From: Blastobasis lacticolella | Lineage: Eukaryota > Arthropoda > Insecta > Lepidoptera > Blastobasidae | NCBI GenBank assembly: GCA_905147135.1 | Contig: LR990064.1 | Coordinates: forward strand, 10,186,001-10,250,000 | DNA length: 64,000 bases | Direction of reading: 5' to 3' | Shown: positions 1 to 64,000 of the stretch, piece by piece | Layout of the letters: each line of letters starts with the position of its first letter | Position numbering within the stretch: the first letter of the stretch is position 1 | The notes under the pieces: generated by a model | The model's input: only the letters and a program-made list of their open reading frames with translations | What the model was told of the DNA's origin: nothing | Databases searched by the model: none | Position numbers and translations under genes: made by a program

Positions 1-1
1 A

Positions 2-190
2 TTGAAGAGAATATCACGAAGACTTGAAGAAAATGGGGGCAACAAACATTCGTCATTGCTGCGTCGAAGAAAGAAGTACACCCACAAAATCAACAAGCTC
101 GTGGTGAAAAAGGAAAGGCGAACGAAATTCTGTCAAGGAGTTGACGAAATTAGTGAGCTCCTAAACAGCATAGCAATCGTGCGACACTGA
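2..190 (+). CDS. Gene B copy 1, basic protein, 5' cut by window edge
   Basis: Encodes residues 22-83 of the 83-aa basic protein described at 9616..9867, with an identical amino-acid sequence over that stretch. The promoter and first 21 codons lie outside the window. The stop is followed after 48 nt by its histone-type stem-loop. Confidence 0.72.
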   Translation: MKRISRRLEENGGNKHSSLLRRRKKYTHKINKLVVKKERRTKFCQGVDEISELLNSIAIVRH

Positions 191-238
191 CATGGACCGT
201 TGATGCTTTGAGCTGAAACGATCCATAGTGACATAAAA

Positions 239-254
239 GGCCCTTATCAGGGCC
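239..254 (+). terminator. Histone-type 3' stem-loop of B copy 1
   Basis: GGCCCT-TATC-AGGGCC forms a perfect 6-bp stem with a 4-nt loop, preceded by AAAA and followed by ACAA, 48 nt after the stop. This fits the metazoan replication-dependent histone mRNA 3' end (6-bp stem beginning GG, loop with U at positions 1 and 3). SLBP and U7 snRNP act on such sites. No AATAAA occurs in the roughly 450 nt downstream, so cleavage without polyadenylation is the likely fate. Confidence 0.85.
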
Positions 255-710
255 ACAATTTATTCCTAAAGTTTCTAAGACACCAAAAAATACGAAAGTT
301 TTTAATGGCTTCATGAATTACCCCTAAGTAGGTATATATAAACCCTTTCTTGTAATTATTGTCGTTAGGTGCCTACCTATTTTCGTTTGAATATCGCCAC
401 TGACATAGTCCAAGTTTCGGATTATCCTGAATGTTATCCCATTCTTTGGTGACATACAACGTTGTTTTACCACATTCATAAATCGACGAATTCGTTTGTG
501 AACAAACCTCTTTTCGTTTGTGGAATTGCATAAAGCAAACAAACCCAATAATATCTAATAATTCATGAAAAGATTAAACAACTACTCAAATACACCTAGT
601 GTAACAGTACCATCCTGGGGAGTAAATATGGGAAATGCAATGTGTTAAGTGCATAAATATCTGTATAAATAATTTAAATAGAAAAATCTTAGCACACTAG
701 CACAATCACA
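255..710 (+). other. B-A spacer
   Basis: 456 nt, AT-rich. The first 45 nt resemble the region after the A stem-loop and probably include the histone downstream element. I see no coding gene beyond. Equivalents: 9932..10387, 20235..20690, 23766..24221, 36383..36838, 46689..47144, 50205..50660, 60511..60966. BEL elements inserted at the right edge of this spacer in three units. Confidence 0.7.
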
Positions 711-746
711 ATCTGAGAACGACAATACGCTACACTGATTACCCCG

Positions 747-804
747 CCCTTTAGGGTGACTACCTGCTTATATATAGCTTTGAAATTTTAAAAACTATTC
801 ATTC
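747..804 (+). promoter_or_regulatory. Core promoter of A copy 1
   Basis: The palindrome CCCTTTAGGG lies at 747-756, TATATATA at 769-776 and an initiator-like TCATTC at 799-804. The putative start at A801 is 32 bp from the TATA box, giving a 33-nt leader to the ATG at 834. The spacing matches textbook TATA promoters and the B promoter. The transcription start is inferred. Confidence 0.65.
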
Positions 805-833
805 TGTCGTTGACCGTGCGAGGCGCAACAGCA

Positions 834-1154
834 ATGGATAACTTTTTCGACGACGACACGATGGACCTTAGCCTGCCCGCCATCGCCATCGCCAGCGGCT
901 CCGGTTACTCTCCGGCTGTAGCGGAGTCTCCGCCGAGCTGGACGGTGGACAATTTAAATTCTTCGGAAATGTCATGGTCATGGAATTCCGATTCCGATGA
1001 TGACCTGGAAGCGAGCGACGACTTGTTGGATCTTCCCAGTCCAACCAATAGTTGTTACTCGCCGTCTCCGGAGTATGCATTTGAGGATCCTGAGCACGAA
1101 AACGAAATCGAAGAGGTCGTCCAGTATCCGGTTGAAACGGCTCCTGCAGCGTGA
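834..1154 (+). CDS. Gene A copy 1: 106-aa acidic protein with histone-type mRNA end
   Basis: Not recognised. The protein has 25 D/E and no lysine or arginine (one histidine), so it is strongly anionic. Residues 1-11 hold an aromatic/acidic patch (MDNFFDDDTMD). Residues 36-50 hold three tryptophans. Residues 52-68 are an S/D/L-rich acidic stretch (SDSDDDLEASDDLLDLP). Residues 69-80 hold S-P pairs (PSPTNSCYSPSPEY), and the C-terminus is E/P-rich. There is no signal peptide or membrane segment. The composition is PEST-like and resembles disordered activation domains or acidic histone chaperone tails, but no family is assignable. I chose the ATG at 834; the frame is open slightly upstream, but that part lies at or before the inferred transcript start. 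It is intronless and lies on the same strand as B. A role as a chaperone or partner of B is inference only. Confidence 0.75.
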   Translation: MDNFFDDDTMDLSLPAIAIASGSGYSPAVAESPPSWTVDNLNSSEMSWSWNSDSDDDLEASDDLLDLPSPTNSCYSPSPEYAFEDPEHENEIEEVVQYPVETAPAA

Positions 1155-1172
1155 AGCCCCCCCACATGAAAC

Positions 1173-1188
1173 GGCCCTTTTCAGGGCC
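1173..1188 (+). terminator. Histone-type 3' stem-loop of A copy 1
   Basis: GGCCCT-TTTC-AGGGCC lies 18 nt after the stop, flanked by AAAC and ACAA. It is the classical animal histone stem-loop pattern. The next 45 nt nearly match those after the B stem-loop. An AATAAA at 1327-1332 could serve as a back-up polyadenylation signal. Confidence 0.88.
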
Positions 1189-2269
1189 ACAATTTATTCC
1201 TAAAGTTTCTGAGACACCGAAATATACGAAAAATATTCATGCATTTATGTATTATAGCCATAACACCTTCCTTGTAAATTAAGACTTTGTGGCATAATTG
1301 ACGTCAAATATGCGCCATGCAGGAAAAATAAAATTACCTGTTGTTGTACCTTTATCCATTTACCTGATGTTGTAAGCTGGATGACAACAGAAATTATAGA
1401 TCTAATGATAGAAATAAGTTAGATGTACCTAGATAGCGAAATAGGACACAAGAAAATTACTTTAAAATGTAGAAAAGAGATAGAAAAACATATTGTAAGG
1501 AATACCTCTTCCATGGCTACTACCAACCATACACGCTTTATAAATAGCGAGCAAATAGACGGCAAACTCTTAAGCTACTTGGTGCTGGGAACGGACGTAC
1601 GTGCTACAGAATCGCTGTTGGTTTTTATTAAGGTCACGTGAGCTATTTTTCTGATCACTTCCATTCTATTCTTCACTGGATTTCTGTGTATCTGATCTGG
1701 GCAAGTAGATAATCGTAATTGTGTTTAATTTAGTAAAAACTGCTGTTAATTTTGATTATTTGTATGTGATTTGTAAATTTATCTTATTTTTAACACAGCG
1801 CCACCTACCGAAAATTGGTGGTACCTATGTAATGTAGGTATCGTTGCGCGATACGGAATCAAATCCGATACTAGCGCCGCTATGACCGCATAACGGGAAA
1901 GACACGAACTATTCGTGCCTTAATGTACATACGTGTGCATTGTTGTTTATTTATACTTATTGGTGTGCATTCCTATTAATACGTCGAACACTATGCCACA
2001 AATTACGCACACAATCGCACAGGGTAGGCAATGTATTTTCAGACGAAAAACCCTCCCTCAATCCCTCAAAAACCAAAAAAAGATAATGTAAATATTTTAA
2101 AATGTAGATTGCTAAAGTGTTGCGCTGATTTAATTTACTACCTTTACCTTTGTGTCGTATTGTATTATTTTTATGCTGTAGTTGAAAATACTGAGTTGCG
2201 GGTCGCCCGCCATTATTTATTTTAATTTATAAAAGCAGTTATCTGTCAGTGTGAAAATTGGATAACATT
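1189..2269 (+). other. A-SINE spacer, first part
   Basis: AT-rich noncoding sequence; the spacer continues at 8426..9011 after Jockey-1. Between 1801 and 1917 it holds a run of short inverted repeats. Two short open frames (1423..1641 and 2031..2225) are judged non-coding. Uninterrupted equivalents: 17641..19317, 21169..22845, 44092..45768, 47608..49284, 57914..59590, 61430..63113. In U3 it is split by Jockey-2 (24700..25780 and 34151..34736). Confidence 0.65.
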
Positions 2270-2279
2270 AACTGTGGAA

Positions 2280-3115
2280 CCATTCTTCATCTTCTCGCGC
2301 GTGCGCGGAGCGCACGTGCGGGGAGACCGCTTGGGTCGTGCCCACTGGCGGTGGTGTGCTTACGCGGGCCGTTAAAACGGCCCGGTCGTTTGGTTTGGCT
2401 CCCCCGGCATTTCACGCACGGGGGGGGAGCGGGCCTCGGCTTGGGATGTTGTGGTGCCGGTGTTGCCTCGATGTGACAGTCCGGTCTGTGGGGTTTGCGC
2501 CCCCCGCTAGCTCTTCTTTGCCGCCCTCGGCGCGGTACCAGCCTGCCGAGTGGGACCCCGTTCGGGGAGGCCCGGCAAACGACCAGCGAGCGGGCGGCAT
2601 CCTGCAGCGAGGGGTGCGAGGCGTCAGACCGGTACCGCTACCGTTGAAACTCTCCCGAGCCCCAACGGCAGCGGCAGTCGTTGGTGTGATGTTGGCAGCC
2701 CTGTTTCTACTTATCTAGTAGAACGTAGAAGATAAAAAATTTTTTGTGCGGGTACTTGCACAAAATTTTCATTGATGCGACCCATTCATGCGCATGAATG
2801 GTTCATTCAATGCGCATGAATGGGCCGGTACAGTTAATCGCACTACGGCGCGGAATTCCATTGATGCGCGGGTCCATTCATGCGCTATGAATGGGATTAC
2901 TCACAGCGCATGAATGGACCGGTGACGGATGCTAGTGGCGCGGACGGCGCGAGTGGCGCAGTGGCGCCGGCGCGCGTCTGCGTTGCAGTGGTGTCGGGTT
3001 CAGGTTTGGGGGCACCAGTTTCGGTTTTTTTGCAAAGCCGACTCTGGCGACCCCGTCACGTTCGGTGGTGTTGCCGCGGGACTCACCCGGGTGGGGATTT
3101 CCCGCGGCAATGGTG
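2280..3115 (-). other. 3' UTR of Jockey-1 with palindromic repeats
   Basis: Contains the perfect 20-bp palindrome CCATTCATGCGCATGAATGG at 2782-2801 and several degenerate copies of ATGCGCATGAATG up to about 2915. A GTGC...GCAC hairpin with A/T-rich arms lies near 2734-2770. Structured 3' UTRs often serve as reverse-transcriptase recognition sites in LINEs; that role is inferred here. Confidence 0.6.
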
Positions 3116-5896
3116 TCAGGTTGGGGTGTCTAGTCCGGTGGTGGCTGCCGCGAGCTCACCCGGGTGGGGAGCTCCAGCGGCAGCGGGTGTCACATCAGGT
3201 GCGACGGTCGTCGTGGGCCCCAGGAGCTCTCGTGGGAGCGCTCTGGAGCTGCGGTCAGGTGGGCGTGCGTGTAGCGGCGCGATACCGCGGATGTGCGGGT
3301 ACGCCGAGTTGTCGGCGGACTCGAACATCCGCCGCGCCAGACGCACGACGAAGTCGTCCAGGCCCTCGTGCTGGAGATCCCGGCTGATGGTGGAGTTTCT
3401 CACGTACCTGCCGGCGCCGACAATGGTGCGCAGGGAGAGGTTCTCCTGCGCTCGGAGGCGTTGCCGCTGGCTGTCAGCGGCCAGGGCGTACCACGCCGGC
3501 GCGGCGTACGTGAGGCGGGATCTGATGTACGTCTTGTAGATCCCCAGCTTGGCCCGCAGTGGTAACGAGCTAGCGAGGACCGGACGTAACTTACTTCGCG
3601 CCACCTTTGCGGCGACGACCGTCTGTTGGACGTGGTCGTGCATAGTGAGGCCCTGGTCGATGGTGAGACCCAGGTACTTCACCCTGCGCGACCACGGGAT
3701 GTCTTGTCCGTGTAGGCGCAGTGGAGGGGGTAGCTCGGCGATGTTCTGCCTCCGCCCGACGATCATGGCCTGCGTCTTCGCGACGTTCACCGACATTCCC
3801 CACTTGTCGAGCCAGGGTGGTAGGGCGTCGAGCTGGGCTTGCATCTGTTTGATGGCGTGCTTGATGTTCACCGACGAGCTCTGGTACGCCGTGTCGTCGG
3901 CGAAGAGCGCCAACAGCACGCCAGTGCTCACGGGGATGTCGTCGGTGAACAGGGCGTAGAGCGCAGGCGAGAGGCAGCTACCCTGTGGCACGCCGGCGAG
4001 GACTCGGCGCACCGACGAGGTCTTGTCCTCCACTGCTACTTGGAACTCCCTGTTGCGCAGGAAGCTGGCCACGACCTGTAGGACCCCGCGTGGAGCGGCA
4101 CTCTCCGACAGTTTGTATAGCAGGCCCTCGTGCCATACCCTGTCGAAGGCCTTCTCCATGTCCAGCATCACCACTACCGAGTACTCACGCTTGTTCCGGC
4201 AGGTGGCCAGACAATGCAGTACCCGGGAGAGCTGGAGCGTCGTAGAATGGCCCGGCCTGAAGCCAAATTGCTCCGGCCTGGGCTCTACGTGCGGGGTCAG
4301 GAGGCGAAGCAGGAGCGTTTCGAACACCTTGGAGAGCATCGACAGCAGCGTGATGGGGCGGTTCCCCTCCGGCTTGGTGGAGTTCTTCCCGGGCTTGGGC
4401 AGCATAATGACGCGCCCCAGCTTCCAGGATGACGGGAAGTGACCCGTGCGCAGAATTCCGTTGCACACGCGGGTGAAAGTCGCCACGGTGCGCGGCGGTA
4501 GGTGGCGTAGCGCCGCGTTTGTGATACGGTCTGCGCCCGGGGCCTTGCGGGGATTGGTGCGGGCGAGTGCGCGCTGCACGGTGCCCGGGGATACGAACAG
4601 GGGTTGTTCGTCTGCCGGGGGTGGTGCTGCCAGACGCTCTCGTAGCTGTCGCTCGACTGCTTCGCGGTGGTCGTGGTCCGTCGTCTCGTTCGGGGTGAAC
4701 TGCCTTTCTAGGTAGTCGGCGAAAATCTCCGCCCTATCTTCCGCCTTGTACCTAGGTCGGCAGTCAGTGTCTAGTAGTGGCCGGACGGGCTGGGGTTTGG
4801 AGGACAGTTGGCGGCAGAGACGATGCACGGAGGGCACGTGATCGCTCACCTCCCTAATGTGGTCCTCCCAGGACTCAGCAGCGTGGTCGACGAGCGCTGC
4901 CTTCACCCTCTCCACCAAGGTATTGAGCCTGGTTTTGAGGGTTGGGCATCGGGTACGGTGCCACAGCCGCCGCAGATCGCGTTTCTCCCTGATGAGCGCC
5001 TGGATCCGCGCGGGCAAAGGCTCGCGCCTCGCCCTGCGCGGAACGGTGTGGGTTGATGTTGCGATTGCGGTCTGGATGGCGGCTGTTAGCTCCCCAGTGG
5101 CTCGTTCGACGTCGTCCGGCGTGGAGATGGGCATTGTCGGGGTGTGGGCCTCCAGGTGTGCGGCGAAGGCCTCCCAGTCGATCCGTGGGCGTTGCGGCGG
5201 CGGGGCAACCCTTACGGGCGACCCGGCCAGCTCGCATAGCACGGGGCGGTGGTCCGATGGGAGGTCGTATAGGACCTCCTGCGTCAGCTGCAGTGCGCCT
5301 AGACCTCTATGGACCACGATGTCGAGCACGTTGTCGGTCCGCCCGGTTGGGTCCAGGCGGGTCGGCTCGTCCGGGGCGTCGATGTTGTACTCGCGGTCCA
5401 TAGAGTCGCGCATGAGGTCTCGGCCGGCAGCGCAGATGGTCGCGCAATGCCAGGCCGTGTGGTGCGCGTTGAGGTCCCCCGCCAGGATGGTCGGCAGGGG
5501 GGACTGCAGCAGGAGGTCCCGCAGTTCCCGCACTATAAGCGGGGTAGCGGGGGGTCGGTAGGCGGCGTACACGCGGATGTCAACGTTACCCACGTGTAAG
5601 TCGACACCCAGCGCGTACATGCTCTGGAGGCTCACTGGTGGTGTTGGTTGGTGGACTACCCGGCGGTGGACGAGGACGAGAAGGCCTCTGTAGGCCCTCC
5701 CCTCTGGTGACACCTCGTCCTGTCGGTACGCCAAGTAGCCTGGGAAGTTGTAATTGTCTGTTTGTCGTAGGTGGGTCTCGCTCACAAGTGCCACGTCGAT
5801 ATCCTGCTCCCTAAGGAAGTGAAGGAGCAGGCGACGCTTGTTCCTGAGCGAGCCCGCATTCCAGTGCACCAGTCTCAATGGTTTGTTGTTATCCAT
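3116..5896 (-). CDS. Jockey-1 ORF2: endonuclease-reverse transcriptase, 926 aa
   Basis: Makes the target nick and copies the element RNA in target-primed reverse transcription. The N-terminal AP endonuclease (about residues 1-225) shows HWNAGSLRNK (N13), SETH (E40), GDLNAHH near residue 140 and SDHRPV near 219. The reverse transcriptase shows RPITLLSMLSKVFE, LDMEKAFDRVW near 575, GVPQGSCLSPALYALF, the catalytic FADD near 664 and VKYLGLTID. The length is normal for Jockey ORF2 and no RNase H domain follows. The start ATG overlaps the ORF1 stop in ATGGATAA, suggesting coupled termination-reinitiation. No stop or frameshift is seen. Confidence 0.93.
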   Translation of the reverse strand: MDNNKPLRLVHWNAGSLRNKRRLLLHFLREQDIDVALVSETHLRQTDNYNFPGYLAYRQDEVSPEGRAYRGLLVLVHRRVVHQPTPPVSLQSMYALGVDLHVGNVDIRVYAAYRPPATPLIVRELRDLLLQSPLPTILAGDLNAHHTAWHCATICAAGRDLMRDSMDREYNIDAPDEPTRLDPTGRTDNVLDIVVHRGLGALQLTQEVLYDLPSDHRPVLCELAGSPVRVAPPPQRPRIDWEAFAAHLEAHTPTMPISTPDDVERATGELTAAIQTAIATSTHTVPRRARREPLPARIQALIREKRDLRRLWHRTRCPTLKTRLNTLVERVKAALVDHAAESWEDHIREVSDHVPSVHRLCRQLSSKPQPVRPLLDTDCRPRYKAEDRAEIFADYLERQFTPNETTDHDHREAVERQLRERLAAPPPADEQPLFVSPGTVQRALARTNPRKAPGADRITNAALRHLPPRTVATFTRVCNGILRTGHFPSSWKLGRVIMLPKPGKNSTKPEGNRPITLLSMLSKVFETLLLRLLTPHVEPRPEQFGFRPGHSTTLQLSRVLHCLATCRNKREYSVVVMLDMEKAFDRVWHEGLLYKLSESAAPRGVLQVVASFLRNREFQVAVEDKTSSVRRVLAGVPQGSCLSPALYALFTDDIPVSTGVLLALFADDTAYQSSSVNIKHAIKQMQAQLDALPPWLDKWGMSVNVAKTQAMIVGRRQNIAELPPPLRLHGQDIPWSRRVKYLGLTIDQGLTMHDHVQQTVVAAKVARSKLRPVLASSLPLRAKLGIYKTYIRSRLTYAAPAWYALAADSQRQRLRAQENLSLRTIVGAGRYVRNSTISRDLQHEGLDDFVVRLARRMFESADNSAYPHIRGIAPLHARPPDRSSRALPRELLGPTTTVAPDVTPAAAGAPHPGELAAATTGLDTPT

Positions 5897-8117
5897 TGAG
5901 CTGGGTCACGGCGTCAGATGTTCTCGGGGCGGTGGGCTGCGCGCGCTTGGCGAGCAATGCTGCCAACATCGCCATAGCGGCGCGCAGCTCTGCGTCGGGG
6001 TCGTTGTCCGGCGCGGGGCTAGCCGGCGGCCTTGCGTGCGGCTGGGCGGGTGCGGGGGTGAGGGCTGGGGGCGCGGGTGCGCGCTGCGTAGCCGCAAGGT
6101 CGCCGCGTCGCCGTTTGAGTGGCGGGCGGGCGACTGCGGGGTGCGGTAAGCGGGGGGCGGGCTGGTTCGCGCAGTGTGCGCTCGCTAGTGGCGGCGCCAC
6201 CGGCGCAGCCGCTGTTGTTTGGGCTGCGCGTTTTTTCTTTTTGTTTCCCTGCCTGCGGGAAACAAAGTTATTTCGCTGCGATGCGGGGTCGTTTGCCGGC
6301 GCCATTAGTGTCGCCGGCGCCGACTCCGTCACTTGCGTGGGGTGTAGCGGTCGAGATGGTGGGCCTGTGCGGGCTACGGTTCCCGCCTTGCGGTTCCGCA
6401 TCTCGCGGCGCAGCACGGGGCAGGAGGAGTGGTTCGCTGGGTGGGGGCCACGGCAGTTAACGCACGTGGCCGGCTCCGTTCGTGGGCGCGGGCAGTCGGC
6501 GGCGGCGTGCGCGTCTCCACAGCGCACACACGCCTGCGGGCGGTGGCAACATTTGGATGAGTGCCTAAATGCCTGGCATCGGTGACACTGTGCGGGGCCC
6601 TTCTTGCCCCGCCAGTCTTCTATTTTGATCCCCGGCATGTTCAATAACTCTGTGGTGTTATATATGCCGGGGGTTAAGTCGGGGGTTTGTTGGAGTACGA
6701 TGTGGAATATGCACCCCGGGCGACCCTGTCGCGCCTTTATGTTGCGTACATATTCCACAACGTACCCGCGCTGCTCTAGTGCGATCTTAATTGTTTCTGG
6801 CGGCGTGTCGGCCGGGAGGCCACGCAGCGCCACCTTGTGGCTGCGTTCCGCCGGCATGGAGTATGAGAACCAGCTGATCCCTTCCGTCTCTAGGGACGAC
6901 AGGTATCCCTGGATCAGCCGGTACTCCTCTGCGGACTGCGGTGAGAAACGCACGCCCTGTCCATAGGGGCGCGCGTTGGGCGGGTGGCCTAGTTTGGCCG
7001 CTAGGGCGGCGAAGTGGGTTGCCCAGTCTGGGAGCCGCTCCACCACGAGGGGCGGGTAGCGCTCCCGCTTCGGTGGTGGATCGGCTGGAGCTGAGCCGCC
7101 ATCCGTGGCGGGGGGTTTTGGCGATGCCGCTGCTGCGGCGTAGTTGCGCTGCGGCGTCGCCCGGGGCGCGGGTTGCGGTTGTAGTCGCGGTGCGGCGACC
7201 CCTGACGGGCCGGGGGCGCACTGCGGTTGCTGTTGGGCGGTCGTTGGGCGGCCGTGCATAGCGGCCGGCGGCGCTGCCCCGCGCGATGGGCGCTGGGGCA
7301 GAGGTGCGGCCGCGGTTGCGCGGCTTGTGGTGGCCGTTGTGGGCGGCAGTGGGCTGGCAGTGGCCGCCTGTGTCGTCGTCGGGCGTTGTTGCGCCGTCAG
7401 CGTCGACGGCGGCGTCGCAACGCCGAAGGCGTCGCGCCACTTCTTGACGCTAGGTGTCAGCGGTGGCGACGGCGTTTGTTGGGCCGCCAGGTCGAGTATT
7501 TTGGCCGGGGCGTCCTTGAAACGCACTCGGGGGTCTCGGGAGGTGGTCGGTGGCGGCGCTGTAGGCGAGTCGTTCGTCGCACGGCTCTCTGAGCGCGTGC
7601 GACGGGCGTCACCTACCTGTGTATCCCGCGTTGTTTTGCGCAGCGGGGTCAGGGCGGCTCTCGGGCTGGTCGCCTTCCGCTTGAGGGTAGGCGGCAGGGT
7701 GAGCGGAGCGCCTGCGAGCGCGTCCAGGGCCTGGAGCGCTGTCAGGTCAGCGGGGCAGAGCGCCGGGGCGTCGCCCAGCTCGTACTCGCGTACGCGCAGG
7801 TACGACGCCATCCAGCGCTGGAGGCCGTCGCTGAGGTAGCCGGCCTGCGCGATGCGGGCCACCATCACGAGGTCCGATTCATATCGGACTCTCGGTGATG
7901 AGGCCGCTGCGCTGGCCCTCTGCTGTGTTGCGGCTGGGCCGGAGATGGTACCTCCTAGGGAGTCCTGGTGGGCTGTTGGTGTTGGGGTCGTTCCCGGCGG
8001 TGCGGGTCTCGACGGCGTCGACGTTGCGTCGGCCCATTCGGGGCGAGCGACGTCGGTCGGCGTTGCGGGAGCCGGGATCGGGTCCGTCTCCTTGGGCGTG
8101 GCAGGCATGTCGCACAT
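5889..8117 (-). CDS. Jockey-1 ORF1: gag-like RNA-binding protein, 742 aa
   Basis: Nucleic-acid-binding ORF1 of a Jockey-type LINE. The first 400 or so residues are low-complexity, rich in Pro, Ala, Thr and Arg. A pre-C2HC-like domain follows (about 415-495). Three zinc knuckles lie near 506-560: CHRCQAFRHSSKCC, CVRCGDAHAAADC and CVNCRGPHPANHSSC. The tail is again Pro/Ala-rich. The last 8 nt overlap the ORF2 start. The ATG at 8117 is the first in frame; a second Met is at residue 4. Confidence 0.9.
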   Translation of the reverse strand: MCDMPATPKETDPIPAPATPTDVARPEWADATSTPSRPAPPGTTPTPTAHQDSLGGTISGPAATQQRASAAASSPRVRYESDLVMVARIAQAGYLSDGLQRWMASYLRVREYELGDAPALCPADLTALQALDALAGAPLTLPPTLKRKATSPRAALTPLRKTTRDTQVGDARRTRSESRATNDSPTAPPPTTSRDPRVRFKDAPAKILDLAAQQTPSPPLTPSVKKWRDAFGVATPPSTLTAQQRPTTTQAATASPLPPTTATTSRATAAAPLPQRPSRGAAPPAAMHGRPTTAQQQPQCAPGPSGVAAPRLQPQPAPRATPQRNYAAAAASPKPPATDGGSAPADPPPKRERYPPLVVERLPDWATHFAALAAKLGHPPNARPYGQGVRFSPQSAEEYRLIQGYLSSLETEGISWFSYSMPAERSHKVALRGLPADTPPETIKIALEQRGYVVEYVRNIKARQGRPGCIFHIVLQQTPDLTPGIYNTTELLNMPGIKIEDWRGKKGPAQCHRCQAFRHSSKCCHRPQACVRCGDAHAAADCPRPRTEPATCVNCRGPHPANHSSCPVLRREMRNRKAGTVARTGPPSRPLHPTQVTESAPATLMAPANDPASQRNNFVSRRQGNKKKKRAAQTTAAAPVAPPLASAHCANQPAPRLPHPAVARPPLKRRRGDLAATQRAPAPPALTPAPAQPHARPPASPAPDNDPDAELRAAMAMLAALLAKRAQPTAPRTSDAVTQLNG

Positions 8118-8415
8118 TACGCACTGAACGCACTGCCACTGGTGTCAATGTCACTTATAGAGTTCACTCTGTCGCACGGCACTTCTCAGCCCGAATACCG
8201 AGGTATGGTGGCGCCGGATCCTTTCGGAACGGGTGCCGGAGGTTATTCCATCAGAAATAACCTCCGACAGCTGTACTGGGCTCGGGAGAAGGGGTCGTTT
8301 TTCGCGTTGGGAGGGAGTTGTCTCGACCTCAACCAAACGGGATTCCACGGAACGCGAGGGTAATTTTCGTTTTCGTGGTCGACTCAGCGATGTGCTTGCG
8401 CGCGCGAAACTGTCC
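8118..8415 (-). other. 5' UTR / internal promoter region of Jockey-1
   Basis: 298-nt leader abutting the right target duplication, so the 5' end is probably intact. It contains an 11-bp hairpin with an 8-nt loop (arms 8237-8247 and 8256-8266). LINE 5' UTRs usually hold an internal promoter; none can be proven here. Confidence 0.5.
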
Positions 8416-8425
8416 AACTGTGGAA

Positions 8426-9011
8426 GTTGTAAAGGTGGTGTTTATATAGAGAAAATAAATAATAACGTATTTTCTAAACAACCTTTCAGTGAATAAAAGA
8501 CACGTGATCGTGAAAGGCCGTTCTGACCAGATTTGCAAATAGTACAAACCTCGTCGTTTTTTGAATCGTTTAGATCTAGGTTTGAATACATACATTTATG
8601 AATGCGTTTACGAAAAATAGGACCTCACATTTTAGAACATTATCATTTACATTTATGAAAAAACCACCCTTTATCATCCACTGTCATCTCAGTTATTATT
8701 ACTTTGTTTACCTAGTGTATCTTTTAATACTTATTTACCGAGTTAAGTATCTGATTATTTAGACCGTTATCACTTTCTATGGTGACATTGAATGTCGTTT
8801 CATCACATTGTAATTAGGTAGATATTTATTTATAAGAATGAAATAAATAAATCGAATATGTCGATCGTCAACGAACTTGTGCAACTTGACAAAATAACAA
8901 AGAATTAAAAATCAACAAAACCATGTTAGTACATTGAATAATTAATCTAAGTACTTACTTCTAATTTTTTTTGTTTAAAAGTTAGTAGGTATTGCTTTAA
9001 TTTATTTTATT
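8426..9011 (+). other. A-SINE spacer, second part (U0)
   Basis: AT-rich continuation of the spacer interrupted by Jockey-1. I see no gene or RNA in it. Confidence 0.6.
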
Positions 9012-9023
9012 TGATGATCCAAT

Positions 9024-9281
9024 TCGCCGTGTGGTGTCCGGCAGAGTAGAATAGCACCAATCCCTTCACTCATGGGTGTCGTACAAGGCGACTAATGTTT
9101 TCGAGGAAAAAGATCAAGAGTCTCCGTAGTCTGGAGAATGGGCAGCAGCATTTTCCATTGTTATATTTAAACACTGCGATCTCCAACCCGCCTGCCAAGC
9201 GTGGAGATTATGGCAACAATCCCCCTTTCGTGGGAGAGGCCCTAAGTCCTGCAGTGGACTGTTACGGGCTGTGATGTGATG
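9024..9281 (+). mobile_element. SINE-like retroposon, copy in U0
   Basis: About 258 bp with a 12-bp target duplication TGATGATCCAAT (9012-9023 and 9282-9293). The head, GCCGTGTGGTGTCCGGC, and the motif GGTGTCGTACAAGGCGACTAA resemble a short repeat common in moth and butterfly genomes. The tail is a (TGATG)n run, as in many lepidopteran retroposons. I could not identify a clear pol III B box, so the SINE class is probable, not proven. Confidence 0.62.
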
Positions 9282-9497
9282 TGATGATCCAATGCAGATG
9301 GAAAACCCGTAATTGCTTTATTTCGTTTCAGCAGTTTCCGTTTAGGTATAGGGTGTAAATTAAAGTTGCAATGATGTAAAAATGAAAAAGTACATATAAA
9401 ACTGGGGTTAAAGTCAACACTCAAGAATCTTATGTCAAGACTTACGTAATGTTAAAAAGATGATACCTATAAAAGTAACTTATTTGCTAGGTTAGCT

Positions 9498-9604
9498 GAA
9501 AGAGATATATAGCGCTATCTCTTTCACGAGCCTGCAGGAATCACGCGACCGGGCGAATAGCCGTCCCGCATAAATACATGCGCTCTGCTTGCGACATCTC
9601 ATTG
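9498..9604 (+). promoter_or_regulatory. Promoter of B copy 2
   Basis: A 10-bp inverted repeat (GAAAGAGATA / TATCTCTTTC, 8-nt loop) occupies 9498-9525, 118 bp upstream of the ATG. ATAAATA lies at 9570-9576 and TCATTG at 9599-9604. The putative start A9601 is 31 bp from the TATA box, leaving a 15-nt leader. TCGTT follows the initiator closely in both B and A. Confidence 0.62.
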
Positions 9605-9615
9605 CTCGTTCAGAC

Positions 9616-9867
9616 ATGGCTCCCGCGCGAAGTGCCTCGCGTAATATCGACGATCGCCTGGACAAGTATGACAGGAAATTGAAGAGAATATCACGAAGAC
9701 TTGAAGAAAATGGGGGCAACAAACATTCGTCATTGCTGCGTCGAAGAAAGAAGTACACCCACAAAATCAACAAGCTCGTGGTGAAAAAGGAAAGGCGAAC
9801 GAAATTCTGTCAAGGAGTTGACGAAATTAGTGAGCTCCTAAACAGCATAGCAATCGTGCGACACTGA
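9616..9867 (+). CDS. Gene B copy 2: 83-aa basic protein with histone-type mRNA end
   Basis: Not recognised. It has 24 K/R against 10 D/E, net about +14. Residues 10-31 look like a helix with a clean heptad pattern (L15, Y18, L22, I25, L29). ENGGN (31-35) is a likely turn. Residues 36-80 form a second probable helix carrying the clusters RRRKK (42-46) and KKERRTK (57-63), which could act as nuclear signals or nucleic-acid contacts. There is one cysteine (C65), no signal peptide and no membrane segment. It is not a core or linker histone by sequence. The ATG at 9616 is the first after the inferred transcription start; the earlier ATG at 9578 is upstream of that start and out of frame. All copies that are complete encode the same protein. 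A nuclear, DNA- or RNA-binding role is inference. Confidence 0.75.
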   Translation: MAPARSASRNIDDRLDKYDRKLKRISRRLEENGGNKHSSLLRRRKKYTHKINKLVVKKERRTKFCQGVDEISELLNSIAIVRH

Positions 9868-9915
9868 CATGGACCGTTGATGCTTTGAGCTGAAACGATC
9901 CATAGTGACATAAAA

Positions 9916-9931
9916 GGCCCTTATCAGGGCC
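9916..9931 (+). terminator. Histone-type 3' stem-loop of B copy 2
   Basis: GGCCCT-TATC-AGGGCC, 48 nt after the stop; identical to the element at 239..254. Confidence 0.85.
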
Positions 9932-10392
9932 ACAATTTATTCCTAAAGTTTCTAAGACACCAAAAAATACGAAAGTTTTTAATGGCTTCATGAATTACCC
10001 CTAAGTAGGTATATATAAACCCTTTCTTGTAATTATTGTCGTTAGGTGCCTACCTATTTTCGTTTGAATATTGCCACTGACATAGTCCAAGTTTCGGATT
10101 ATCCTGAATGTTATCCCATTCTTTGGTGACATACAATGTTGTTTTACCACATTCATAAATCAACGAATTCGTTTGTGAACAAACCTCTTTTCGTTTGTGG
10201 AATTGCATAAACCAAACAAACCCAATAATATCTAATAATTCATGAAAAGATTAAACAACTACTTAAATACACCTAGTGTAACAGTACCATCCTGGGGAGT
10301 AAATATGGGAAATGCAATGTGTTAAGTGCATAAATATCTGTATAAATAATTTAAATAGAAAAATCTTAGCACACTAGCACAATCACAATCTG

Positions 10393-10658
10393 TGAACAAG
10401 CTCAGCAATTTTGCGGGCTCAGCACGTCCAGGGTGTTCCCAAGGGTAGGTGAACTAGGAACGGGTTATCAATGAAACCAGTCGAAGTTCACATTCAAAAA
10501 AGGTATATTAAAAATTTACATCATAAAGTATATGTCAAACTGCACGGAACATATCGCTACCGCGATGTAAAAGGTAGGCAGCGCCATCTAGTGACATCAA
10601 GCGGAAGTATATATAAAATGTACGACTAAAACAGTGTGATGTTAAAATACGTTCAACA
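10393..10658 (-). repeat. 3' LTR of BEL-1
   Basis: 266 bp, TGAACAAG...TTCAACA on the + strand. It differs from the other LTR at about seven positions (roughly 2.6%). Confidence 0.93.
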
Positions 10659-10938
10659 TTCTCGCCTACCAAGGACGAAGTGAACCTTTGTCCTTAAACA
10701 AATAAACCATAACAATTATGCAACAATAACTATTACTAATAAAATATGTGTAGATTAATAAATTAATAAATTGAAATATTAAAAATAACATAAAACCAAA
10801 CAAATGTAATAAACTACCATAATTCATTTTCACAAAAATATGAAAAATCTATAGTTAAAATCCATTATTATAAAAAATCAAACAATTCATAATTAACATT
10901 CAGTATTATAAAAACATAGAACCGTAAATAATTGAAAT
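10659..10938 (-). other. BEL-1 3' noncoding region
   Basis: AT-rich stretch between the pol stop and the 3' LTR. The LTR-adjacent bases on the coding strand (GGTAGGCGAGAA) are a weak candidate polypurine tract. Equivalents: 37110..37389 and 50932..51211. Confidence 0.45.
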
Positions 10939-13900
10939 TCATTGAGCAATTGGTAACAAACATAGCTTAGTTATCGCACGTTTTATGGAGCCGTTTTTGG
11001 TTTTTAATGTTACCACTCGAACTAAGCCATCCTTTCCAGGGTGGGTGGCGATCACTCTGCCATATAACCAACGGCATGGAGGCAATTCGTCCTCCTTTAC
11101 AAGAACCACATCTCCAATGTTAACATTTGGAGTTTGAGATGCCCAACGATACCTATGAAAGAATTTTAAAAGATATTCGCGTGACCATACCCGCCAGAAG
11201 TCTTGCAACATCCTTTGGGTGTACTGCCAGCGTCTCAATGAACCTACATTTGATGTTTCATAGTTTCGGTCAGGCGGTAATAGGAGAGGTTCTCCCACAA
11301 GAAAGTGACCCGGAGTCAAAACCGATGCACCATCTGTATCATCTGTAAGCGCAGATATTGGACGTGAGTTAAGGCAAGCCTCTACTTGCACCAAAACCGT
11401 AGCCAATTCTTCGTAGGTTAATGTCGATAGACCTACAATCCGTTTTAAATGGTGCTTGACCGATTTAACGCCTGCTTCCCATAATCCACCAAAGTTTGGT
11501 GATCTTGCGGGAATGAAATACCAGTTGCAACCCTTCGTCGCTAATTGCTCCGCAACCTCATCAAGCATGGCCTTTTGTTCATCCAGCTGTAGTCTCCTCA
11601 GTTCGTTGGATGCGCCCACAAAGTTCGTAGCGTTGTCGCTCCAAAGATCCGAGCAATGTTCACGCCGCGCCACAAAGCGTTTGAATGCCTGTAGAAATCC
11701 GTCAGATGTAAGGTCGGTAACAACCTCCAAATGGATGGCACGTGTAGACAGACACACAAAAAGGCATATATAACCTTTATAGGATTTATGGCCTCTGCCC
11801 TTGGCAGTTCGTATTTGTAGTGGACCTGCATAGTCCACGCCGCTGAGTTTGAATGGTCGCATTGGCGTCACTCTTTCCGAAGGAAGTTGTCCCATTAATT
11901 GATTGCTAACAACAGCTGAATTTTTAGCGCAAATTACACACTTTCTGTAATAGGCTTTAATCTTTTGTTTGCCTCCTAAAATCCAGTACTTTGAAAGTAC
12001 GTAACGCATCATCAGTTGAGGACCACCGTGCAAGGTCTGCTTGTGAGAATCTGAGACTATAAGATCCGTCAGGTGACTATTTTTGGGCAATATGATGGGA
12101 TGCTTTTGACCGAAACTTAACTGTGAATGTTCCAGTCTACCACCGATTCTTAGCAGCTGGTCTTCATCTACATAAGGGTTCAGCGATCGGAGACAGTTCC
12201 GTTTCGGTAAGTTTTTCTTTTGCAAAACCATCGCTCTCTCCTCGTTGAAGTTATCTACTTGACATTGAAGTATAACTTGATTCAATGCAACAGTTAATTC
12301 ACGAGTCGTGAGATGTCCATTGCTCTTATTAATGTCTCTGATATTATTAACATATCGCCTACAATATGCAAGGATTCTTACCATTCTTGTTAGAGAAGAA
12401 AATCTATTTATTACATCGTCCACTACTGTAGTGGCACAATGAACTCGAACTTCTTCAATGTCGGTACTAAAATCTTTGGGCTTCTGGTATCTAATAGTGT
12501 CTTCGCGCAAGAAATCTGGACCTTGAAACCAAATAGCGTTGTCTATTAGCTGCGATGGAGGTAAGCCACGAGACGCGCCGTCAGCAGGATTTTGCTTCGA
12601 AGTTACATGAGACCAACTATGAGGATCCAAACTCGTTTGTATTTCGGACACCCTGTTGGCTACGAAAACCTTCCGTCGACAGGGATGACTATTTAACCAC
12701 GCCAGCACAACAGTGGAGTCAGTCCAAGCATGGATGTTTATCTTACTGACTTGAAGAATCCTTGCAACTTCCAGTAACAATCTCGTTAGCAGGACAGCAC
12801 CACATAATTCCAGCCTCGGAATTGACACCTGCTTGACAGGAGCCACCTTGGTTTTGGCAGATATTAAAGCAGTACGTACCGTGTTATCAAATGCAGTTGC
12901 TCTGACGTAAACTACAGCAGCGTAAGCCACCTTTGATGCATCGCAAAAACCATGAAGCTCTACCAACGCATCGCTACTCCTCACACCAGTCCATCTGGGA
13001 ATTTGTATGTTAACCAGCAGTTTCAATTCCTGACGATAGGTAAGCCACTCCTCTAATATATTTTTTGGGACGACTTCATCCCAGTCGATTCCAGCCAACC
13101 ATAGTTTCTGTATAATACATTTTGAAACAATAATACTGGGTCCGACCCAACCTAAAGGATCGTAAAACCGAGAAATATCGGATACAATTTTCCTTTTCGT
13201 TACAGGTTCTTCTAGTGCAGGGAGTTGTACTACATAACGAAATGAGTCGTCGCTGCGGTTCCAGGTAAGTCCTACAATTTTCATAATTTCATCTGTTTTG
13301 ATTTTCAGGGTTCCCGGTACCGTTTCATTTGTAATTTCTTCCTTTACCTCTTTTTCTATTTCAGGTTTAACCATATAGTTTTGAATATCCTGCAGCAACT
13401 CGTCAGAATTACTGGACCACTTCTGTAACTCGAAACCAGCTCGTGCTAAAAGGTCAGTCATTTCCCGATAAACAGCTAATCCTTCCTCCTTAGATTGACA
13501 ACCCGACAGCAAGTCATCCATATAAAAATCGGTAAGTACACGTTCAGATGCCATGGGATGCTCACCATCATCATCCAGAGATGTTTGCTGTAAAGCCTTT
13601 ACTGCCAGGTAAGGAGCGCTCGCCGTACCAAAGGTAACTCGCAGTAAACGATAGTGTTTGATTTCAGCAGCAGTGTTGTCTCGCCAAAGAATCCTCTGAT
13701 AATCAATATCTCGCTCATCGATCTTTATTTGACGATACATCTTGACAATATCTGCTGTAAGGCATATTGGATGAACTCTCCAGCGCATAATTATATGCCT
13801 CAAGTCAGACTGCAACGTAGGGCCGACCAAAGAGTTATCATTTAGAGACTTGCCATTGGATCCTTTACAAGATGCATCAAACACTACTCTGACCTTCGAA

Positions 13901-14367
13901 GTTTCCTTGTCCTCGCGTATCACTGCATGGTGCGGTAAATAAATTGCCTTTGGATTGCCTTTTTCCGTATCAGGTACTACCTCCATGTGGTTCAATTCGA
14001 GGTACTCGTTGATAACTTCTGAATATGTACGCTTCAGGCGTTCATTCTTACTCAGCCTATATTCCAGTGAACGAAGCCGCTTTTCCGCAATCTTATACGA
14101 ATCGGTAACCTGAGGTTTATCTTGATTAAAAGGAAGGCGCACGATGTACCTACCTTCCGCGTCTTTTCGAGTTGTTGCAGCAAAGTACTCTTCACAGCGC
14201 CTTTCATCATCCCTTAGAACCCTTTCCAAAGACTCAAAATTATCGGATTCCAGTTCCCATAAGCGCTTTAATAAATCATTATCATCTACGCGACAATGCA
14301 TAACCTTGATATCTCTATCATTATTATAAGTTGATGTCTTCACGACACCCGACAATATCCATCCCAA
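10939..14367 (-). pseudogene. BEL-1 pol (RT, RNase H, integrase), severed from protease
   Basis: Remainder of the Gag-Pol polyprotein after the stop at 14428-14430; the frame stays open from 14427 down to 10939. Visible in order: Pao-type RT with VFDASCKGSNGKSLND, TADIVKMYRQI and FYMDDLLSG; the Pao-specific PLGWVGPSIIVSK; RNase H (FCDASK, LELCGAVLL, AWTDSTVVLAWL); H2C2 zinc finger (H...CVICAK); integrase core (VDYAGPL, WSDNATNF, GLWEAGVKS) and a C-terminal PPCRWLYGRV domain. It differs from BEL-2 and BEL-3 by Arg for Trp in the RNase H region and Leu for Ile near the C-terminus. Confidence 0.9.
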
Positions 14368-14427
14368 AGTCGTAGACTGGGCGATAGGTGAACCGAGTGA
14401 TGCCTTTCTTACGCCATCCTGTATAAC

Positions 14428-15744
14428 CTATCCGTATACCTCAGCTCCTAACAGCACATCTATGCGGTTTGGTGTGTGGTATTTAGGATCAGCCAACACT
14501 AAGTTGTTAAATTCCGTCCAACATATTGAATCCACCTTTGTTGCAGGGAGAAGAGTCGTTATGGACTTTAAGACGTAAGCATTCACTTTGATGACACACC
14601 TGGAATCAATACGTGAAGTAATTTCCATCGAAACCATCGCCTTGGAGATCAAACTATTATCTCCACCAATGCCTGTAATTTTTCCTCTTACAGGAATCTT
14701 TTTCAACCCCATTTGCTGTACTACTGATTCTGTCACAAACGATGATTGTGACCCCTGATCCAGTAACGCGCGAATCATAAAGCTTTCACAGTTTTTCGAC
14801 AAAGCTTTGACTAACGCCGTCGCCAGCAAAACTTGATCACATACCCTACCTGTCGAAAAACAGGAAATAATTGGATCGTCAGTCAACTTGGCAGTTGCTA
14901 TATTAGACACGTTGGTGTCTCCTGTATTACTCCCATCTTTGTTGATACCATCTTGATATTTACCCATACCCTTAGGATGTAACAGAGAGTGATGCTTCCG
15001 TTTACAAATCCTACATGTAAAATTAGTTCGACAAGACTTAGCAGAGTGATTGCCACCCAGGTAAACGAAACATAACTTATTTTTGAGAACGTACTCACGA
15101 CGTGACTCAACGCTATCTTTAATAAACTCCTTGCAAGAACTAAGTCTATGATCGCCTTGACAAAATATACATTTTAAATTCGCTGTGACATGCAGAGATT
15201 TAACCCTATTAACAGGGGGATGATTGTTACTATTCTGTGACTTATTGCTTGCATTGGACCTCGGATCAAGAAACTCAATAGCACGATATCTATTAGTAAT
15301 GAATTCTGAAAACTGTTTATATGTAGGCAAAGTATTAGGACTCGTGCTATTCATTACGGAAAATTCCCATTGCCTTCTAGATTCGTGGTCCAATCGCGTG
15401 GTCAACAGATGTATGATGATAACATCCCAACTCTCAGTCTCAACACCCAAATTTGACAAAGCAGACAGACAATCGTTGGTAGTATCAATTAAACCTTTCA
15501 ACGCAACAGCTGATTCATTAGTTAAACTTTTTAGTCCAAAAAGTCTACTAAGAATATGGTGGCAAATATACTTCTTATTATTATACCTCTCCTCTAGTAT
15601 TTGCCAACACCTGCCATAATTATCGTCAGCGATAGGTATATTTCTTAAAAGTTGTTCAGCCTCGCCCTGTAAATAACCCTTTAAATAATGTAACTTTTGA
15701 ACCCCATCTAAATCCTGATTACAATGCACTAATGATCGAAACAA
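14428..15744 (-). pseudogene. BEL-1 gag C-terminal part and aspartic protease
   Basis: Holds the Pao-type gag region (LHYLKGYLQGEAEQLL), zinc knuckles near 15,000-15,200 and the retropepsin-like site LLDQGSQSSFV near 14,755. It ends at a TAG (14428-14430) where BEL-2 and BEL-3 have a sense codon. The first C-terminal knuckle has Tyr in place of its second cysteine (CFVY). No genuine start codon: upstream it joins the gag N-terminus across a frameshift. Confidence 0.85.
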
Positions 15745-16169
15745 ATCCCTAAATGTTGGCCATTCGGAATATTTACCACTAAAAACAGGAATGTTATTTT
15801 AGGCAACATTACTCGAGACGATGACGTACTAGATGTCTTAGCTGTGCATTCAACACTACCACTGCTTTCAACACTATCAAATGCCAACATTGCCGATTTA
15901 AGTGCACATTTATAATCCATATAAGCCTCTTCGGTAGTATCATATGTCTCATTTGTTACATACTTTGTCTTCCGCAAGTCTTCGGATAATACACTACGCA
16001 ATAATTCCTTATGACCAGTTAAAAATTCTAGCCACAGTTGATCAATACTCTCTGAACGCGTCTCAATGTACTGTTTAGTAATGCGATCTTTCGGGCTTTT
16101 CTTAAAATTAGAATAAGCTTTCAAAATTCGTGCAGATAAATCTGCCTGAAAGTTGAGTATAAGATCCAT
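15729..16169 (-). pseudogene. BEL-1 gag N-terminus
   Basis: Opens at the ATG at 16169 and runs 146 codons. The last 22 or so residues are off-frame relative to the rest of gag, so a single-base frameshift near 15,795 is inferred. The same lesion is in all three BEL copies and so predates amplification. Confidence 0.8.
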
Positions 16170-16879
16170 GATTTATAATAAATAATTATAAGACACGACG
16201 AGAGAAGTGAACAACAAACTACTTTAACTTTATATCAACTTATACCAAGAAGCACACAATACTTAAAATATTCTAAGTGTTTGGGATACAACTTAATTCT
16301 TGCGGAAATCCGGCATGGATTCCCCGTACCTCCGTTATTTTTCAAATTATTCTAAGTCCCAACACCAACTAGAATATTTTCTAAGTCCAAAACAGTTATA
16401 AATTTTCTAAGTTACAATCTTCCTGATAATAAAGTCCATATTTGTTTAACAAAATAAAAAATAAAATCTTCAAAACACGTAAGTTTAAATCCTCTTGAAG
16501 TTAAAGTTGCAATTCCTCTGGCAAAATATCACAAAAGTACTCACAGTTTATGCGCACATCACACTTCACCACACTCGCACCGTTACCCTGATGACGTATT
16601 GTAGCCGCCCTGCACCACCTGATAGTCGACGTCCACCTTCTCAACCAGACACCTTCACTCCCGGCTGCATCAAAGTACTCCTGGTAGCTTACTCGCACTT
16701 GCCTCCACGTAATCCTGACAGTACCCTTGTACTGTCTGAAGCGCAGCGTTTCTGCAGCTGGCTCCTGGTCTACTACGTTTGCAATAGCGATCCACTATCC
16801 GCAGTAGGAGTAGGTATGTAGTATTCAAAAAAGCCGACTAAGTAGGCTAGTGCTCGGACCTGATCCAATATGACCAAAA
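16170..16879 (-). other. BEL-1 5' leader
   Basis: About 710 nt between the primer-binding site and gag, with several repeats of TCTAAGTCC-like motifs near 16,270-16,410. No convincing gene. Equivalents: 42621..43330 and 56443..57152. Confidence 0.55.
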
Positions 16880-16896
16880 TCCGGCTCGAAGGACCA
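16880..16896 (-). other. BEL-1 primer-binding site, tRNA-Tyr type
   Basis: The + strand reads TCCGGCTCGAAGGACCA immediately beside the 5' LTR. This matches, from memory, the 3' end of animal tRNA-Tyr including CCA, so the element RNA would pair with that tRNA to prime minus-strand synthesis. Confidence 0.75.
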
Positions 16897-17162
16897 TGAA
16901 CAAGCTCAGCAATTTTGCGGGCTCAGCACGTCCAGGGTGTTCCCAAGGGTAGGTGAACTAGGAACGGGTTATCAATGAAACCAGTGGAAGTTCACATTCA
17001 AAAAAGGTATATTAAAAATTTACATCATAAAGTATATGGCAAACTGCACGGAAAATATCGCTACCGCGATGTAAAAGGTAGGCAGCGCCATCTAGTGACA
17101 CCAAGCGTAACTATATATAAAATGTACGACTATAACAGTGTGATGTTAAAATACGTTCAACA
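16897..17162 (-). repeat. 5' LTR of BEL-1
   Basis: 266 bp. Its outer edge is 36 bp from the CCCTTTAGGG element of the A promoter, so it replaces everything further upstream of A in this unit. Confidence 0.93.
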
Positions 17163-17198
17163 ATCTGAGAACGACAATACGCTACACTGATTACCCCG

Positions 17199-17256
17199 CC
17201 CTTTAGGGTGACTACCTGCTTATATATAGCTTTGAAATTTTAAAAACTATTCATTC
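17199..17256 (+). promoter_or_regulatory. Core promoter of A copy 2
   Basis: Palindrome, TATATATA and TCATTC are unchanged from copy 1 although BEL-1 lies just upstream. Confidence 0.62.
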
Positions 17257-17285
17257 TGTCGTTGACCGTGCGAGGCGCAACAGCA

Positions 17286-17606
17286 ATGGATAACTTTTTC
17301 GACGATGACACGATGGACCTTAGCCTGCCCGCCATCGCCATCGCCAGCGGCTCCGGTTACTCTCCGGCTGTAGCGGAGTCTCCGCCGAGCTGGACGGTGG
17401 ACAATTTAAATTCTTCGGAAATGTCATGGTCATGGAATTCCGATTCCGATGATGACCTGGAAGCGAGCGACGACTTGTTGGATCTTCCCAGTCCAACCAA
17501 TAGTTGTTACTCGCCGTCTCCGGAGTATGCATTTGAGGATCCTGAGCACGAAAACGAAATCGAAGAGGTCGTCCAGTATCCGGTTGAAACGGCTCCTGCA
17601 GCGTGA
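17286..17606 (+). CDS. Gene A copy 2
   Basis: Same 106-aa protein as copy 1, with one synonymous change (Asp7 GAT instead of GAC), a marker shared with the A copies in the other BEL-bearing units. Confidence 0.75.
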   Translation: MDNFFDDDTMDLSLPAIAIASGSGYSPAVAESPPSWTVDNLNSSEMSWSWNSDSDDDLEASDDLLDLPSPTNSCYSPSPEYAFEDPEHENEIEEVVQYPVETAPAA

Positions 17607-17624
17607 AGCCCCCCCACATGAAAC

Positions 17625-17640
17625 GGCCCTTTTCAGGGCC
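17625..17640 (+). terminator. Histone-type 3' stem-loop of A copy 2
   Basis: GGCCCT-TTTC-AGGGCC, 18 nt after the stop. Confidence 0.88.
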
Positions 17641-19329
17641 ACAATTTATTCCTAAAGTTTCTGAGACACCGAAATATACGAAAAATATTCATGCATTTAT
17701 GTATTATAGCCATAACACCTTCCTTGTAAATTAAGACTTTGTGGCATAATTGACGTCAAATATGCGCCATGCAGGAAAAATAAAATTACCTGTTGTTGTA
17801 CCTTTATCCATTTACCTGATGTTGTAAGCTGGATGACAACAGAAATTATAGATCTAATGATAGAAATAAGTTAGATGTACCTAGATAGCGAAATAGGACA
17901 CAAGAAAATTACTTTAAAATGTAGAAAAGAGATAGAAAAACATATTGTAAGGAATACCTCTTCCATGGCTACTACCAACCATACACGCTTTATAAATAGC
18001 GAGCAAATAGACGGCAAACTCTTAAGCTACTTGGTGCTGGGAACGGACGTACGTGCTACAGAATCGCTGTTGGTTTTTAATAAGGTCACGTGAGCTATTT
18101 TTCTGATCACTTCCATTCTATTCTTCACTGGATTTCTGTGTATCTGATCTGGGCAAGTAGATAATCGTAATTGTGTTTAATTTAGTAAAAACTGCTGTTA
18201 ATTTTGATTATTTGTATGTGATTTGTAAATTTATCTTATTTTTAACACAGCGCCACCTACCGAAAATTGGTGGTACCTATGTAATGTAGGTATCGTTGCG
18301 CGATACGGAATCAAATCCGATACTAGCGCCGCTACGACCGCATAACGGGAAAGACACGAACTATTCGTGCCTTAATGTACATACGTGTGCATTGTTGTTT
18401 ATTTATACTTATTGATGTGCATTCCTATTAATACGTCGAACACTATGCCACAAATTACGCACACAATCGCACAGGGTAGGCAATGTATTTTCAGACGAAA
18501 AACCCTCCCTCAATCCCTCAAAAACCAAAAAAAGATAATGTAAATATTTTAAAATGTAGATTGCTAAAGTGTTGCGCTGATTTAATTTACTACCTTTACC
18601 TTTGTGTCGTATTGTATTATTTTTATGCTGTAGTTGAAAATACTGAGTTGCGAGTCGCCCGCCATTATTTGTTTTAATTTATAAAAGCAGTTATCTGTCA
18701 GTGTGAAAATTGGATAACATTAACTGTGGAAGTTGTAAAGGTGGTGTTTATATAGAGAAAATAAATAATAACGTATTTTCTAAACAACCTTTCAGTGAAT
18801 AAAAGACACGTGATCGTGAAAGGCCGTTCTGACCAGATTTGCAAATAGTACAAACCTCGTCGTTTTTTGAATCGTTTAGATCTAGGTTTGAATACATACA
18901 TTTATGAATGCGTTTACGAAAAATAGGACCTCACATTTTAGAACATTATCATTTACATTTATGAAAAAACCACCCTTTATCATCCACTGTCATCTCAGTT
19001 ATTATTACTTTGTTTACCTAGTGTATCTTTTAATACTTATTTACCGAGTTAAGTATCTGATTATTTAGACCGTTATCACTTTCTATGGTGACATTGAATG
19101 TCGTTTCATCACATTGTAATTAGGTAGATATTTATTTATAAGAATGAAATAAATAAATCGAATATGTCGATCGTCAACGAACTTGTGCAACTTGACAAAA
19201 TAACAAAGAATTAAAAATCAACAAAACCATGTTAGTACATTGAATAATTAATCTAAGTACTTACTTCTAATTTTTTTTGTTTAAAAGTTAGTAGGTATTG
19301 CTTTAATTTATTTTATTTGATGATCCAAT

Positions 19330-19584
19330 TCGCCGTGTGGTGTCCGGCAGAGTAGAATAGCACCAATCCCTTCACTCATGGGTGTCGTACAAGGCGACTA
19401 ATGTTTTCGAGGAAAAAGATCAAGAGTCTCCGTAGTCTGGAGAATGGGCAGCAGCATTTTCCATTGTTATATTTAAACACTGCGATCTCCAACCCGCCTG
19501 CCAAGCGTGGAGATTATGGCAACAATCCCCCTTTCGTGGGAGAGGCCCTAAGTCCTGCAGTGTTTTACGGGCTGTGATGTGATG
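19330..19584 (+). mobile_element. SINE-like retroposon, copy in U1
   Basis: 255 bp; a small change near 19,565 (GTGTTTTACGG) removes 3 bp compared with other copies. Target duplications at 19318-19329 and 19585-19596. Confidence 0.6.
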
Positions 19585-19800
19585 TGATGATCCAATGCAG
19601 ATGGAAAACCCGTAATTGCTTTATTTCGTTTCAGCAGTTTCCGTTTAGGTATAGGGTGTAAATTAAAGTTGCAATGATGTAAAAATGAAAAAGTACATAT
19701 AAAACTGGGGTTAAAGTCAACACTCAAGAATCTTATGTCAAGACTTACGTAATGTTAAAAAGATGATACCTATAAAAGTAACTTATTTGCTAGGTTAGCT

Positions 19801-19907
19801 GAAAGAGATATATAGCGCTATCTCTTTCACGAGCCTGCAGGAATCACGCGACCGGGCGAATAGCCGTCCCGCATAAATACATGCGCTCTGCTTGCGACAT
19901 CTCATTG
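19801..19907 (+). promoter_or_regulatory. Promoter of B copy 3
   Basis: Inverted repeat, TATA box and TCATTG as in copy 2. Confidence 0.62.
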
Positions 19908-19918
19908 CTCGTTCAGAC

Positions 19919-20170
19919 ATGGCTCCCGCGCGAAGTGCCTCGCGTAATATCGACGATCGCCTGGACAAGTATGACAGGAAATTGAAGAGAATATCACGAA
20001 GACTTGAAGAAAATGGGGGCAACAAACATTCGTCATTGCTGCGTCGAAGAAAGAAGTACACCCACAAAATCAACAAGCTCGTGGTGAAAAAGGAAAGGCG
20101 AACGAAATTCTGTCAAGGAGTTGACGAAATTAGTGAGCTCCTAAACAGCATAGCAATCGTGCGACACTGA
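19919..20170 (+). CDS. Gene B copy 3
   Basis: Protein identical to that at 9616..9867. It sits in an uninterrupted monomer, 643 bp upstream of the A start codon. Confidence 0.75.
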   Translation: MAPARSASRNIDDRLDKYDRKLKRISRRLEENGGNKHSSLLRRRKKYTHKINKLVVKKERRTKFCQGVDEISELLNSIAIVRH

Positions 20171-20218
20171 CATGGACCGTTGATGCTTTGAGCTGAAACG
20201 ATCCATAGTGACATAAAA

Positions 20219-20234
20219 GGCCCTTATCAGGGCC
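20219..20234 (+). terminator. Histone-type 3' stem-loop of B copy 3
   Basis: GGCCCT-TATC-AGGGCC, 48 nt after the stop. Confidence 0.85.
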
Positions 20235-20726
20235 ACAATTTATTCCTAAAGTTTCTAAGACACCAAAAAATACGAAAGTTTTTAATGGCTTCATGAATTA
20301 CCCCTAAGTAGGTATATATAAACCCTTTCTTGTAATTATTGTCGTTAGGTGCCTACCTATTTTCGTTTGAATATCGCCACTGACATAGTCCAAGTTTCGG
20401 ATTATCCTGAATGTTATCCCATTCTTTGGTGACATACAATGTTGTTTTACCACATTCATAAATCGACGAATTCGTTTGTGAACAAACCTCTTTTCGTTTG
20501 TGGAATTGCATAAAGCAAACAAACCCAATAATATCTAATAATTCATGAAAAGATTAAACAACTACTCAAATACACCTAGTGTAACAGTACCATCCTGGGG
20601 AGTAAATATGGGAAATGCAATGTGTTAAGTGCATAAATATCTGTATAAATAATTTAAATAGAAAAATCTTAGCACACTAGCACAATCACAATCTGAGAAC
20701 GACAATACGCTACACTGATTACCCCG

Positions 20727-20784
20727 CCCTTTAGGGTGACTACCTGCTTATATATAGCTTTGAAATTTTAAAAACTATTCATTC
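20727..20784 (+). promoter_or_regulatory. Core promoter of A copy 3
   Basis: Same elements as copy 1, with the native B-A spacer upstream. Confidence 0.65.
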
Positions 20785-20813
20785 TGTCGTTGACCGTGCG
20801 AGGCGCAACAGCA

Positions 20814-21134
20814 ATGGATAACTTTTTCGACGACGACACGATGGACCTTAGCCTGCCCGCCATCGCCATCGCCAGCGGCTCCGGTTACTCTCCGGCTGTA
20901 GCGGAGTCTCCGCCGAGCTGGACGGTGGACAATTTAAATTCTTCGGAAATGTCATGGTCATGGAATTCCGATTCCGATGATGACCTGGAAGCGAGCGACG
21001 ACTTGTTGGATCTTCCCAGTCCAACCAATAGTTGTTACTCGCCGTCTCCGGAGTATGCATTTGAGGATCCTGAGCACGAAAACGAAATCGAAGAGGTCGT
21101 CCAGTATCCGGTTGAAACGGCTCCTGCAGCGTGA
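20814..21134 (+). CDS. Gene A copy 3
   Basis: 106-aa protein identical to copy 1. Confidence 0.75.
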   Translation: MDNFFDDDTMDLSLPAIAIASGSGYSPAVAESPPSWTVDNLNSSEMSWSWNSDSDDDLEASDDLLDLPSPTNSCYSPSPEYAFEDPEHENEIEEVVQYPVETAPAA

Positions 21135-21152
21135 AGCCCCCCCACATGAAAC

Positions 21153-21168
21153 GGCCCTTTTCAGGGCC
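21153..21168 (+). terminator. Histone-type 3' stem-loop of A copy 3
   Basis: GGCCCT-TTTC-AGGGCC, 18 nt after the stop. Confidence 0.88.
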
Positions 21169-22857
21169 ACAATTTATTCCTAAAGTTTCTGAGACACCGA
21201 AATATACGAAAAATATTCATGCATTTATGTATTATAGCCATAACACCTTCCTTGTAAATTAAGACTTTGTGGCATAATTGACGTCAAATATGCGCCATGC
21301 AGGAAAAATAAAATTACCTGTTGTTGTACCTTTATCCATTTACCTGATGTTGTAAGCTGGATGACAACAGAAATTATAGATCTAATGATAGAAATAAGTT
21401 AGTTGTACCTAGATAGCGAAATAGGACACAAGAAAATTACTTTAAAATGTAGAAAAGAGATAGAAAAACATATTGTAAGGAATACCTCTTCCATGGCTAC
21501 TACCAACCATACACGCTTTATAAATAGCGAGCAAATAGACGGCAAACTCTTAAGCTACTTGGTGCTGGGAACGGACGTACGTGCTACAGAATCGCTGTTG
21601 GTTTTTATTAAGGTCACGTGAGCTATTTTTCTGATCACTTCCATTCTATTCTTCACTGGATTTCTGTGTATCTGATCTGGGCAAGTAGATAATCGTAATT
21701 GTGTTTAATTTAGTAAAAACTGCTGTTAATTTTGATTATTTGTATGTGATTTGTAAATTTATCTTATTTTTAACACAGCGCCACCTACCGAAAATTGGTG
21801 GTACCTATGTAATGTAGGTATCGTTGCGCGATACGGAATCAAATCCGATACAAGCGCCGCTATGACCGCATAACGGGAAAGACACGAACTATTCGTGCCT
21901 TAATGTACATACGTGTGCATTGTTGTTTATTTATACTTATTGGTGTGCATTCCTATTAATACGTCGAACACTATGCCACAAATTACGCACACAATCGCAC
22001 AGGGTAGGCAATGTATTTTCAGACGAAAAACCCTCCCTCAATCCCTCAAAAACCAAAAAAAGATAATGTAAATATTTTAAAATGTAGATTGCTAAAGTGT
22101 TGCGCTGATTTAATTTACTACCTTTACCTTTGTGTCGTATTGTATTATTTTTATGCTGTACTTGAAAATACTGAGTTGCGGGTCGCCCGCCATTATTTGT
22201 TTTAATTTATAAAAGCAGTTATCTGTCAGTGTGAAAATTGGATAACATTAACTGTGGAAGTTGTAAAGGTGGTGTTTATATAGAGAAAATAAATAATAAC
22301 GTATTTTCTAAACAACCTTTCAGTGAATAAAAGACACGTGATCGTGAAAGGCCGTTCTGACCAGATTTGCAAATAGTACAAACCTCGTCGTTTTTTGAAT
22401 CGTTTAGATCTAGGTTTGAATACATACATTTATGAATGCGTTTACGAAAAATAGGACCTCACATTTTAGAACATTATCATTTACATTTATGAAAAAACCA
22501 CCCTTTATCATCCACTGTCATCTCAGTTATTATTACTTTGTTTACCTAGTGTATCTTTTAATACTTATTTACCGAGTTAAGTATCTGATTATTTAGACCG
22601 TTATCACTTTCTATGGTGACATTGAATGTCGTTTCATCACATTGTAATTAGGTAGATATTTATTTATAAGAATGAAATAAATAAATCGAATATGTCGATC
22701 GTCAACGAACTTGTGCAACTTGACAAAATAACAAAGAATTAAAAATCCACAAAACCATGTTAGTACATTGAATAATTAATCTAAGTACTTACTTCTAATT
22801 TTTTTTGTTTAAAAGTTAGTAGGTATTGCTTTAATTTATTTTATTTGATGATCCAAT

Positions 22858-23115
22858 TCGCCGTGTGGTGTCCGGCAGAGTAGAATAGCACCAATCCCTT
22901 CACTCATGGGTGTCGTACAAGGCGACTAATGTTTTCGAGGAAAAAGATCAAGAGTCTCCGTAGTCTGGAGAATGGGCAGCAGCATTTTCCATTGTTATAT
23001 TTAAACACTGCGATCTCCAACCCGCCTGCCAAGCGTGGAGATTATGGCAACAATCCCCCTTTCGTGGGAGAGGCCCTAAGTCCTGCAGTGGACTGTTACG
23101 GGCTGTGATGTGATG
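22858..23115 (+). mobile_element. SINE-like retroposon, copy in U2
   Basis: 258 bp; target duplications 22846-22857 and 23116-23127. Confidence 0.62.
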
Positions 23116-23331
23116 TGATGATCCAATGCAGATGGAAAACCCGTAATTGCTTTATTTCGTTTCAGCAGTTTCCGTTTAGGTATAGGGTGTAAATTAAAGT
23201 TGCAATGATGTAAAAATGAAAAAGTACATATAAAACTGGGGTTAAAGTCAACACTCAAGAATCTTATGTCAAGACTTACGTAATGTTAAAAAGATGATAC
23301 CTATAAAAGTAACTTATTTGCTAGGTTAGCT

Positions 23332-23438
23332 GAAAGAGATATATAGCGCTATCTCTTTCACGAGCCTGCAGGAATCACGCGACCGGGCGAATAGCCGTCC
23401 CGCATAAATACATGCGCTCTGCTTGCGACATCTCATTG
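23332..23438 (+). promoter_or_regulatory. Promoter of B copy 4
   Basis: Inverted repeat, TATA box and TCATTG unchanged. Confidence 0.62.
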
Positions 23439-23449
23439 CTCGTTCAGAC

Positions 23450-23701
23450 ATGGCTCCCGCGCGAAGTGCCTCGCGTAATATCGACGATCGCCTGGACAAG
23501 TATGACAGGAAATTGAAGAGAATATCACGAAGACTTGAAGAAAATGGGGGCAACAAACATTCGTCATTGCTGCGTCGAAGAAAGAAGTACACCCACAAAA
23601 TCAACAAGCTCGTGGTGAAAAAGGAAAGGCGAACGAAATTCTGTCAAGGAGTTGACGAAATTAGTGAGCTCCTAAACAGCATAGCAATCGTGCGACACTG
23701 A
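23450..23701 (+). CDS. Gene B copy 4
   Basis: Protein identical to the other complete copies. Confidence 0.75.
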   Translation: MAPARSASRNIDDRLDKYDRKLKRISRRLEENGGNKHSSLLRRRKKYTHKINKLVVKKERRTKFCQGVDEISELLNSIAIVRH

Positions 23702-23749
23702 CATGGACCGTTGATGCTTTGAGCTGAAACGATCCATAGTGACATAAAA

Positions 23750-23765
23750 GGCCCTTATCAGGGCC
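23750..23765 (+). terminator. Histone-type 3' stem-loop of B copy 4
   Basis: GGCCCT-TATC-AGGGCC, 48 nt after the stop. Confidence 0.85.
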
Positions 23766-24257
23766 ACAATTTATTCCTAAAGTTTCTAAGACACCAAAAA
23801 ATACGAAAGTTTTTAATGGCTTCATGAATTACCCCTAAGTAGGTATATATAAACCCTTTCTTGTAATTATTGTCGTTAGGTGCCTACCTATTTTCGTTTG
23901 AATATCGCCACTGACATAGTCCAAGTTTCGGATTATCCTGAATGTTATCCCATTCTTTGGTGACATACAATGTTGTTTTACCACATTCATAAATCGACGA
24001 ATTCGTTTGTGAACAAACCTCTTTTCGTTTGTGGAATTGCATAAAGCAAACAAACCCAATAATATCTAATAATTCATGAAAAGATTAAACAACTACTCAA
24101 ATACACCTAGTGTAACAGTACCATCCTGGGGAGTAAATATGGGAAATGCAATGTGTTAAGTGCATAAATATCTGTATAAATAATTTAAATAGAAAAATCT
24201 TAGCACACTAGCACAATCACAATCTGAGAACGACAATACGCTACACTGATTACCCCG

Positions 24258-24315
24258 CCCTTTAGGGTGACTACCTGCTTATATATAGCTTTGAAATTTT
24301 AAAAACTATTCATTC
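24258..24315 (+). promoter_or_regulatory. Core promoter of A copy 4
   Basis: Same elements as copy 1. Confidence 0.65.
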
Positions 24316-24344
24316 TGTCGTTGACCGTGCGAGGCGCAACAGCA

Positions 24345-24665
24345 ATGGATAACTTTTTCGACGACGACACGATGGACCTTAGCCTGCCCGCCATCGCCAT
24401 CGCCAGCGGCTCCGGTTACTCTCCGGCTGTAGCGGAGTCTCCGCCGAGCTGGACGGTGGACAATTTAAATTCTTCGGAAATGTCATGGTCATGGAATTCC
24501 GATTCCGATGATGACCTGGAAGCGAGCGACGACTTGTTGGATCTTCCCAGTCCAACCAATAGTTGTTACTCGCCGTCTCCGGAGTATGCATTTGAGGATC
24601 CTGAGCACGAAAACGAAATCGAAGAGGTCGTCCAGTATCCGGTTGAAACGGCTCCTGCAGCGTGA
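24345..24665 (+). CDS. Gene A copy 4
   Basis: 106-aa protein identical to copy 1; Jockey-2 begins about 1.1 kb downstream. Confidence 0.75.
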   Translation: MDNFFDDDTMDLSLPAIAIASGSGYSPAVAESPPSWTVDNLNSSEMSWSWNSDSDDDLEASDDLLDLPSPTNSCYSPSPEYAFEDPEHENEIEEVVQYPVETAPAA

Positions 24666-24683
24666 AGCCCCCCCACATGAAAC

Positions 24684-24699
24684 GGCCCTTTTCAGGGCC
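24684..24699 (+). terminator. Histone-type 3' stem-loop of A copy 4
   Basis: GGCCCT-TTTC-AGGGCC, 18 nt after the stop. Confidence 0.88.
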
Positions 24700-26626
24700 A
24701 CAATTTATTCCTAAAGTTTCTGAGACACCGAAATATACGAAAAATATTCATGCATTTATGTATTATAGCCATAACACCTTCCTTGTAAATTAAGACTTTG
24801 TGGCATAATTGACGTCAAATATGCGCCATGCAGGAAAAATAAAATTACCTGTTGTTGTACCTTTATCCATTTACCTGATGTTGTAAGCTGGATGACAACA
24901 GAAATTATAGATCTAATGATAGAAATAAGTTAGATGTACCTAGATAGCGAAATAGGACACAAGAAAATTACTTTAAAATGTAGAAAAGAGATAGAAAAAC
25001 ATATTGTAAGGAATACCTCTTCCATGGCTACTACCAACCATACACGCTTTATAAATAGCGAGCAAATAGACGGCAAACTCTTAAGCTACTTGGTGCTGGG
25101 AACGGACGTACGTGCTACAGAATCGCTGTTGGTTTTTATTAAGGTCACGTGAGCTATTTTTCTGATCACTTCCATTCTATTCTTCACTGGATTTCTGTGT
25201 ATCTGATCTGGGCAAGTAGATAATCGTAATTGTGTTTAATTTAGTAAAAACTGCTGTTAATTTTGATTATTTGTATGTGATTTGTAAATTTATCTTATTT
25301 TTAACACAGCGCCACCTACCGAAAATTGGTGGTACCTATGTAATGTAGGTATCGTTGCGCGATACGGAATCAAATCCGATACTAGCGCCGCTATGACCGC
25401 ATAACGGGAAAGACACGAACTATTCGTGCCTTAATGTACATACGTGTGCATTGTTGTTTATTTATACTTATTGGTGTGCATTCCTATTAATACGTCGAAC
25501 ACTATGCCACAAATTACGCACACAATCGCACAGGGTAGGCAATGTATTTTCAGACGAAAAACCCTCCCTCAATCCCTCAAAAACCAAAAAAAGATAATGT
25601 AAATATTTTAAAATGTAGATTGCTAAAGTGTTGCGCTGATTTAATTTACTACCTTTACCTTTGTGTCGTATTGTATTATTTTTATGCTGTAGTTGAAAAT
25701 ACTGAGTTGCGGGTCGCCCGCCATTATTTATTTTAATTTATAAAAGCAGTTATCTGTCAGTGTGAAAATTGGATAACATTAACTGTGGAACCATTCTTCA
25801 TCTTCTCGCGCGTGCGCGGAGCGCACGTGCGGGGAGACCGCTTGGGTCGTGCCCACTGGCGGTGGTGTGCTTACGCGGGCCGTTAAAACGGCCCGGTCGT
25901 TTGGTTTGGCTCCCCCGGCATTTCACGCACGGGGGGGGAGCGGGCCTCGGCTTGGGATGTTGTGGTGCCGGTGTTGCCTCGATGTGACAGTCCGGTCTGT
26001 GGGGTTTGCGCCCCCCGCTAGCTCTTCTTTGCCGCCCTCGGCGCGGTACCAGCCTGCCGAGTGGGACCCCGTTCGGGGAGGCCCGGCAAACGACCAGCGA
26101 GCGGGCGGCATCCTGCAGCGAGGGGTGCGAGGCGTCAGACCGGTACCGCTACCGTTGAAACTCTCCCGAGCCCCAACGGCAGCGGCAGTCGTTGGTGTGA
26201 TGTTGGCAGCCCTGTTTCTACTTATCTAGTAGAACGTAGAAGATAAAAAATTTTTTGTGCGGGTACTTGCACAAAATTTTCATTGATGCGACCCATTCAT
26301 GCGCATGAATGGTTCATTCAATGCGCATGAATGGGCCGGTACAGTTAATCGCACTACGGCGCGGAATTCCATTGATGCGCGGGTCCATTCATGCGCTATG
26401 AATGGGATTACTCACAGCGCATGAATGGACCGGTGACGGATGCTAGTGGCGCGGACGGCGCGAGTGGCGCAGTGGCGCCGGCGCGCGTCTGCGTTGCAGT
26501 GGTGTCGGGTTCAGGTTTGGGGGCACCAGTTTCGGTTTTTTTGCAAAGCCGACTCTGGCGACCCCGTCACGTTCGGTGGTGTTGCCGCGGGACTCACCCG
26601 GGTGGGGATTTCCCGCGGCAATGGTG

Positions 26627-28435
26627 TCAGGTTGGGGTGTCTAGTCCGGTGGTGGCTGCCGCGAGCTCACCCGGGTGGGGAGCTCCAGCGGCAGCGGGTG
26701 TCACATCAGGTGCGACGGTCGTCGTGGGCCCCAGGAGCTCTCGTGGGAGCGCTCTGGAGCTGCGGTCAGGTGGGCGTGCGTGTAGCGGCGCGATACCGCG
26801 GATGTGCGGGTACGCCGAGTTGTCGGCGGACTCGAACATCCGCCGCGCCAGACGCACGACGAAGTCGTCCAGGCCCTCGTGCTGGAGATCCCGGCTGATG
26901 GTGGAGTTTCTCACGTACCTGCCGGCGCCGACAATGGTGCGCAGGGAGAGGTTCTCCTGCGCTCGGAGGCGTTGCCGCTGGCTGTCAGCGGCCAGGGCGT
27001 ACCACGCCGGCGCGGCGTACGTGAGGCGGGATCTGATGTACGTCTTGTAGATCCCCAGCTTGGCCCGCAGTGGTAACGAGCTAGCGAGGACCGGACGTAA
27101 CTTACTTCGCGCCACCTTTGCGGCGACGACCGTCTGTTGGACGTGGTCGTGCATAGTGAGGCCCTGGTCGATGGTGAGACCCAGGTACTTCACCCTGCGC
27201 GACCACGGGATGTCTTGTCCGTGTAGGCGCAGTGGAGGGGGTAGCTCGGCGATGTTCTGCCTCCGCCCGACGATCATGGCCTGCGTCTTCGCGACGTTCA
27301 CCGACATTCCCCACTTGTCGAGCCAGGGTGGTAGGGCGTCGAGCTGGGCTTGCATCTGTTTGATGGCGTGCTTGATGTTCACCGACGAGCTCTGGTACGC
27401 CGTGTCGTCGGCGAAGAGCGCCAACAGCACGCCAGTGCTCACGGGGATGTCGTCGGTGAACAGGGCGTAGAGCGCAGGCGAGAGGCAGCTACCCTGTGGC
27501 ACGCCGGCGAGGACTCGGCGCACCGACGAGGTCTTGTCCTCCACTGCTACTTGGAACTCCCTGTTGCGCAGGAAGCTGGCCACGACCTGTAGGACCCCGC
27601 GTGGAGCGGCACTCTCCGACAGTTTGTATAGCAGGCCCTCGTGCCATACCCTGTCGAAGGCCTTCTCCATGTCCAGCATCACCACTACCGAGTACTCACG
27701 CTTGTTCCGGCAGGTGGCCAGACAATGCAGTACCCGGGAGAGCTGGAGCGTCGTAGAATGGCCCGGCCTGAAGCCAAATTGCTCCGGCCTGGGCTCTACG
27801 TGCGGGGTCAGGAGGCGAAGCAGGAGCGTTTCGAACACCTTGGAGAGCATCGACAGCAGCGTGATGGGGCGGTTCCCCTCCGGCTTGGTGGAGTTCTTCC
27901 CGGGCTTGGGCAGCATAATGACGCGCCCCAGCTTCCAGGATGACGGGAAGTGACCCGTGCGCAGAATTCCGTTGCACACGCGGGTGAAAGTCGCCACGGT
28001 GCGCGGCGGTAGGTGGCGTAGCGCCGCGTTTGTGATACGGTCTGCGCCCGGGGCCTTGCGGGGATTGGTGCGGGCGAGTGCGCGCTGCACGGTGCCCGGG
28101 GATACGAACAGGGGTTGTTCGTCTGCCGGGGGTGGTGCTGCCAGACGCTCTCGTAGCTGTCGCTCGACTGCTTCGCGGTGGTCGTGGTCCGTCGTCTCGT
28201 TCGGGGTGAACTGCCTTTCTAGGTAGTCGGCGAAAATCTCCGCCCTATCTTCCGCCTTGTACCTAGGTCGGCAGTCAGTGTCTAGTAGTGGCCGGACGGG
28301 CTGGGGTTTGGAGGACAGTTGGCGGCAGAGACGATGCACGGAGGGCACGTGATCGCTCACCTCCCTAATGTGGTCCTCCCAGGACTCAGCAGCGTGGTCG
28401 ACGAGCGCTGCCTTCACCCTCTCCACCAAGGTATT
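26627..28435 (-). pseudogene. Jockey-2 ORF2, C-terminal part (RT)
   Basis: Reverse transcriptase half including RPITLLSMLSKVFE, LDMEKAFDRVW, GVPQGS and FADD. It is cut off from the endonuclease half by the nested LINE and has no start codon of its own. Confidence 0.9.
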
Positions 28436-30680
28436 TATTTTATTTTATTTTATTTTCTTCGGAAAACAAACAGTACTTAATAGCTAAATAGAATTAGTAC
28501 AAAGAGTCTATCGACCATTTACATGTTTTCGCATATAAAAGTCTATATAATAAACAATAAACACTTGCCTAAATTATTACGAAACCATGAATTGGATGCT
28601 TATAATAAAATAATAGTTAGGGAACTGAATCAAACCAATTTTTTGAGAGTGCAACCTTAAATGAATTTGATTTTGAATTAAAAAGATCAAGATGGGTACA
28701 GTCAGGCAGTTCATTCAATGAATTAGGTGCACGACAGAAGAATGAGTTTTGCCTATAGTTTGTAGAGCTTAGGGATACAGATAATAATGGAGTTCGTCTA
28801 AGGGTCCTACTTGGTACTCGCAAATCTATCTTTGATAGAAGTTGAGGAGAGTCTACTTGACTCTGAGCTATGTTAACAAGGTAGACAATATCAGCAATGT
28901 TCCGCCTAACCTGCAAAGGTAAAATATGTTGCTTTTTACACCGCGACTCATAGTTTATTTCATTTTGCCCGCACTTATACTGAAGGTATCTCATGAACCT
29001 TCTCTGTATAGACTCTAACCTATTAATGTAAATTTTGTATAATGGATTCCAGATTTGAGAACAATACTCGACAGTACTACGCACAAAAGAACAGTACAGT
29101 ATTTTGATCAGTTTTATGTTATTAAACTGTGAGCTGGACCTCATAACAAAGCCCATAGCTTTGTTAGCTTTGGTGGAAATATATTCTATATGTTTATCGT
29201 ATAGTAATTTCGAATCATGTATAACACCAAGGTCACGAATTTCGTTAACTGTTTTCAAAGGTAACCCTTGAATCTGATAATTGTGGGCAATTTTGAGTCT
29301 CTTACGTGTGAAAGTTATTGAATAACATTTAGAAACGTTTAATTGTAAATTATTCGCTGAACAATAATACTCAAATCTGTTAAGATCCTGCTGCAGTAGA
29401 TCACAGTCGATAACAGTATTTATTCGCTTAAAAATTTTCATGTCGTCAGCATATAGCAAAAAAGATGAATGAATGAAACATGAACTAACGTCATTAATAA
29501 AAATAATGAACAAAAGCGGCCCCAGCAGTGATCCCTGGGGCACTCCAGAAGGAACGTCCTTCCACACAGAAGAGAACCCATTGATTACCACAGCTTGCGA
29601 TCGATTTTCTATATAAGAGGTAAACCATCGGAACAGATTACCATGAATACCTGCTCTTAATAGTTTCTGTAGTAATATTTGATGGTCAATACGGTCGAAT
29701 GCTTTCGTAAAATCCGTAAATATGGCATCCACTTGACCTCCAGCCTCCATAGATGCCGTTGCGTAATCGTAGAAGGACAACAAGTTGGAGGTTGTTGAGC
29801 GCTTTTTTAAAAATCCGTGTTGTTCGGGGATGAAAAATGACGAAAGAGAGGAATATACCTGCGAGTAAACTAACCTTTCAAATACTTTAGCAAACAAACA
29901 TAGTTTAGATATTGGCCTATAGTTTTTCACATTGTTTTTATTTCCATTTTTGAGAATTGGAGTAATAAATGCTGACTTCCAGATTGATGGCACTATACCC
30001 TCCTTAATAGACCTTCTGAAAATTATTGTTAGGGGCCTAGTTAAGCTATCTGCACATTTAACAATAAAAATAGGCACAATATCATCAGGTCCTGGTCCTT
30101 TAGTTACATCAATAGAACTCAGCAGTTTGGAAACTGTGCTATGATCGATGTCAATATCCCCTACACAGTAATTGTGATGCTGGTTACCATAACTATCGCG
30201 GCTTGCTCCAGTCAAATTACTGTTAGGATGAGATGGCGACGAGAGGAAGGTAGAATGAAAGTAAGTCGCGAAAAGATTACAGACTGCCTCGCCAGAGCTG
30301 GCCGAACACCCCTCGTAAACCACAGTGGAAGGGATAGAATTCGAGTTTTTGTTTCTGGATTTAATATAAGACCAAAACATTTTAGGAGCTTTTATGATAG
30401 AATCTTCTATATTTTTCATATAAATGTTATAACACTCATGTTCCAATACCTTTGCTCTCTTTCTCAATAGTGAAAAAGTGGCATAATCAGTCGAGTTTCC
30501 ATATGTGCGATATTTTCTTAGAAACTTGAGCTTTTCTTTAAGTAATTTTTTTAGTGAGCTACTATACCACGGGGGAAATTTATTGTTACTGACATACTTA
30601 TGAGGAATGTATTTATCCCTAGTATTATATAAAATTTGATAAAAAGAGTTGAGAGTGTCATCGAGAGAGGTTATAGGAGT
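28436..30680 (-). mobile_element. CR1-group LINE fragment nested in Jockey-2
   Basis: 2,245 bp on the minus strand, AT-rich in a GC-rich host element. It is flanked by TATT (28432-28435 and 30681-30684), present once at the same place in Jockey-1. The 3' tail is a (TAAAA)n-type run, the 5' end is truncated within ORF2, as is usual for LINEs. The clade (CR1/Daphne/Kiri group) is judged from RT motifs and the simple-repeat tail. Confidence 0.88.
28617..30680 (-). pseudogene. Nested LINE ORF2, 5'-truncated, reverse transcriptase
   Basis: Open from the insertion junction to the stop, 687 codons, with no internal lesion; the endonuclease part is missing. Near the start is a PPWYSSSLKKLLKEK linker typical of CR1/Jockey ORF2. 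The RT shows GPDDI, NYRPISKLCLFAKVFE, TDFTKAFDRIDH, GVPQGSLLGPLLFIIFIND and the catalytic YADD near genomic 29,450. The absence of lesions suggests a recent insertion. Confidence 0.9.
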
Positions 30681-31656
30681 TATTGAGCCTGGTTTTGAGG
30701 GTTGGGCATCGGGTACGGTGCCACAGCCGCCGCAGATCGCGTTTCTCCCTGATGAGCGCCTGGATCCGCGCGGGCAAAGGCTCGCGCCTCGCCCTGCGCG
30801 GAACGGTGTGGGTTGATGTTGCGATTGCGGTCTGGATGGCGGCTGTTAGCTCCCCAGTGGCTCGTTCGACGTCGTCCGGCGTGGAGATGGGCATTGTCGG
30901 GGTGTGGGCCTCCAGGTGTGCGGCGAAGGCCTCCCAGTCGATCCGTGGGCGTTGCGGCGGCGGGGCAACCCTTACGGGCGACCCGGCCAGCTCGCATAGC
31001 ACGGGGCGGTGGTCCGATGGGAGGTCGTATAGGACCTCCTGCGTCAGCTGCAGTGCGCCTAGACCTCTATGGACCACGATGTCGAGCACGTTGTCGGTCC
31101 GCCCGGTTGGGTCCAGGCGGGTCGGCTCGTCCGGGGCGTCGATGTTGTACTCGCGGTCCATAGAGTCGCGCATGAGGTCTCGGCCGGCAGCGCAGATGGT
31201 CGCGCAATGCCAGGCCGTGTGGTGCGCGTTGAGGTCCCCCGCCAGGATGGTCGGCAGGGGGGACTGCAGCAGGAGGTCCCGCAGTTCCCGCACTATAAGC
31301 GGGGTAGCGGGGGGTCGGTAGGCGGCGTACACGCGGATGTCAACGTTACCCACGTGTAAGTCGACACCCAGCGCGTACATGCTCTGGAGGCTCACTGGTG
31401 GTGTTGGTTGGTGGACTACCCGGCGGTGGACGAGGACGAGAAGGCCTCTGTAGGCCCTCCCCTCTGGTGACACCTCGTCCTGTCGGTACGCCAAGTAGCC
31501 TGGGAAGTTGTAATTGTCTGTTTGTCGTAGGTGGGTCTCGCTCACAAGTGCCACGTCGATATCCTGCTCCCTAAGGAAGTGAAGGAGCAGGCGACGCTTG
31601 TTCCTGAGCGAGCCCGCATTCCAGTGCACCAGTCTCAATGGTTTGTTGTTATCCAT
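30681..31656 (-). pseudogene. Jockey-2 ORF2, N-terminal part (AP endonuclease)
   Basis: First about 325 residues of ORF2, retaining N13, E40, GDLN and SDH. It reads into the nested LINE and stops shortly after (30658). Confidence 0.9.
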
Positions 31657-33842
31657 TGAGCTGGGTCACGGCGTCAGATGTTCTCGGGGCGGTGGGCTGC
31701 GCGCGCTTGGCGAGCAATGCTGCCAACATCGCCATAGCGGCGCGCAGCTCTGCGTCGGGGTCGTTGTCCGGCGCGGGGCTAGCCGGCGGCCTTGCGTGCG
31801 GCTGGGCGGGTGCGGGGGTGAGGGCTGGGGGCGCGGGTGCGCGCTGCGTAGCCGCAAGGTCGCCGCGTCGCCGTTTGAGTGGCGGGCGGGCGACTGCGGG
31901 GTGCGGTAAGCGGGGGGCGGGCTGGTTCGCGCAGTGTGCGCTCGCTAGTGGCGGCGCCACCGGCGCAGCCGCTGTTGTTTGGGCTGCGCGTTTTTTCTTT
32001 TTGTTTCCCTGCCTGCGGGAAACAAAGTTATTTCGCTGCGATGCGGGGTCGTTTGCCGGCGCCATTAGTGTCGCCGGCGCCGACTCCGTCACTTGCGTGG
32101 GGTGTAGCGGTCGAGATGGTGGGCCTGTGCGGGCTACGGTTCCCGCCTTGCGGTTCCGCATCTCGCGGCGCAGCACGGGGCAGGAGGAGTGGTTCGCTGG
32201 GTGGGGGCCACGGCAGTTAACGCACGTGGCCGGCTCCGTTCGTGGGCGCGGGCAGTCGGCGGCGGCGTGCGCGTCTCCACAGCGCACACACGCCTGCGGG
32301 CGGTGGCAACATTTGGATGAGTGCCTAAATGCCTGGCATCGGTGACACTGTGCGGGGCCCTTCTTGCCCCGCCAGGCTTCTATTTTGATCCCCGGCATGT
32401 TCAATAACTCTGTGGTGTTATATATGCCGGGGGTTAAGTCGGGGGTTTGTTGGAGTACGATGTGGAATATGCACCCCGGGCGACCCTGTCGCGCCTTTAT
32501 GTTGCGTACATATTCCACAACGTACCCGCGCTGCTCTAGTGCGATCTTAATTGTTTCTGGCGGCGTGTCGGCCGGGAGGCCACGCAGCGCCACCTTGTGG
32601 CTGCGTTCCGCCGGCATGGAGTATGAGAACCAGCTGATCCCTTCCGTCTCTAGGGACGACAGGTATCCCTGGATCAGCCGGTACTCCTCTGCGGACTGCG
32701 TTGGGCGGGTGGCCTAGTTTGGCCGCTAGGGCGGCGAAGTGGGTTGCCCAGTCTGGGAGCCGCTCCACCACGAGGGGCGGGTAGCGCTCCCGCTTCGGTG
32801 GTGGATCGGCTGGAGCTGAGCCGCCATCCGTGGCGGGGGGTTTTGGCGATGCCGCTGCTGCGGCGTAGTTGCGCTGCGGCGTCGCCCGGGGCGCGGGTTG
32901 CGGTTGTAGTCGCGGTGCGGCGACCCCTGACGGGCCGGGGGCGCACTGCGGTTGCTGTTGGGCGGTCGTTGGGCGGCCGTGCATAGCGGCCGGCGGCGCT
33001 GCCCCGCGCGATGGGCGCTGGGGCAGAGGTGCGGCCGCGGTTGCGCGGCTTGTGGTGGCCGTTGTGGGCGGCAGTGGGCTGGCAGTGGCCGCCTGTGTCG
33101 TCGTCGGGCGTTGTTGCGCCGTCAGCGTCGACGGCGGCGTCGCAACGCCGAAGGCGTCGCGCCACTTCTTGACGCTAGGTGTCAGCGGTGGCGACGGCTT
33201 TTGTTGGGCCGCCAGGTCGAGTATTTTGGCCGGGGCGTCCTTGAAACGCACTCGGGGGTCTCGGGAGGTGGTCGGTGGCGGCGCTGTAGGCGAGTCGTTC
33301 GTCGCACGGCTCTCTGAGCGCGTGCGACGGGCGTCACCTACCTGTGTATCCCGCGTTGTTTTGCGCAGCGGGGTCAGGGCGGCTCTCGGGCTGGTCGCCT
33401 TCCGCTTGAGGGTAGGCGGCAGGGTGAGCGGAGCGCCTGCGAGCGCGTCCAGGGCCTGGAGCGCTGTCAGGTCAGCGGGGCAGAGCGCCGTGGCGTCGCC
33501 CAGCTCGTACTCGCGTACGCGCAGGTACGACGCCATCCAGCGCTGGAGGCCGTCGCTGAGGTAGCCGGCCTGCGCGATGCGGGCCACCATCACGAGGTCC
33601 GATTCATATCGGACTCTCGGTGATGAGGCCGCTGCGCTGGCCCTCTGCTGTGTTGCGGCTGGGCCGGAGATGGTACCTCCTAGGGAGTCCTGGTGGGCTG
33701 TTGGTGTTGGGGTCGTTCCCGGCGGTGCGGGTCTCGACGGCGTCGACGTTGCGTCGGCCCATTCGGGGCGAGCGACGTCGGTCGGCGTTGCGGGAGCCGG
33801 GATCGGGTCCGTCTCCTTGGGCGTGGCAGGCATGTCGCACAT
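31649..33842 (-). pseudogene. Jockey-2 ORF1, frameshifted
   Basis: A 35-bp deletion at the 32700/32701 junction (equivalent to 6941-6975 of Jockey-1, flanked by GCG) shifts the frame about 380 codons in, ahead of the pre-C2HC and zinc-knuckle region. The downstream frame is otherwise open. A few substitutions are present, for example Asp to Ala in the stretch before the knuckles. Confidence 0.9.
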
Positions 33843-34748
33843 TACGCACTGAACGCACTGCCACTGGTGTCAATGTCACTTATAGAGTTCACTCTGTCGC
33901 ACGGCACTTCTCAGCCCGAATACCGAGGTATGGTGGCGCCGGATCCTTTCGGAACGGGTGCCGGAGGTTATTCCATCAGAAATAACCTCCGACAGCTGTA
34001 CTGGGCTCGGGAGAAGGGGTCGTTTTTCGCGTTGGGAGGGAGTTGTCTCGACCTCAACCAAACGGGATTCCACGGAACGCGAGGGTAATTTTCGTTTTCG
34101 TGGTCGACTCAGCGATGTGCTTGCGCGCGCGAAACTGTCCAACTGTGGAAGTTGTAAAGGTGGTGTTTATATAGAGAAAATAAATAATAACGTATTTTCT
34201 AAACAACCTTTCAGTGAATAAAAGACACGTGATCGTGAAAGGCCGTTCTGACCAGATTTGCAAATAGTACAAACCTCGTCGTTTTTTGAATCGTTTAGAT
34301 CTAGGTTTGAATACATACATTTATGAATGCGTTTACGAAAAATAGGACCTCACATTTTAGAACATTATCATTTACATTTATGAAAAAACCACCCTTTATC
34401 ATCCACTGTCATCTCAGTTATTATTACTTTGTTTACCTAGTGTATCTTTTAATACTTATTTACCGAGTTAAGTATCTGATTATTTAGACCGTTATCACTT
34501 TCTATGGTGACATTGAATGTCGTTTCATCACATTGTAATTAGGTAGATATTTATTTATAAGAATGAAATAAATAAATCGAATATGTCGATCGTCAACGAA
34601 CTTGTGCAACTTGACAAAATAACAAAGAATTAAAAATCAACAAAACCATGTTAGTACATTGAATAATTAATCTAAGTACTTACTTCTAATTTTTTTTGTT
34701 TAAAAGTTAGTAGGTATTGCTTTAATTTATTTTATTTGATGATCCAAT

Positions 34749-35006
34749 TCGCCGTGTGGTGTCCGGCAGAGTAGAATAGCACCAATCCCTTCACTCATGG
34801 GTGTCGTACAAGGCGACTAATGTTTTCGAGGAAAAAGATCAAGAGTCTCCGTAGTCTGGAGAATGGGCAGCAGCATTTTCCATTGTTATATTTAAACACT
34901 GCGATCTCCAACCCGCCTGCCAAGCGTGGAGATTATGGCAACAATCCCCCTTTCGTGGGAGAGGCCCTAAGTCCTGCAGTGGACTGTTACGGGCTGTGAT
35001 GTGATG
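34749..35006 (+). mobile_element. SINE-like retroposon, copy in U3
   Basis: 258 bp; target duplications 34737-34748 and 35007-35018. Confidence 0.62.
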
Positions 35007-35222
35007 TGATGATCCAATGCAGATGGAAAACCCGTAATTGCTTTATTTCGTTTCAGCAGTTTCCGTTTAGGTATAGGGTGTAAATTAAAGTTGCAATGAT
35101 GTAAAAATGAAAAAGTACATATAAAACTGGGGTTAAAGTCAACACTCAAGAATCTTATGTCAAGACTTACGTAATGTTAAAAAGATGATACCTATAAAAG
35201 TAACTTATTTGCTAGGTTAGCT

Positions 35223-35329
35223 GAAAGAGATATATAGCGCTATCTCTTTCACGAGCCTGCAGGAATCACGCGACCGGGCGAATAGCCGTCCCGCATAAAT
35301 ACATGCGCTCTGCTTGCGACATCTCATTG
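35223..35329 (+). promoter_or_regulatory. Promoter of B copy 5
   Basis: Inverted repeat, TATA box and TCATTG unchanged. Confidence 0.62.
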
Positions 35330-35340
35330 CTCGTTCAGAC

Positions 35341-35592
35341 ATGGCTCCCGCGCGAAGTGCCTCGCGTAATATCGACGATCGCCTGGACAAGTATGACAGG
35401 AAATTGAAGAGAATATCACGAAGACTTGAAGAAAATGGGGGCAACAAACATTCGTCATTGCTGCGTCGAAGAAAGAAGTACACCCACAAAATCAACAAGC
35501 TCGTGGTGAAAAAGGAAAGGCGAACGAAATTCTGTCAAGGAGTTGACGAAATTAGTGAGCTCCTAAACAGCATAGCAATCGTGCGACACTGA
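35341..35592 (+). CDS. Gene B copy 5 (in the partial unit)
   Basis: Protein identical to the other copies. It is followed by another B rather than by A, so B outnumbers A here. Confidence 0.75.
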   Translation: MAPARSASRNIDDRLDKYDRKLKRISRRLEENGGNKHSSLLRRRKKYTHKINKLVVKKERRTKFCQGVDEISELLNSIAIVRH

Positions 35593-35640
35593 CATGGACC
35601 GTTGATGCTTTGAGCTGAAACGATCCATAGTGACATAAAA

Positions 35641-35656
35641 GGCCCTTATCAGGGCC
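35641..35656 (+). terminator. Histone-type 3' stem-loop of B copy 5
   Basis: GGCCCT-TATC-AGGGCC, 48 nt after the stop, retained despite the truncation about 200 nt further on. Confidence 0.85.
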
Positions 35657-35948
35657 ACAATTTATTCCTAAAGTTTCTAAGACACCAAAAAATACGAAAG
35701 TTTTTAATGGCTTCATGAATTACCCCTAAGTAGGTATATATAAACCCTTTCTTGTAATTATTGTCGTTAGGTGCCTACCTATTTTCGTTTGAATATTGCC
35801 ACTGACATAGTCCAAGTTTCGGATTATCCTGAATGTTATCCCATTCTTTGGTGACATACAAATGTCAACACTCAAGAATCTTATGTCAAGACTTACGTAA
35901 TGTTAAAAAGATGATACCTATAAAAGTAACTTATTTGCTAGGTTAGCT

Positions 35949-36055
35949 GAAAGAGATATATAGCGCTATCTCTTTCACGAGCCTGCAGGAATCACGCGAC
36001 CGGGCGAATAGCCGTCCCGCATAAATACATGCGCTCTGCTTGCGACATCTCATTG
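35949..36055 (+). promoter_or_regulatory. Promoter of B copy 6
   Basis: Complete inverted repeat, TATA and TCATTG; only about 86 bp of native sequence remain upstream of the inverted repeat before the duplication junction. Confidence 0.6.
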
Positions 36056-36066
36056 CTCGTTCAGAC

Positions 36067-36318
36067 ATGGCTCCCGCGCGAAGTGCCTCGCGTAATATCG
36101 ACGATCGCCTGGATAAGTATGACAGGAAATTGAAGAGAATATCACGAAGACTTGAAGAAAATGGGGGCAACAAACATTCGTCATTGCTGCGTCGAAGAAA
36201 GAAGTACACCCACAAAATCAACAAGCTCGTGGTGAAAAAGGAAAGGCGAACGAAATTCTGTCAAGGAGTTGACGAAATTAGTGAGCTCCTAAACAGCATA
36301 GCAATCGTGCGACACTGA
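36067..36318 (+). CDS. Gene B copy 6
   Basis: Same protein; one synonymous change (Asp16 GAT instead of GAC) unique to this copy. Confidence 0.75.
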   Translation: MAPARSASRNIDDRLDKYDRKLKRISRRLEENGGNKHSSLLRRRKKYTHKINKLVVKKERRTKFCQGVDEISELLNSIAIVRH

Positions 36319-36366
36319 CATGGACCGTTGATGCTTTGAGCTGAAACGATCCATAGTGACATAAAA

Positions 36367-36382
36367 GGCCCTTATCAGGGCC
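36367..36382 (+). terminator. Histone-type 3' stem-loop of B copy 6
   Basis: GGCCCT-TATC-AGGGCC, 48 nt after the stop. Confidence 0.85.
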
Positions 36383-36843
36383 ACAATTTATTCCTAAAGT
36401 TTCTAAGACACCAAAAAATACGAAAGTTTTTAATGGCTTCATGAATTACCCCTAAGTAGGTATATATAAACCCTTTCTTGTAATTATTGTCGTTAGGTGC
36501 CTACCTATTTTCGTTTGAATATCGCCACTGACATAGTCCAAGTTTCGGATTATCCTGAATGTTATCCCATTCTTTGGTGACATACAATGTTGTTTTACCA
36601 CATTCATAAATCAACGAATTCGTTTGTGAACAAACCTCTTTTCGTTTGTGGAATTGCATAAACCAAACAAACCCAATAATATCTAATAATTCATGAAAAG
36701 ATTAAACAACTACTTAAATACACCTAGTGTAACAGTACCATCCTGGGGAGTAAATATGGGAAATGCAATGTGTTAAGTGCATAAATATCTGTATAAATAA
36801 TTTAAATAGAAAAATCTTAGCACACTAGCACAATCACAATCTG

Positions 36844-37109
36844 TGAACAAGCTCAGCAATTTTGCGGGCTCAGCACGTCCAGGGTGTTCCCAAGGGTAGG
36901 TGAACTAGGAACGGGTTATCAATGAAACCAGTCGAAGTTCACATTCAAAAAAGGTATATTAAAAATTTACATCATAAAGTATATGTCAAACTGCACGGAA
37001 CATATCGCTACCGCGATGTAAAAGGTAGGCAGCGCCATCTAGTGACATCAAGCGGAAGTATATATAAAATGTACGACTAAAACAGTGTGATGTTAAAATA
37101 CGTTCAACA
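36844..37109 (-). repeat. 3' LTR of BEL-2
   Basis: 266 bp, same as the 3' LTR of BEL-1. Confidence 0.93.
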
Positions 37110-37389
37110 TTCTCGCCTACCAAGGACGAAGTGAACCTTTGTCCTTAAACAAATAAACCATAACAATTATGCAACAATAACTATTACTAATAAAATATGT
37201 GTAGATTAATAAATTAATAAATTGAAATATTAAAAATAACATAAAACCAAACAAATGTAATAAACTACCATAATTCATTTTCACAAAAATATGAAAAATC
37301 TATAGTTAAAATCCATTATTATAAAAAATCAAACAATTCATAATTAACATTCAGTATTATAAAAACATAGAACCGTAAATAATTGAAAT

Positions 37390-40300
37390 TCATTGAGCAA
37401 TTGGTAACAAACATAGCTTAGTTATCGCACGTTTTATGGAGCCGTTTTTGGTTTTTAATGTTACCACTCGAACTAAGCCATCCTTTCCAGGGTGGGTGGC
37501 GATCACTCTGCCATATAACCAACGGCATGGAGGCAATTCGTCCTCCTTTACAAGAACCACATCTCCAATGTTAACATTTGGAGTTTGAGATGCCCAACGA
37601 TACCTATGAAAGAATTTTAAAAGATATTCGCGTGACCATACCCGCCAGAAGTCTTGCAACATCCTTTGGGTGTACTGCCAGCGTCTCAATGAACCTACAT
37701 TTGATGTTTCATAGTTTCGGTCAGGCGGTAATATGAGAGGTTCTCCCACAAGAAAGTGACCCGGAGTCAAAACCGATGCACCATCTGTATCATCTGTAAG
37801 CGCAGATATTGGACGTGAGTTAAGGCAAGCCTCTACTTGCACCAAAACCGTAGCCAATTCTTCGTAGGTTAATGTCGATAGACCTACAATCCGTTTTAAA
37901 TGGTGCTTGACCGATTTAACGCCTGCTTCCCATAATCCACCAAAGTTTGGTGATCTTGCGGGAATGAAATACCAGTTGCAACCCTTCGTCGCTAATTGCT
38001 CCGCAACCTCATCAAGCATGGCCTTTTGTTCATCCAGCTGTAGTCTCCTCAGTTCGTTGGATGCGCCCACAAAGTTCGTAGCGTTGTCGCTCCAAAGATC
38101 CGAGCAATGTTCACGCCGCGCCACAAAGCGTTTGAATGCCTGTAGAAATCCGTCAGATGTAAGGTCGGTAACAACCTCCAAATGGATGGCACGTGTAGAC
38201 AGACACACAAAAAGGCATATATAACCTTTATAGGATTTATGGCCTCTGCCCTTGGCAGTTCGTATTTGTAGTGGACCTGCATAGTCCACGCCGCTGAGTT
38301 TGAATGGTCGCATTGGCGTCACTCTTTCCGAAGGAAGTTGTCCCATTAATTGATTGCTAACAACAGCTGAATTTTTAGCGCAAATTACACACTTTCTGTA
38401 ATAGGCTTTAATCTTTTGTTTGCCTCCTAAAATCCAGTACTTTGAAAGTACGTAACGCATCATCAGTTGAGGACCACCGTGCAAGGTCTGCTTGTGAGAA
38501 TCTGAGACTATAAGATCCGTCAGGTGACTATTTTTGGGCAATATGATGGGATGCTTTTGACCGAAACTTAACTGTGAATGTTCCAGTCTACCACCGATTC
38601 TTAGCAGCTGGTCTTCATCTACATAAGGGTTCAGCGATCGGAGACAGTTCCGTTTCGGTAAGTTTTTCTTTTGCAAAACCATCGCTCTCTCCTCGTTGAA
38701 GTTATCTACTTGACATTGAAGTATAACTTGATTCAATGCAACAGTTAATTCACGAGTCGTGAGATGTCCATTGCTCTTATTAATGTCTCTGATATTATTA
38801 ACATATCGCCTACAATATGCAAGGATTCTTACCATTCTTGTTAGAGAAGAAAATCTATTTATTACATCGTCCACTACTGTAGTGGCACAATGAACTCGAA
38901 CTTCTTCAATGTCGGTACTAAAATCTTTGGGCTTCTGGTATCTAATAGTGTCTTCGCGCAAGAAATCTGGACCTTGAAACCAAATAGCGTTGTCTATTAG
39001 CTGCGATGGAGGTAAGCCACGAGACGCGCCGTCAGCAGGATTTTGCTTCGAAGTTACATGAGACCAACTATGAGGATCCAAACTCGTTTGTATTTCGGAC
39101 ACCCTGTTGGCTACGAAAACCTTCCATCGACAGGGATGACTATTTAACCACGCCAGCACAACAGTGGAGTCAGTCCAAGCATGGATGTTTATCTTACTGA
39201 CTTGAAGAATCCTTGCAACTTCCAGTAACAATCTCGTTAGCAGGACAGCACCACATAATTCCAGCCTCGGAATTGACACCTGCTTGACAGGAGCCACCTT
39301 GGTTTTGGCAGATATTAAAGCAGTACGTACCGTGTTATCAAATGCAGTTGCTCTGACGTAAACTACAGCAGCGTAAGCCACCTTTGATGCATCGCAAAAA
39401 CCATGAAGCTCTACCAACGCATCGCTACTCCTCACACCAGTCCATCTGGGAATTTGTATGTTAACCAGCAGTTTCAATTCCTGACGATAGGTAAGCCACT
39501 CCTCTAATATATTTTTTGGGACGACTTCATCCCAGTCGATTCCAGCCAACCATAGTTTCTGTATAATACATTTTGAAACAATAATACTGGGTCCGACCCA
39601 ACCTAAAGGATCGTAAAACCGAGAAATATCGGATACAATTTTCCTTTTCGTTACAGGTTCTTCTAGTGCAGGGAGTTGTACTACATAACGAAATGAGTCG
39701 TCGCTGCGGTTCCAGGTAAGTCCTACAATTTTCATAATTTCATCTGTTTTGATTTTCAGGGTTCCCGGTACCGTTTCATTTGTAATTTCTTCCTTTACCT
39801 CTTTTTCTATTTCAGGTTTAACCATATAGTTTTGAATATCCTGCAGCAACTCGTCAGAATTACTGGACCACTTCTGTAACTCGAAACCAGCTCGTGCTAA
39901 AAGGTCAGTCATTTCCCGATAAACAGCTAATCCTTCCTCCTTAGATTGACAACCCGACAGCAAGTCATCCATATAAAAATCGGTAAGTACACGTTCAGAT
40001 GCCATGGGATGCTCACCATCATCATCCAGAGATGTTTGCTGTAAAGCCTTTACTGCCAGGTAAGGAGCGCTCGCCGTACCAAAGGTAACTCGCAGTAAAC
40101 GATAGTGTTTGATTTCAGCAGCAGTGTTGTCTCGCCAAAGAATCCTCTGATAATCAATATCTCGCTCATCGATCTTTATTTGACGATACATCTTGACAAT
40201 ATCTGCTGTAAGGCATATTGGATGAACTCTCCAGCGCATAATTATATGCCTCAAGTCAGACTGCAACGTAGGGCCGACCAAAGAGTTATCATTTAGAGAC

Positions 40301-41418
40301 TTGCCATTGGATCCTTTACAAGATGCATCAAACACTACTCTGACCTTCGAAGTTTCCTTGTCCTCGCGTATCACTGCATGGTGCGGTAAATAAATTGCCT
40401 TTGGATTGCCTTTTTCCGTATCAGGTACTACCTCCATGTGGTTCAATTCGAGGTACTCGTTGATAACTTCTGAATATGTACGCTTCAGGCGTTCATTCTT
40501 ACTCAGCCTATATTCCAGTGAACGAAGCCGCTTTTCCGCAATCTTATACGAATCGGTAACCTGAGGTTTATCTTGATTAAAAGGAAGGCGCACGATGTAC
40601 CTACCTTCCGCGTCTTTTCGAGTTGTTGCAGCAAAGTACTCTTCACAGCGCCTTTCATCATCCCTTAGAACCCTTTCCAAAGACTCAAAATTATCGGATT
40701 CCAGTTCCCATAAGCGCTTTAATAAATCATTATCATCTACGCGACAATGCATAACCTTGATATCTCTATCATTATTATAAGTTGATGTCTTCACGACACC
40801 CGACAATATCCATCCCAAAGTCGTAGACTGGGCGATAGGTGAACCGAGTGATGCCTTTCTTACGCCATCCTGTATAACCTTTCCGTATACCTCAGCTCCT
40901 AACAGCACATCTATGCGGTTTGGTGTGTGGTATTTAGGATCAGCCAACACTAAGTTGTTAAATTCCGTCCAACATATTGAATCCACCTTTGTTGCAGGGA
41001 GAAGAGTCGTTATGGACTTTAAGACGTAAGCATTCACTTTGATGACACACCTGGAATCAATACGTGAAGTAATTTCCATCGAAACCATCGCCTTGGAGAT
41101 CAAACTATTATCTCCACCAATGCCTGTAATTTTTCCTCTTACAGGAATCTTTTTCAACCCCATTTGCTGTACTACTGATTCTGTCACAAACGATGATTGT
41201 GACCCCTGATCCAGTAACGCGCGAATCATAAAGCTTTCACAGTTTTTCGACAAAGCTTTGACTAACGCCGTCGCCAGCAAAACTTGATCACATACCCTAC
41301 CTGTCGAAAAACAGGAAATAATTGGATCGTCAGTCAACTTGGCAGTTGCTATATTAGACACGTTGGTGTCTCCTGTATTACTCCCATCTTTGTTGATACC
41401 ATCTTGATATTTACCCAT
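37390..41418 (-). pseudogene. BEL-2 protease-pol region, 1342 codons open
   Basis: The frame is open from 41523; the first Met is at 41418. Protease LLDQGSQ near residue 68, RT YMDD near 481, RNase H CDASK near 674, H2C2 finger near 1011, integrase D near 1112 and E near 1162. All catalytic residues I can see are present. It is cut off from gag by the TAA at 41524-41526. Confidence 0.9.
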
Positions 41419-41523
41419 ACCCTTAGGATGTAACAGAGAGTGATGCTTCCGTTTACAAATCCTACATGTAAAATTAGTTCGACAAGACTTAGCAGAGTGA
41501 TTGCCACCCAGGCAAACGAAACA

Positions 41524-42195
41524 TTACTTATTTTTGAGAACGTACTCACGACGTGACTCAACGCTATCTTTAATAAACTCCTTGCAAGAACTAAGTCTAT
41601 GATCGCCTTGACAAAATATACATTTTAAATTCGCTGTGACATGCAGAGATTTAACCCTATTAACAGGGGGATGATTGTTACTATTCTGTGACTTATTGCT
41701 TGCATTGGACCTCGGATCAAGAAACTCAATAGCACGATATCTATTAGTAATGAATTCTGAAAACTGTTTATATGTAGGCAAAGTATTAGGACTCGTGCTA
41801 TTCATTACGGAAAATTCCCATTGCCTTCTAGATTCGTGGTCCAATCGCGTGGTCAACAGATGTATGATGATAACATCCCAACTCTCAGTCTCAACACCCA
41901 AATTTGACAAAGCAGACAGACAATCGTTGGTAGTATCAATTAAACCTTTCAACGCAACAGCTGATTCATTAGTTAAACTTTTTAGTCCAAAAAGTCTACT
42001 AAGAATATGGTGGCAAATATACTTCTTATTATTATACCTCTCCTCTAGTATTTGCCAACACCTGCCATAATTATCGTCAGCGATAGGTATATTTCTTAAA
42101 AGTTGTTCAGCCTCGCCCTGTAAATAACCCTTTAAATAATGTAACTTTTGAACCCCATCTAAATCCTGATTACAATGCACTAATGATCGAAACAA
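41524..42195 (-). pseudogene. BEL-2 gag middle part
   Basis: Ends in TAA (41524-41526) inside the zinc-knuckle region, where BEL-1 has a leucine codon. The knuckle cysteine mutated in BEL-1 is intact here. Upstream it meets the shared gag frameshift. Confidence 0.85.
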
Positions 42196-42620
42196 ATCCC
42201 TAAATGTTGGCCATTCGGAATATTTACCACTAAAAACAGGAATGTTATTTTAGGCAACATTACTCGAGACGATGACGTACTAGATGTCTTAGCTGTGCAT
42301 TCAACACTACCACTGCTTTCAACACTATCAAATGCCAACATTGCCGATTTAAGTGCACATTTATAATCCATATAAGCCTCTTCGGTAGTATCATATGTCT
42401 CATTTGTTACATACTTTGTCTTCCGCAAGTCTTCGGATAATACACTACGCAATAATTCCTTATGACCAGTTAAAAATTCTAGCCACAGTTGATCAATACT
42501 CTCTGAACGCGTCTCAATGTACTGTTTAGTAATGCGATCTTTCGGGCTTTTCTTAAAATTAGAATAAGCTTTCAAAATTCGTGCAGATAAATCTGCCTGA
42601 AAGTTGAGTATAAGATCCAT
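42180..42620 (-). pseudogene. BEL-2 gag N-terminus
   Basis: 146 codons, same frameshifted end as in BEL-1. Confidence 0.8.
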
Positions 42621-43330
42621 GATTTATAATAAATAATTATAAGACACGACGAGAGAAGTGAACAACAAACTACTTTAACTTTATATCAACTTATACCAAG
42701 AAGCACACAATACTTAAAATATTCTAAGTGTTTGGGATACAACTTAATTCTTGCGGAAATCCGGCATGGATTCCCCGTACCTCCGTTATTTTTCAAATTA
42801 TTCTAAGTCCCAACACCAACTAGAATATTTTCTAAGTCCAAAACAGTTATAAATTTTCTAAGTTACAATCTTCCTGATAATAAAGTCCATATTTGTTTAA
42901 CAAAATAAAAAATAAAATCTTCAAAACACGTAAGTTTAAATCCTCTTGAAGTTAAAGTTGCAATTCCTCTGGCAAAATATCACAAAAGTACTCACAGTTT
43001 ATGCGCACATCACACTTCACCACACTCGCACCGTTACCCTGATGACGTATTGTAGCCGCCCTGCACCACCTGATAGTCGACGTCCACCTTCTCAACCAGA
43101 CACCTTCACTCCCGGCTGCATCAAAGTACTCCTGGTAGCTTACTCGCACTTGCCTCCACGTAATCCTGACAGTACCCTTGTACTGTCTGAAGCGCAGCGT
43201 TTCTGCAGCTGGCTCCTGGTCTACTACGTTTGCAATAGCGATCCACTATCCGCAGTAGGAGTAGGTATGTAGTATTCAAAAAAGCCGACTAAGTAGGCTA
43301 GTGCTCGGACCTGATCCAATATGACCAAAA

Positions 43331-43347
43331 TCCGGCTCGAAGGACCA
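43331..43347 (-). other. BEL-2 primer-binding site, tRNA-Tyr type
   Basis: TCCGGCTCGAAGGACCA beside the 5' LTR. Confidence 0.72.
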
Positions 43348-43613
43348 TGAACAAGCTCAGCAATTTTGCGGGCTCAGCACGTCCAGGGTGTTCCCAAGGG
43401 TAGGTGAACTAGGAACGGGTTATCAATGAAACCAGTGGAAGTTCACATTCAAAAAAGGTATATTAAAAATTTACATCATAAAGTATATGGCAAACTGCAC
43501 GGAAAATATCGCTACCGCGATGTAAAAGGTAGGCAGCGCCATCTAGTGACACCAAGCGTAACTATATATAAAATGTACGACTATAACAGTGTGATGTTAA
43601 AATACGTTCAACA
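43348..43613 (-). repeat. 5' LTR of BEL-2
   Basis: 266 bp, same as the 5' LTR of BEL-1, keeping the same differences from the 3' LTR. Confidence 0.93.
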
Positions 43614-43649
43614 ATCTGAGAACGACAATACGCTACACTGATTACCCCG

Positions 43650-43707
43650 CCCTTTAGGGTGACTACCTGCTTATATATAGCTTTGAAATTTTAAAAACTA
43701 TTCATTC
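43650..43707 (+). promoter_or_regulatory. Core promoter of A copy 5
   Basis: Intact core elements with a BEL LTR just upstream. Confidence 0.62.
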
Positions 43708-43736
43708 TGTCGTTGACCGTGCGAGGCGCAACAGCA

Positions 43737-44057
43737 ATGGATAACTTTTTCGACGATGACACGATGGACCTTAGCCTGCCCGCCATCGCCATCGCCAGCG
43801 GCTCCGGTTACTCTCCGGCTGTAGCGGAGTCTCCGCCGAGCTGGACGGTGGACAATTTAAATTCTTCGGAAATGTCATGGTCATGGAATTCCGATTCCGA
43901 TGATGACCTGGAAGCGAGCGACGACTTGTTGGATCTTCCCAGTCCAACCAATAGTTGTTACTCGCCGTCTCCGGAGTATGCATTTGAGGATCCTGAGCAC
44001 GAAAACGAAATCGAAGAGGTCGTCCAGTATCCGGTTGAAACGGCTCCTGCAGCGTGA
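43737..44057 (+). CDS. Gene A copy 5
   Basis: 106-aa protein identical to copy 1; carries the synonymous BEL-unit marker at Asp7. Confidence 0.75.
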   Translation: MDNFFDDDTMDLSLPAIAIASGSGYSPAVAESPPSWTVDNLNSSEMSWSWNSDSDDDLEASDDLLDLPSPTNSCYSPSPEYAFEDPEHENEIEEVVQYPVETAPAA

Positions 44058-44075
44058 AGCCCCCCCACATGAAAC

Positions 44076-44091
44076 GGCCCTTTTCAGGGCC
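44076..44091 (+). terminator. Histone-type 3' stem-loop of A copy 5
   Basis: GGCCCT-TTTC-AGGGCC, 18 nt after the stop. Confidence 0.88.
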
Positions 44092-45780
44092 ACAATTTAT
44101 TCCTAAAGTTTCTGAGACACCGAAATATACGAAAAATATTCATGCATTTATGTATTATAGCCATAACACCTTCCTTGTAAATTAAGACTTTGTGGCATAA
44201 TTGACGTCAAATATGCGCCATGCAGGAAAAATAAAATTACCTGTTGTTGTACCTTTATCCATTTACCTGATGTTGTAAGCTGGATGACAACAGAAATTAT
44301 AGATCTAATGATAGAAATAAGTTAGATGTACCTAGATAGCGAAATAGGACACAAGAAAATTACTTTAAAATGTAGAAAAGAGATAGAAAAACATATTGTA
44401 AGGAATACCTCTTCCATGGCTACTACCAACCATACACGCTTTATAAATAGCGAGCAAATAGACGGCAAACTCTTAAGCTACTTGGTGCTGGGAACGGACG
44501 TACGTGCTACAGAATCGCTGTTGGTTTTTAATAAGGTCACGTGAGCTATTTTTCTGATCACTTCCATTCTATTCTTCACTGGATTTCTGTGTATCTGATC
44601 TGGGCAAGTAGATAATCGTAATTGTGTTTAATTTAGTAAAAACTGCTGTTAATTTTGATTATTTGTATGTGATTTGTAAATTTATCTTATTTTTAACACA
44701 GCGCCACCTACCGAAAATTGGTGGTACCTATGTAATGTAGGTATCGTTGCGCGATACGGAATCAAATCCGATACTAGCGCCGCTACGACCGCATAACGGG
44801 AAAGACACGAACTATTCGTGCCTTAATGTACATACGTGTGCATTGTTGTTTATTTATACTTATTGATGTGCATTCCTATTAATACGTCGAACACTATGCC
44901 ACAAATTACGCACACAATCGCACAGGGTAGGCAATGTATTTTCAGACGAAAAACCCTCCCTCAATCCCTCAAAAACCAAAAAAAGATAATGTAAATATTT
45001 TAAAATGTAGATTGCTAAAGTGTTGCGCTGATTTAATTTACTACCTTTACCTTTGTGTCGTATTGTATTATTTTTATGCTGTAGTTGAAAATACTGAGTT
45101 GCGAGTCGCCCGCCATTATTTGTTTTAATTTATAAAAGCAGTTATCTGTCAGTGTGAAAATTGGATAACATTAACTGTGGAAGTTGTAAAGGTGGTGTTT
45201 ATATAGAGAAAATAAATAATAACGTATTTTCTAAACAACCTTTCAGTGAATAAAAGACACGTGATCGTGAAAGGCCGTTCTGACCAGATTTGCAAATAGT
45301 ACAAACCTCGTCGTTTTTTGAATCGTTTAGATCTAGGTTTGAATACATACATTTATGAATGCGTTTACGAAAAATAGGACCTCACATTTTAGAACATTAT
45401 CATTTACATTTATGAAAAAACCACCCTTTATCATCCACTGTCATCTCAGTTATTATTACTTTGTTTACCTAGTGTATCTTTTAATACTTATTTACCGAGT
45501 TAAGTATCTGATTATTTAGACCGTTATCACTTTCTATGGTGACATTGAATGTCGTTTCATCACATTGTAATTAGGTAGATATTTATTTATAAGAATGAAA
45601 TAAATAAATCGAATATGTCGATCGTCAACGAACTTGTGCAACTTGACAAAATAACAAAGAATTAAAAATCAACAAAACCATGTTAGTACATTGAATAATT
45701 AATCTAAGTACTTACTTCTAATTTTTTTTGTTTAAAAGTTAGTAGGTATTGCTTTAATTTATTTTATTTGATGATCCAAT

Positions 45781-46038
45781 TCGCCGTGTGGTGTCCGGCA
45801 GAGTAGAATAGCACCAATCCCTTCACTCATGGGTGTCGTACAAGGCGACTAATGTTTTCGAGGAAAAAGATCAAGAGTCTCCGTAGTCTGGAGAATGGGC
45901 AGCAGCATTTTCCATTGTTATATTTAAACACTGCGATCTCCAACCCGCCTGCCAAGCGTGGAGATTATGGCAACAATCCCCCTTTCGTGGGAGAGGCCCT
46001 AAGTCCTGCAGTGGACTGTTACGGGCTGTGATGTGATG
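45781..46038 (+). mobile_element. SINE-like retroposon, copy in U4
   Basis: 258 bp; target duplications 45769-45780 and 46039-46050. Confidence 0.62.
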
Positions 46039-46254
46039 TGATGATCCAATGCAGATGGAAAACCCGTAATTGCTTTATTTCGTTTCAGCAGTTTCCGTTT
46101 AGGTATAGGGTGTAAATTAAAGTTGCAATGATGTAAAAATGAAAAAGTACATATAAAACTGGGGTTAAAGTCAACACTCAAGAATCTTATGTCAAGACTT
46201 ACGTAATGTTAAAAAGATGATACCTATAAAAGTAACTTATTTGCTAGGTTAGCT

Positions 46255-46361
46255 GAAAGAGATATATAGCGCTATCTCTTTCACGAGCCTGCAGGAATCA
46301 CGCGACCGGGCGAATAGCCGTCCCGCATAAATACATGCGCTCTGCTTGCGACATCTCATTG
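46255..46361 (+). promoter_or_regulatory. Promoter of B copy 7
   Basis: Inverted repeat, TATA box and TCATTG unchanged. Confidence 0.62.
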
Positions 46362-46372
46362 CTCGTTCAGAC

Positions 46373-46624
46373 ATGGCTCCCGCGCGAAGTGCCTCGCGTA
46401 ATATCGACGATCGCCTGGACAAGTATGACAGGAAATTGAAGAGAATATCACGAAGACTTGAAGAAAATGGGGGCAACAAACATTCGTCATTGCTGCGTCG
46501 AAGAAAGAAGTACACCCACAAAATCAACAAGCTCGTGGTGAAAAAGGAAAGGCGAACGAAATTCTGTCAAGGAGTTGACGAAATTAGTGAGCTCCTAAAC
46601 AGCATAGCAATCGTGCGACACTGA
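46373..46624 (+). CDS. Gene B copy 7
   Basis: Protein identical to the other complete copies. Confidence 0.75.
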   Translation: MAPARSASRNIDDRLDKYDRKLKRISRRLEENGGNKHSSLLRRRKKYTHKINKLVVKKERRTKFCQGVDEISELLNSIAIVRH

Positions 46625-46672
46625 CATGGACCGTTGATGCTTTGAGCTGAAACGATCCATAGTGACATAAAA

Positions 46673-46688
46673 GGCCCTTATCAGGGCC
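46673..46688 (+). terminator. Histone-type 3' stem-loop of B copy 7
   Basis: GGCCCT-TATC-AGGGCC, 48 nt after the stop. Confidence 0.85.
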
Positions 46689-47180
46689 ACAATTTATTCC
46701 TAAAGTTTCTAAGACACCAAAAAATACGAAAGTTTTTAATGGCTTCATGAATTACCCCTAAGTAGGTATATATAAACCCTTTCTTGTAATTATTGTCGTT
46801 AGGTGCCTACCTATTTTCGTTTGAATATCGCCACTGACATAGTCCAAGTTTCGGATTATCCTGAATGTTATCCCATTCTTTGGTGACATACAATGTTGTT
46901 TTACCACATTCATAAATCGACGAATTCGTTTGTGAACAAACCTCTTTTCGTTTGTGGAATTGCATAAAGCAAACAAACCCAATAATATCTAATAATTCAT
47001 GAAAAGATTAAACAACTACTCAAATACACCTAGTGTAACAGTACCATCCTGGGGAGTAAATATGGGAAATGCAATGTGTTAAGTGCATAAATATCTGTAT
47101 AAATAATTTAAATAGAAAAATCTTAGCACACTAGCACAATCACAATCTGAGAACGACAATACGCTACACTGATTACCCCG

Positions 47181-47238
47181 CCCTTTAGGGTGACTACCTG
47201 CTTATATATAGCTTTGAAATTTTAAAAACTATTCATTC
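47181..47238 (+). promoter_or_regulatory. Core promoter of A copy 6
   Basis: Same elements as copy 1. Confidence 0.65.
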
Positions 47239-47267
47239 TGTCGTTGACCGTGCGAGGCGCAACAGCA

Positions 47268-47573
47268 ATGGATAACTTTTTCGACGACGACACGATGGAC
47301 CTTAGCCTGCCCGCCATCGCCATCGCCAGCGGCTCCGGTTACTCTCCGGCTGTAGCGGAGTCTCCGCCGAGCTGGACGGTGGACAATTTAAATTCTTCGG
47401 AAATGTCATGGTCATGGAATTCCGATTCCGATGATGACCTGGAAGCGAGCGACGACTTGTTGGATCTTCCCAGTCCAACCAATAGTTGTTACTCGCCGTC
47501 TCCGGAGTATGCATTTGAGGATCCTGAGGAAGAGGTCGTCCAGTATCCGGTTGAAACGGCTCCTGCAGCGTGA
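47268..47573 (+). CDS. Gene A copy 6, 101-aa variant
   Basis: Lacks 15 bp in frame, removing residues 88-92 (HENEI). The only histidine is lost and the C-terminal acidic stretch becomes EDPEEEVV. The reading frame, stop and stem-loop are retained. The same variant is found at 61090..61395. Confidence 0.75.
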   Translation: MDNFFDDDTMDLSLPAIAIASGSGYSPAVAESPPSWTVDNLNSSEMSWSWNSDSDDDLEASDDLLDLPSPTNSCYSPSPEYAFEDPEEEVVQYPVETAPAA

Positions 47574-47591
47574 AGCCCCCCCACATGAAAC

Positions 47592-47607
47592 GGCCCTTTT
47601 CAGGGCC
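47592..47607 (+). terminator. Histone-type 3' stem-loop of A copy 6
   Basis: GGCCCT-TTTC-AGGGCC, 18 nt after the stop. Confidence 0.88.
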
Positions 47608-49296
47608 ACAATTTATTCCTAAAGTTTCTGAGACACCGAAATATACGAAAAATATTCATGCATTTATGTATTATAGCCATAACACCTTCCTTGTAAATTA
47701 AGACTTTGTGGCATAATTGACGTCAAATATGCGCCATGCAGGAAAAATAAAATTACCTGTTGTTGTACCTTTATCCATTTACCTGATGTTGTAAGCTGGA
47801 TGACAACAGAAATTATAGATCTAATGATAGAAATAAGTTAGATGTACCTAGATAGCGAAATAGGACACAAGAAAATTACTTTAAAATGTAGAAAAGAGAT
47901 AGAAAAACATATTGTAAGGAATACCTCTTCCATGGCTACTACCAACCATACACGCTTTATAAATAGCGAGCAAATAGACGGCAAACTCTTAAGCTACTTG
48001 GTGCTGGGAACGGACGTACGTGCTACAGAATCGCTGTTGGTTTTTATTAAGGTCACGTGAGCTATTTTTCTGATCACTTCCATTCTATTCTTCACTGGAT
48101 TTCTGTGTATCTGATCTGGGCAAGTAGATAATCGTAATTGTGTTTAATTTAGTAAAAACTGCTGTTAATTTTGATTATTTGTATGTGATTTGTAAATTTA
48201 TCTTATTTTTAACACAGCGCCACCTACCGAAAATTGGTGGTACCTATGTAATGTAGGTATCGTTGCGCGATACGGAATCAAATCCGATACTAGCGCCGCT
48301 ATGACCGCATAACGGGAAAGACACGAACTATTCGTGCCTTAATGTACATACGTGTGCATTGTTGTTTATTTATACTTATTGGTGTGCATTCCTATTAATA
48401 CGTCGAACACTATGCCACAAATTACGCACACAATCGCACAGGGTAGGCAATGTATTTTCAGACGAAAAACCCTCCCTCAATCCCTCAAAAACCAAAAAAA
48501 GATAATGTAAATATTTTAAAATGTAGATTGCTAAAGTGTTGCGCTGATTTAATTTACTACCTTTACCTTTGTGTCGTATTGTATTATTTTTATGCTGTAG
48601 TTGAAAATACTGAGTTGCGGGTCGCCCGCCATTATTTGTTTTAATTTATAAAAGCAGTTATCTGTCAGTGTGAAAATTGGATAACATTAACTGTGGAAGT
48701 TGTAAAGGTGGTGTTTATATAGAGAAAATAAATAATAACGTATTTTCTAAACAACCTTTCAGTGAATAAAAGACACGTGATCGTGAAAGGCCGTTCTGAC
48801 CAGATTTGCAAATAGTACAAACCTCGTCGTTTTTTGAATCGTTTAGATCTAGGTTTGAATACATACATTTATGAATGCGTTTACGAAAAATAGGACCTCA
48901 CATTTTAGAACATTATCATTTACATTTATGAAAAAACCACCCTTTATCATCCACTGTCATCTCAGTTATTATTACTTTGTTTACCTAGTGTATCTTTTAA
49001 TACTTATTTACCGAGTTAAGTATCTGATTATTTAGACCGTTATCACTTTCTATGGTGACATTGAATGTCGTTTCATCACATTGTAATTAGGTAGATATTT
49101 ATTTATAAGAATGAAATAAATAAATCGAATATGTCGATCGTCAACGAACTTGTGCAACTTGACAAAATAACAAAGAATTAAAAATCCACAAAACCATGTT
49201 AGTACATTGAATAATTAATCTAAGTACTTACTTCTAATTTTTTTTGTTTAAAAGTTAGTAGGTATTGCTTTAATTTATTTTATTTGATGATCCAAT

Positions 49297-49554
49297 TCGC
49301 CGTGTGGTGTCCGGCAGAGTAGAATAGCACCAATCCCTTCACTCATGGGTGTCGTACAAGGCGACTAATGTTTTCGAGGAAAAAGATCAAGAGTCTCCGT
49401 AGTCTGGAGAATGGGCAGCAGCATTTTCCATTGTTATATTTAAACACTGCGATCTCCAACCCGCCTGCCAAGCGTGGAGATTATGGCAACAATCCCCCTT
49501 TCGTGGGAGAGGCCCTAAGTCCTGCAGTGGACTGTTACGGGCTGTGATGTGATG
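49297..49554 (+). mobile_element. SINE-like retroposon, copy in U5
   Basis: 258 bp; target duplications 49285-49296 and 49555-49566. Confidence 0.62.
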
Positions 49555-49770
49555 TGATGATCCAATGCAGATGGAAAACCCGTAATTGCTTTATTTCGTT
49601 TCAGCAGTTTCCGTTTAGGTATAGGGTGTAAATTAAAGTTTCAATGATGTAAAAATGAAAAAGTACATATAAAACTGGGGTTAAAGTCAACACTCAAGAA
49701 TCTTATGTCAAGACTTACGTAATGTTAAAAAGATGATACCTATAAAAGTAACTTATTTGCTAGGTTAGCT

Positions 49771-49877
49771 GAAAGAGATATATAGCGCTATCTCTTTCAC
49801 GAGCCTGCAGGAATCACGCGACCGGGCGAATAGCCGTCCCGCATAAATACATGCGCTCTGCTTGCGACATCTCATTG
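49771..49877 (+). promoter_or_regulatory. Promoter of B copy 8
   Basis: Inverted repeat, TATA box and TCATTG unchanged; one substitution (GTTTCAATG) lies further upstream near 49,640. Confidence 0.62.
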
Positions 49878-49888
49878 CTCGTTCAGAC

Positions 49889-50140
49889 ATGGCTCCCGCG
49901 CGAAGTGCCTCGCGTAATATCGACGATCGCCTGGACAAGTATGACAGGAAATTGAAGAGAATATCACGAAGACTTGAAGAAAATGGGGGCAACAAACATT
50001 CGTCATTGCTGCGTCGAAGAAAGAAGTACACCCACAAAATCAACAAGCTCGTGGTGAAAAAGGAAAGGCGAACGAAATTCTGTCAAGGAGTTGACGAAAT
50101 TAGTGAGCTCCTAAACAGCATAGCAATCGTGCGACACTGA
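49889..50140 (+). CDS. Gene B copy 8
   Basis: Protein identical to the other complete copies. Confidence 0.75.
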   Translation: MAPARSASRNIDDRLDKYDRKLKRISRRLEENGGNKHSSLLRRRKKYTHKINKLVVKKERRTKFCQGVDEISELLNSIAIVRH

Positions 50141-50188
50141 CATGGACCGTTGATGCTTTGAGCTGAAACGATCCATAGTGACATAAAA

Positions 50189-50204
50189 GGCCCTTATCAG
50201 GGCC
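50189..50204 (+). terminator. Histone-type 3' stem-loop of B copy 8
   Basis: GGCCCT-TATC-AGGGCC, 48 nt after the stop. Confidence 0.85.
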
Positions 50205-50665
50205 ACAATTTATTCCTAAAGTTTCTAAGACACCAAAAAATACGAAAGTTTTTAATGGCTTCATGAATTACCCCTAAGTAGGTATATATAAACCCTTTCT
50301 TGTAATTATTGTCGTTAGGTGCCTACCTATTTTCGTTTGAATATTGCCACTGACATAGTCCAAGTTTCGGATTATCCTGAATGTTATCCCATTCTTTGGT
50401 GACATACAATGTTGTTTTACCACATTCATAAATCAACGAATTCGTTTGTGAACAAACCTCTTTTCGTTTGTGGAATTGCATAAACCAAACAAACCCAATA
50501 ATATCTAATAATTCATGAAAAGATTAAACAACTACTTAAATACACCTAGTGTAACAGTACCATCCTGGGGAGTAAATATGGGAAATGCAATGTGTTAAGT
50601 GCATAAATATCTGTATAAATAATTTAAATAGAAAAATCTTAGCACACTAGCACAATCACAATCTG

Positions 50666-50931
50666 TGAACAAGCTCAGCAATTTTGCGGGCTCAGCACGT
50701 CCAGGGTGTTCCCAAGGGTAGGTGAACTAGGAACGGGTTATCAATGAAACCAGTCGAAGTTCACATTCAAAAAAGGTATATTAAAAATTTACATCATAAA
50801 GTATATGTCAAACTGCACGGAACATATCGCTACCGCGATGTAAAAGGTAGGCAGCGCCATCTAGTGACATCAAGCGGAAGTATATATAAAATGTACGACT
50901 AAAACAGTGTGATGTTAAAATACGTTCAACA
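50666..50931 (-). repeat. 3' LTR of BEL-3
   Basis: 266 bp, same as in BEL-1 and BEL-2. Confidence 0.93.
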
Positions 50932-51211
50932 TTCTCGCCTACCAAGGACGAAGTGAACCTTTGTCCTTAAACAAATAAACCATAACAATTATGCAACAAT
51001 AACTATTACTAATAAAATATGTGTAGATTAATAAATTAATAAATTGAAATATTAAAAATAACATAAAACCAAACAAATGTAATAAACTACCATAATTCAT
51101 TTTCACAAAAATATGAAAAATCTATAGTTAAAATCCATTATTATAAAAAATCAAACAATTCATAATTAACATTCAGTATTATAAAAACATAGAACCGTAA
51201 ATAATTGAAAT

Positions 51212-54200
51212 TCATTGAGCAATTGGTAACAAACATAGCTTAGTTATCGCACGTTTTATGGAGCCGTTTTTGGTTTTTAATGTTACCACTCGAACTAAGC
51301 CATCCTTTCCAGGGTGGGTGGCGATCACTCTGCCATATAACCAACGGCATGGAGGCAATTCGTCCTCCTTTACAAGAACCACATCTCCAATGTTAACATT
51401 TGGAGTTTGAGATGCCCAACGATACCTATGAAAGAATTTTAAAAGATATTCGCGTGACCATACCCGCCAGAAGTCTTGCAACATCCTTTGGGTGTACTGC
51501 CAGCGTCTCAATGAACCTACATTTGATGTTTCATAGTTTCGGTCAGGCGGTAATATGAGAGGTTCTCCCACAAGAAAGTGACCCGGAGTCAAAACCGATG
51601 CACCATCTGTATCATCTGTAAGCGCAGATATTGGACGTGAGTTAAGGCAAGCCTCTACTTGCACCAAAACCGTAGCCAATTCTTCGTAGGTTAATGTCGA
51701 TAGACCTACAATCCGTTTTAAATGGTGCTTGACCGATTTAACGCCTGCTTCCCATAATCCACCAAAGTTTGGTGATCTTGCGGGAATGAAATACCAGTTG
51801 CAACCCTTCGTCGCTAATTGCTCCGCAACCTCATCAAGCATGGCCTTTTGTTCATCCAGCTGTAGTCTCCTCAGTTCGTTGGATGCGCCCACAAAGTTCG
51901 TAGCGTTGTCGCTCCAAAGATCCGAGCAATGTTCACGCCGCGCCACAAAGCGTTTGAATGCCTGTAGAAATCCGTCAGATGTAAGGTCGGTAACAACCTC
52001 CAAATGGATGGCACGTGTAGACAGACACACAAAAAGGCATATATAACCTTTATAGGATTTATGGCCTCTGCCCTTGGCAGTTCGTATTTGTAGTGGACCT
52101 GCATAGTCCACGCCGCTGAGTTTGAATGGTCGCATTGGCGTCACTCTTTCCGAAGGAAGTTGTCCCATTAATTGATTGCTAACAACAGCTGAATTTTTAG
52201 CGCAAATTACACACTTTCTGTAATAGGCTTTAATCTTTTGTTTGCCTCCTAAAATCCAGTACTTTGAAAGTACGTAACGCATCATCAGTTGAGGACCACC
52301 GTGCAAGGTCTGCTTGTGAGAATCTGAGACTATAAGATCCGTCAGGTGACTATTTTTGGGCAATATGATGGGATGCTTTTGACCGAAACTTAACTGTGAA
52401 TGTTCCAGTCTACCACCGATTCTTAGCAGCTGGTCTTCATCTACATAAGGGTTCAGCGATCGGAGACAGTTCCGTTTCGGTAAGTTTTTCTTTTGCAAAA
52501 CCATCGCTCTCTCCTCGTTGAAGTTATCTACTTGACATTGAAGTATAACTTGATTCAATGCAACAGTTAATTCACGAGTCGTGAGATGTCCATTGCTCTT
52601 ATTAATGTCTCTGATATTATTAACATATCGCCTACAATATGCAAGGATTCTTACCATTCTTGTTAGAGAAGAAAATCTATTTATTACATCGTCCACTACT
52701 GTAGTGGCACAATGAACTCGAACTTCTTCAATGTCGGTACTAAAATCTTTGGGCTTCTGGTATCTAATAGTGTCTTCGCGCAAGAAATCTGGACCTTGAA
52801 ACCAAATAGCGTTGTCTATTAGCTGCGATGGAGGTAAGCCACGAGACGCGCCGTCAGCAGGATTTTGCTTCGAAGTTACATGAGACCAACTATGAGGATC
52901 CAAACTCGTTTGTATTTCGGACACCCTGTTGGCTACGAAAACCTTCCATCGACAGGGATGACTATTTAACCACGCCAGCACAACAGTGGAGTCAGTCCAA
53001 GCATGGATGTTTATCTTACTGACTTGAAGAATCCTTGCAACTTCCAGTAACAATCTCGTTAGCAGGACAGCACCACATAATTCCAGCCTCGGAATTGACA
53101 CCTGCTTGACAGGAGCCACCTTGGTTTTGGCAGATATTAAAGCAGTACGTACCGTGTTATCAAATGCAGTTGCTCTGACGTAAACTACAGCAGCGTAAGC
53201 CACCTTTGATGCATCGCAAAAACCATGAAGCTCTACCAACGCATCGCTACTCCTCACACCAGTCCATCTGGGAATTTGTATGTTAACCAGCAGTTTCAAT
53301 TCCTGACGATAGGTAAGCCACTCCTCTAATATATTTTTTGGGACGACTTCATCCCAGTCGATTCCAGCCAACCATAGTTTCTGTATAATACATTTTGAAA
53401 CAATAATACTGGGTCCGACCCAACCTAAAGGATCGTAAAACCGAGAAATATCGGATACAATTTTCCTTTTCGTTACAGGTTCTTCTAGTGCAGGGAGTTG
53501 TACTACATAACGAAATGAGTCGTCGCTGCGGTTCCAGGTAAGTCCTACAATTTTCATAATTTCATCTGTTTTGATTTTCAGGGTTCCCGGTACCGTTTCA
53601 TTTGTAATTTCTTCCTTTACCTCTTTTTCTATTTCAGGTTTAACCATATAGTTTTGAATATCCTGCAGCAACTCGTCAGAATTACTGGACCACTTCTGTA
53701 ACTCGAAACCAGCTCGTGCTAAAAGGTCAGTCATTTCCCGATAAACAGCTAATCCTTCCTCCTTAGATTGACAACCCGACAGCAAGTCATCCATATAAAA
53801 ATCGGTAAGTACACGTTCAGATGCCATGGGATGCTCACCATCATCATCCAGAGATGTTTGCTGTAAAGCCTTTACTGCCAGGTAAGGAGCGCTCGCCGTA
53901 CCAAAGGTAACTCGCAGTAAACGATAGTGTTTGATTTCAGCAGCAGTGTTGTCTCGCCAAAGAATCCTCTGATAATCAATATCTCGCTCATCGATCTTTA
54001 TTTGACGATACATCTTGACAATATCTGCTGTAAGGCATATTGGATGAACTCTCCAGCGCATAATTATATGCCTCAAGTCAGACTGCAACGTAGGGCCGAC
54101 CAAAGAGTTATCATTTAGAGACTTGCCATTGGATCCTTTACAAGATGCATCAAACACTACTCTGACCTTCGAAGTTTCCTTGTCCTCGCGTATCACTGCA

Positions 54201-55240
54201 TGGTGCGGTAAATAAATTGCCTTTGGATTGCCTTTTTCCGTATCAGGTACTACCTCCATGTGGTTCAATTCGAGGTACTCGTTGATAACTTCTGAATATG
54301 TACGCTTCAGGCGTTCATTCTTACTCAGCCTATATTCCAGTGAACGAAGCCGCTTTTCCGCAATCTTATACGAATCGGTAACCTGAGGTTTATCTTGATT
54401 AAAAGGAAGGCGCACGATGTACCTACCTTCCGCGTCTTTTCGAGTTGTTGCAGCAAAGTACTCTTCACAGCGCCTTTCATCATCCCTTAGAACCCTTTCC
54501 AAAGACTCAAAATTATCGGATTCCAGTTCCCATAAGCGCTTTAATAAATCATTATCATCTACGCGACAATGCATAACCTTGATATCTCTATCATTATTAT
54601 AAGTTGATGTCTTCACGACACCCGACAATATCCATCCCAAAGTCGTAGACTGGGCGATAGGTGAACCGAGTGATGCCTTTCTTACGCCATCCTGTATAAC
54701 CTTTCCGTATACCTCAGCTCCTAACAGCACATCTATGCGGTTTGGTGTGTGGTATTTAGGATCAGCCAACACTAAGTTGTTAAATTCCGTCCAACATATT
54801 GAATCCACCTTTGTTGCAGGGAGAAGAGTCGTTATGGACTTTAAGACGTAAGCATTCACTTTGATGACACACCTGGAATCAATACGTGAAGTAATTTCCA
54901 TCGAAACCATCGCCTTGGAGATCAAACTATTATCTCCACCAATGCCTGTAATTTTTCCTCTTACAGGAATCTTTTTCAACCCCATTTGCTGTACTACTGA
55001 TTCTGTCACAAACGATGATTGTGACCCCTGATCCAGTAACGCGCGAATCATAAAGCTTTCACAGTTTTTCGACAAAGCTTTGACTAACGCCGTCGCCAGC
55101 AAAACTTGATCACATACCCTACCTGTCGAAAAACAGGAAATAATTGGATCGTCAGTCAACTTGGCAGTTGCTATATTAGACACGTTGGTGTCTCCTGTAT
55201 TACTCCCATCTTTGTTGATACCATCTTGATATTTACCCAT
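51212..55240 (-). pseudogene. BEL-3 protease-pol region
   Basis: Same protein as the BEL-2 region, open from 55345 down with the first Met at 55240, and severed from gag by the TAA at 55346-55348. Confidence 0.9.
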
Positions 55241-55345
55241 ACCCTTAGGATGTAACAGAGAGTGATGCTTCCGTTTACAAATCCTACATGTAAAATTAGT
55301 TCGACAAGACTTAGCAGAGTGATTGCCACCCAGGCAAACGAAACA

Positions 55346-56017
55346 TTACTTATTTTTGAGAACGTACTCACGACGTGACTCAACGCTATCTTTAATAAAC
55401 TCCTTGCAAGAACTAAGTCTATGATCGCCTTGACAAAATATACATTTTAAATTCGCTGTGACATGCAGAGATTTAACCCTATTAACAGGGGGATGATTGT
55501 TACTATTCTGTGACTTATTGCTTGCATTGGACCTCGGATCAAGAAACTCAATAGCACGATATCTATTAGTAATGAATTCTGAAAACTGTTTATATGTAGG
55601 CAAAGTATTAGGACTCGTGCTATTCATTACGGAAAATTCCCATTGCCTTCTAGATTCGTGGTCCAATCGCGTGGTCAACAGATGTATGATGATAACATCC
55701 CAACTCTCAGTCTCAACACCCAAATTTGACAAAGCAGACAGACAATCGTTGGTAGTATCAATTAAACCTTTCAACGCAACAGCTGATTCATTAGTTAAAC
55801 TTTTTAGTCCAAAAAGTCTACTAAGAATATGGTGGCAAATATACTTCTTATTATTATACCTCTCCTCTAGTATTTGCCAACACCTGCCATAATTATCGTC
55901 AGCGATAGGTATATTTCTTAAAAGTTGTTCAGCCTCGCCCTGTAAATAACCCTTTAAATAATGTAACTTTTGAACCCCATCTAAATCCTGATTACAATGC
56001 ACTAATGATCGAAACAA
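55346..56017 (-). pseudogene. BEL-3 gag middle part
   Basis: Same as the BEL-2 fragment, with the same stop in the zinc-knuckle region. Confidence 0.85.
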
Positions 56018-56442
56018 ATCCCTAAATGTTGGCCATTCGGAATATTTACCACTAAAAACAGGAATGTTATTTTAGGCAACATTACTCGAGACGATGACGT
56101 ACTAGATGTCTTAGCTGTGCATTCAACACTACCACTGCTTTCAACACTATCAAATGCCAACATTGCCGATTTAAGTGCACATTTATAATCCATATAAGCC
56201 TCTTCGGTAGTATCATATGTCTCATTTGTTACATACTTTGTCTTCCGCAAGTCTTCGGATAATACACTACGCAATAATTCCTTATGACCAGTTAAAAATT
56301 CTAGCCACAGTTGATCAATACTCTCTGAACGCGTCTCAATGTACTGTTTAGTAATGCGATCTTTCGGGCTTTTCTTAAAATTAGAATAAGCTTTCAAAAT
56401 TCGTGCAGATAAATCTGCCTGAAAGTTGAGTATAAGATCCAT
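56002..56442 (-). pseudogene. BEL-3 gag N-terminus
   Basis: 146 codons with the shared frameshifted end. Confidence 0.8.
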
Positions 56443-57152
56443 GATTTATAATAAATAATTATAAGACACGACGAGAGAAGTGAACAACAAACTACTTTAA
56501 CTTTATATCAACTTATACCAAGAAGCACACAATACTTAAAATATTCTAAGTGTTTGGGATACAACTTAATTCTTGCGGAAATCCGGCATGGATTCCCCGT
56601 ACCTCCGTTATTTTTCAAATTATTCTAAGTCCCAACACCAACTAGAATATTTTCTAAGTCCAAAACAGTTATAAATTTTCTAAGTTACAATCTTCCTGAT
56701 AATAAAGTCCATATTTGTTTAACAAAATAAAAAATAAAATCTTCAAAACACGTAAGTTTAAATCCTCTTGAAGTTAAAGTTGCAATTCCTCTGGCAAAAT
56801 ATCACAAAAGTACTCACAGTTTATGCGCACATCACACTTCACCACACTCGCACCGTTACCCTGATGACGTATTGTAGCCGCCCTGCACCACCTGATAGTC
56901 GACGTCCACCTTCTCAACCAGACACCTTCACTCCCGGCTGCATCAAAGTACTCCTGGTAGCTTACTCGCACTTGCCTCCACGTAATCCTGACAGTACCCT
57001 TGTACTGTCTGAAGCGCAGCGTTTCTGCAGCTGGCTCCTGGTCTACTACGTTTGCAATAGCGATCCACTATCCGCAGTAGGAGTAGGTATGTAGTATTCA
57101 AAAAAGCCGACTAAGTAGGCTAGTGCTCGGACCTGATCCAATATGACCAAAA

Positions 57153-57169
57153 TCCGGCTCGAAGGACCA
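57153..57169 (-). other. BEL-3 primer-binding site, tRNA-Tyr type
   Basis: TCCGGCTCGAAGGACCA beside the 5' LTR. Confidence 0.72.
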
Positions 57170-57435
57170 TGAACAAGCTCAGCAATTTTGCGGGCTCAGC
57201 ACGTCCAGGGTGTTCCCAAGGGTAGGTGAACTAGGAACGGGTTATCAATGAAACCAGTGGAAGTTCACATTCAAAAAAGGTATATTAAAAATTTACATCA
57301 TAAAGTATATGGCAAACTGCACGGAAAATATCGCTACCGCGATGTAAAAGGTAGGCAGCGCCATCTAGTGACACCAAGCGTAACTATATATAAAATGTAC
57401 GACTATAACAGTGTGATGTTAAAATACGTTCAACA
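57170..57435 (-). repeat. 5' LTR of BEL-3
   Basis: 266 bp, same as the other two 5' LTRs. Confidence 0.93.
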
Positions 57436-57471
57436 ATCTGAGAACGACAATACGCTACACTGATTACCCCG

Positions 57472-57529
57472 CCCTTTAGGGTGACTACCTGCTTATATAT
57501 AGCTTTGAAATTTTAAAAACTATTCATTC
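57472..57529 (+). promoter_or_regulatory. Core promoter of A copy 7
   Basis: Intact core elements with a BEL LTR just upstream. Confidence 0.62.
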
Positions 57530-57558
57530 TGTCGTTGACCGTGCGAGGCGCAACAGCA

Positions 57559-57879
57559 ATGGATAACTTTTTCGACGATGACACGATGGACCTTAGCCTG
57601 CCCGCCATCGCCATCGCCAGCGGCTCCGGTTACTCTCCGGCTGTAGCGGAGTCTCCGCCGAGCTGGACGGTGGACAATTTAAATTCTTCGGAAATGTCAT
57701 GGTCATGGAATTCCGATTCCGATGATGACCTGGAAGCGAGCGACGACTTGTTGGATCTTCCCAGTCCAACCAATAGTTGTTACTCGCCGTCTCCGGAGTA
57801 TGCATTTGAGGATCCTGAGCACGAAAACGAAATCGAAGAGGTCGTCCAGTATCCGGTTGAAACGGCTCCTGCAGCGTGA
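57559..57879 (+). CDS. Gene A copy 7
   Basis: 106-aa protein identical to copy 1; BEL-unit synonymous marker at Asp7. Confidence 0.75.
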   Translation: MDNFFDDDTMDLSLPAIAIASGSGYSPAVAESPPSWTVDNLNSSEMSWSWNSDSDDDLEASDDLLDLPSPTNSCYSPSPEYAFEDPEHENEIEEVVQYPVETAPAA

Positions 57880-57897
57880 AGCCCCCCCACATGAAAC

Positions 57898-57913
57898 GGC
57901 CCTTTTCAGGGCC
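57898..57913 (+). terminator. Histone-type 3' stem-loop of A copy 7
   Basis: GGCCCT-TTTC-AGGGCC, 18 nt after the stop. Confidence 0.88.
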
Positions 57914-59602
57914 ACAATTTATTCCTAAAGTTTCTGAGACACCGAAATATACGAAAAATATTCATGCATTTATGTATTATAGCCATAACACCTTCCTTGT
58001 AAATTAAGACTTTGTGGCATAATTGACGTCAAATATGCGCCATGCAGGAAAAATAAAATTACCTGTTGTTGTACCTTTATCCATTTACCTGATGTTGTAA
58101 GCTGGATGACAACAGAAATTATAGATCTAATGATAGAAATAAGTTAGATGTACCTAGATAGCGAAATAGGACACAAGAAAATTACTTTAAAATGTAGAAA
58201 AGAGATAGAAAAACATATTGTAAGGAATACCTCTTCCATGGCTACTACCAACCATACACGCTTTATAAATAGCGAGCAAATAGACGGCAAACTCTTAAGC
58301 TACTTGGTGCTGGGAACGGACGTACGTGCTACAGAATCGCTGTTGGTTTTTAATAAGGTCACGTGAGCTATTTTTCTGATCACTTCCATTCTATTCTTCA
58401 CTGGATTTCTGTGTATCTGATCTGGGCAAGTAGATAATCGTAATTGTGTTTAATTTAGTAAAAACTGCTGTTAATTTTGATTATTTGTATGTGATTTGTA
58501 AATTTATCTTATTTTTAACACAGCGCCACCTACCGAAAATTGGTGGTACCTATGTAATGTAGGTATCGTTGCGCGATACGGAATCAAATCCGATACTAGC
58601 GCCGCTACGACCGCATAACGGGAAAGACACGAACTATTCGTGCCTTAATGTACATACGTGTGCATTGTTGTTTATTTATACTTATTGATGTGCATTCCTA
58701 TTAATACGTCGAACACTATGCCACAAATTACGCACACAATCGCACAGGGTAGGCAATGTATTTTCAGACGAAAAACCCTCCCTCAATCCCTCAAAAACCA
58801 AAAAAAGATAATGTAAATATTTTAAAATGTAGATTGCTAAAGTGTTGCGCTGATTTAATTTACTACCTTTACCTTTGTGTCGTATTGTATTATTTTTATG
58901 CTGTAGTTGAAAATACTGAGTTGCGAGTCGCCCGCCATTATTTGTTTTAATTTATAAAAGCAGTTATCTGTCAGTGTGAAAATTGGATAACATTAACTGT
59001 GGAAGTTGTAAAGGTGGTGTTTATATAGAGAAAATAAATAATAACGTATTTTCTAAACAACCTTTCAGTGAATAAAAGACACGTGATCGTGAAAGGCCGT
59101 TCTGACCAGATTTGCAAATAGTACAAACCTCGTCGTTTTTTGAATCGTTTAGATCTAGGTTTGAATACATACATTTATGAATGCGTTTACGAAAAATAGG
59201 ACCTCACATTTTAGAACATTATCATTTACATTTATGAAAAAACCACCCTTTATCATCCACTGTCATCTCAGTTATTATTACTTTGTTTACCTAGTGTATC
59301 TTTTAATACTTATTTACCGAGTTAAGTATCTGATTATTTAGACCGTTATCACTTTCTATGGTGACATTGAATGTCGTTTCATCACATTGTAATTAGGTAG
59401 ATATTTATTTATAAGAATGAAATAAATAAATCGAATATGTCGATCGTCAACGAACTTGTGCAACTTGACAAAATAACAAAGAATTAAAAATCAACAAAAC
59501 CATGTTAGTACATTGAATAATTAATCTAAGTACTTACTTCTAATTTTTTTTGTTTAAAAGTTAGTAGGTATTGCTTTAATTTATTTTATTTGATGATCCA
59601 AT

Positions 59603-59860
59603 TCGCCGTGTGGTGTCCGGCAGAGTAGAATAGCACCAATCCCTTCACTCATGGGTGTCGTACAAGGCGACTAATGTTTTCGAGGAAAAAGATCAAGAGT
59701 CTCCGTAGTCTGGAGAATGGGCAGCAGCATTTTCCATTGTTATATTTAAACACTGCGATCTCCAACCCGCCTGCCAAGCGTGGAGATTATGGCAACAATC
59801 CCCCTTTCGTGGGAGAGGCCCTAAGTCCTGCAGTGGACTGTTACGGGCTGTGATGTGATG
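59603..59860 (+). mobile_element. SINE-like retroposon, copy in U6
   Basis: 258 bp; target duplications 59591-59602 and 59861-59872. Confidence 0.62.
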
Positions 59861-60076
59861 TGATGATCCAATGCAGATGGAAAACCCGTAATTGCTTTAT
59901 TTCGTTTCAGCAGTTTCCGTTTAGGTATAGGGTGTAAATTAAAGTTGCAATGATGTAAAAATGAAAAAGTACATATAAAACTGGGGTTAAAGTCAACACT
60001 CAAGAATCTTATGTCAAGACTTACGTAATGTTAAAAAGATGATACCTATAAAAGTAACTTATTTGCTAGGTTAGCT

Positions 60077-60183
60077 GAAAGAGATATATAGCGCTATCTC
60101 TTTCACGAGCCTGCAGGAATCACGCGACCGGGCGAATAGCCGTCCCGCATAAATACATGCGCTCTGCTTGCGACATCTCATTG
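60077..60183 (+). promoter_or_regulatory. Promoter of B copy 9
   Basis: Inverted repeat, TATA box and TCATTG unchanged. Confidence 0.62.
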
Positions 60184-60194
60184 CTCGTTCAGAC

Positions 60195-60446
60195 ATGGCT
60201 CCCGCGCGAAGTGCCTCGCGTAATATCGACGATCGCCTGGACAAGTATGACAGGAAATTGAAGAGAATATCACGAAGACTTGAAGAAAATGGGGGCAACA
60301 AACATTCGTCATTGCTGCGTCGAAGAAAGAAGTACACCCACAAAATCAACAAGCTCGTGGTGAAAAAGGAAAGGCGAACGAAATTCTGTCAAGGAGTTGA
60401 CGAAATTAGTGAGCTCCTAAACAGCATAGCAATCGTGCGACACTGA
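60195..60446 (+). CDS. Gene B copy 9
   Basis: Protein identical to the other complete copies. Confidence 0.75.
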   Translation: MAPARSASRNIDDRLDKYDRKLKRISRRLEENGGNKHSSLLRRRKKYTHKINKLVVKKERRTKFCQGVDEISELLNSIAIVRH

Positions 60447-60494
60447 CATGGACCGTTGATGCTTTGAGCTGAAACGATCCATAGTGACATAAAA

Positions 60495-60510
60495 GGCCCT
60501 TATCAGGGCC
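60495..60510 (+). terminator. Histone-type 3' stem-loop of B copy 9
   Basis: GGCCCT-TATC-AGGGCC, 48 nt after the stop. Confidence 0.85.
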
Positions 60511-61002
60511 ACAATTTATTCCTAAAGTTTCTAAGACACCAAAAAATACGAAAGTTTTTAATGGCTTCATGAATTACCCCTAAGTAGGTATATATAAACC
60601 CTTTCTTGTAATTATTGTCGTTAGGTGCCTACCTATTTTCGTTTGAATATCGCCACTGACATAGTCCAAGTTTCGGATTATCCTGAATGTTATCCCATTC
60701 TTTGGTGACATACAATGTTGTTTTACCACATTCATAAATCGACGAATTCGTTTGTGAACAAACCTCTTTTCGTTTGTGGAATTGCATAAAGCAAACAAAC
60801 CCAATAATATCTAATAATTCATGAAAAGATTAAACAACTACTCAAATACACCTAGTGTAACAGTACCATCCTGGGGAGTAAATATGGGAAATGCAATGTG
60901 TTAAGTGCATAAATATCTGTATAAATAATTTAAATAGAAAAATCTTAGCACACTAGCACAATCACAATCTGAGAACGACAATACGCTACACTGATTACCC
61001 CG

Positions 61003-61060
61003 CCCTTTAGGGTGACTACCTGCTTATATATAGCTTTGAAATTTTAAAAACTATTCATTC
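61003..61060 (+). promoter_or_regulatory. Core promoter of A copy 8
   Basis: Same elements as copy 1. Confidence 0.65.
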
Positions 61061-61089
61061 TGTCGTTGACCGTGCGAGGCGCAACAGCA

Positions 61090-61395
61090 ATGGATAACTT
61101 TTTCGACGACGACACGATGGACCTTAGCCTGCCCGCCATCGCCATCGCCAGCGGCTCCGGTTACTCTCCGGCTGTAGCGGAGTCTCCGCCGAGCTGGACG
61201 GTGGACAATTTAAATTCTTCGGAAATGTCATGGTCATGGAATTCCGATTCCGATGATGACCTGGAAGCGAGCGACGACTTGTTGGATCTTCCCAGTCCAA
61301 CCAATAGTTGTTACTCGCCGTCTCCGGAGTATGCATTTGAGGATCCTGAGGAAGAGGTCGTCCAGTATCCGGTTGAAACGGCTCCTGCAGCGTGA
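61090..61395 (+). CDS. Gene A copy 8, 101-aa variant
   Basis: Same in-frame loss of residues 88-92 as copy 6. Confidence 0.75.
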   Translation: MDNFFDDDTMDLSLPAIAIASGSGYSPAVAESPPSWTVDNLNSSEMSWSWNSDSDDDLEASDDLLDLPSPTNSCYSPSPEYAFEDPEEEVVQYPVETAPAA

Positions 61396-61413
61396 AGCCC
61401 CCCCACATGAAAC

Positions 61414-61429
61414 GGCCCTTTTCAGGGCC
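61414..61429 (+). terminator. Histone-type 3' stem-loop of A copy 8
   Basis: GGCCCT-TTTC-AGGGCC, 18 nt after the stop. Confidence 0.88.
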
Positions 61430-63125
61430 ACAATTTATTCCTAAAGTTTCTGAGACACCGAAATATACGAAAAATATTCATGCATTTATGTATTATAGCC
61501 ATAACACCTTCCTTGTAAATTAAGACTTTGTGGCATAATTGACGTCAAATATGCGCCATGCAGGAAAAATAAAATTACCTGTTGTTGTACCTTTATCCAT
61601 TTACCTGATGTTGTAAGCTGGATGACAACAGAAATTATAGATCTAATGATAGAAATAAGTTAGATGTACCTAGATAGCGAAATAGGACACAAGAAAATTA
61701 CTTTAAAATGTAGAAAAGAGATAGAAAAACATATTGTAAGGAATACCTCTTCCATGGCTACTACCAACCATACACGCTTTATAAATAGCGAGCAAATAGA
61801 CGGCAAACTCTTAAGCTACTTGGTGCTGGGAACGGACGTACGTGCTACAGAATCGCTGTTGGTTTTTATTAAGGTCACGTGAGCTATTTTTCTGATCACT
61901 TCCATTCTATTCTTCACTGGATTTCTGTGTATCTGATCTGGGCAAGTAGATAATCGTAATTGTGTTTAATTTAGTAAAAACTGCTGTTAATTTTGATTAT
62001 TTGTATGTGATTTGTAAATTTATCTTATTTTTAACACAGCGCCACCTACCGAAAATTGGTGGTACCTATGTAATGTAGGTATCGTTGCGCGATACGGAAT
62101 CAAATCCGATACTAGCGCCGCTATGACCGCATAACGGGAAAGACACGAACTATTCGTGCCTTAATGTACATACGTGTGCATTGTTGTTTATTTATACTTA
62201 TTGGTGTGCATTCCTATTAATACGTCGAACACTATGCCACAAATTACGCACACAATCGCACAGGGTAGGCAATGTATTTTCAGACGAAAAACCCTCCCTC
62301 AATCCCTCAAAAACCAAAAAAAGATAATGTAAATATTTTAAAATGTAGATTGCTAAAGTGTTGCGCTGATTTAATTTACTACCTTTACCTTTGTGTCGTA
62401 TTGTATTATTTTTATGCTGTAGTTGAAAATACTGAGTTGCGGGTCGCCCGCCATTATTTGTTTTAATTTATAAAAGCAGTTATCTGTCAGTGTGAAAATT
62501 GGATAACATTAACTGTGGAAGTTGTAAAGGTGGTGTTTATATAGAGAAAATAAATAATAACGTATTTTCTAAACAACCTTTCAGTGAATAAAAGACACGT
62601 GATCGTGAAAGGCCGTTCTGACCAGATTTGCAAATAGTACAAACCTCGTCGTTTTTTGAATCGTTTAGATCTAGGTTTGAATACATACATTTATGAATGC
62701 GTTTACGAAAAATAGGACCTCACATTTTAGAACATTATCATTTACCACCACTTTACCACACAAAACCACCCTTTATCATCCACTGTCATCTCAGTTATTA
62801 TTACTTTGTTTACCTAGTGTATCTTTTAATACTTATTTACCGAGTTAAGTATCTGATTATTTAGACCGTTATCACTTTCTATGGTGACATTGAATGTCGT
62901 TTCATCACATTGTAATTAGGTAGATATTTATTTATAAGAATGAAATAAATAAATCGAATATGTCGATCGTCAACGAACTTGTGCAACTTGACAAAATAAC
63001 AAAGAATTAAAAATCCACAAAACCATGTTAGTACATTGAATAATTAATCTAAGTACTTACTTCTAATTTTTTTTGTTTAAAAGTTAGTAGGTATTGCTTT
63101 AATTTATTTTATTTGATGATCCAAT

Positions 63126-63383
63126 TCGCCGTGTGGTGTCCGGCAGAGTAGAATAGCACCAATCCCTTCACTCATGGGTGTCGTACAAGGCGACTAATGT
63201 TTTCGAGGAAAAAGATCAAGAGTCTCCGTAGTCTGGAGAATGGGCAGCAGCATTTTCCATTGTTATATTTAAACACTGCGATCTCCAACCCGCCTGCCAA
63301 GCGTGGAGATTATGGCAACAATCCCCCTTTCGTGGGAGAGGCCCTAAGTCCTGCAGTGGACTGTTACGGGCTGTGATGTGATG
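63126..63383 (+). mobile_element. SINE-like retroposon, copy in U7
   Basis: 258 bp; target duplications 63114-63125 and 63384-63395. Confidence 0.62.
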
Positions 63384-63599
63384 TGATGATCCAATGCAGA
63401 TGGAAAACCCGTAATTGCTTTATTTCGTTTCAGCAGTTTCCGTTTAGGTATAGGGTGTAAATTAAAGTTGCAATGATGTAAAAATGAAAAAGTACATATA
63501 AAACTGGGGTTAAAGTCAACACTCAAGAATCTTATGTCAAGACTTACGTAATGTTAAAAAGATGATACCTATAAAAGTAACTTATTTGCTAGGTTAGCT

Positions 63600-63706
63600 G
63601 AAAGAGATATATAGCGCTATCTCTTTCACGAGCCTGCAGGAATCACGCGACCGGGCGAATAGCCGTCCCGCATAAATACATGCGCTCTGCTTGCGACATC
63701 TCATTG
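63600..63706 (+). promoter_or_regulatory. Promoter of B copy 10
   Basis: Inverted repeat, TATA box and TCATTG unchanged. Confidence 0.62.
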
Positions 63707-63717
63707 CTCGTTCAGAC

Positions 63718-63969
63718 ATGGCTCCCGCGCGAAGTGCCTCGCGTAATATCGACGATCGCCTGGACAAGTATGACAGGAAATTGAAGAGAATATCACGAAG
63801 ACTTGAAGAAAATGGGGGCAACAAACATTCGTCATTGCTGCGTCGAAGAAAGAAGTACACCCACAAAATCAACAAGCTCGTGGTGAAAAAGGAAAGGCGA
63901 ACGAAATTCTGTCAAGGAGTTGACGAAATTAGTGAGCTCCTAAACAGCATAGCAATCGTGCGACACTGA
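63718..63969 (+). CDS. Gene B copy 10
   Basis: Protein identical to the other complete copies. Its stem-loop would begin just past the window end. Confidence 0.75.
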   Translation: MAPARSASRNIDDRLDKYDRKLKRISRRLEENGGNKHSSLLRRRKKYTHKINKLVVKKERRTKFCQGVDEISELLNSIAIVRH

Positions 63970-64000
63970 CATGGACCGTTGATGCTTTGAGCTGAAACGA
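63718..64000 (+). repeat. Array unit U8 (cut by window end)
   Basis: Holds a complete B gene; the array therefore continues beyond the window on this side, as it does on the left. Confidence 0.9.

Follow-up and report, generated by a model that had tools for sequence, protein, structure and literature searches.

The 64-kb stretch of DNA analyzed here (the window) is built from one 3,531-bp unit repeated in tandem, head-to-tail. Each unit carries two small plus-strand ORFs, B and A, each followed by a histone-type stem-loop and a downstream flank that the two genes share. Based on these features, we consider it probable that the mRNAs of B and A are processed by SLBP and U7, lack a poly(A) tail and supply an orphan basic/acidic pair in bulk in S phase. 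Tentatively, the likeliest role of the pair would involve chromatin or nucleic acid.

Array layout and coding status

The pieces of the array are 99.2-100% identical to a transposon-free reference unit, U3. The units and genes are located as follows, with promoter candidates that are consensus matches only:

19713..23243, + strand: U3, the reference 3,531-bp tandem unit, transposon-free
35135..35865, + strand: truncated extra unit with B only, adjoining the next unit's B at a 726-bp offset
19919..20170, + strand: gene B CDS, reference copy
9616-9867, 23450-23701, 35341-35592, 36067-36318, 46373-46624, 49889-50140, 60195-60446, 63718-63969, + strand: other complete B copies
1-190, + strand: partial B copy, the tenth B, cut by the left edge of the window
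20814..21134, + strand: gene A CDS, reference copy
834-1154, 17286-17606, 24345-24665, 43737-44057, 57559-57879, + strand: other A copies
47268-47573, 61090-61395, + strand: A copies 15 bp shorter, in frame (101 aa)
19873..19879, + strand: ATAAATA, core-promoter candidate of B, with TCATT 29 bp on, at 19902
111 bp upstream of the B ATG: ATATATAGC, second promoter candidate of B, identical to that of A
20750..20758, + strand: ATATATAGC, core-promoter candidate of A, with TCATTC 29 bp on, at 20779

By consensus match only, both genes have a TATA-like box 29 bp upstream of TCATT. The array is under concerted evolution, and the truncated B-only unit looks like something left behind by unequal exchange. 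Non-array DNA makes up ~34.8 kb of the 64 kb, more than half of the window, and consists of five retrotransposon insertions. Pao elements are among these, some array units are Pao-bearing, and insertion-bearing units have spread; a jockey-like ORF neighbours the array genes. No tRNA genes were found (0 in the window).

All nine complete B ORFs and all eight A ORFs are open without introns, and the partial tenth B is open over the part present. This conservation is partly trivial because the copies are nearly identical. Compared with a GC content of 0.33 in the spacer stretch 21300-22800, the B and A coding sequences have 0.46 and 0.54, respectively, highest at third positions. Only two coding SNPs separate the copies, both synonymous, along with one coding indel of 15 bp that keeps the frame; the spacer has 17 SNPs and two indel sites (a patch in U9 at unit positions 2773-2781 and a 3-bp gap in U2 at 3379-3381). 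With copies this similar, coding differences are so few that they carry a weak signal of selection.

Could the array be satellite-like DNA, with B and A as spurious, untranslated ORFs? The near-identity of the copies, the lack of a protein homologue in our searches, and the antisense ORFs that are also open over B (93 aa) and A (99 aa) would fit such DNA. We nevertheless judge this reading very unlikely, as shuffled sequence seldom places an ORF and a stem-loop in this way, whichever of the two genes is considered: an ORF of at least 83 codons ending 0-60 nt before the element (as for B) appeared in 139 of 20,000 local shuffles, and one of at least 106 codons (as for A) in 77 of 20,000. The coding variants, being synonymous or in frame only, and a coding composition unlike that of the spacer also argue against it.

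Histone-type 3' ends

Each of the 17 gene 3' ends that fall inside the window (nine B and eight A) has, on the + strand, a perfect stem-loop with a 6-bp stem and a 4-nt loop. The B element, GGCCCT-TATC-AGGGCC, begins 48 nt past the stop, and the A element, GGCCCT-TTTC-AGGGCC, 18 nt past it.

20219..20234, + strand: B histone-type stem-loop GGCCCTTATCAGGGCC, reference
239, 9916, 23750, 35641, 36367, 46673, 50189, 60495, + strand: other B stem-loop starts
20235..20277, + strand: B downstream flank, candidate U7/HDE region
21153..21168, + strand: A histone-type stem-loop GGCCCTTTTCAGGGCC, reference
1173, 17625, 24684, 44076, 47592, 57898, 61414, + strand: other A stem-loop starts
21169..21211, + strand: A downstream flank, candidate U7/HDE region

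The looser pattern GGYYYTNNNNARRRCC recovers the identical 17 elements over the window and none besides, whereas 100 dinucleotide shuffles of the window contain 0.18 on average and never more than 3. Since homogenised copies of two elements account for all 17, the effective number is two rather than 17. At the gathering threshold, Rfam yielded no family in the whole window. In E-value mode, run on 17,000-25,000 only, RF00032 (Histone3) matched all five elements over the full model, with the flanks also aligned to it; no other family appeared there at E ≤ 10. In this 8-kb search, B scored 30.7 bits (E 9.8e-6) and A 32.5 bits (E 2.2e-6), both just below the gathering cut-off of 34 bits.

The downstream flanks of B and A are identical at 40 of 43 nt, though the proteins are unrelated, and this common 43-nt flank sits where a U7-pairing downstream element is expected. 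Such identity would be expected if the two flanks had a processing signal, or their origin, in common. The first poly(A)-type signal past the stem-loop is AATAAA at 138 nt for A and ATTAAA at 318 nt for B.

These same poly(A)-type signals, together with the RF00032 scores below cut-off, would suit a vestigial origin, in which the array acquired its stem-loops from a histone cluster as it formed and the genes are now ordinary polyadenylated genes or silent. This seems unlikely to us: the stem-loop is kept near the stop in both genes, and neither the stem-loops nor the downstream flanks have changed in any copy, an observation of low power that may be due to chance.

The first-pass annotation had described a tandem array of B and A, a perfect stem-loop at every B and A 3' end in the window, histone-like flanks, and a histone-cluster-like anatomy (small tandem genes open without introns, a stem-loop near the stop). 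Each of these descriptions holds on closer analysis, the flanks in the five of five elements examined against RF00032, and the distance of the first AATAAA/ATTAAA agrees with that anatomy.

Encoded proteins and homology searches

B is a strongly basic protein of 83 aa (pI 10.8; 24 of 83 residues K/R) that is predicted to form a two-helix hairpin. A, at 106 aa, is acidic (pI 4.05) and predicted to be disordered, and its structure model is poor.

Neither protein matched a histone or linker-histone profile in Pfam at E ≤ 1 or a histone among PDB sequences at E ≤ 10, which bears out the first-pass claim that they resemble no core or linker histone. The matches that did appear were dismissed as coiled-coil or composition noise. 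For B, these were below Pfam cut-offs (Dynamin_M 0.015, STAT_alpha 0.073, HR1_TOCA 0.13, DUF5713 0.16, SIR4_SID 0.19), far under NCBIfam cut-offs (MoaA models, 0.0016 and 0.0041), or insignificant in PDB (one match, E 1.2); for A, they were insignificant PDB matches to a RanBP2 fragment (0.23) and a carbohydrate-binding protein (0.35). A fold search with B, whose simple hairpin is an uninformative query, returned no histone among the best 50 of 139 PDB matches, all with E > 1; the lowest E was 1.1 for PDB, and 0.82 for a viral library. Within the ORF list for 16,000-25,500, the unit 19713-23243 has no ORF of at least 100 aa besides A's frame, so it contains no intact histone ORF of that length.

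B and A may still have very remote histone homology. Indeed, the histone-type 3' end, the small size and the strong basicity of B would all suit histone-type or sperm nuclear basic proteins that have diverged so extremely that their homology escapes detection. We regard this as quite unlikely, considering the empty profile and PDB searches, the predicted hairpin of B with no histone among the 50 of 139 fold matches listed, and the acidic, predicted disordered nature of A.

In the protein database, no relative was found at E ≤ 1 for B (two candidates) or A (six candidates), in a search that reaches close relatives only. In a control with the jockey-like ORF, 7,993 candidates were scored and at least 47 of them matched at E ≤ 1e-10; the 13 listed matches that name an organism comprise 10 Lepidoptera, a wasp, a beetle and a fish. 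The database thus includes moth proteins. The named matches also make a lepidopteran origin of the DNA probable but do not prove it, since transposons may pass from one host to another. Small genes with non-polyadenylated mRNAs would be easily overlooked in annotation. Among viral contigs, A had no match, and a B match to L001 (45% over 33 residues) was set aside as a chance word, KKYTHKIN, in an unrelated 872-aa ORF. The exact stem-loop patterns occur 0 times in viral and prokaryote contigs, and phages gave no match. The available text of the literature covered, mostly outside subscription journals, contains no description of a non-histone array whose genes end in this way. The earlier proposal of an "undescribed protein pair" is consistent with all of these searches, but it stands only as far as they reach, which is to close relatives.

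The absence of relatives in the database search and the 99.2-100% identity of the unit pieces also fit a selfish or sex-linked ampliconic array: an amplified, lineage-restricted family (of the meiotic drive, suppressor or W-linked kind) that has taken on a histone 3' end and owes its spread or persistence to copy number, not to a housekeeping demand for bulk protein. The transposon load of the array and the spread of insertion-bearing units point the same way, although homogeneity is equally expected in any tandem array. We hold this reading to be doubtful; it is compatible with the 3'-end mechanism and differs from bulk S-phase production only in function.

Proposed production of B and A and comparison with known systems

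Under our preferred reading of SLBP/U7-processed mRNAs, each unit would yield two short mRNAs, open without introns. By analogy with established histone biology, their 3' ends most likely lie just past the SLBP-bound stem-loop, as in replication-dependent histone mRNAs, with U7-type cleavage at or near ACAA and no poly(A) tail. Such 3' ends would tie bulk synthesis of B, the basic helical-hairpin protein, and A, the acidic disordered one, to S phase, most plausibly in the germ line or early cleavage. Charge and predicted structure suggest, as the likeliest role, that B binds chromatin or nucleic acid and A is its acidic partner or chaperone; taken alone, this assignment is tentative.

The RF00032 scores, the open antisense ORFs and the weak selection signal count against this preferred reading. 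So does PMC2781718, which reports no evidence that Drosophila Slbp can bind non-histone RNAs. The same paper states that, as of 2009, SLBP had never been implicated in directly regulating non-histone genes.

Altogether, we see an even chance that SLBP/U7 processing in animals extends beyond histones and that this probably lepidopteran lineage has a second, non-histone replication-coupled cluster, supplying bulk amounts of an orphan pair at every S phase in the germ line or early embryo, perhaps as a chromatin component or as a drive system exploiting histone locus machinery. If true, replication-coupled mRNA metabolism would be open to capture by non-histone proteins, a novel protein pair would be needed, or smuggled in, abundantly during DNA replication, and the array would provide a natural substrate, other than histone mRNA, on which to test SLBP/U7 processing.

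Like ampliconic or selfish tandem families such as Drosophila Stellate/Su(Ste), the array has very homogeneous tandem copies of genes that lack widespread relatives; those families are not known to carry a histone-type 3' end. To our knowledge, the histone stem-loop is generally regarded as exclusive to histone mRNAs. Animal replication-dependent histone clusters are H1-H2A-H2B-H3-H4 tandem repeats; unlike these, the array has two genes per unit and encodes no recognisable histone. Its elements differ from those of histones in the B loop, TATC rather than TTTC, and in RF00032 scores slightly below cut-off, with processing predicted here from sequence. Like histone genes, B and A are small, open without introns and carried in a homogenised tandem array, with short predicted leaders and a 6-bp, 4-nt stem-loop less than 50 nt past the stop, followed by ACAA and no near poly(A) signal.

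Tandem array and its retrotransposons

The window consists of a 3,531-bp unit repeated head to tail (reference copy U3, 19713-23243), and each unit carries two + strand ORFs, designated B and A. Five retrotransposon insertions interrupt the array and account for ~34.8 kb of the window in total.

19919-20170, + strand: gene B ORF, reference copy (83 aa, pI 10.8)
20814-21134, + strand: gene A ORF, reference copy (106 aa, pI 4.05)
47268-47573 and 61090-61395: gene A ORF, two copies lacking 15 bp in frame (5 codons) close to the C-terminus
10391-17159, 36842-43610 and 50664-57432, - strand: BEL/Pao-type LTR element, 6.77 kb, three copies
2280-8415 and 25791-34140, - strand: jockey-like non-LTR element with an EN-RT ORF and a PRE_C2HC ORF, two copies

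The Pao-type element encodes Peptidase_A17, DUF1759, DUF5641 and RVT_1 domains. It occupies one unit position in three numbered units (U2, U6 and U8), 126 bp upstream of the ATG of A, with ACAATC on either side. These units have eight diagnostic SNPs in common and their Pao-type copies are 99.9-100% identical to each other; the LTR pair within one copy differs at 7 of 258 compared positions (97.3% identical). The simplest reading is that one older insertion was later multiplied by unequal exchange. Because empty and filled units adjoin, the array is probably older than the Pao insertion, and it probably undergoes concerted evolution. In two units the jockey-like element occupies an identical site and shows a 10-bp target duplication; its second copy (25791-34140) contains ~2.2 kb of extra DNA. 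At 35135-36428, two B genes follow one another at a 726-bp offset with no A between them, an arrangement best interpreted as a relic of unequal exchange. A stretch of spacer at 19340-19590, and its equivalents, may resemble a lepidopteran SINE.

Histone-type 3' ends of B and A

Both genes carry a histone-type sequence signal at their 3' ends. The first-pass annotation had placed a perfect stem-loop at every B and A 3' end in the window, and we confirm this for 17 of 17 (nine B, eight A), 48 nt downstream of the stop in B and 18 nt in A. A loose stem-loop pattern finds exactly these 17 in the window versus 0.18 expected (100 shuffles), although the copies are homogenised, so they count as two elements rather than seventeen. 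Rfam reported no family in the window at the gathering threshold. Run in E-value mode on 17,000-25,000, RF00032 (Histone3), the model of the histone 3' stem-loop, matched all five elements there over model positions 1-46, with scores of 30.7 bits for B (E 9.8e-6) and 32.5 bits for A (E 2.2e-6), both below the curated cut-off of 34 bits.

The first bases 3' of the stem are ACAA. In the 43 nt downstream of the stem-loop, A and B are identical at 40 positions, and blastn aligns their 3' regions at 91% over 68 columns, whereas their coding sequences are unrelated. Such likeness would be expected if both genes had one downstream processing element in common, or if their 3' ends came from a single source. 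A search of 800 nt downstream of each stem-loop placed the nearest AATAAA or ATTAAA at 138 nt in A and 318 nt in B.

Coding evidence and predicted proteins

All complete ORFs are uninterrupted (9/9 B, 8/8 A). When units were aligned with insertions removed, the coding sequences differed by two SNPs, both synonymous, and by the single 15-bp indel common to two A copies; the spacers had 17 SNPs and two indel sites, a count that excludes one listed difference at unit position 984, an artefact of an element junction. The stem-loops and the stretches just downstream showed no variant in the aligned units, a comparison of low power because the copies are so alike. Among 20,000 local dinucleotide shuffles per gene, an ORF of at least the real length, with its end 0-60 nt upstream of the element, occurred in 139 for B and 77 for A. 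GC content is 0.46 in the B coding sequence and 0.54 in that of A, versus 0.33 in the spacer at 21300-22800. Consensus matches place a TATA-like box 29 bp upstream of TCATT, and predict a short leader, at both genes. Despite antisense ORFs of 93 aa over B and 99 aa over A, stem-loop placement fits the sense frames.

Neither protein had a match above cut-offs or significance in Pfam, NCBIfam or PDB, histones included, in agreement with the earlier proposal that the array encodes non-histone proteins. A search of 5.8 billion proteins likewise gave no match at E<=1 for either. As a control, the neighbouring jockey-like ORF found at least 47 proteins; among the matches listed, 13 named an organism, ten of them Lepidoptera (Mythimna, Tuta, Heliothis, Helicoverpa, Operophtera, Pieris, Eumeta) and three a wasp, a beetle and a fish, so moth proteins are present in the database and a lepidopteran host is probable. 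From single sequence, B is predicted to form a two-helix hairpin; across five models the mean pLDDT ran from 68.2 (worst) to 86.0 (best), and a fold search gave no significant structural match. A is predicted to be disordered (pLDDT 55.9).

Candidate mechanism and known systems

The array is most economically explained as a histone-style gene cluster that carries non-histone cargo. By analogy with established histone mRNA biology, the B and A mRNAs would be processed by SLBP/U7, poly(A)-minus, coupled to replication and made in bulk, and would yield a basic/acidic orphan protein pair. Ideas on what that pair might do are guesswork based on charge and predicted structure. Where function is concerned, the chief alternative is a selfish or sex-linked array that took over this histone-type 3' end, and it is compatible with the proposed 3'-end mechanism.

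As for precedents for a histone-style cluster with non-histone cargo, the titles and abstract openings searched gave no description of a non-histone array with such 3' ends. One source states that SLBP had never been implicated in the direct regulation of non-histone genes (PMC2781718), and another reports that the vast majority of the lepidopteran species it mapped have a single histone H3 cluster (PMC8190105).
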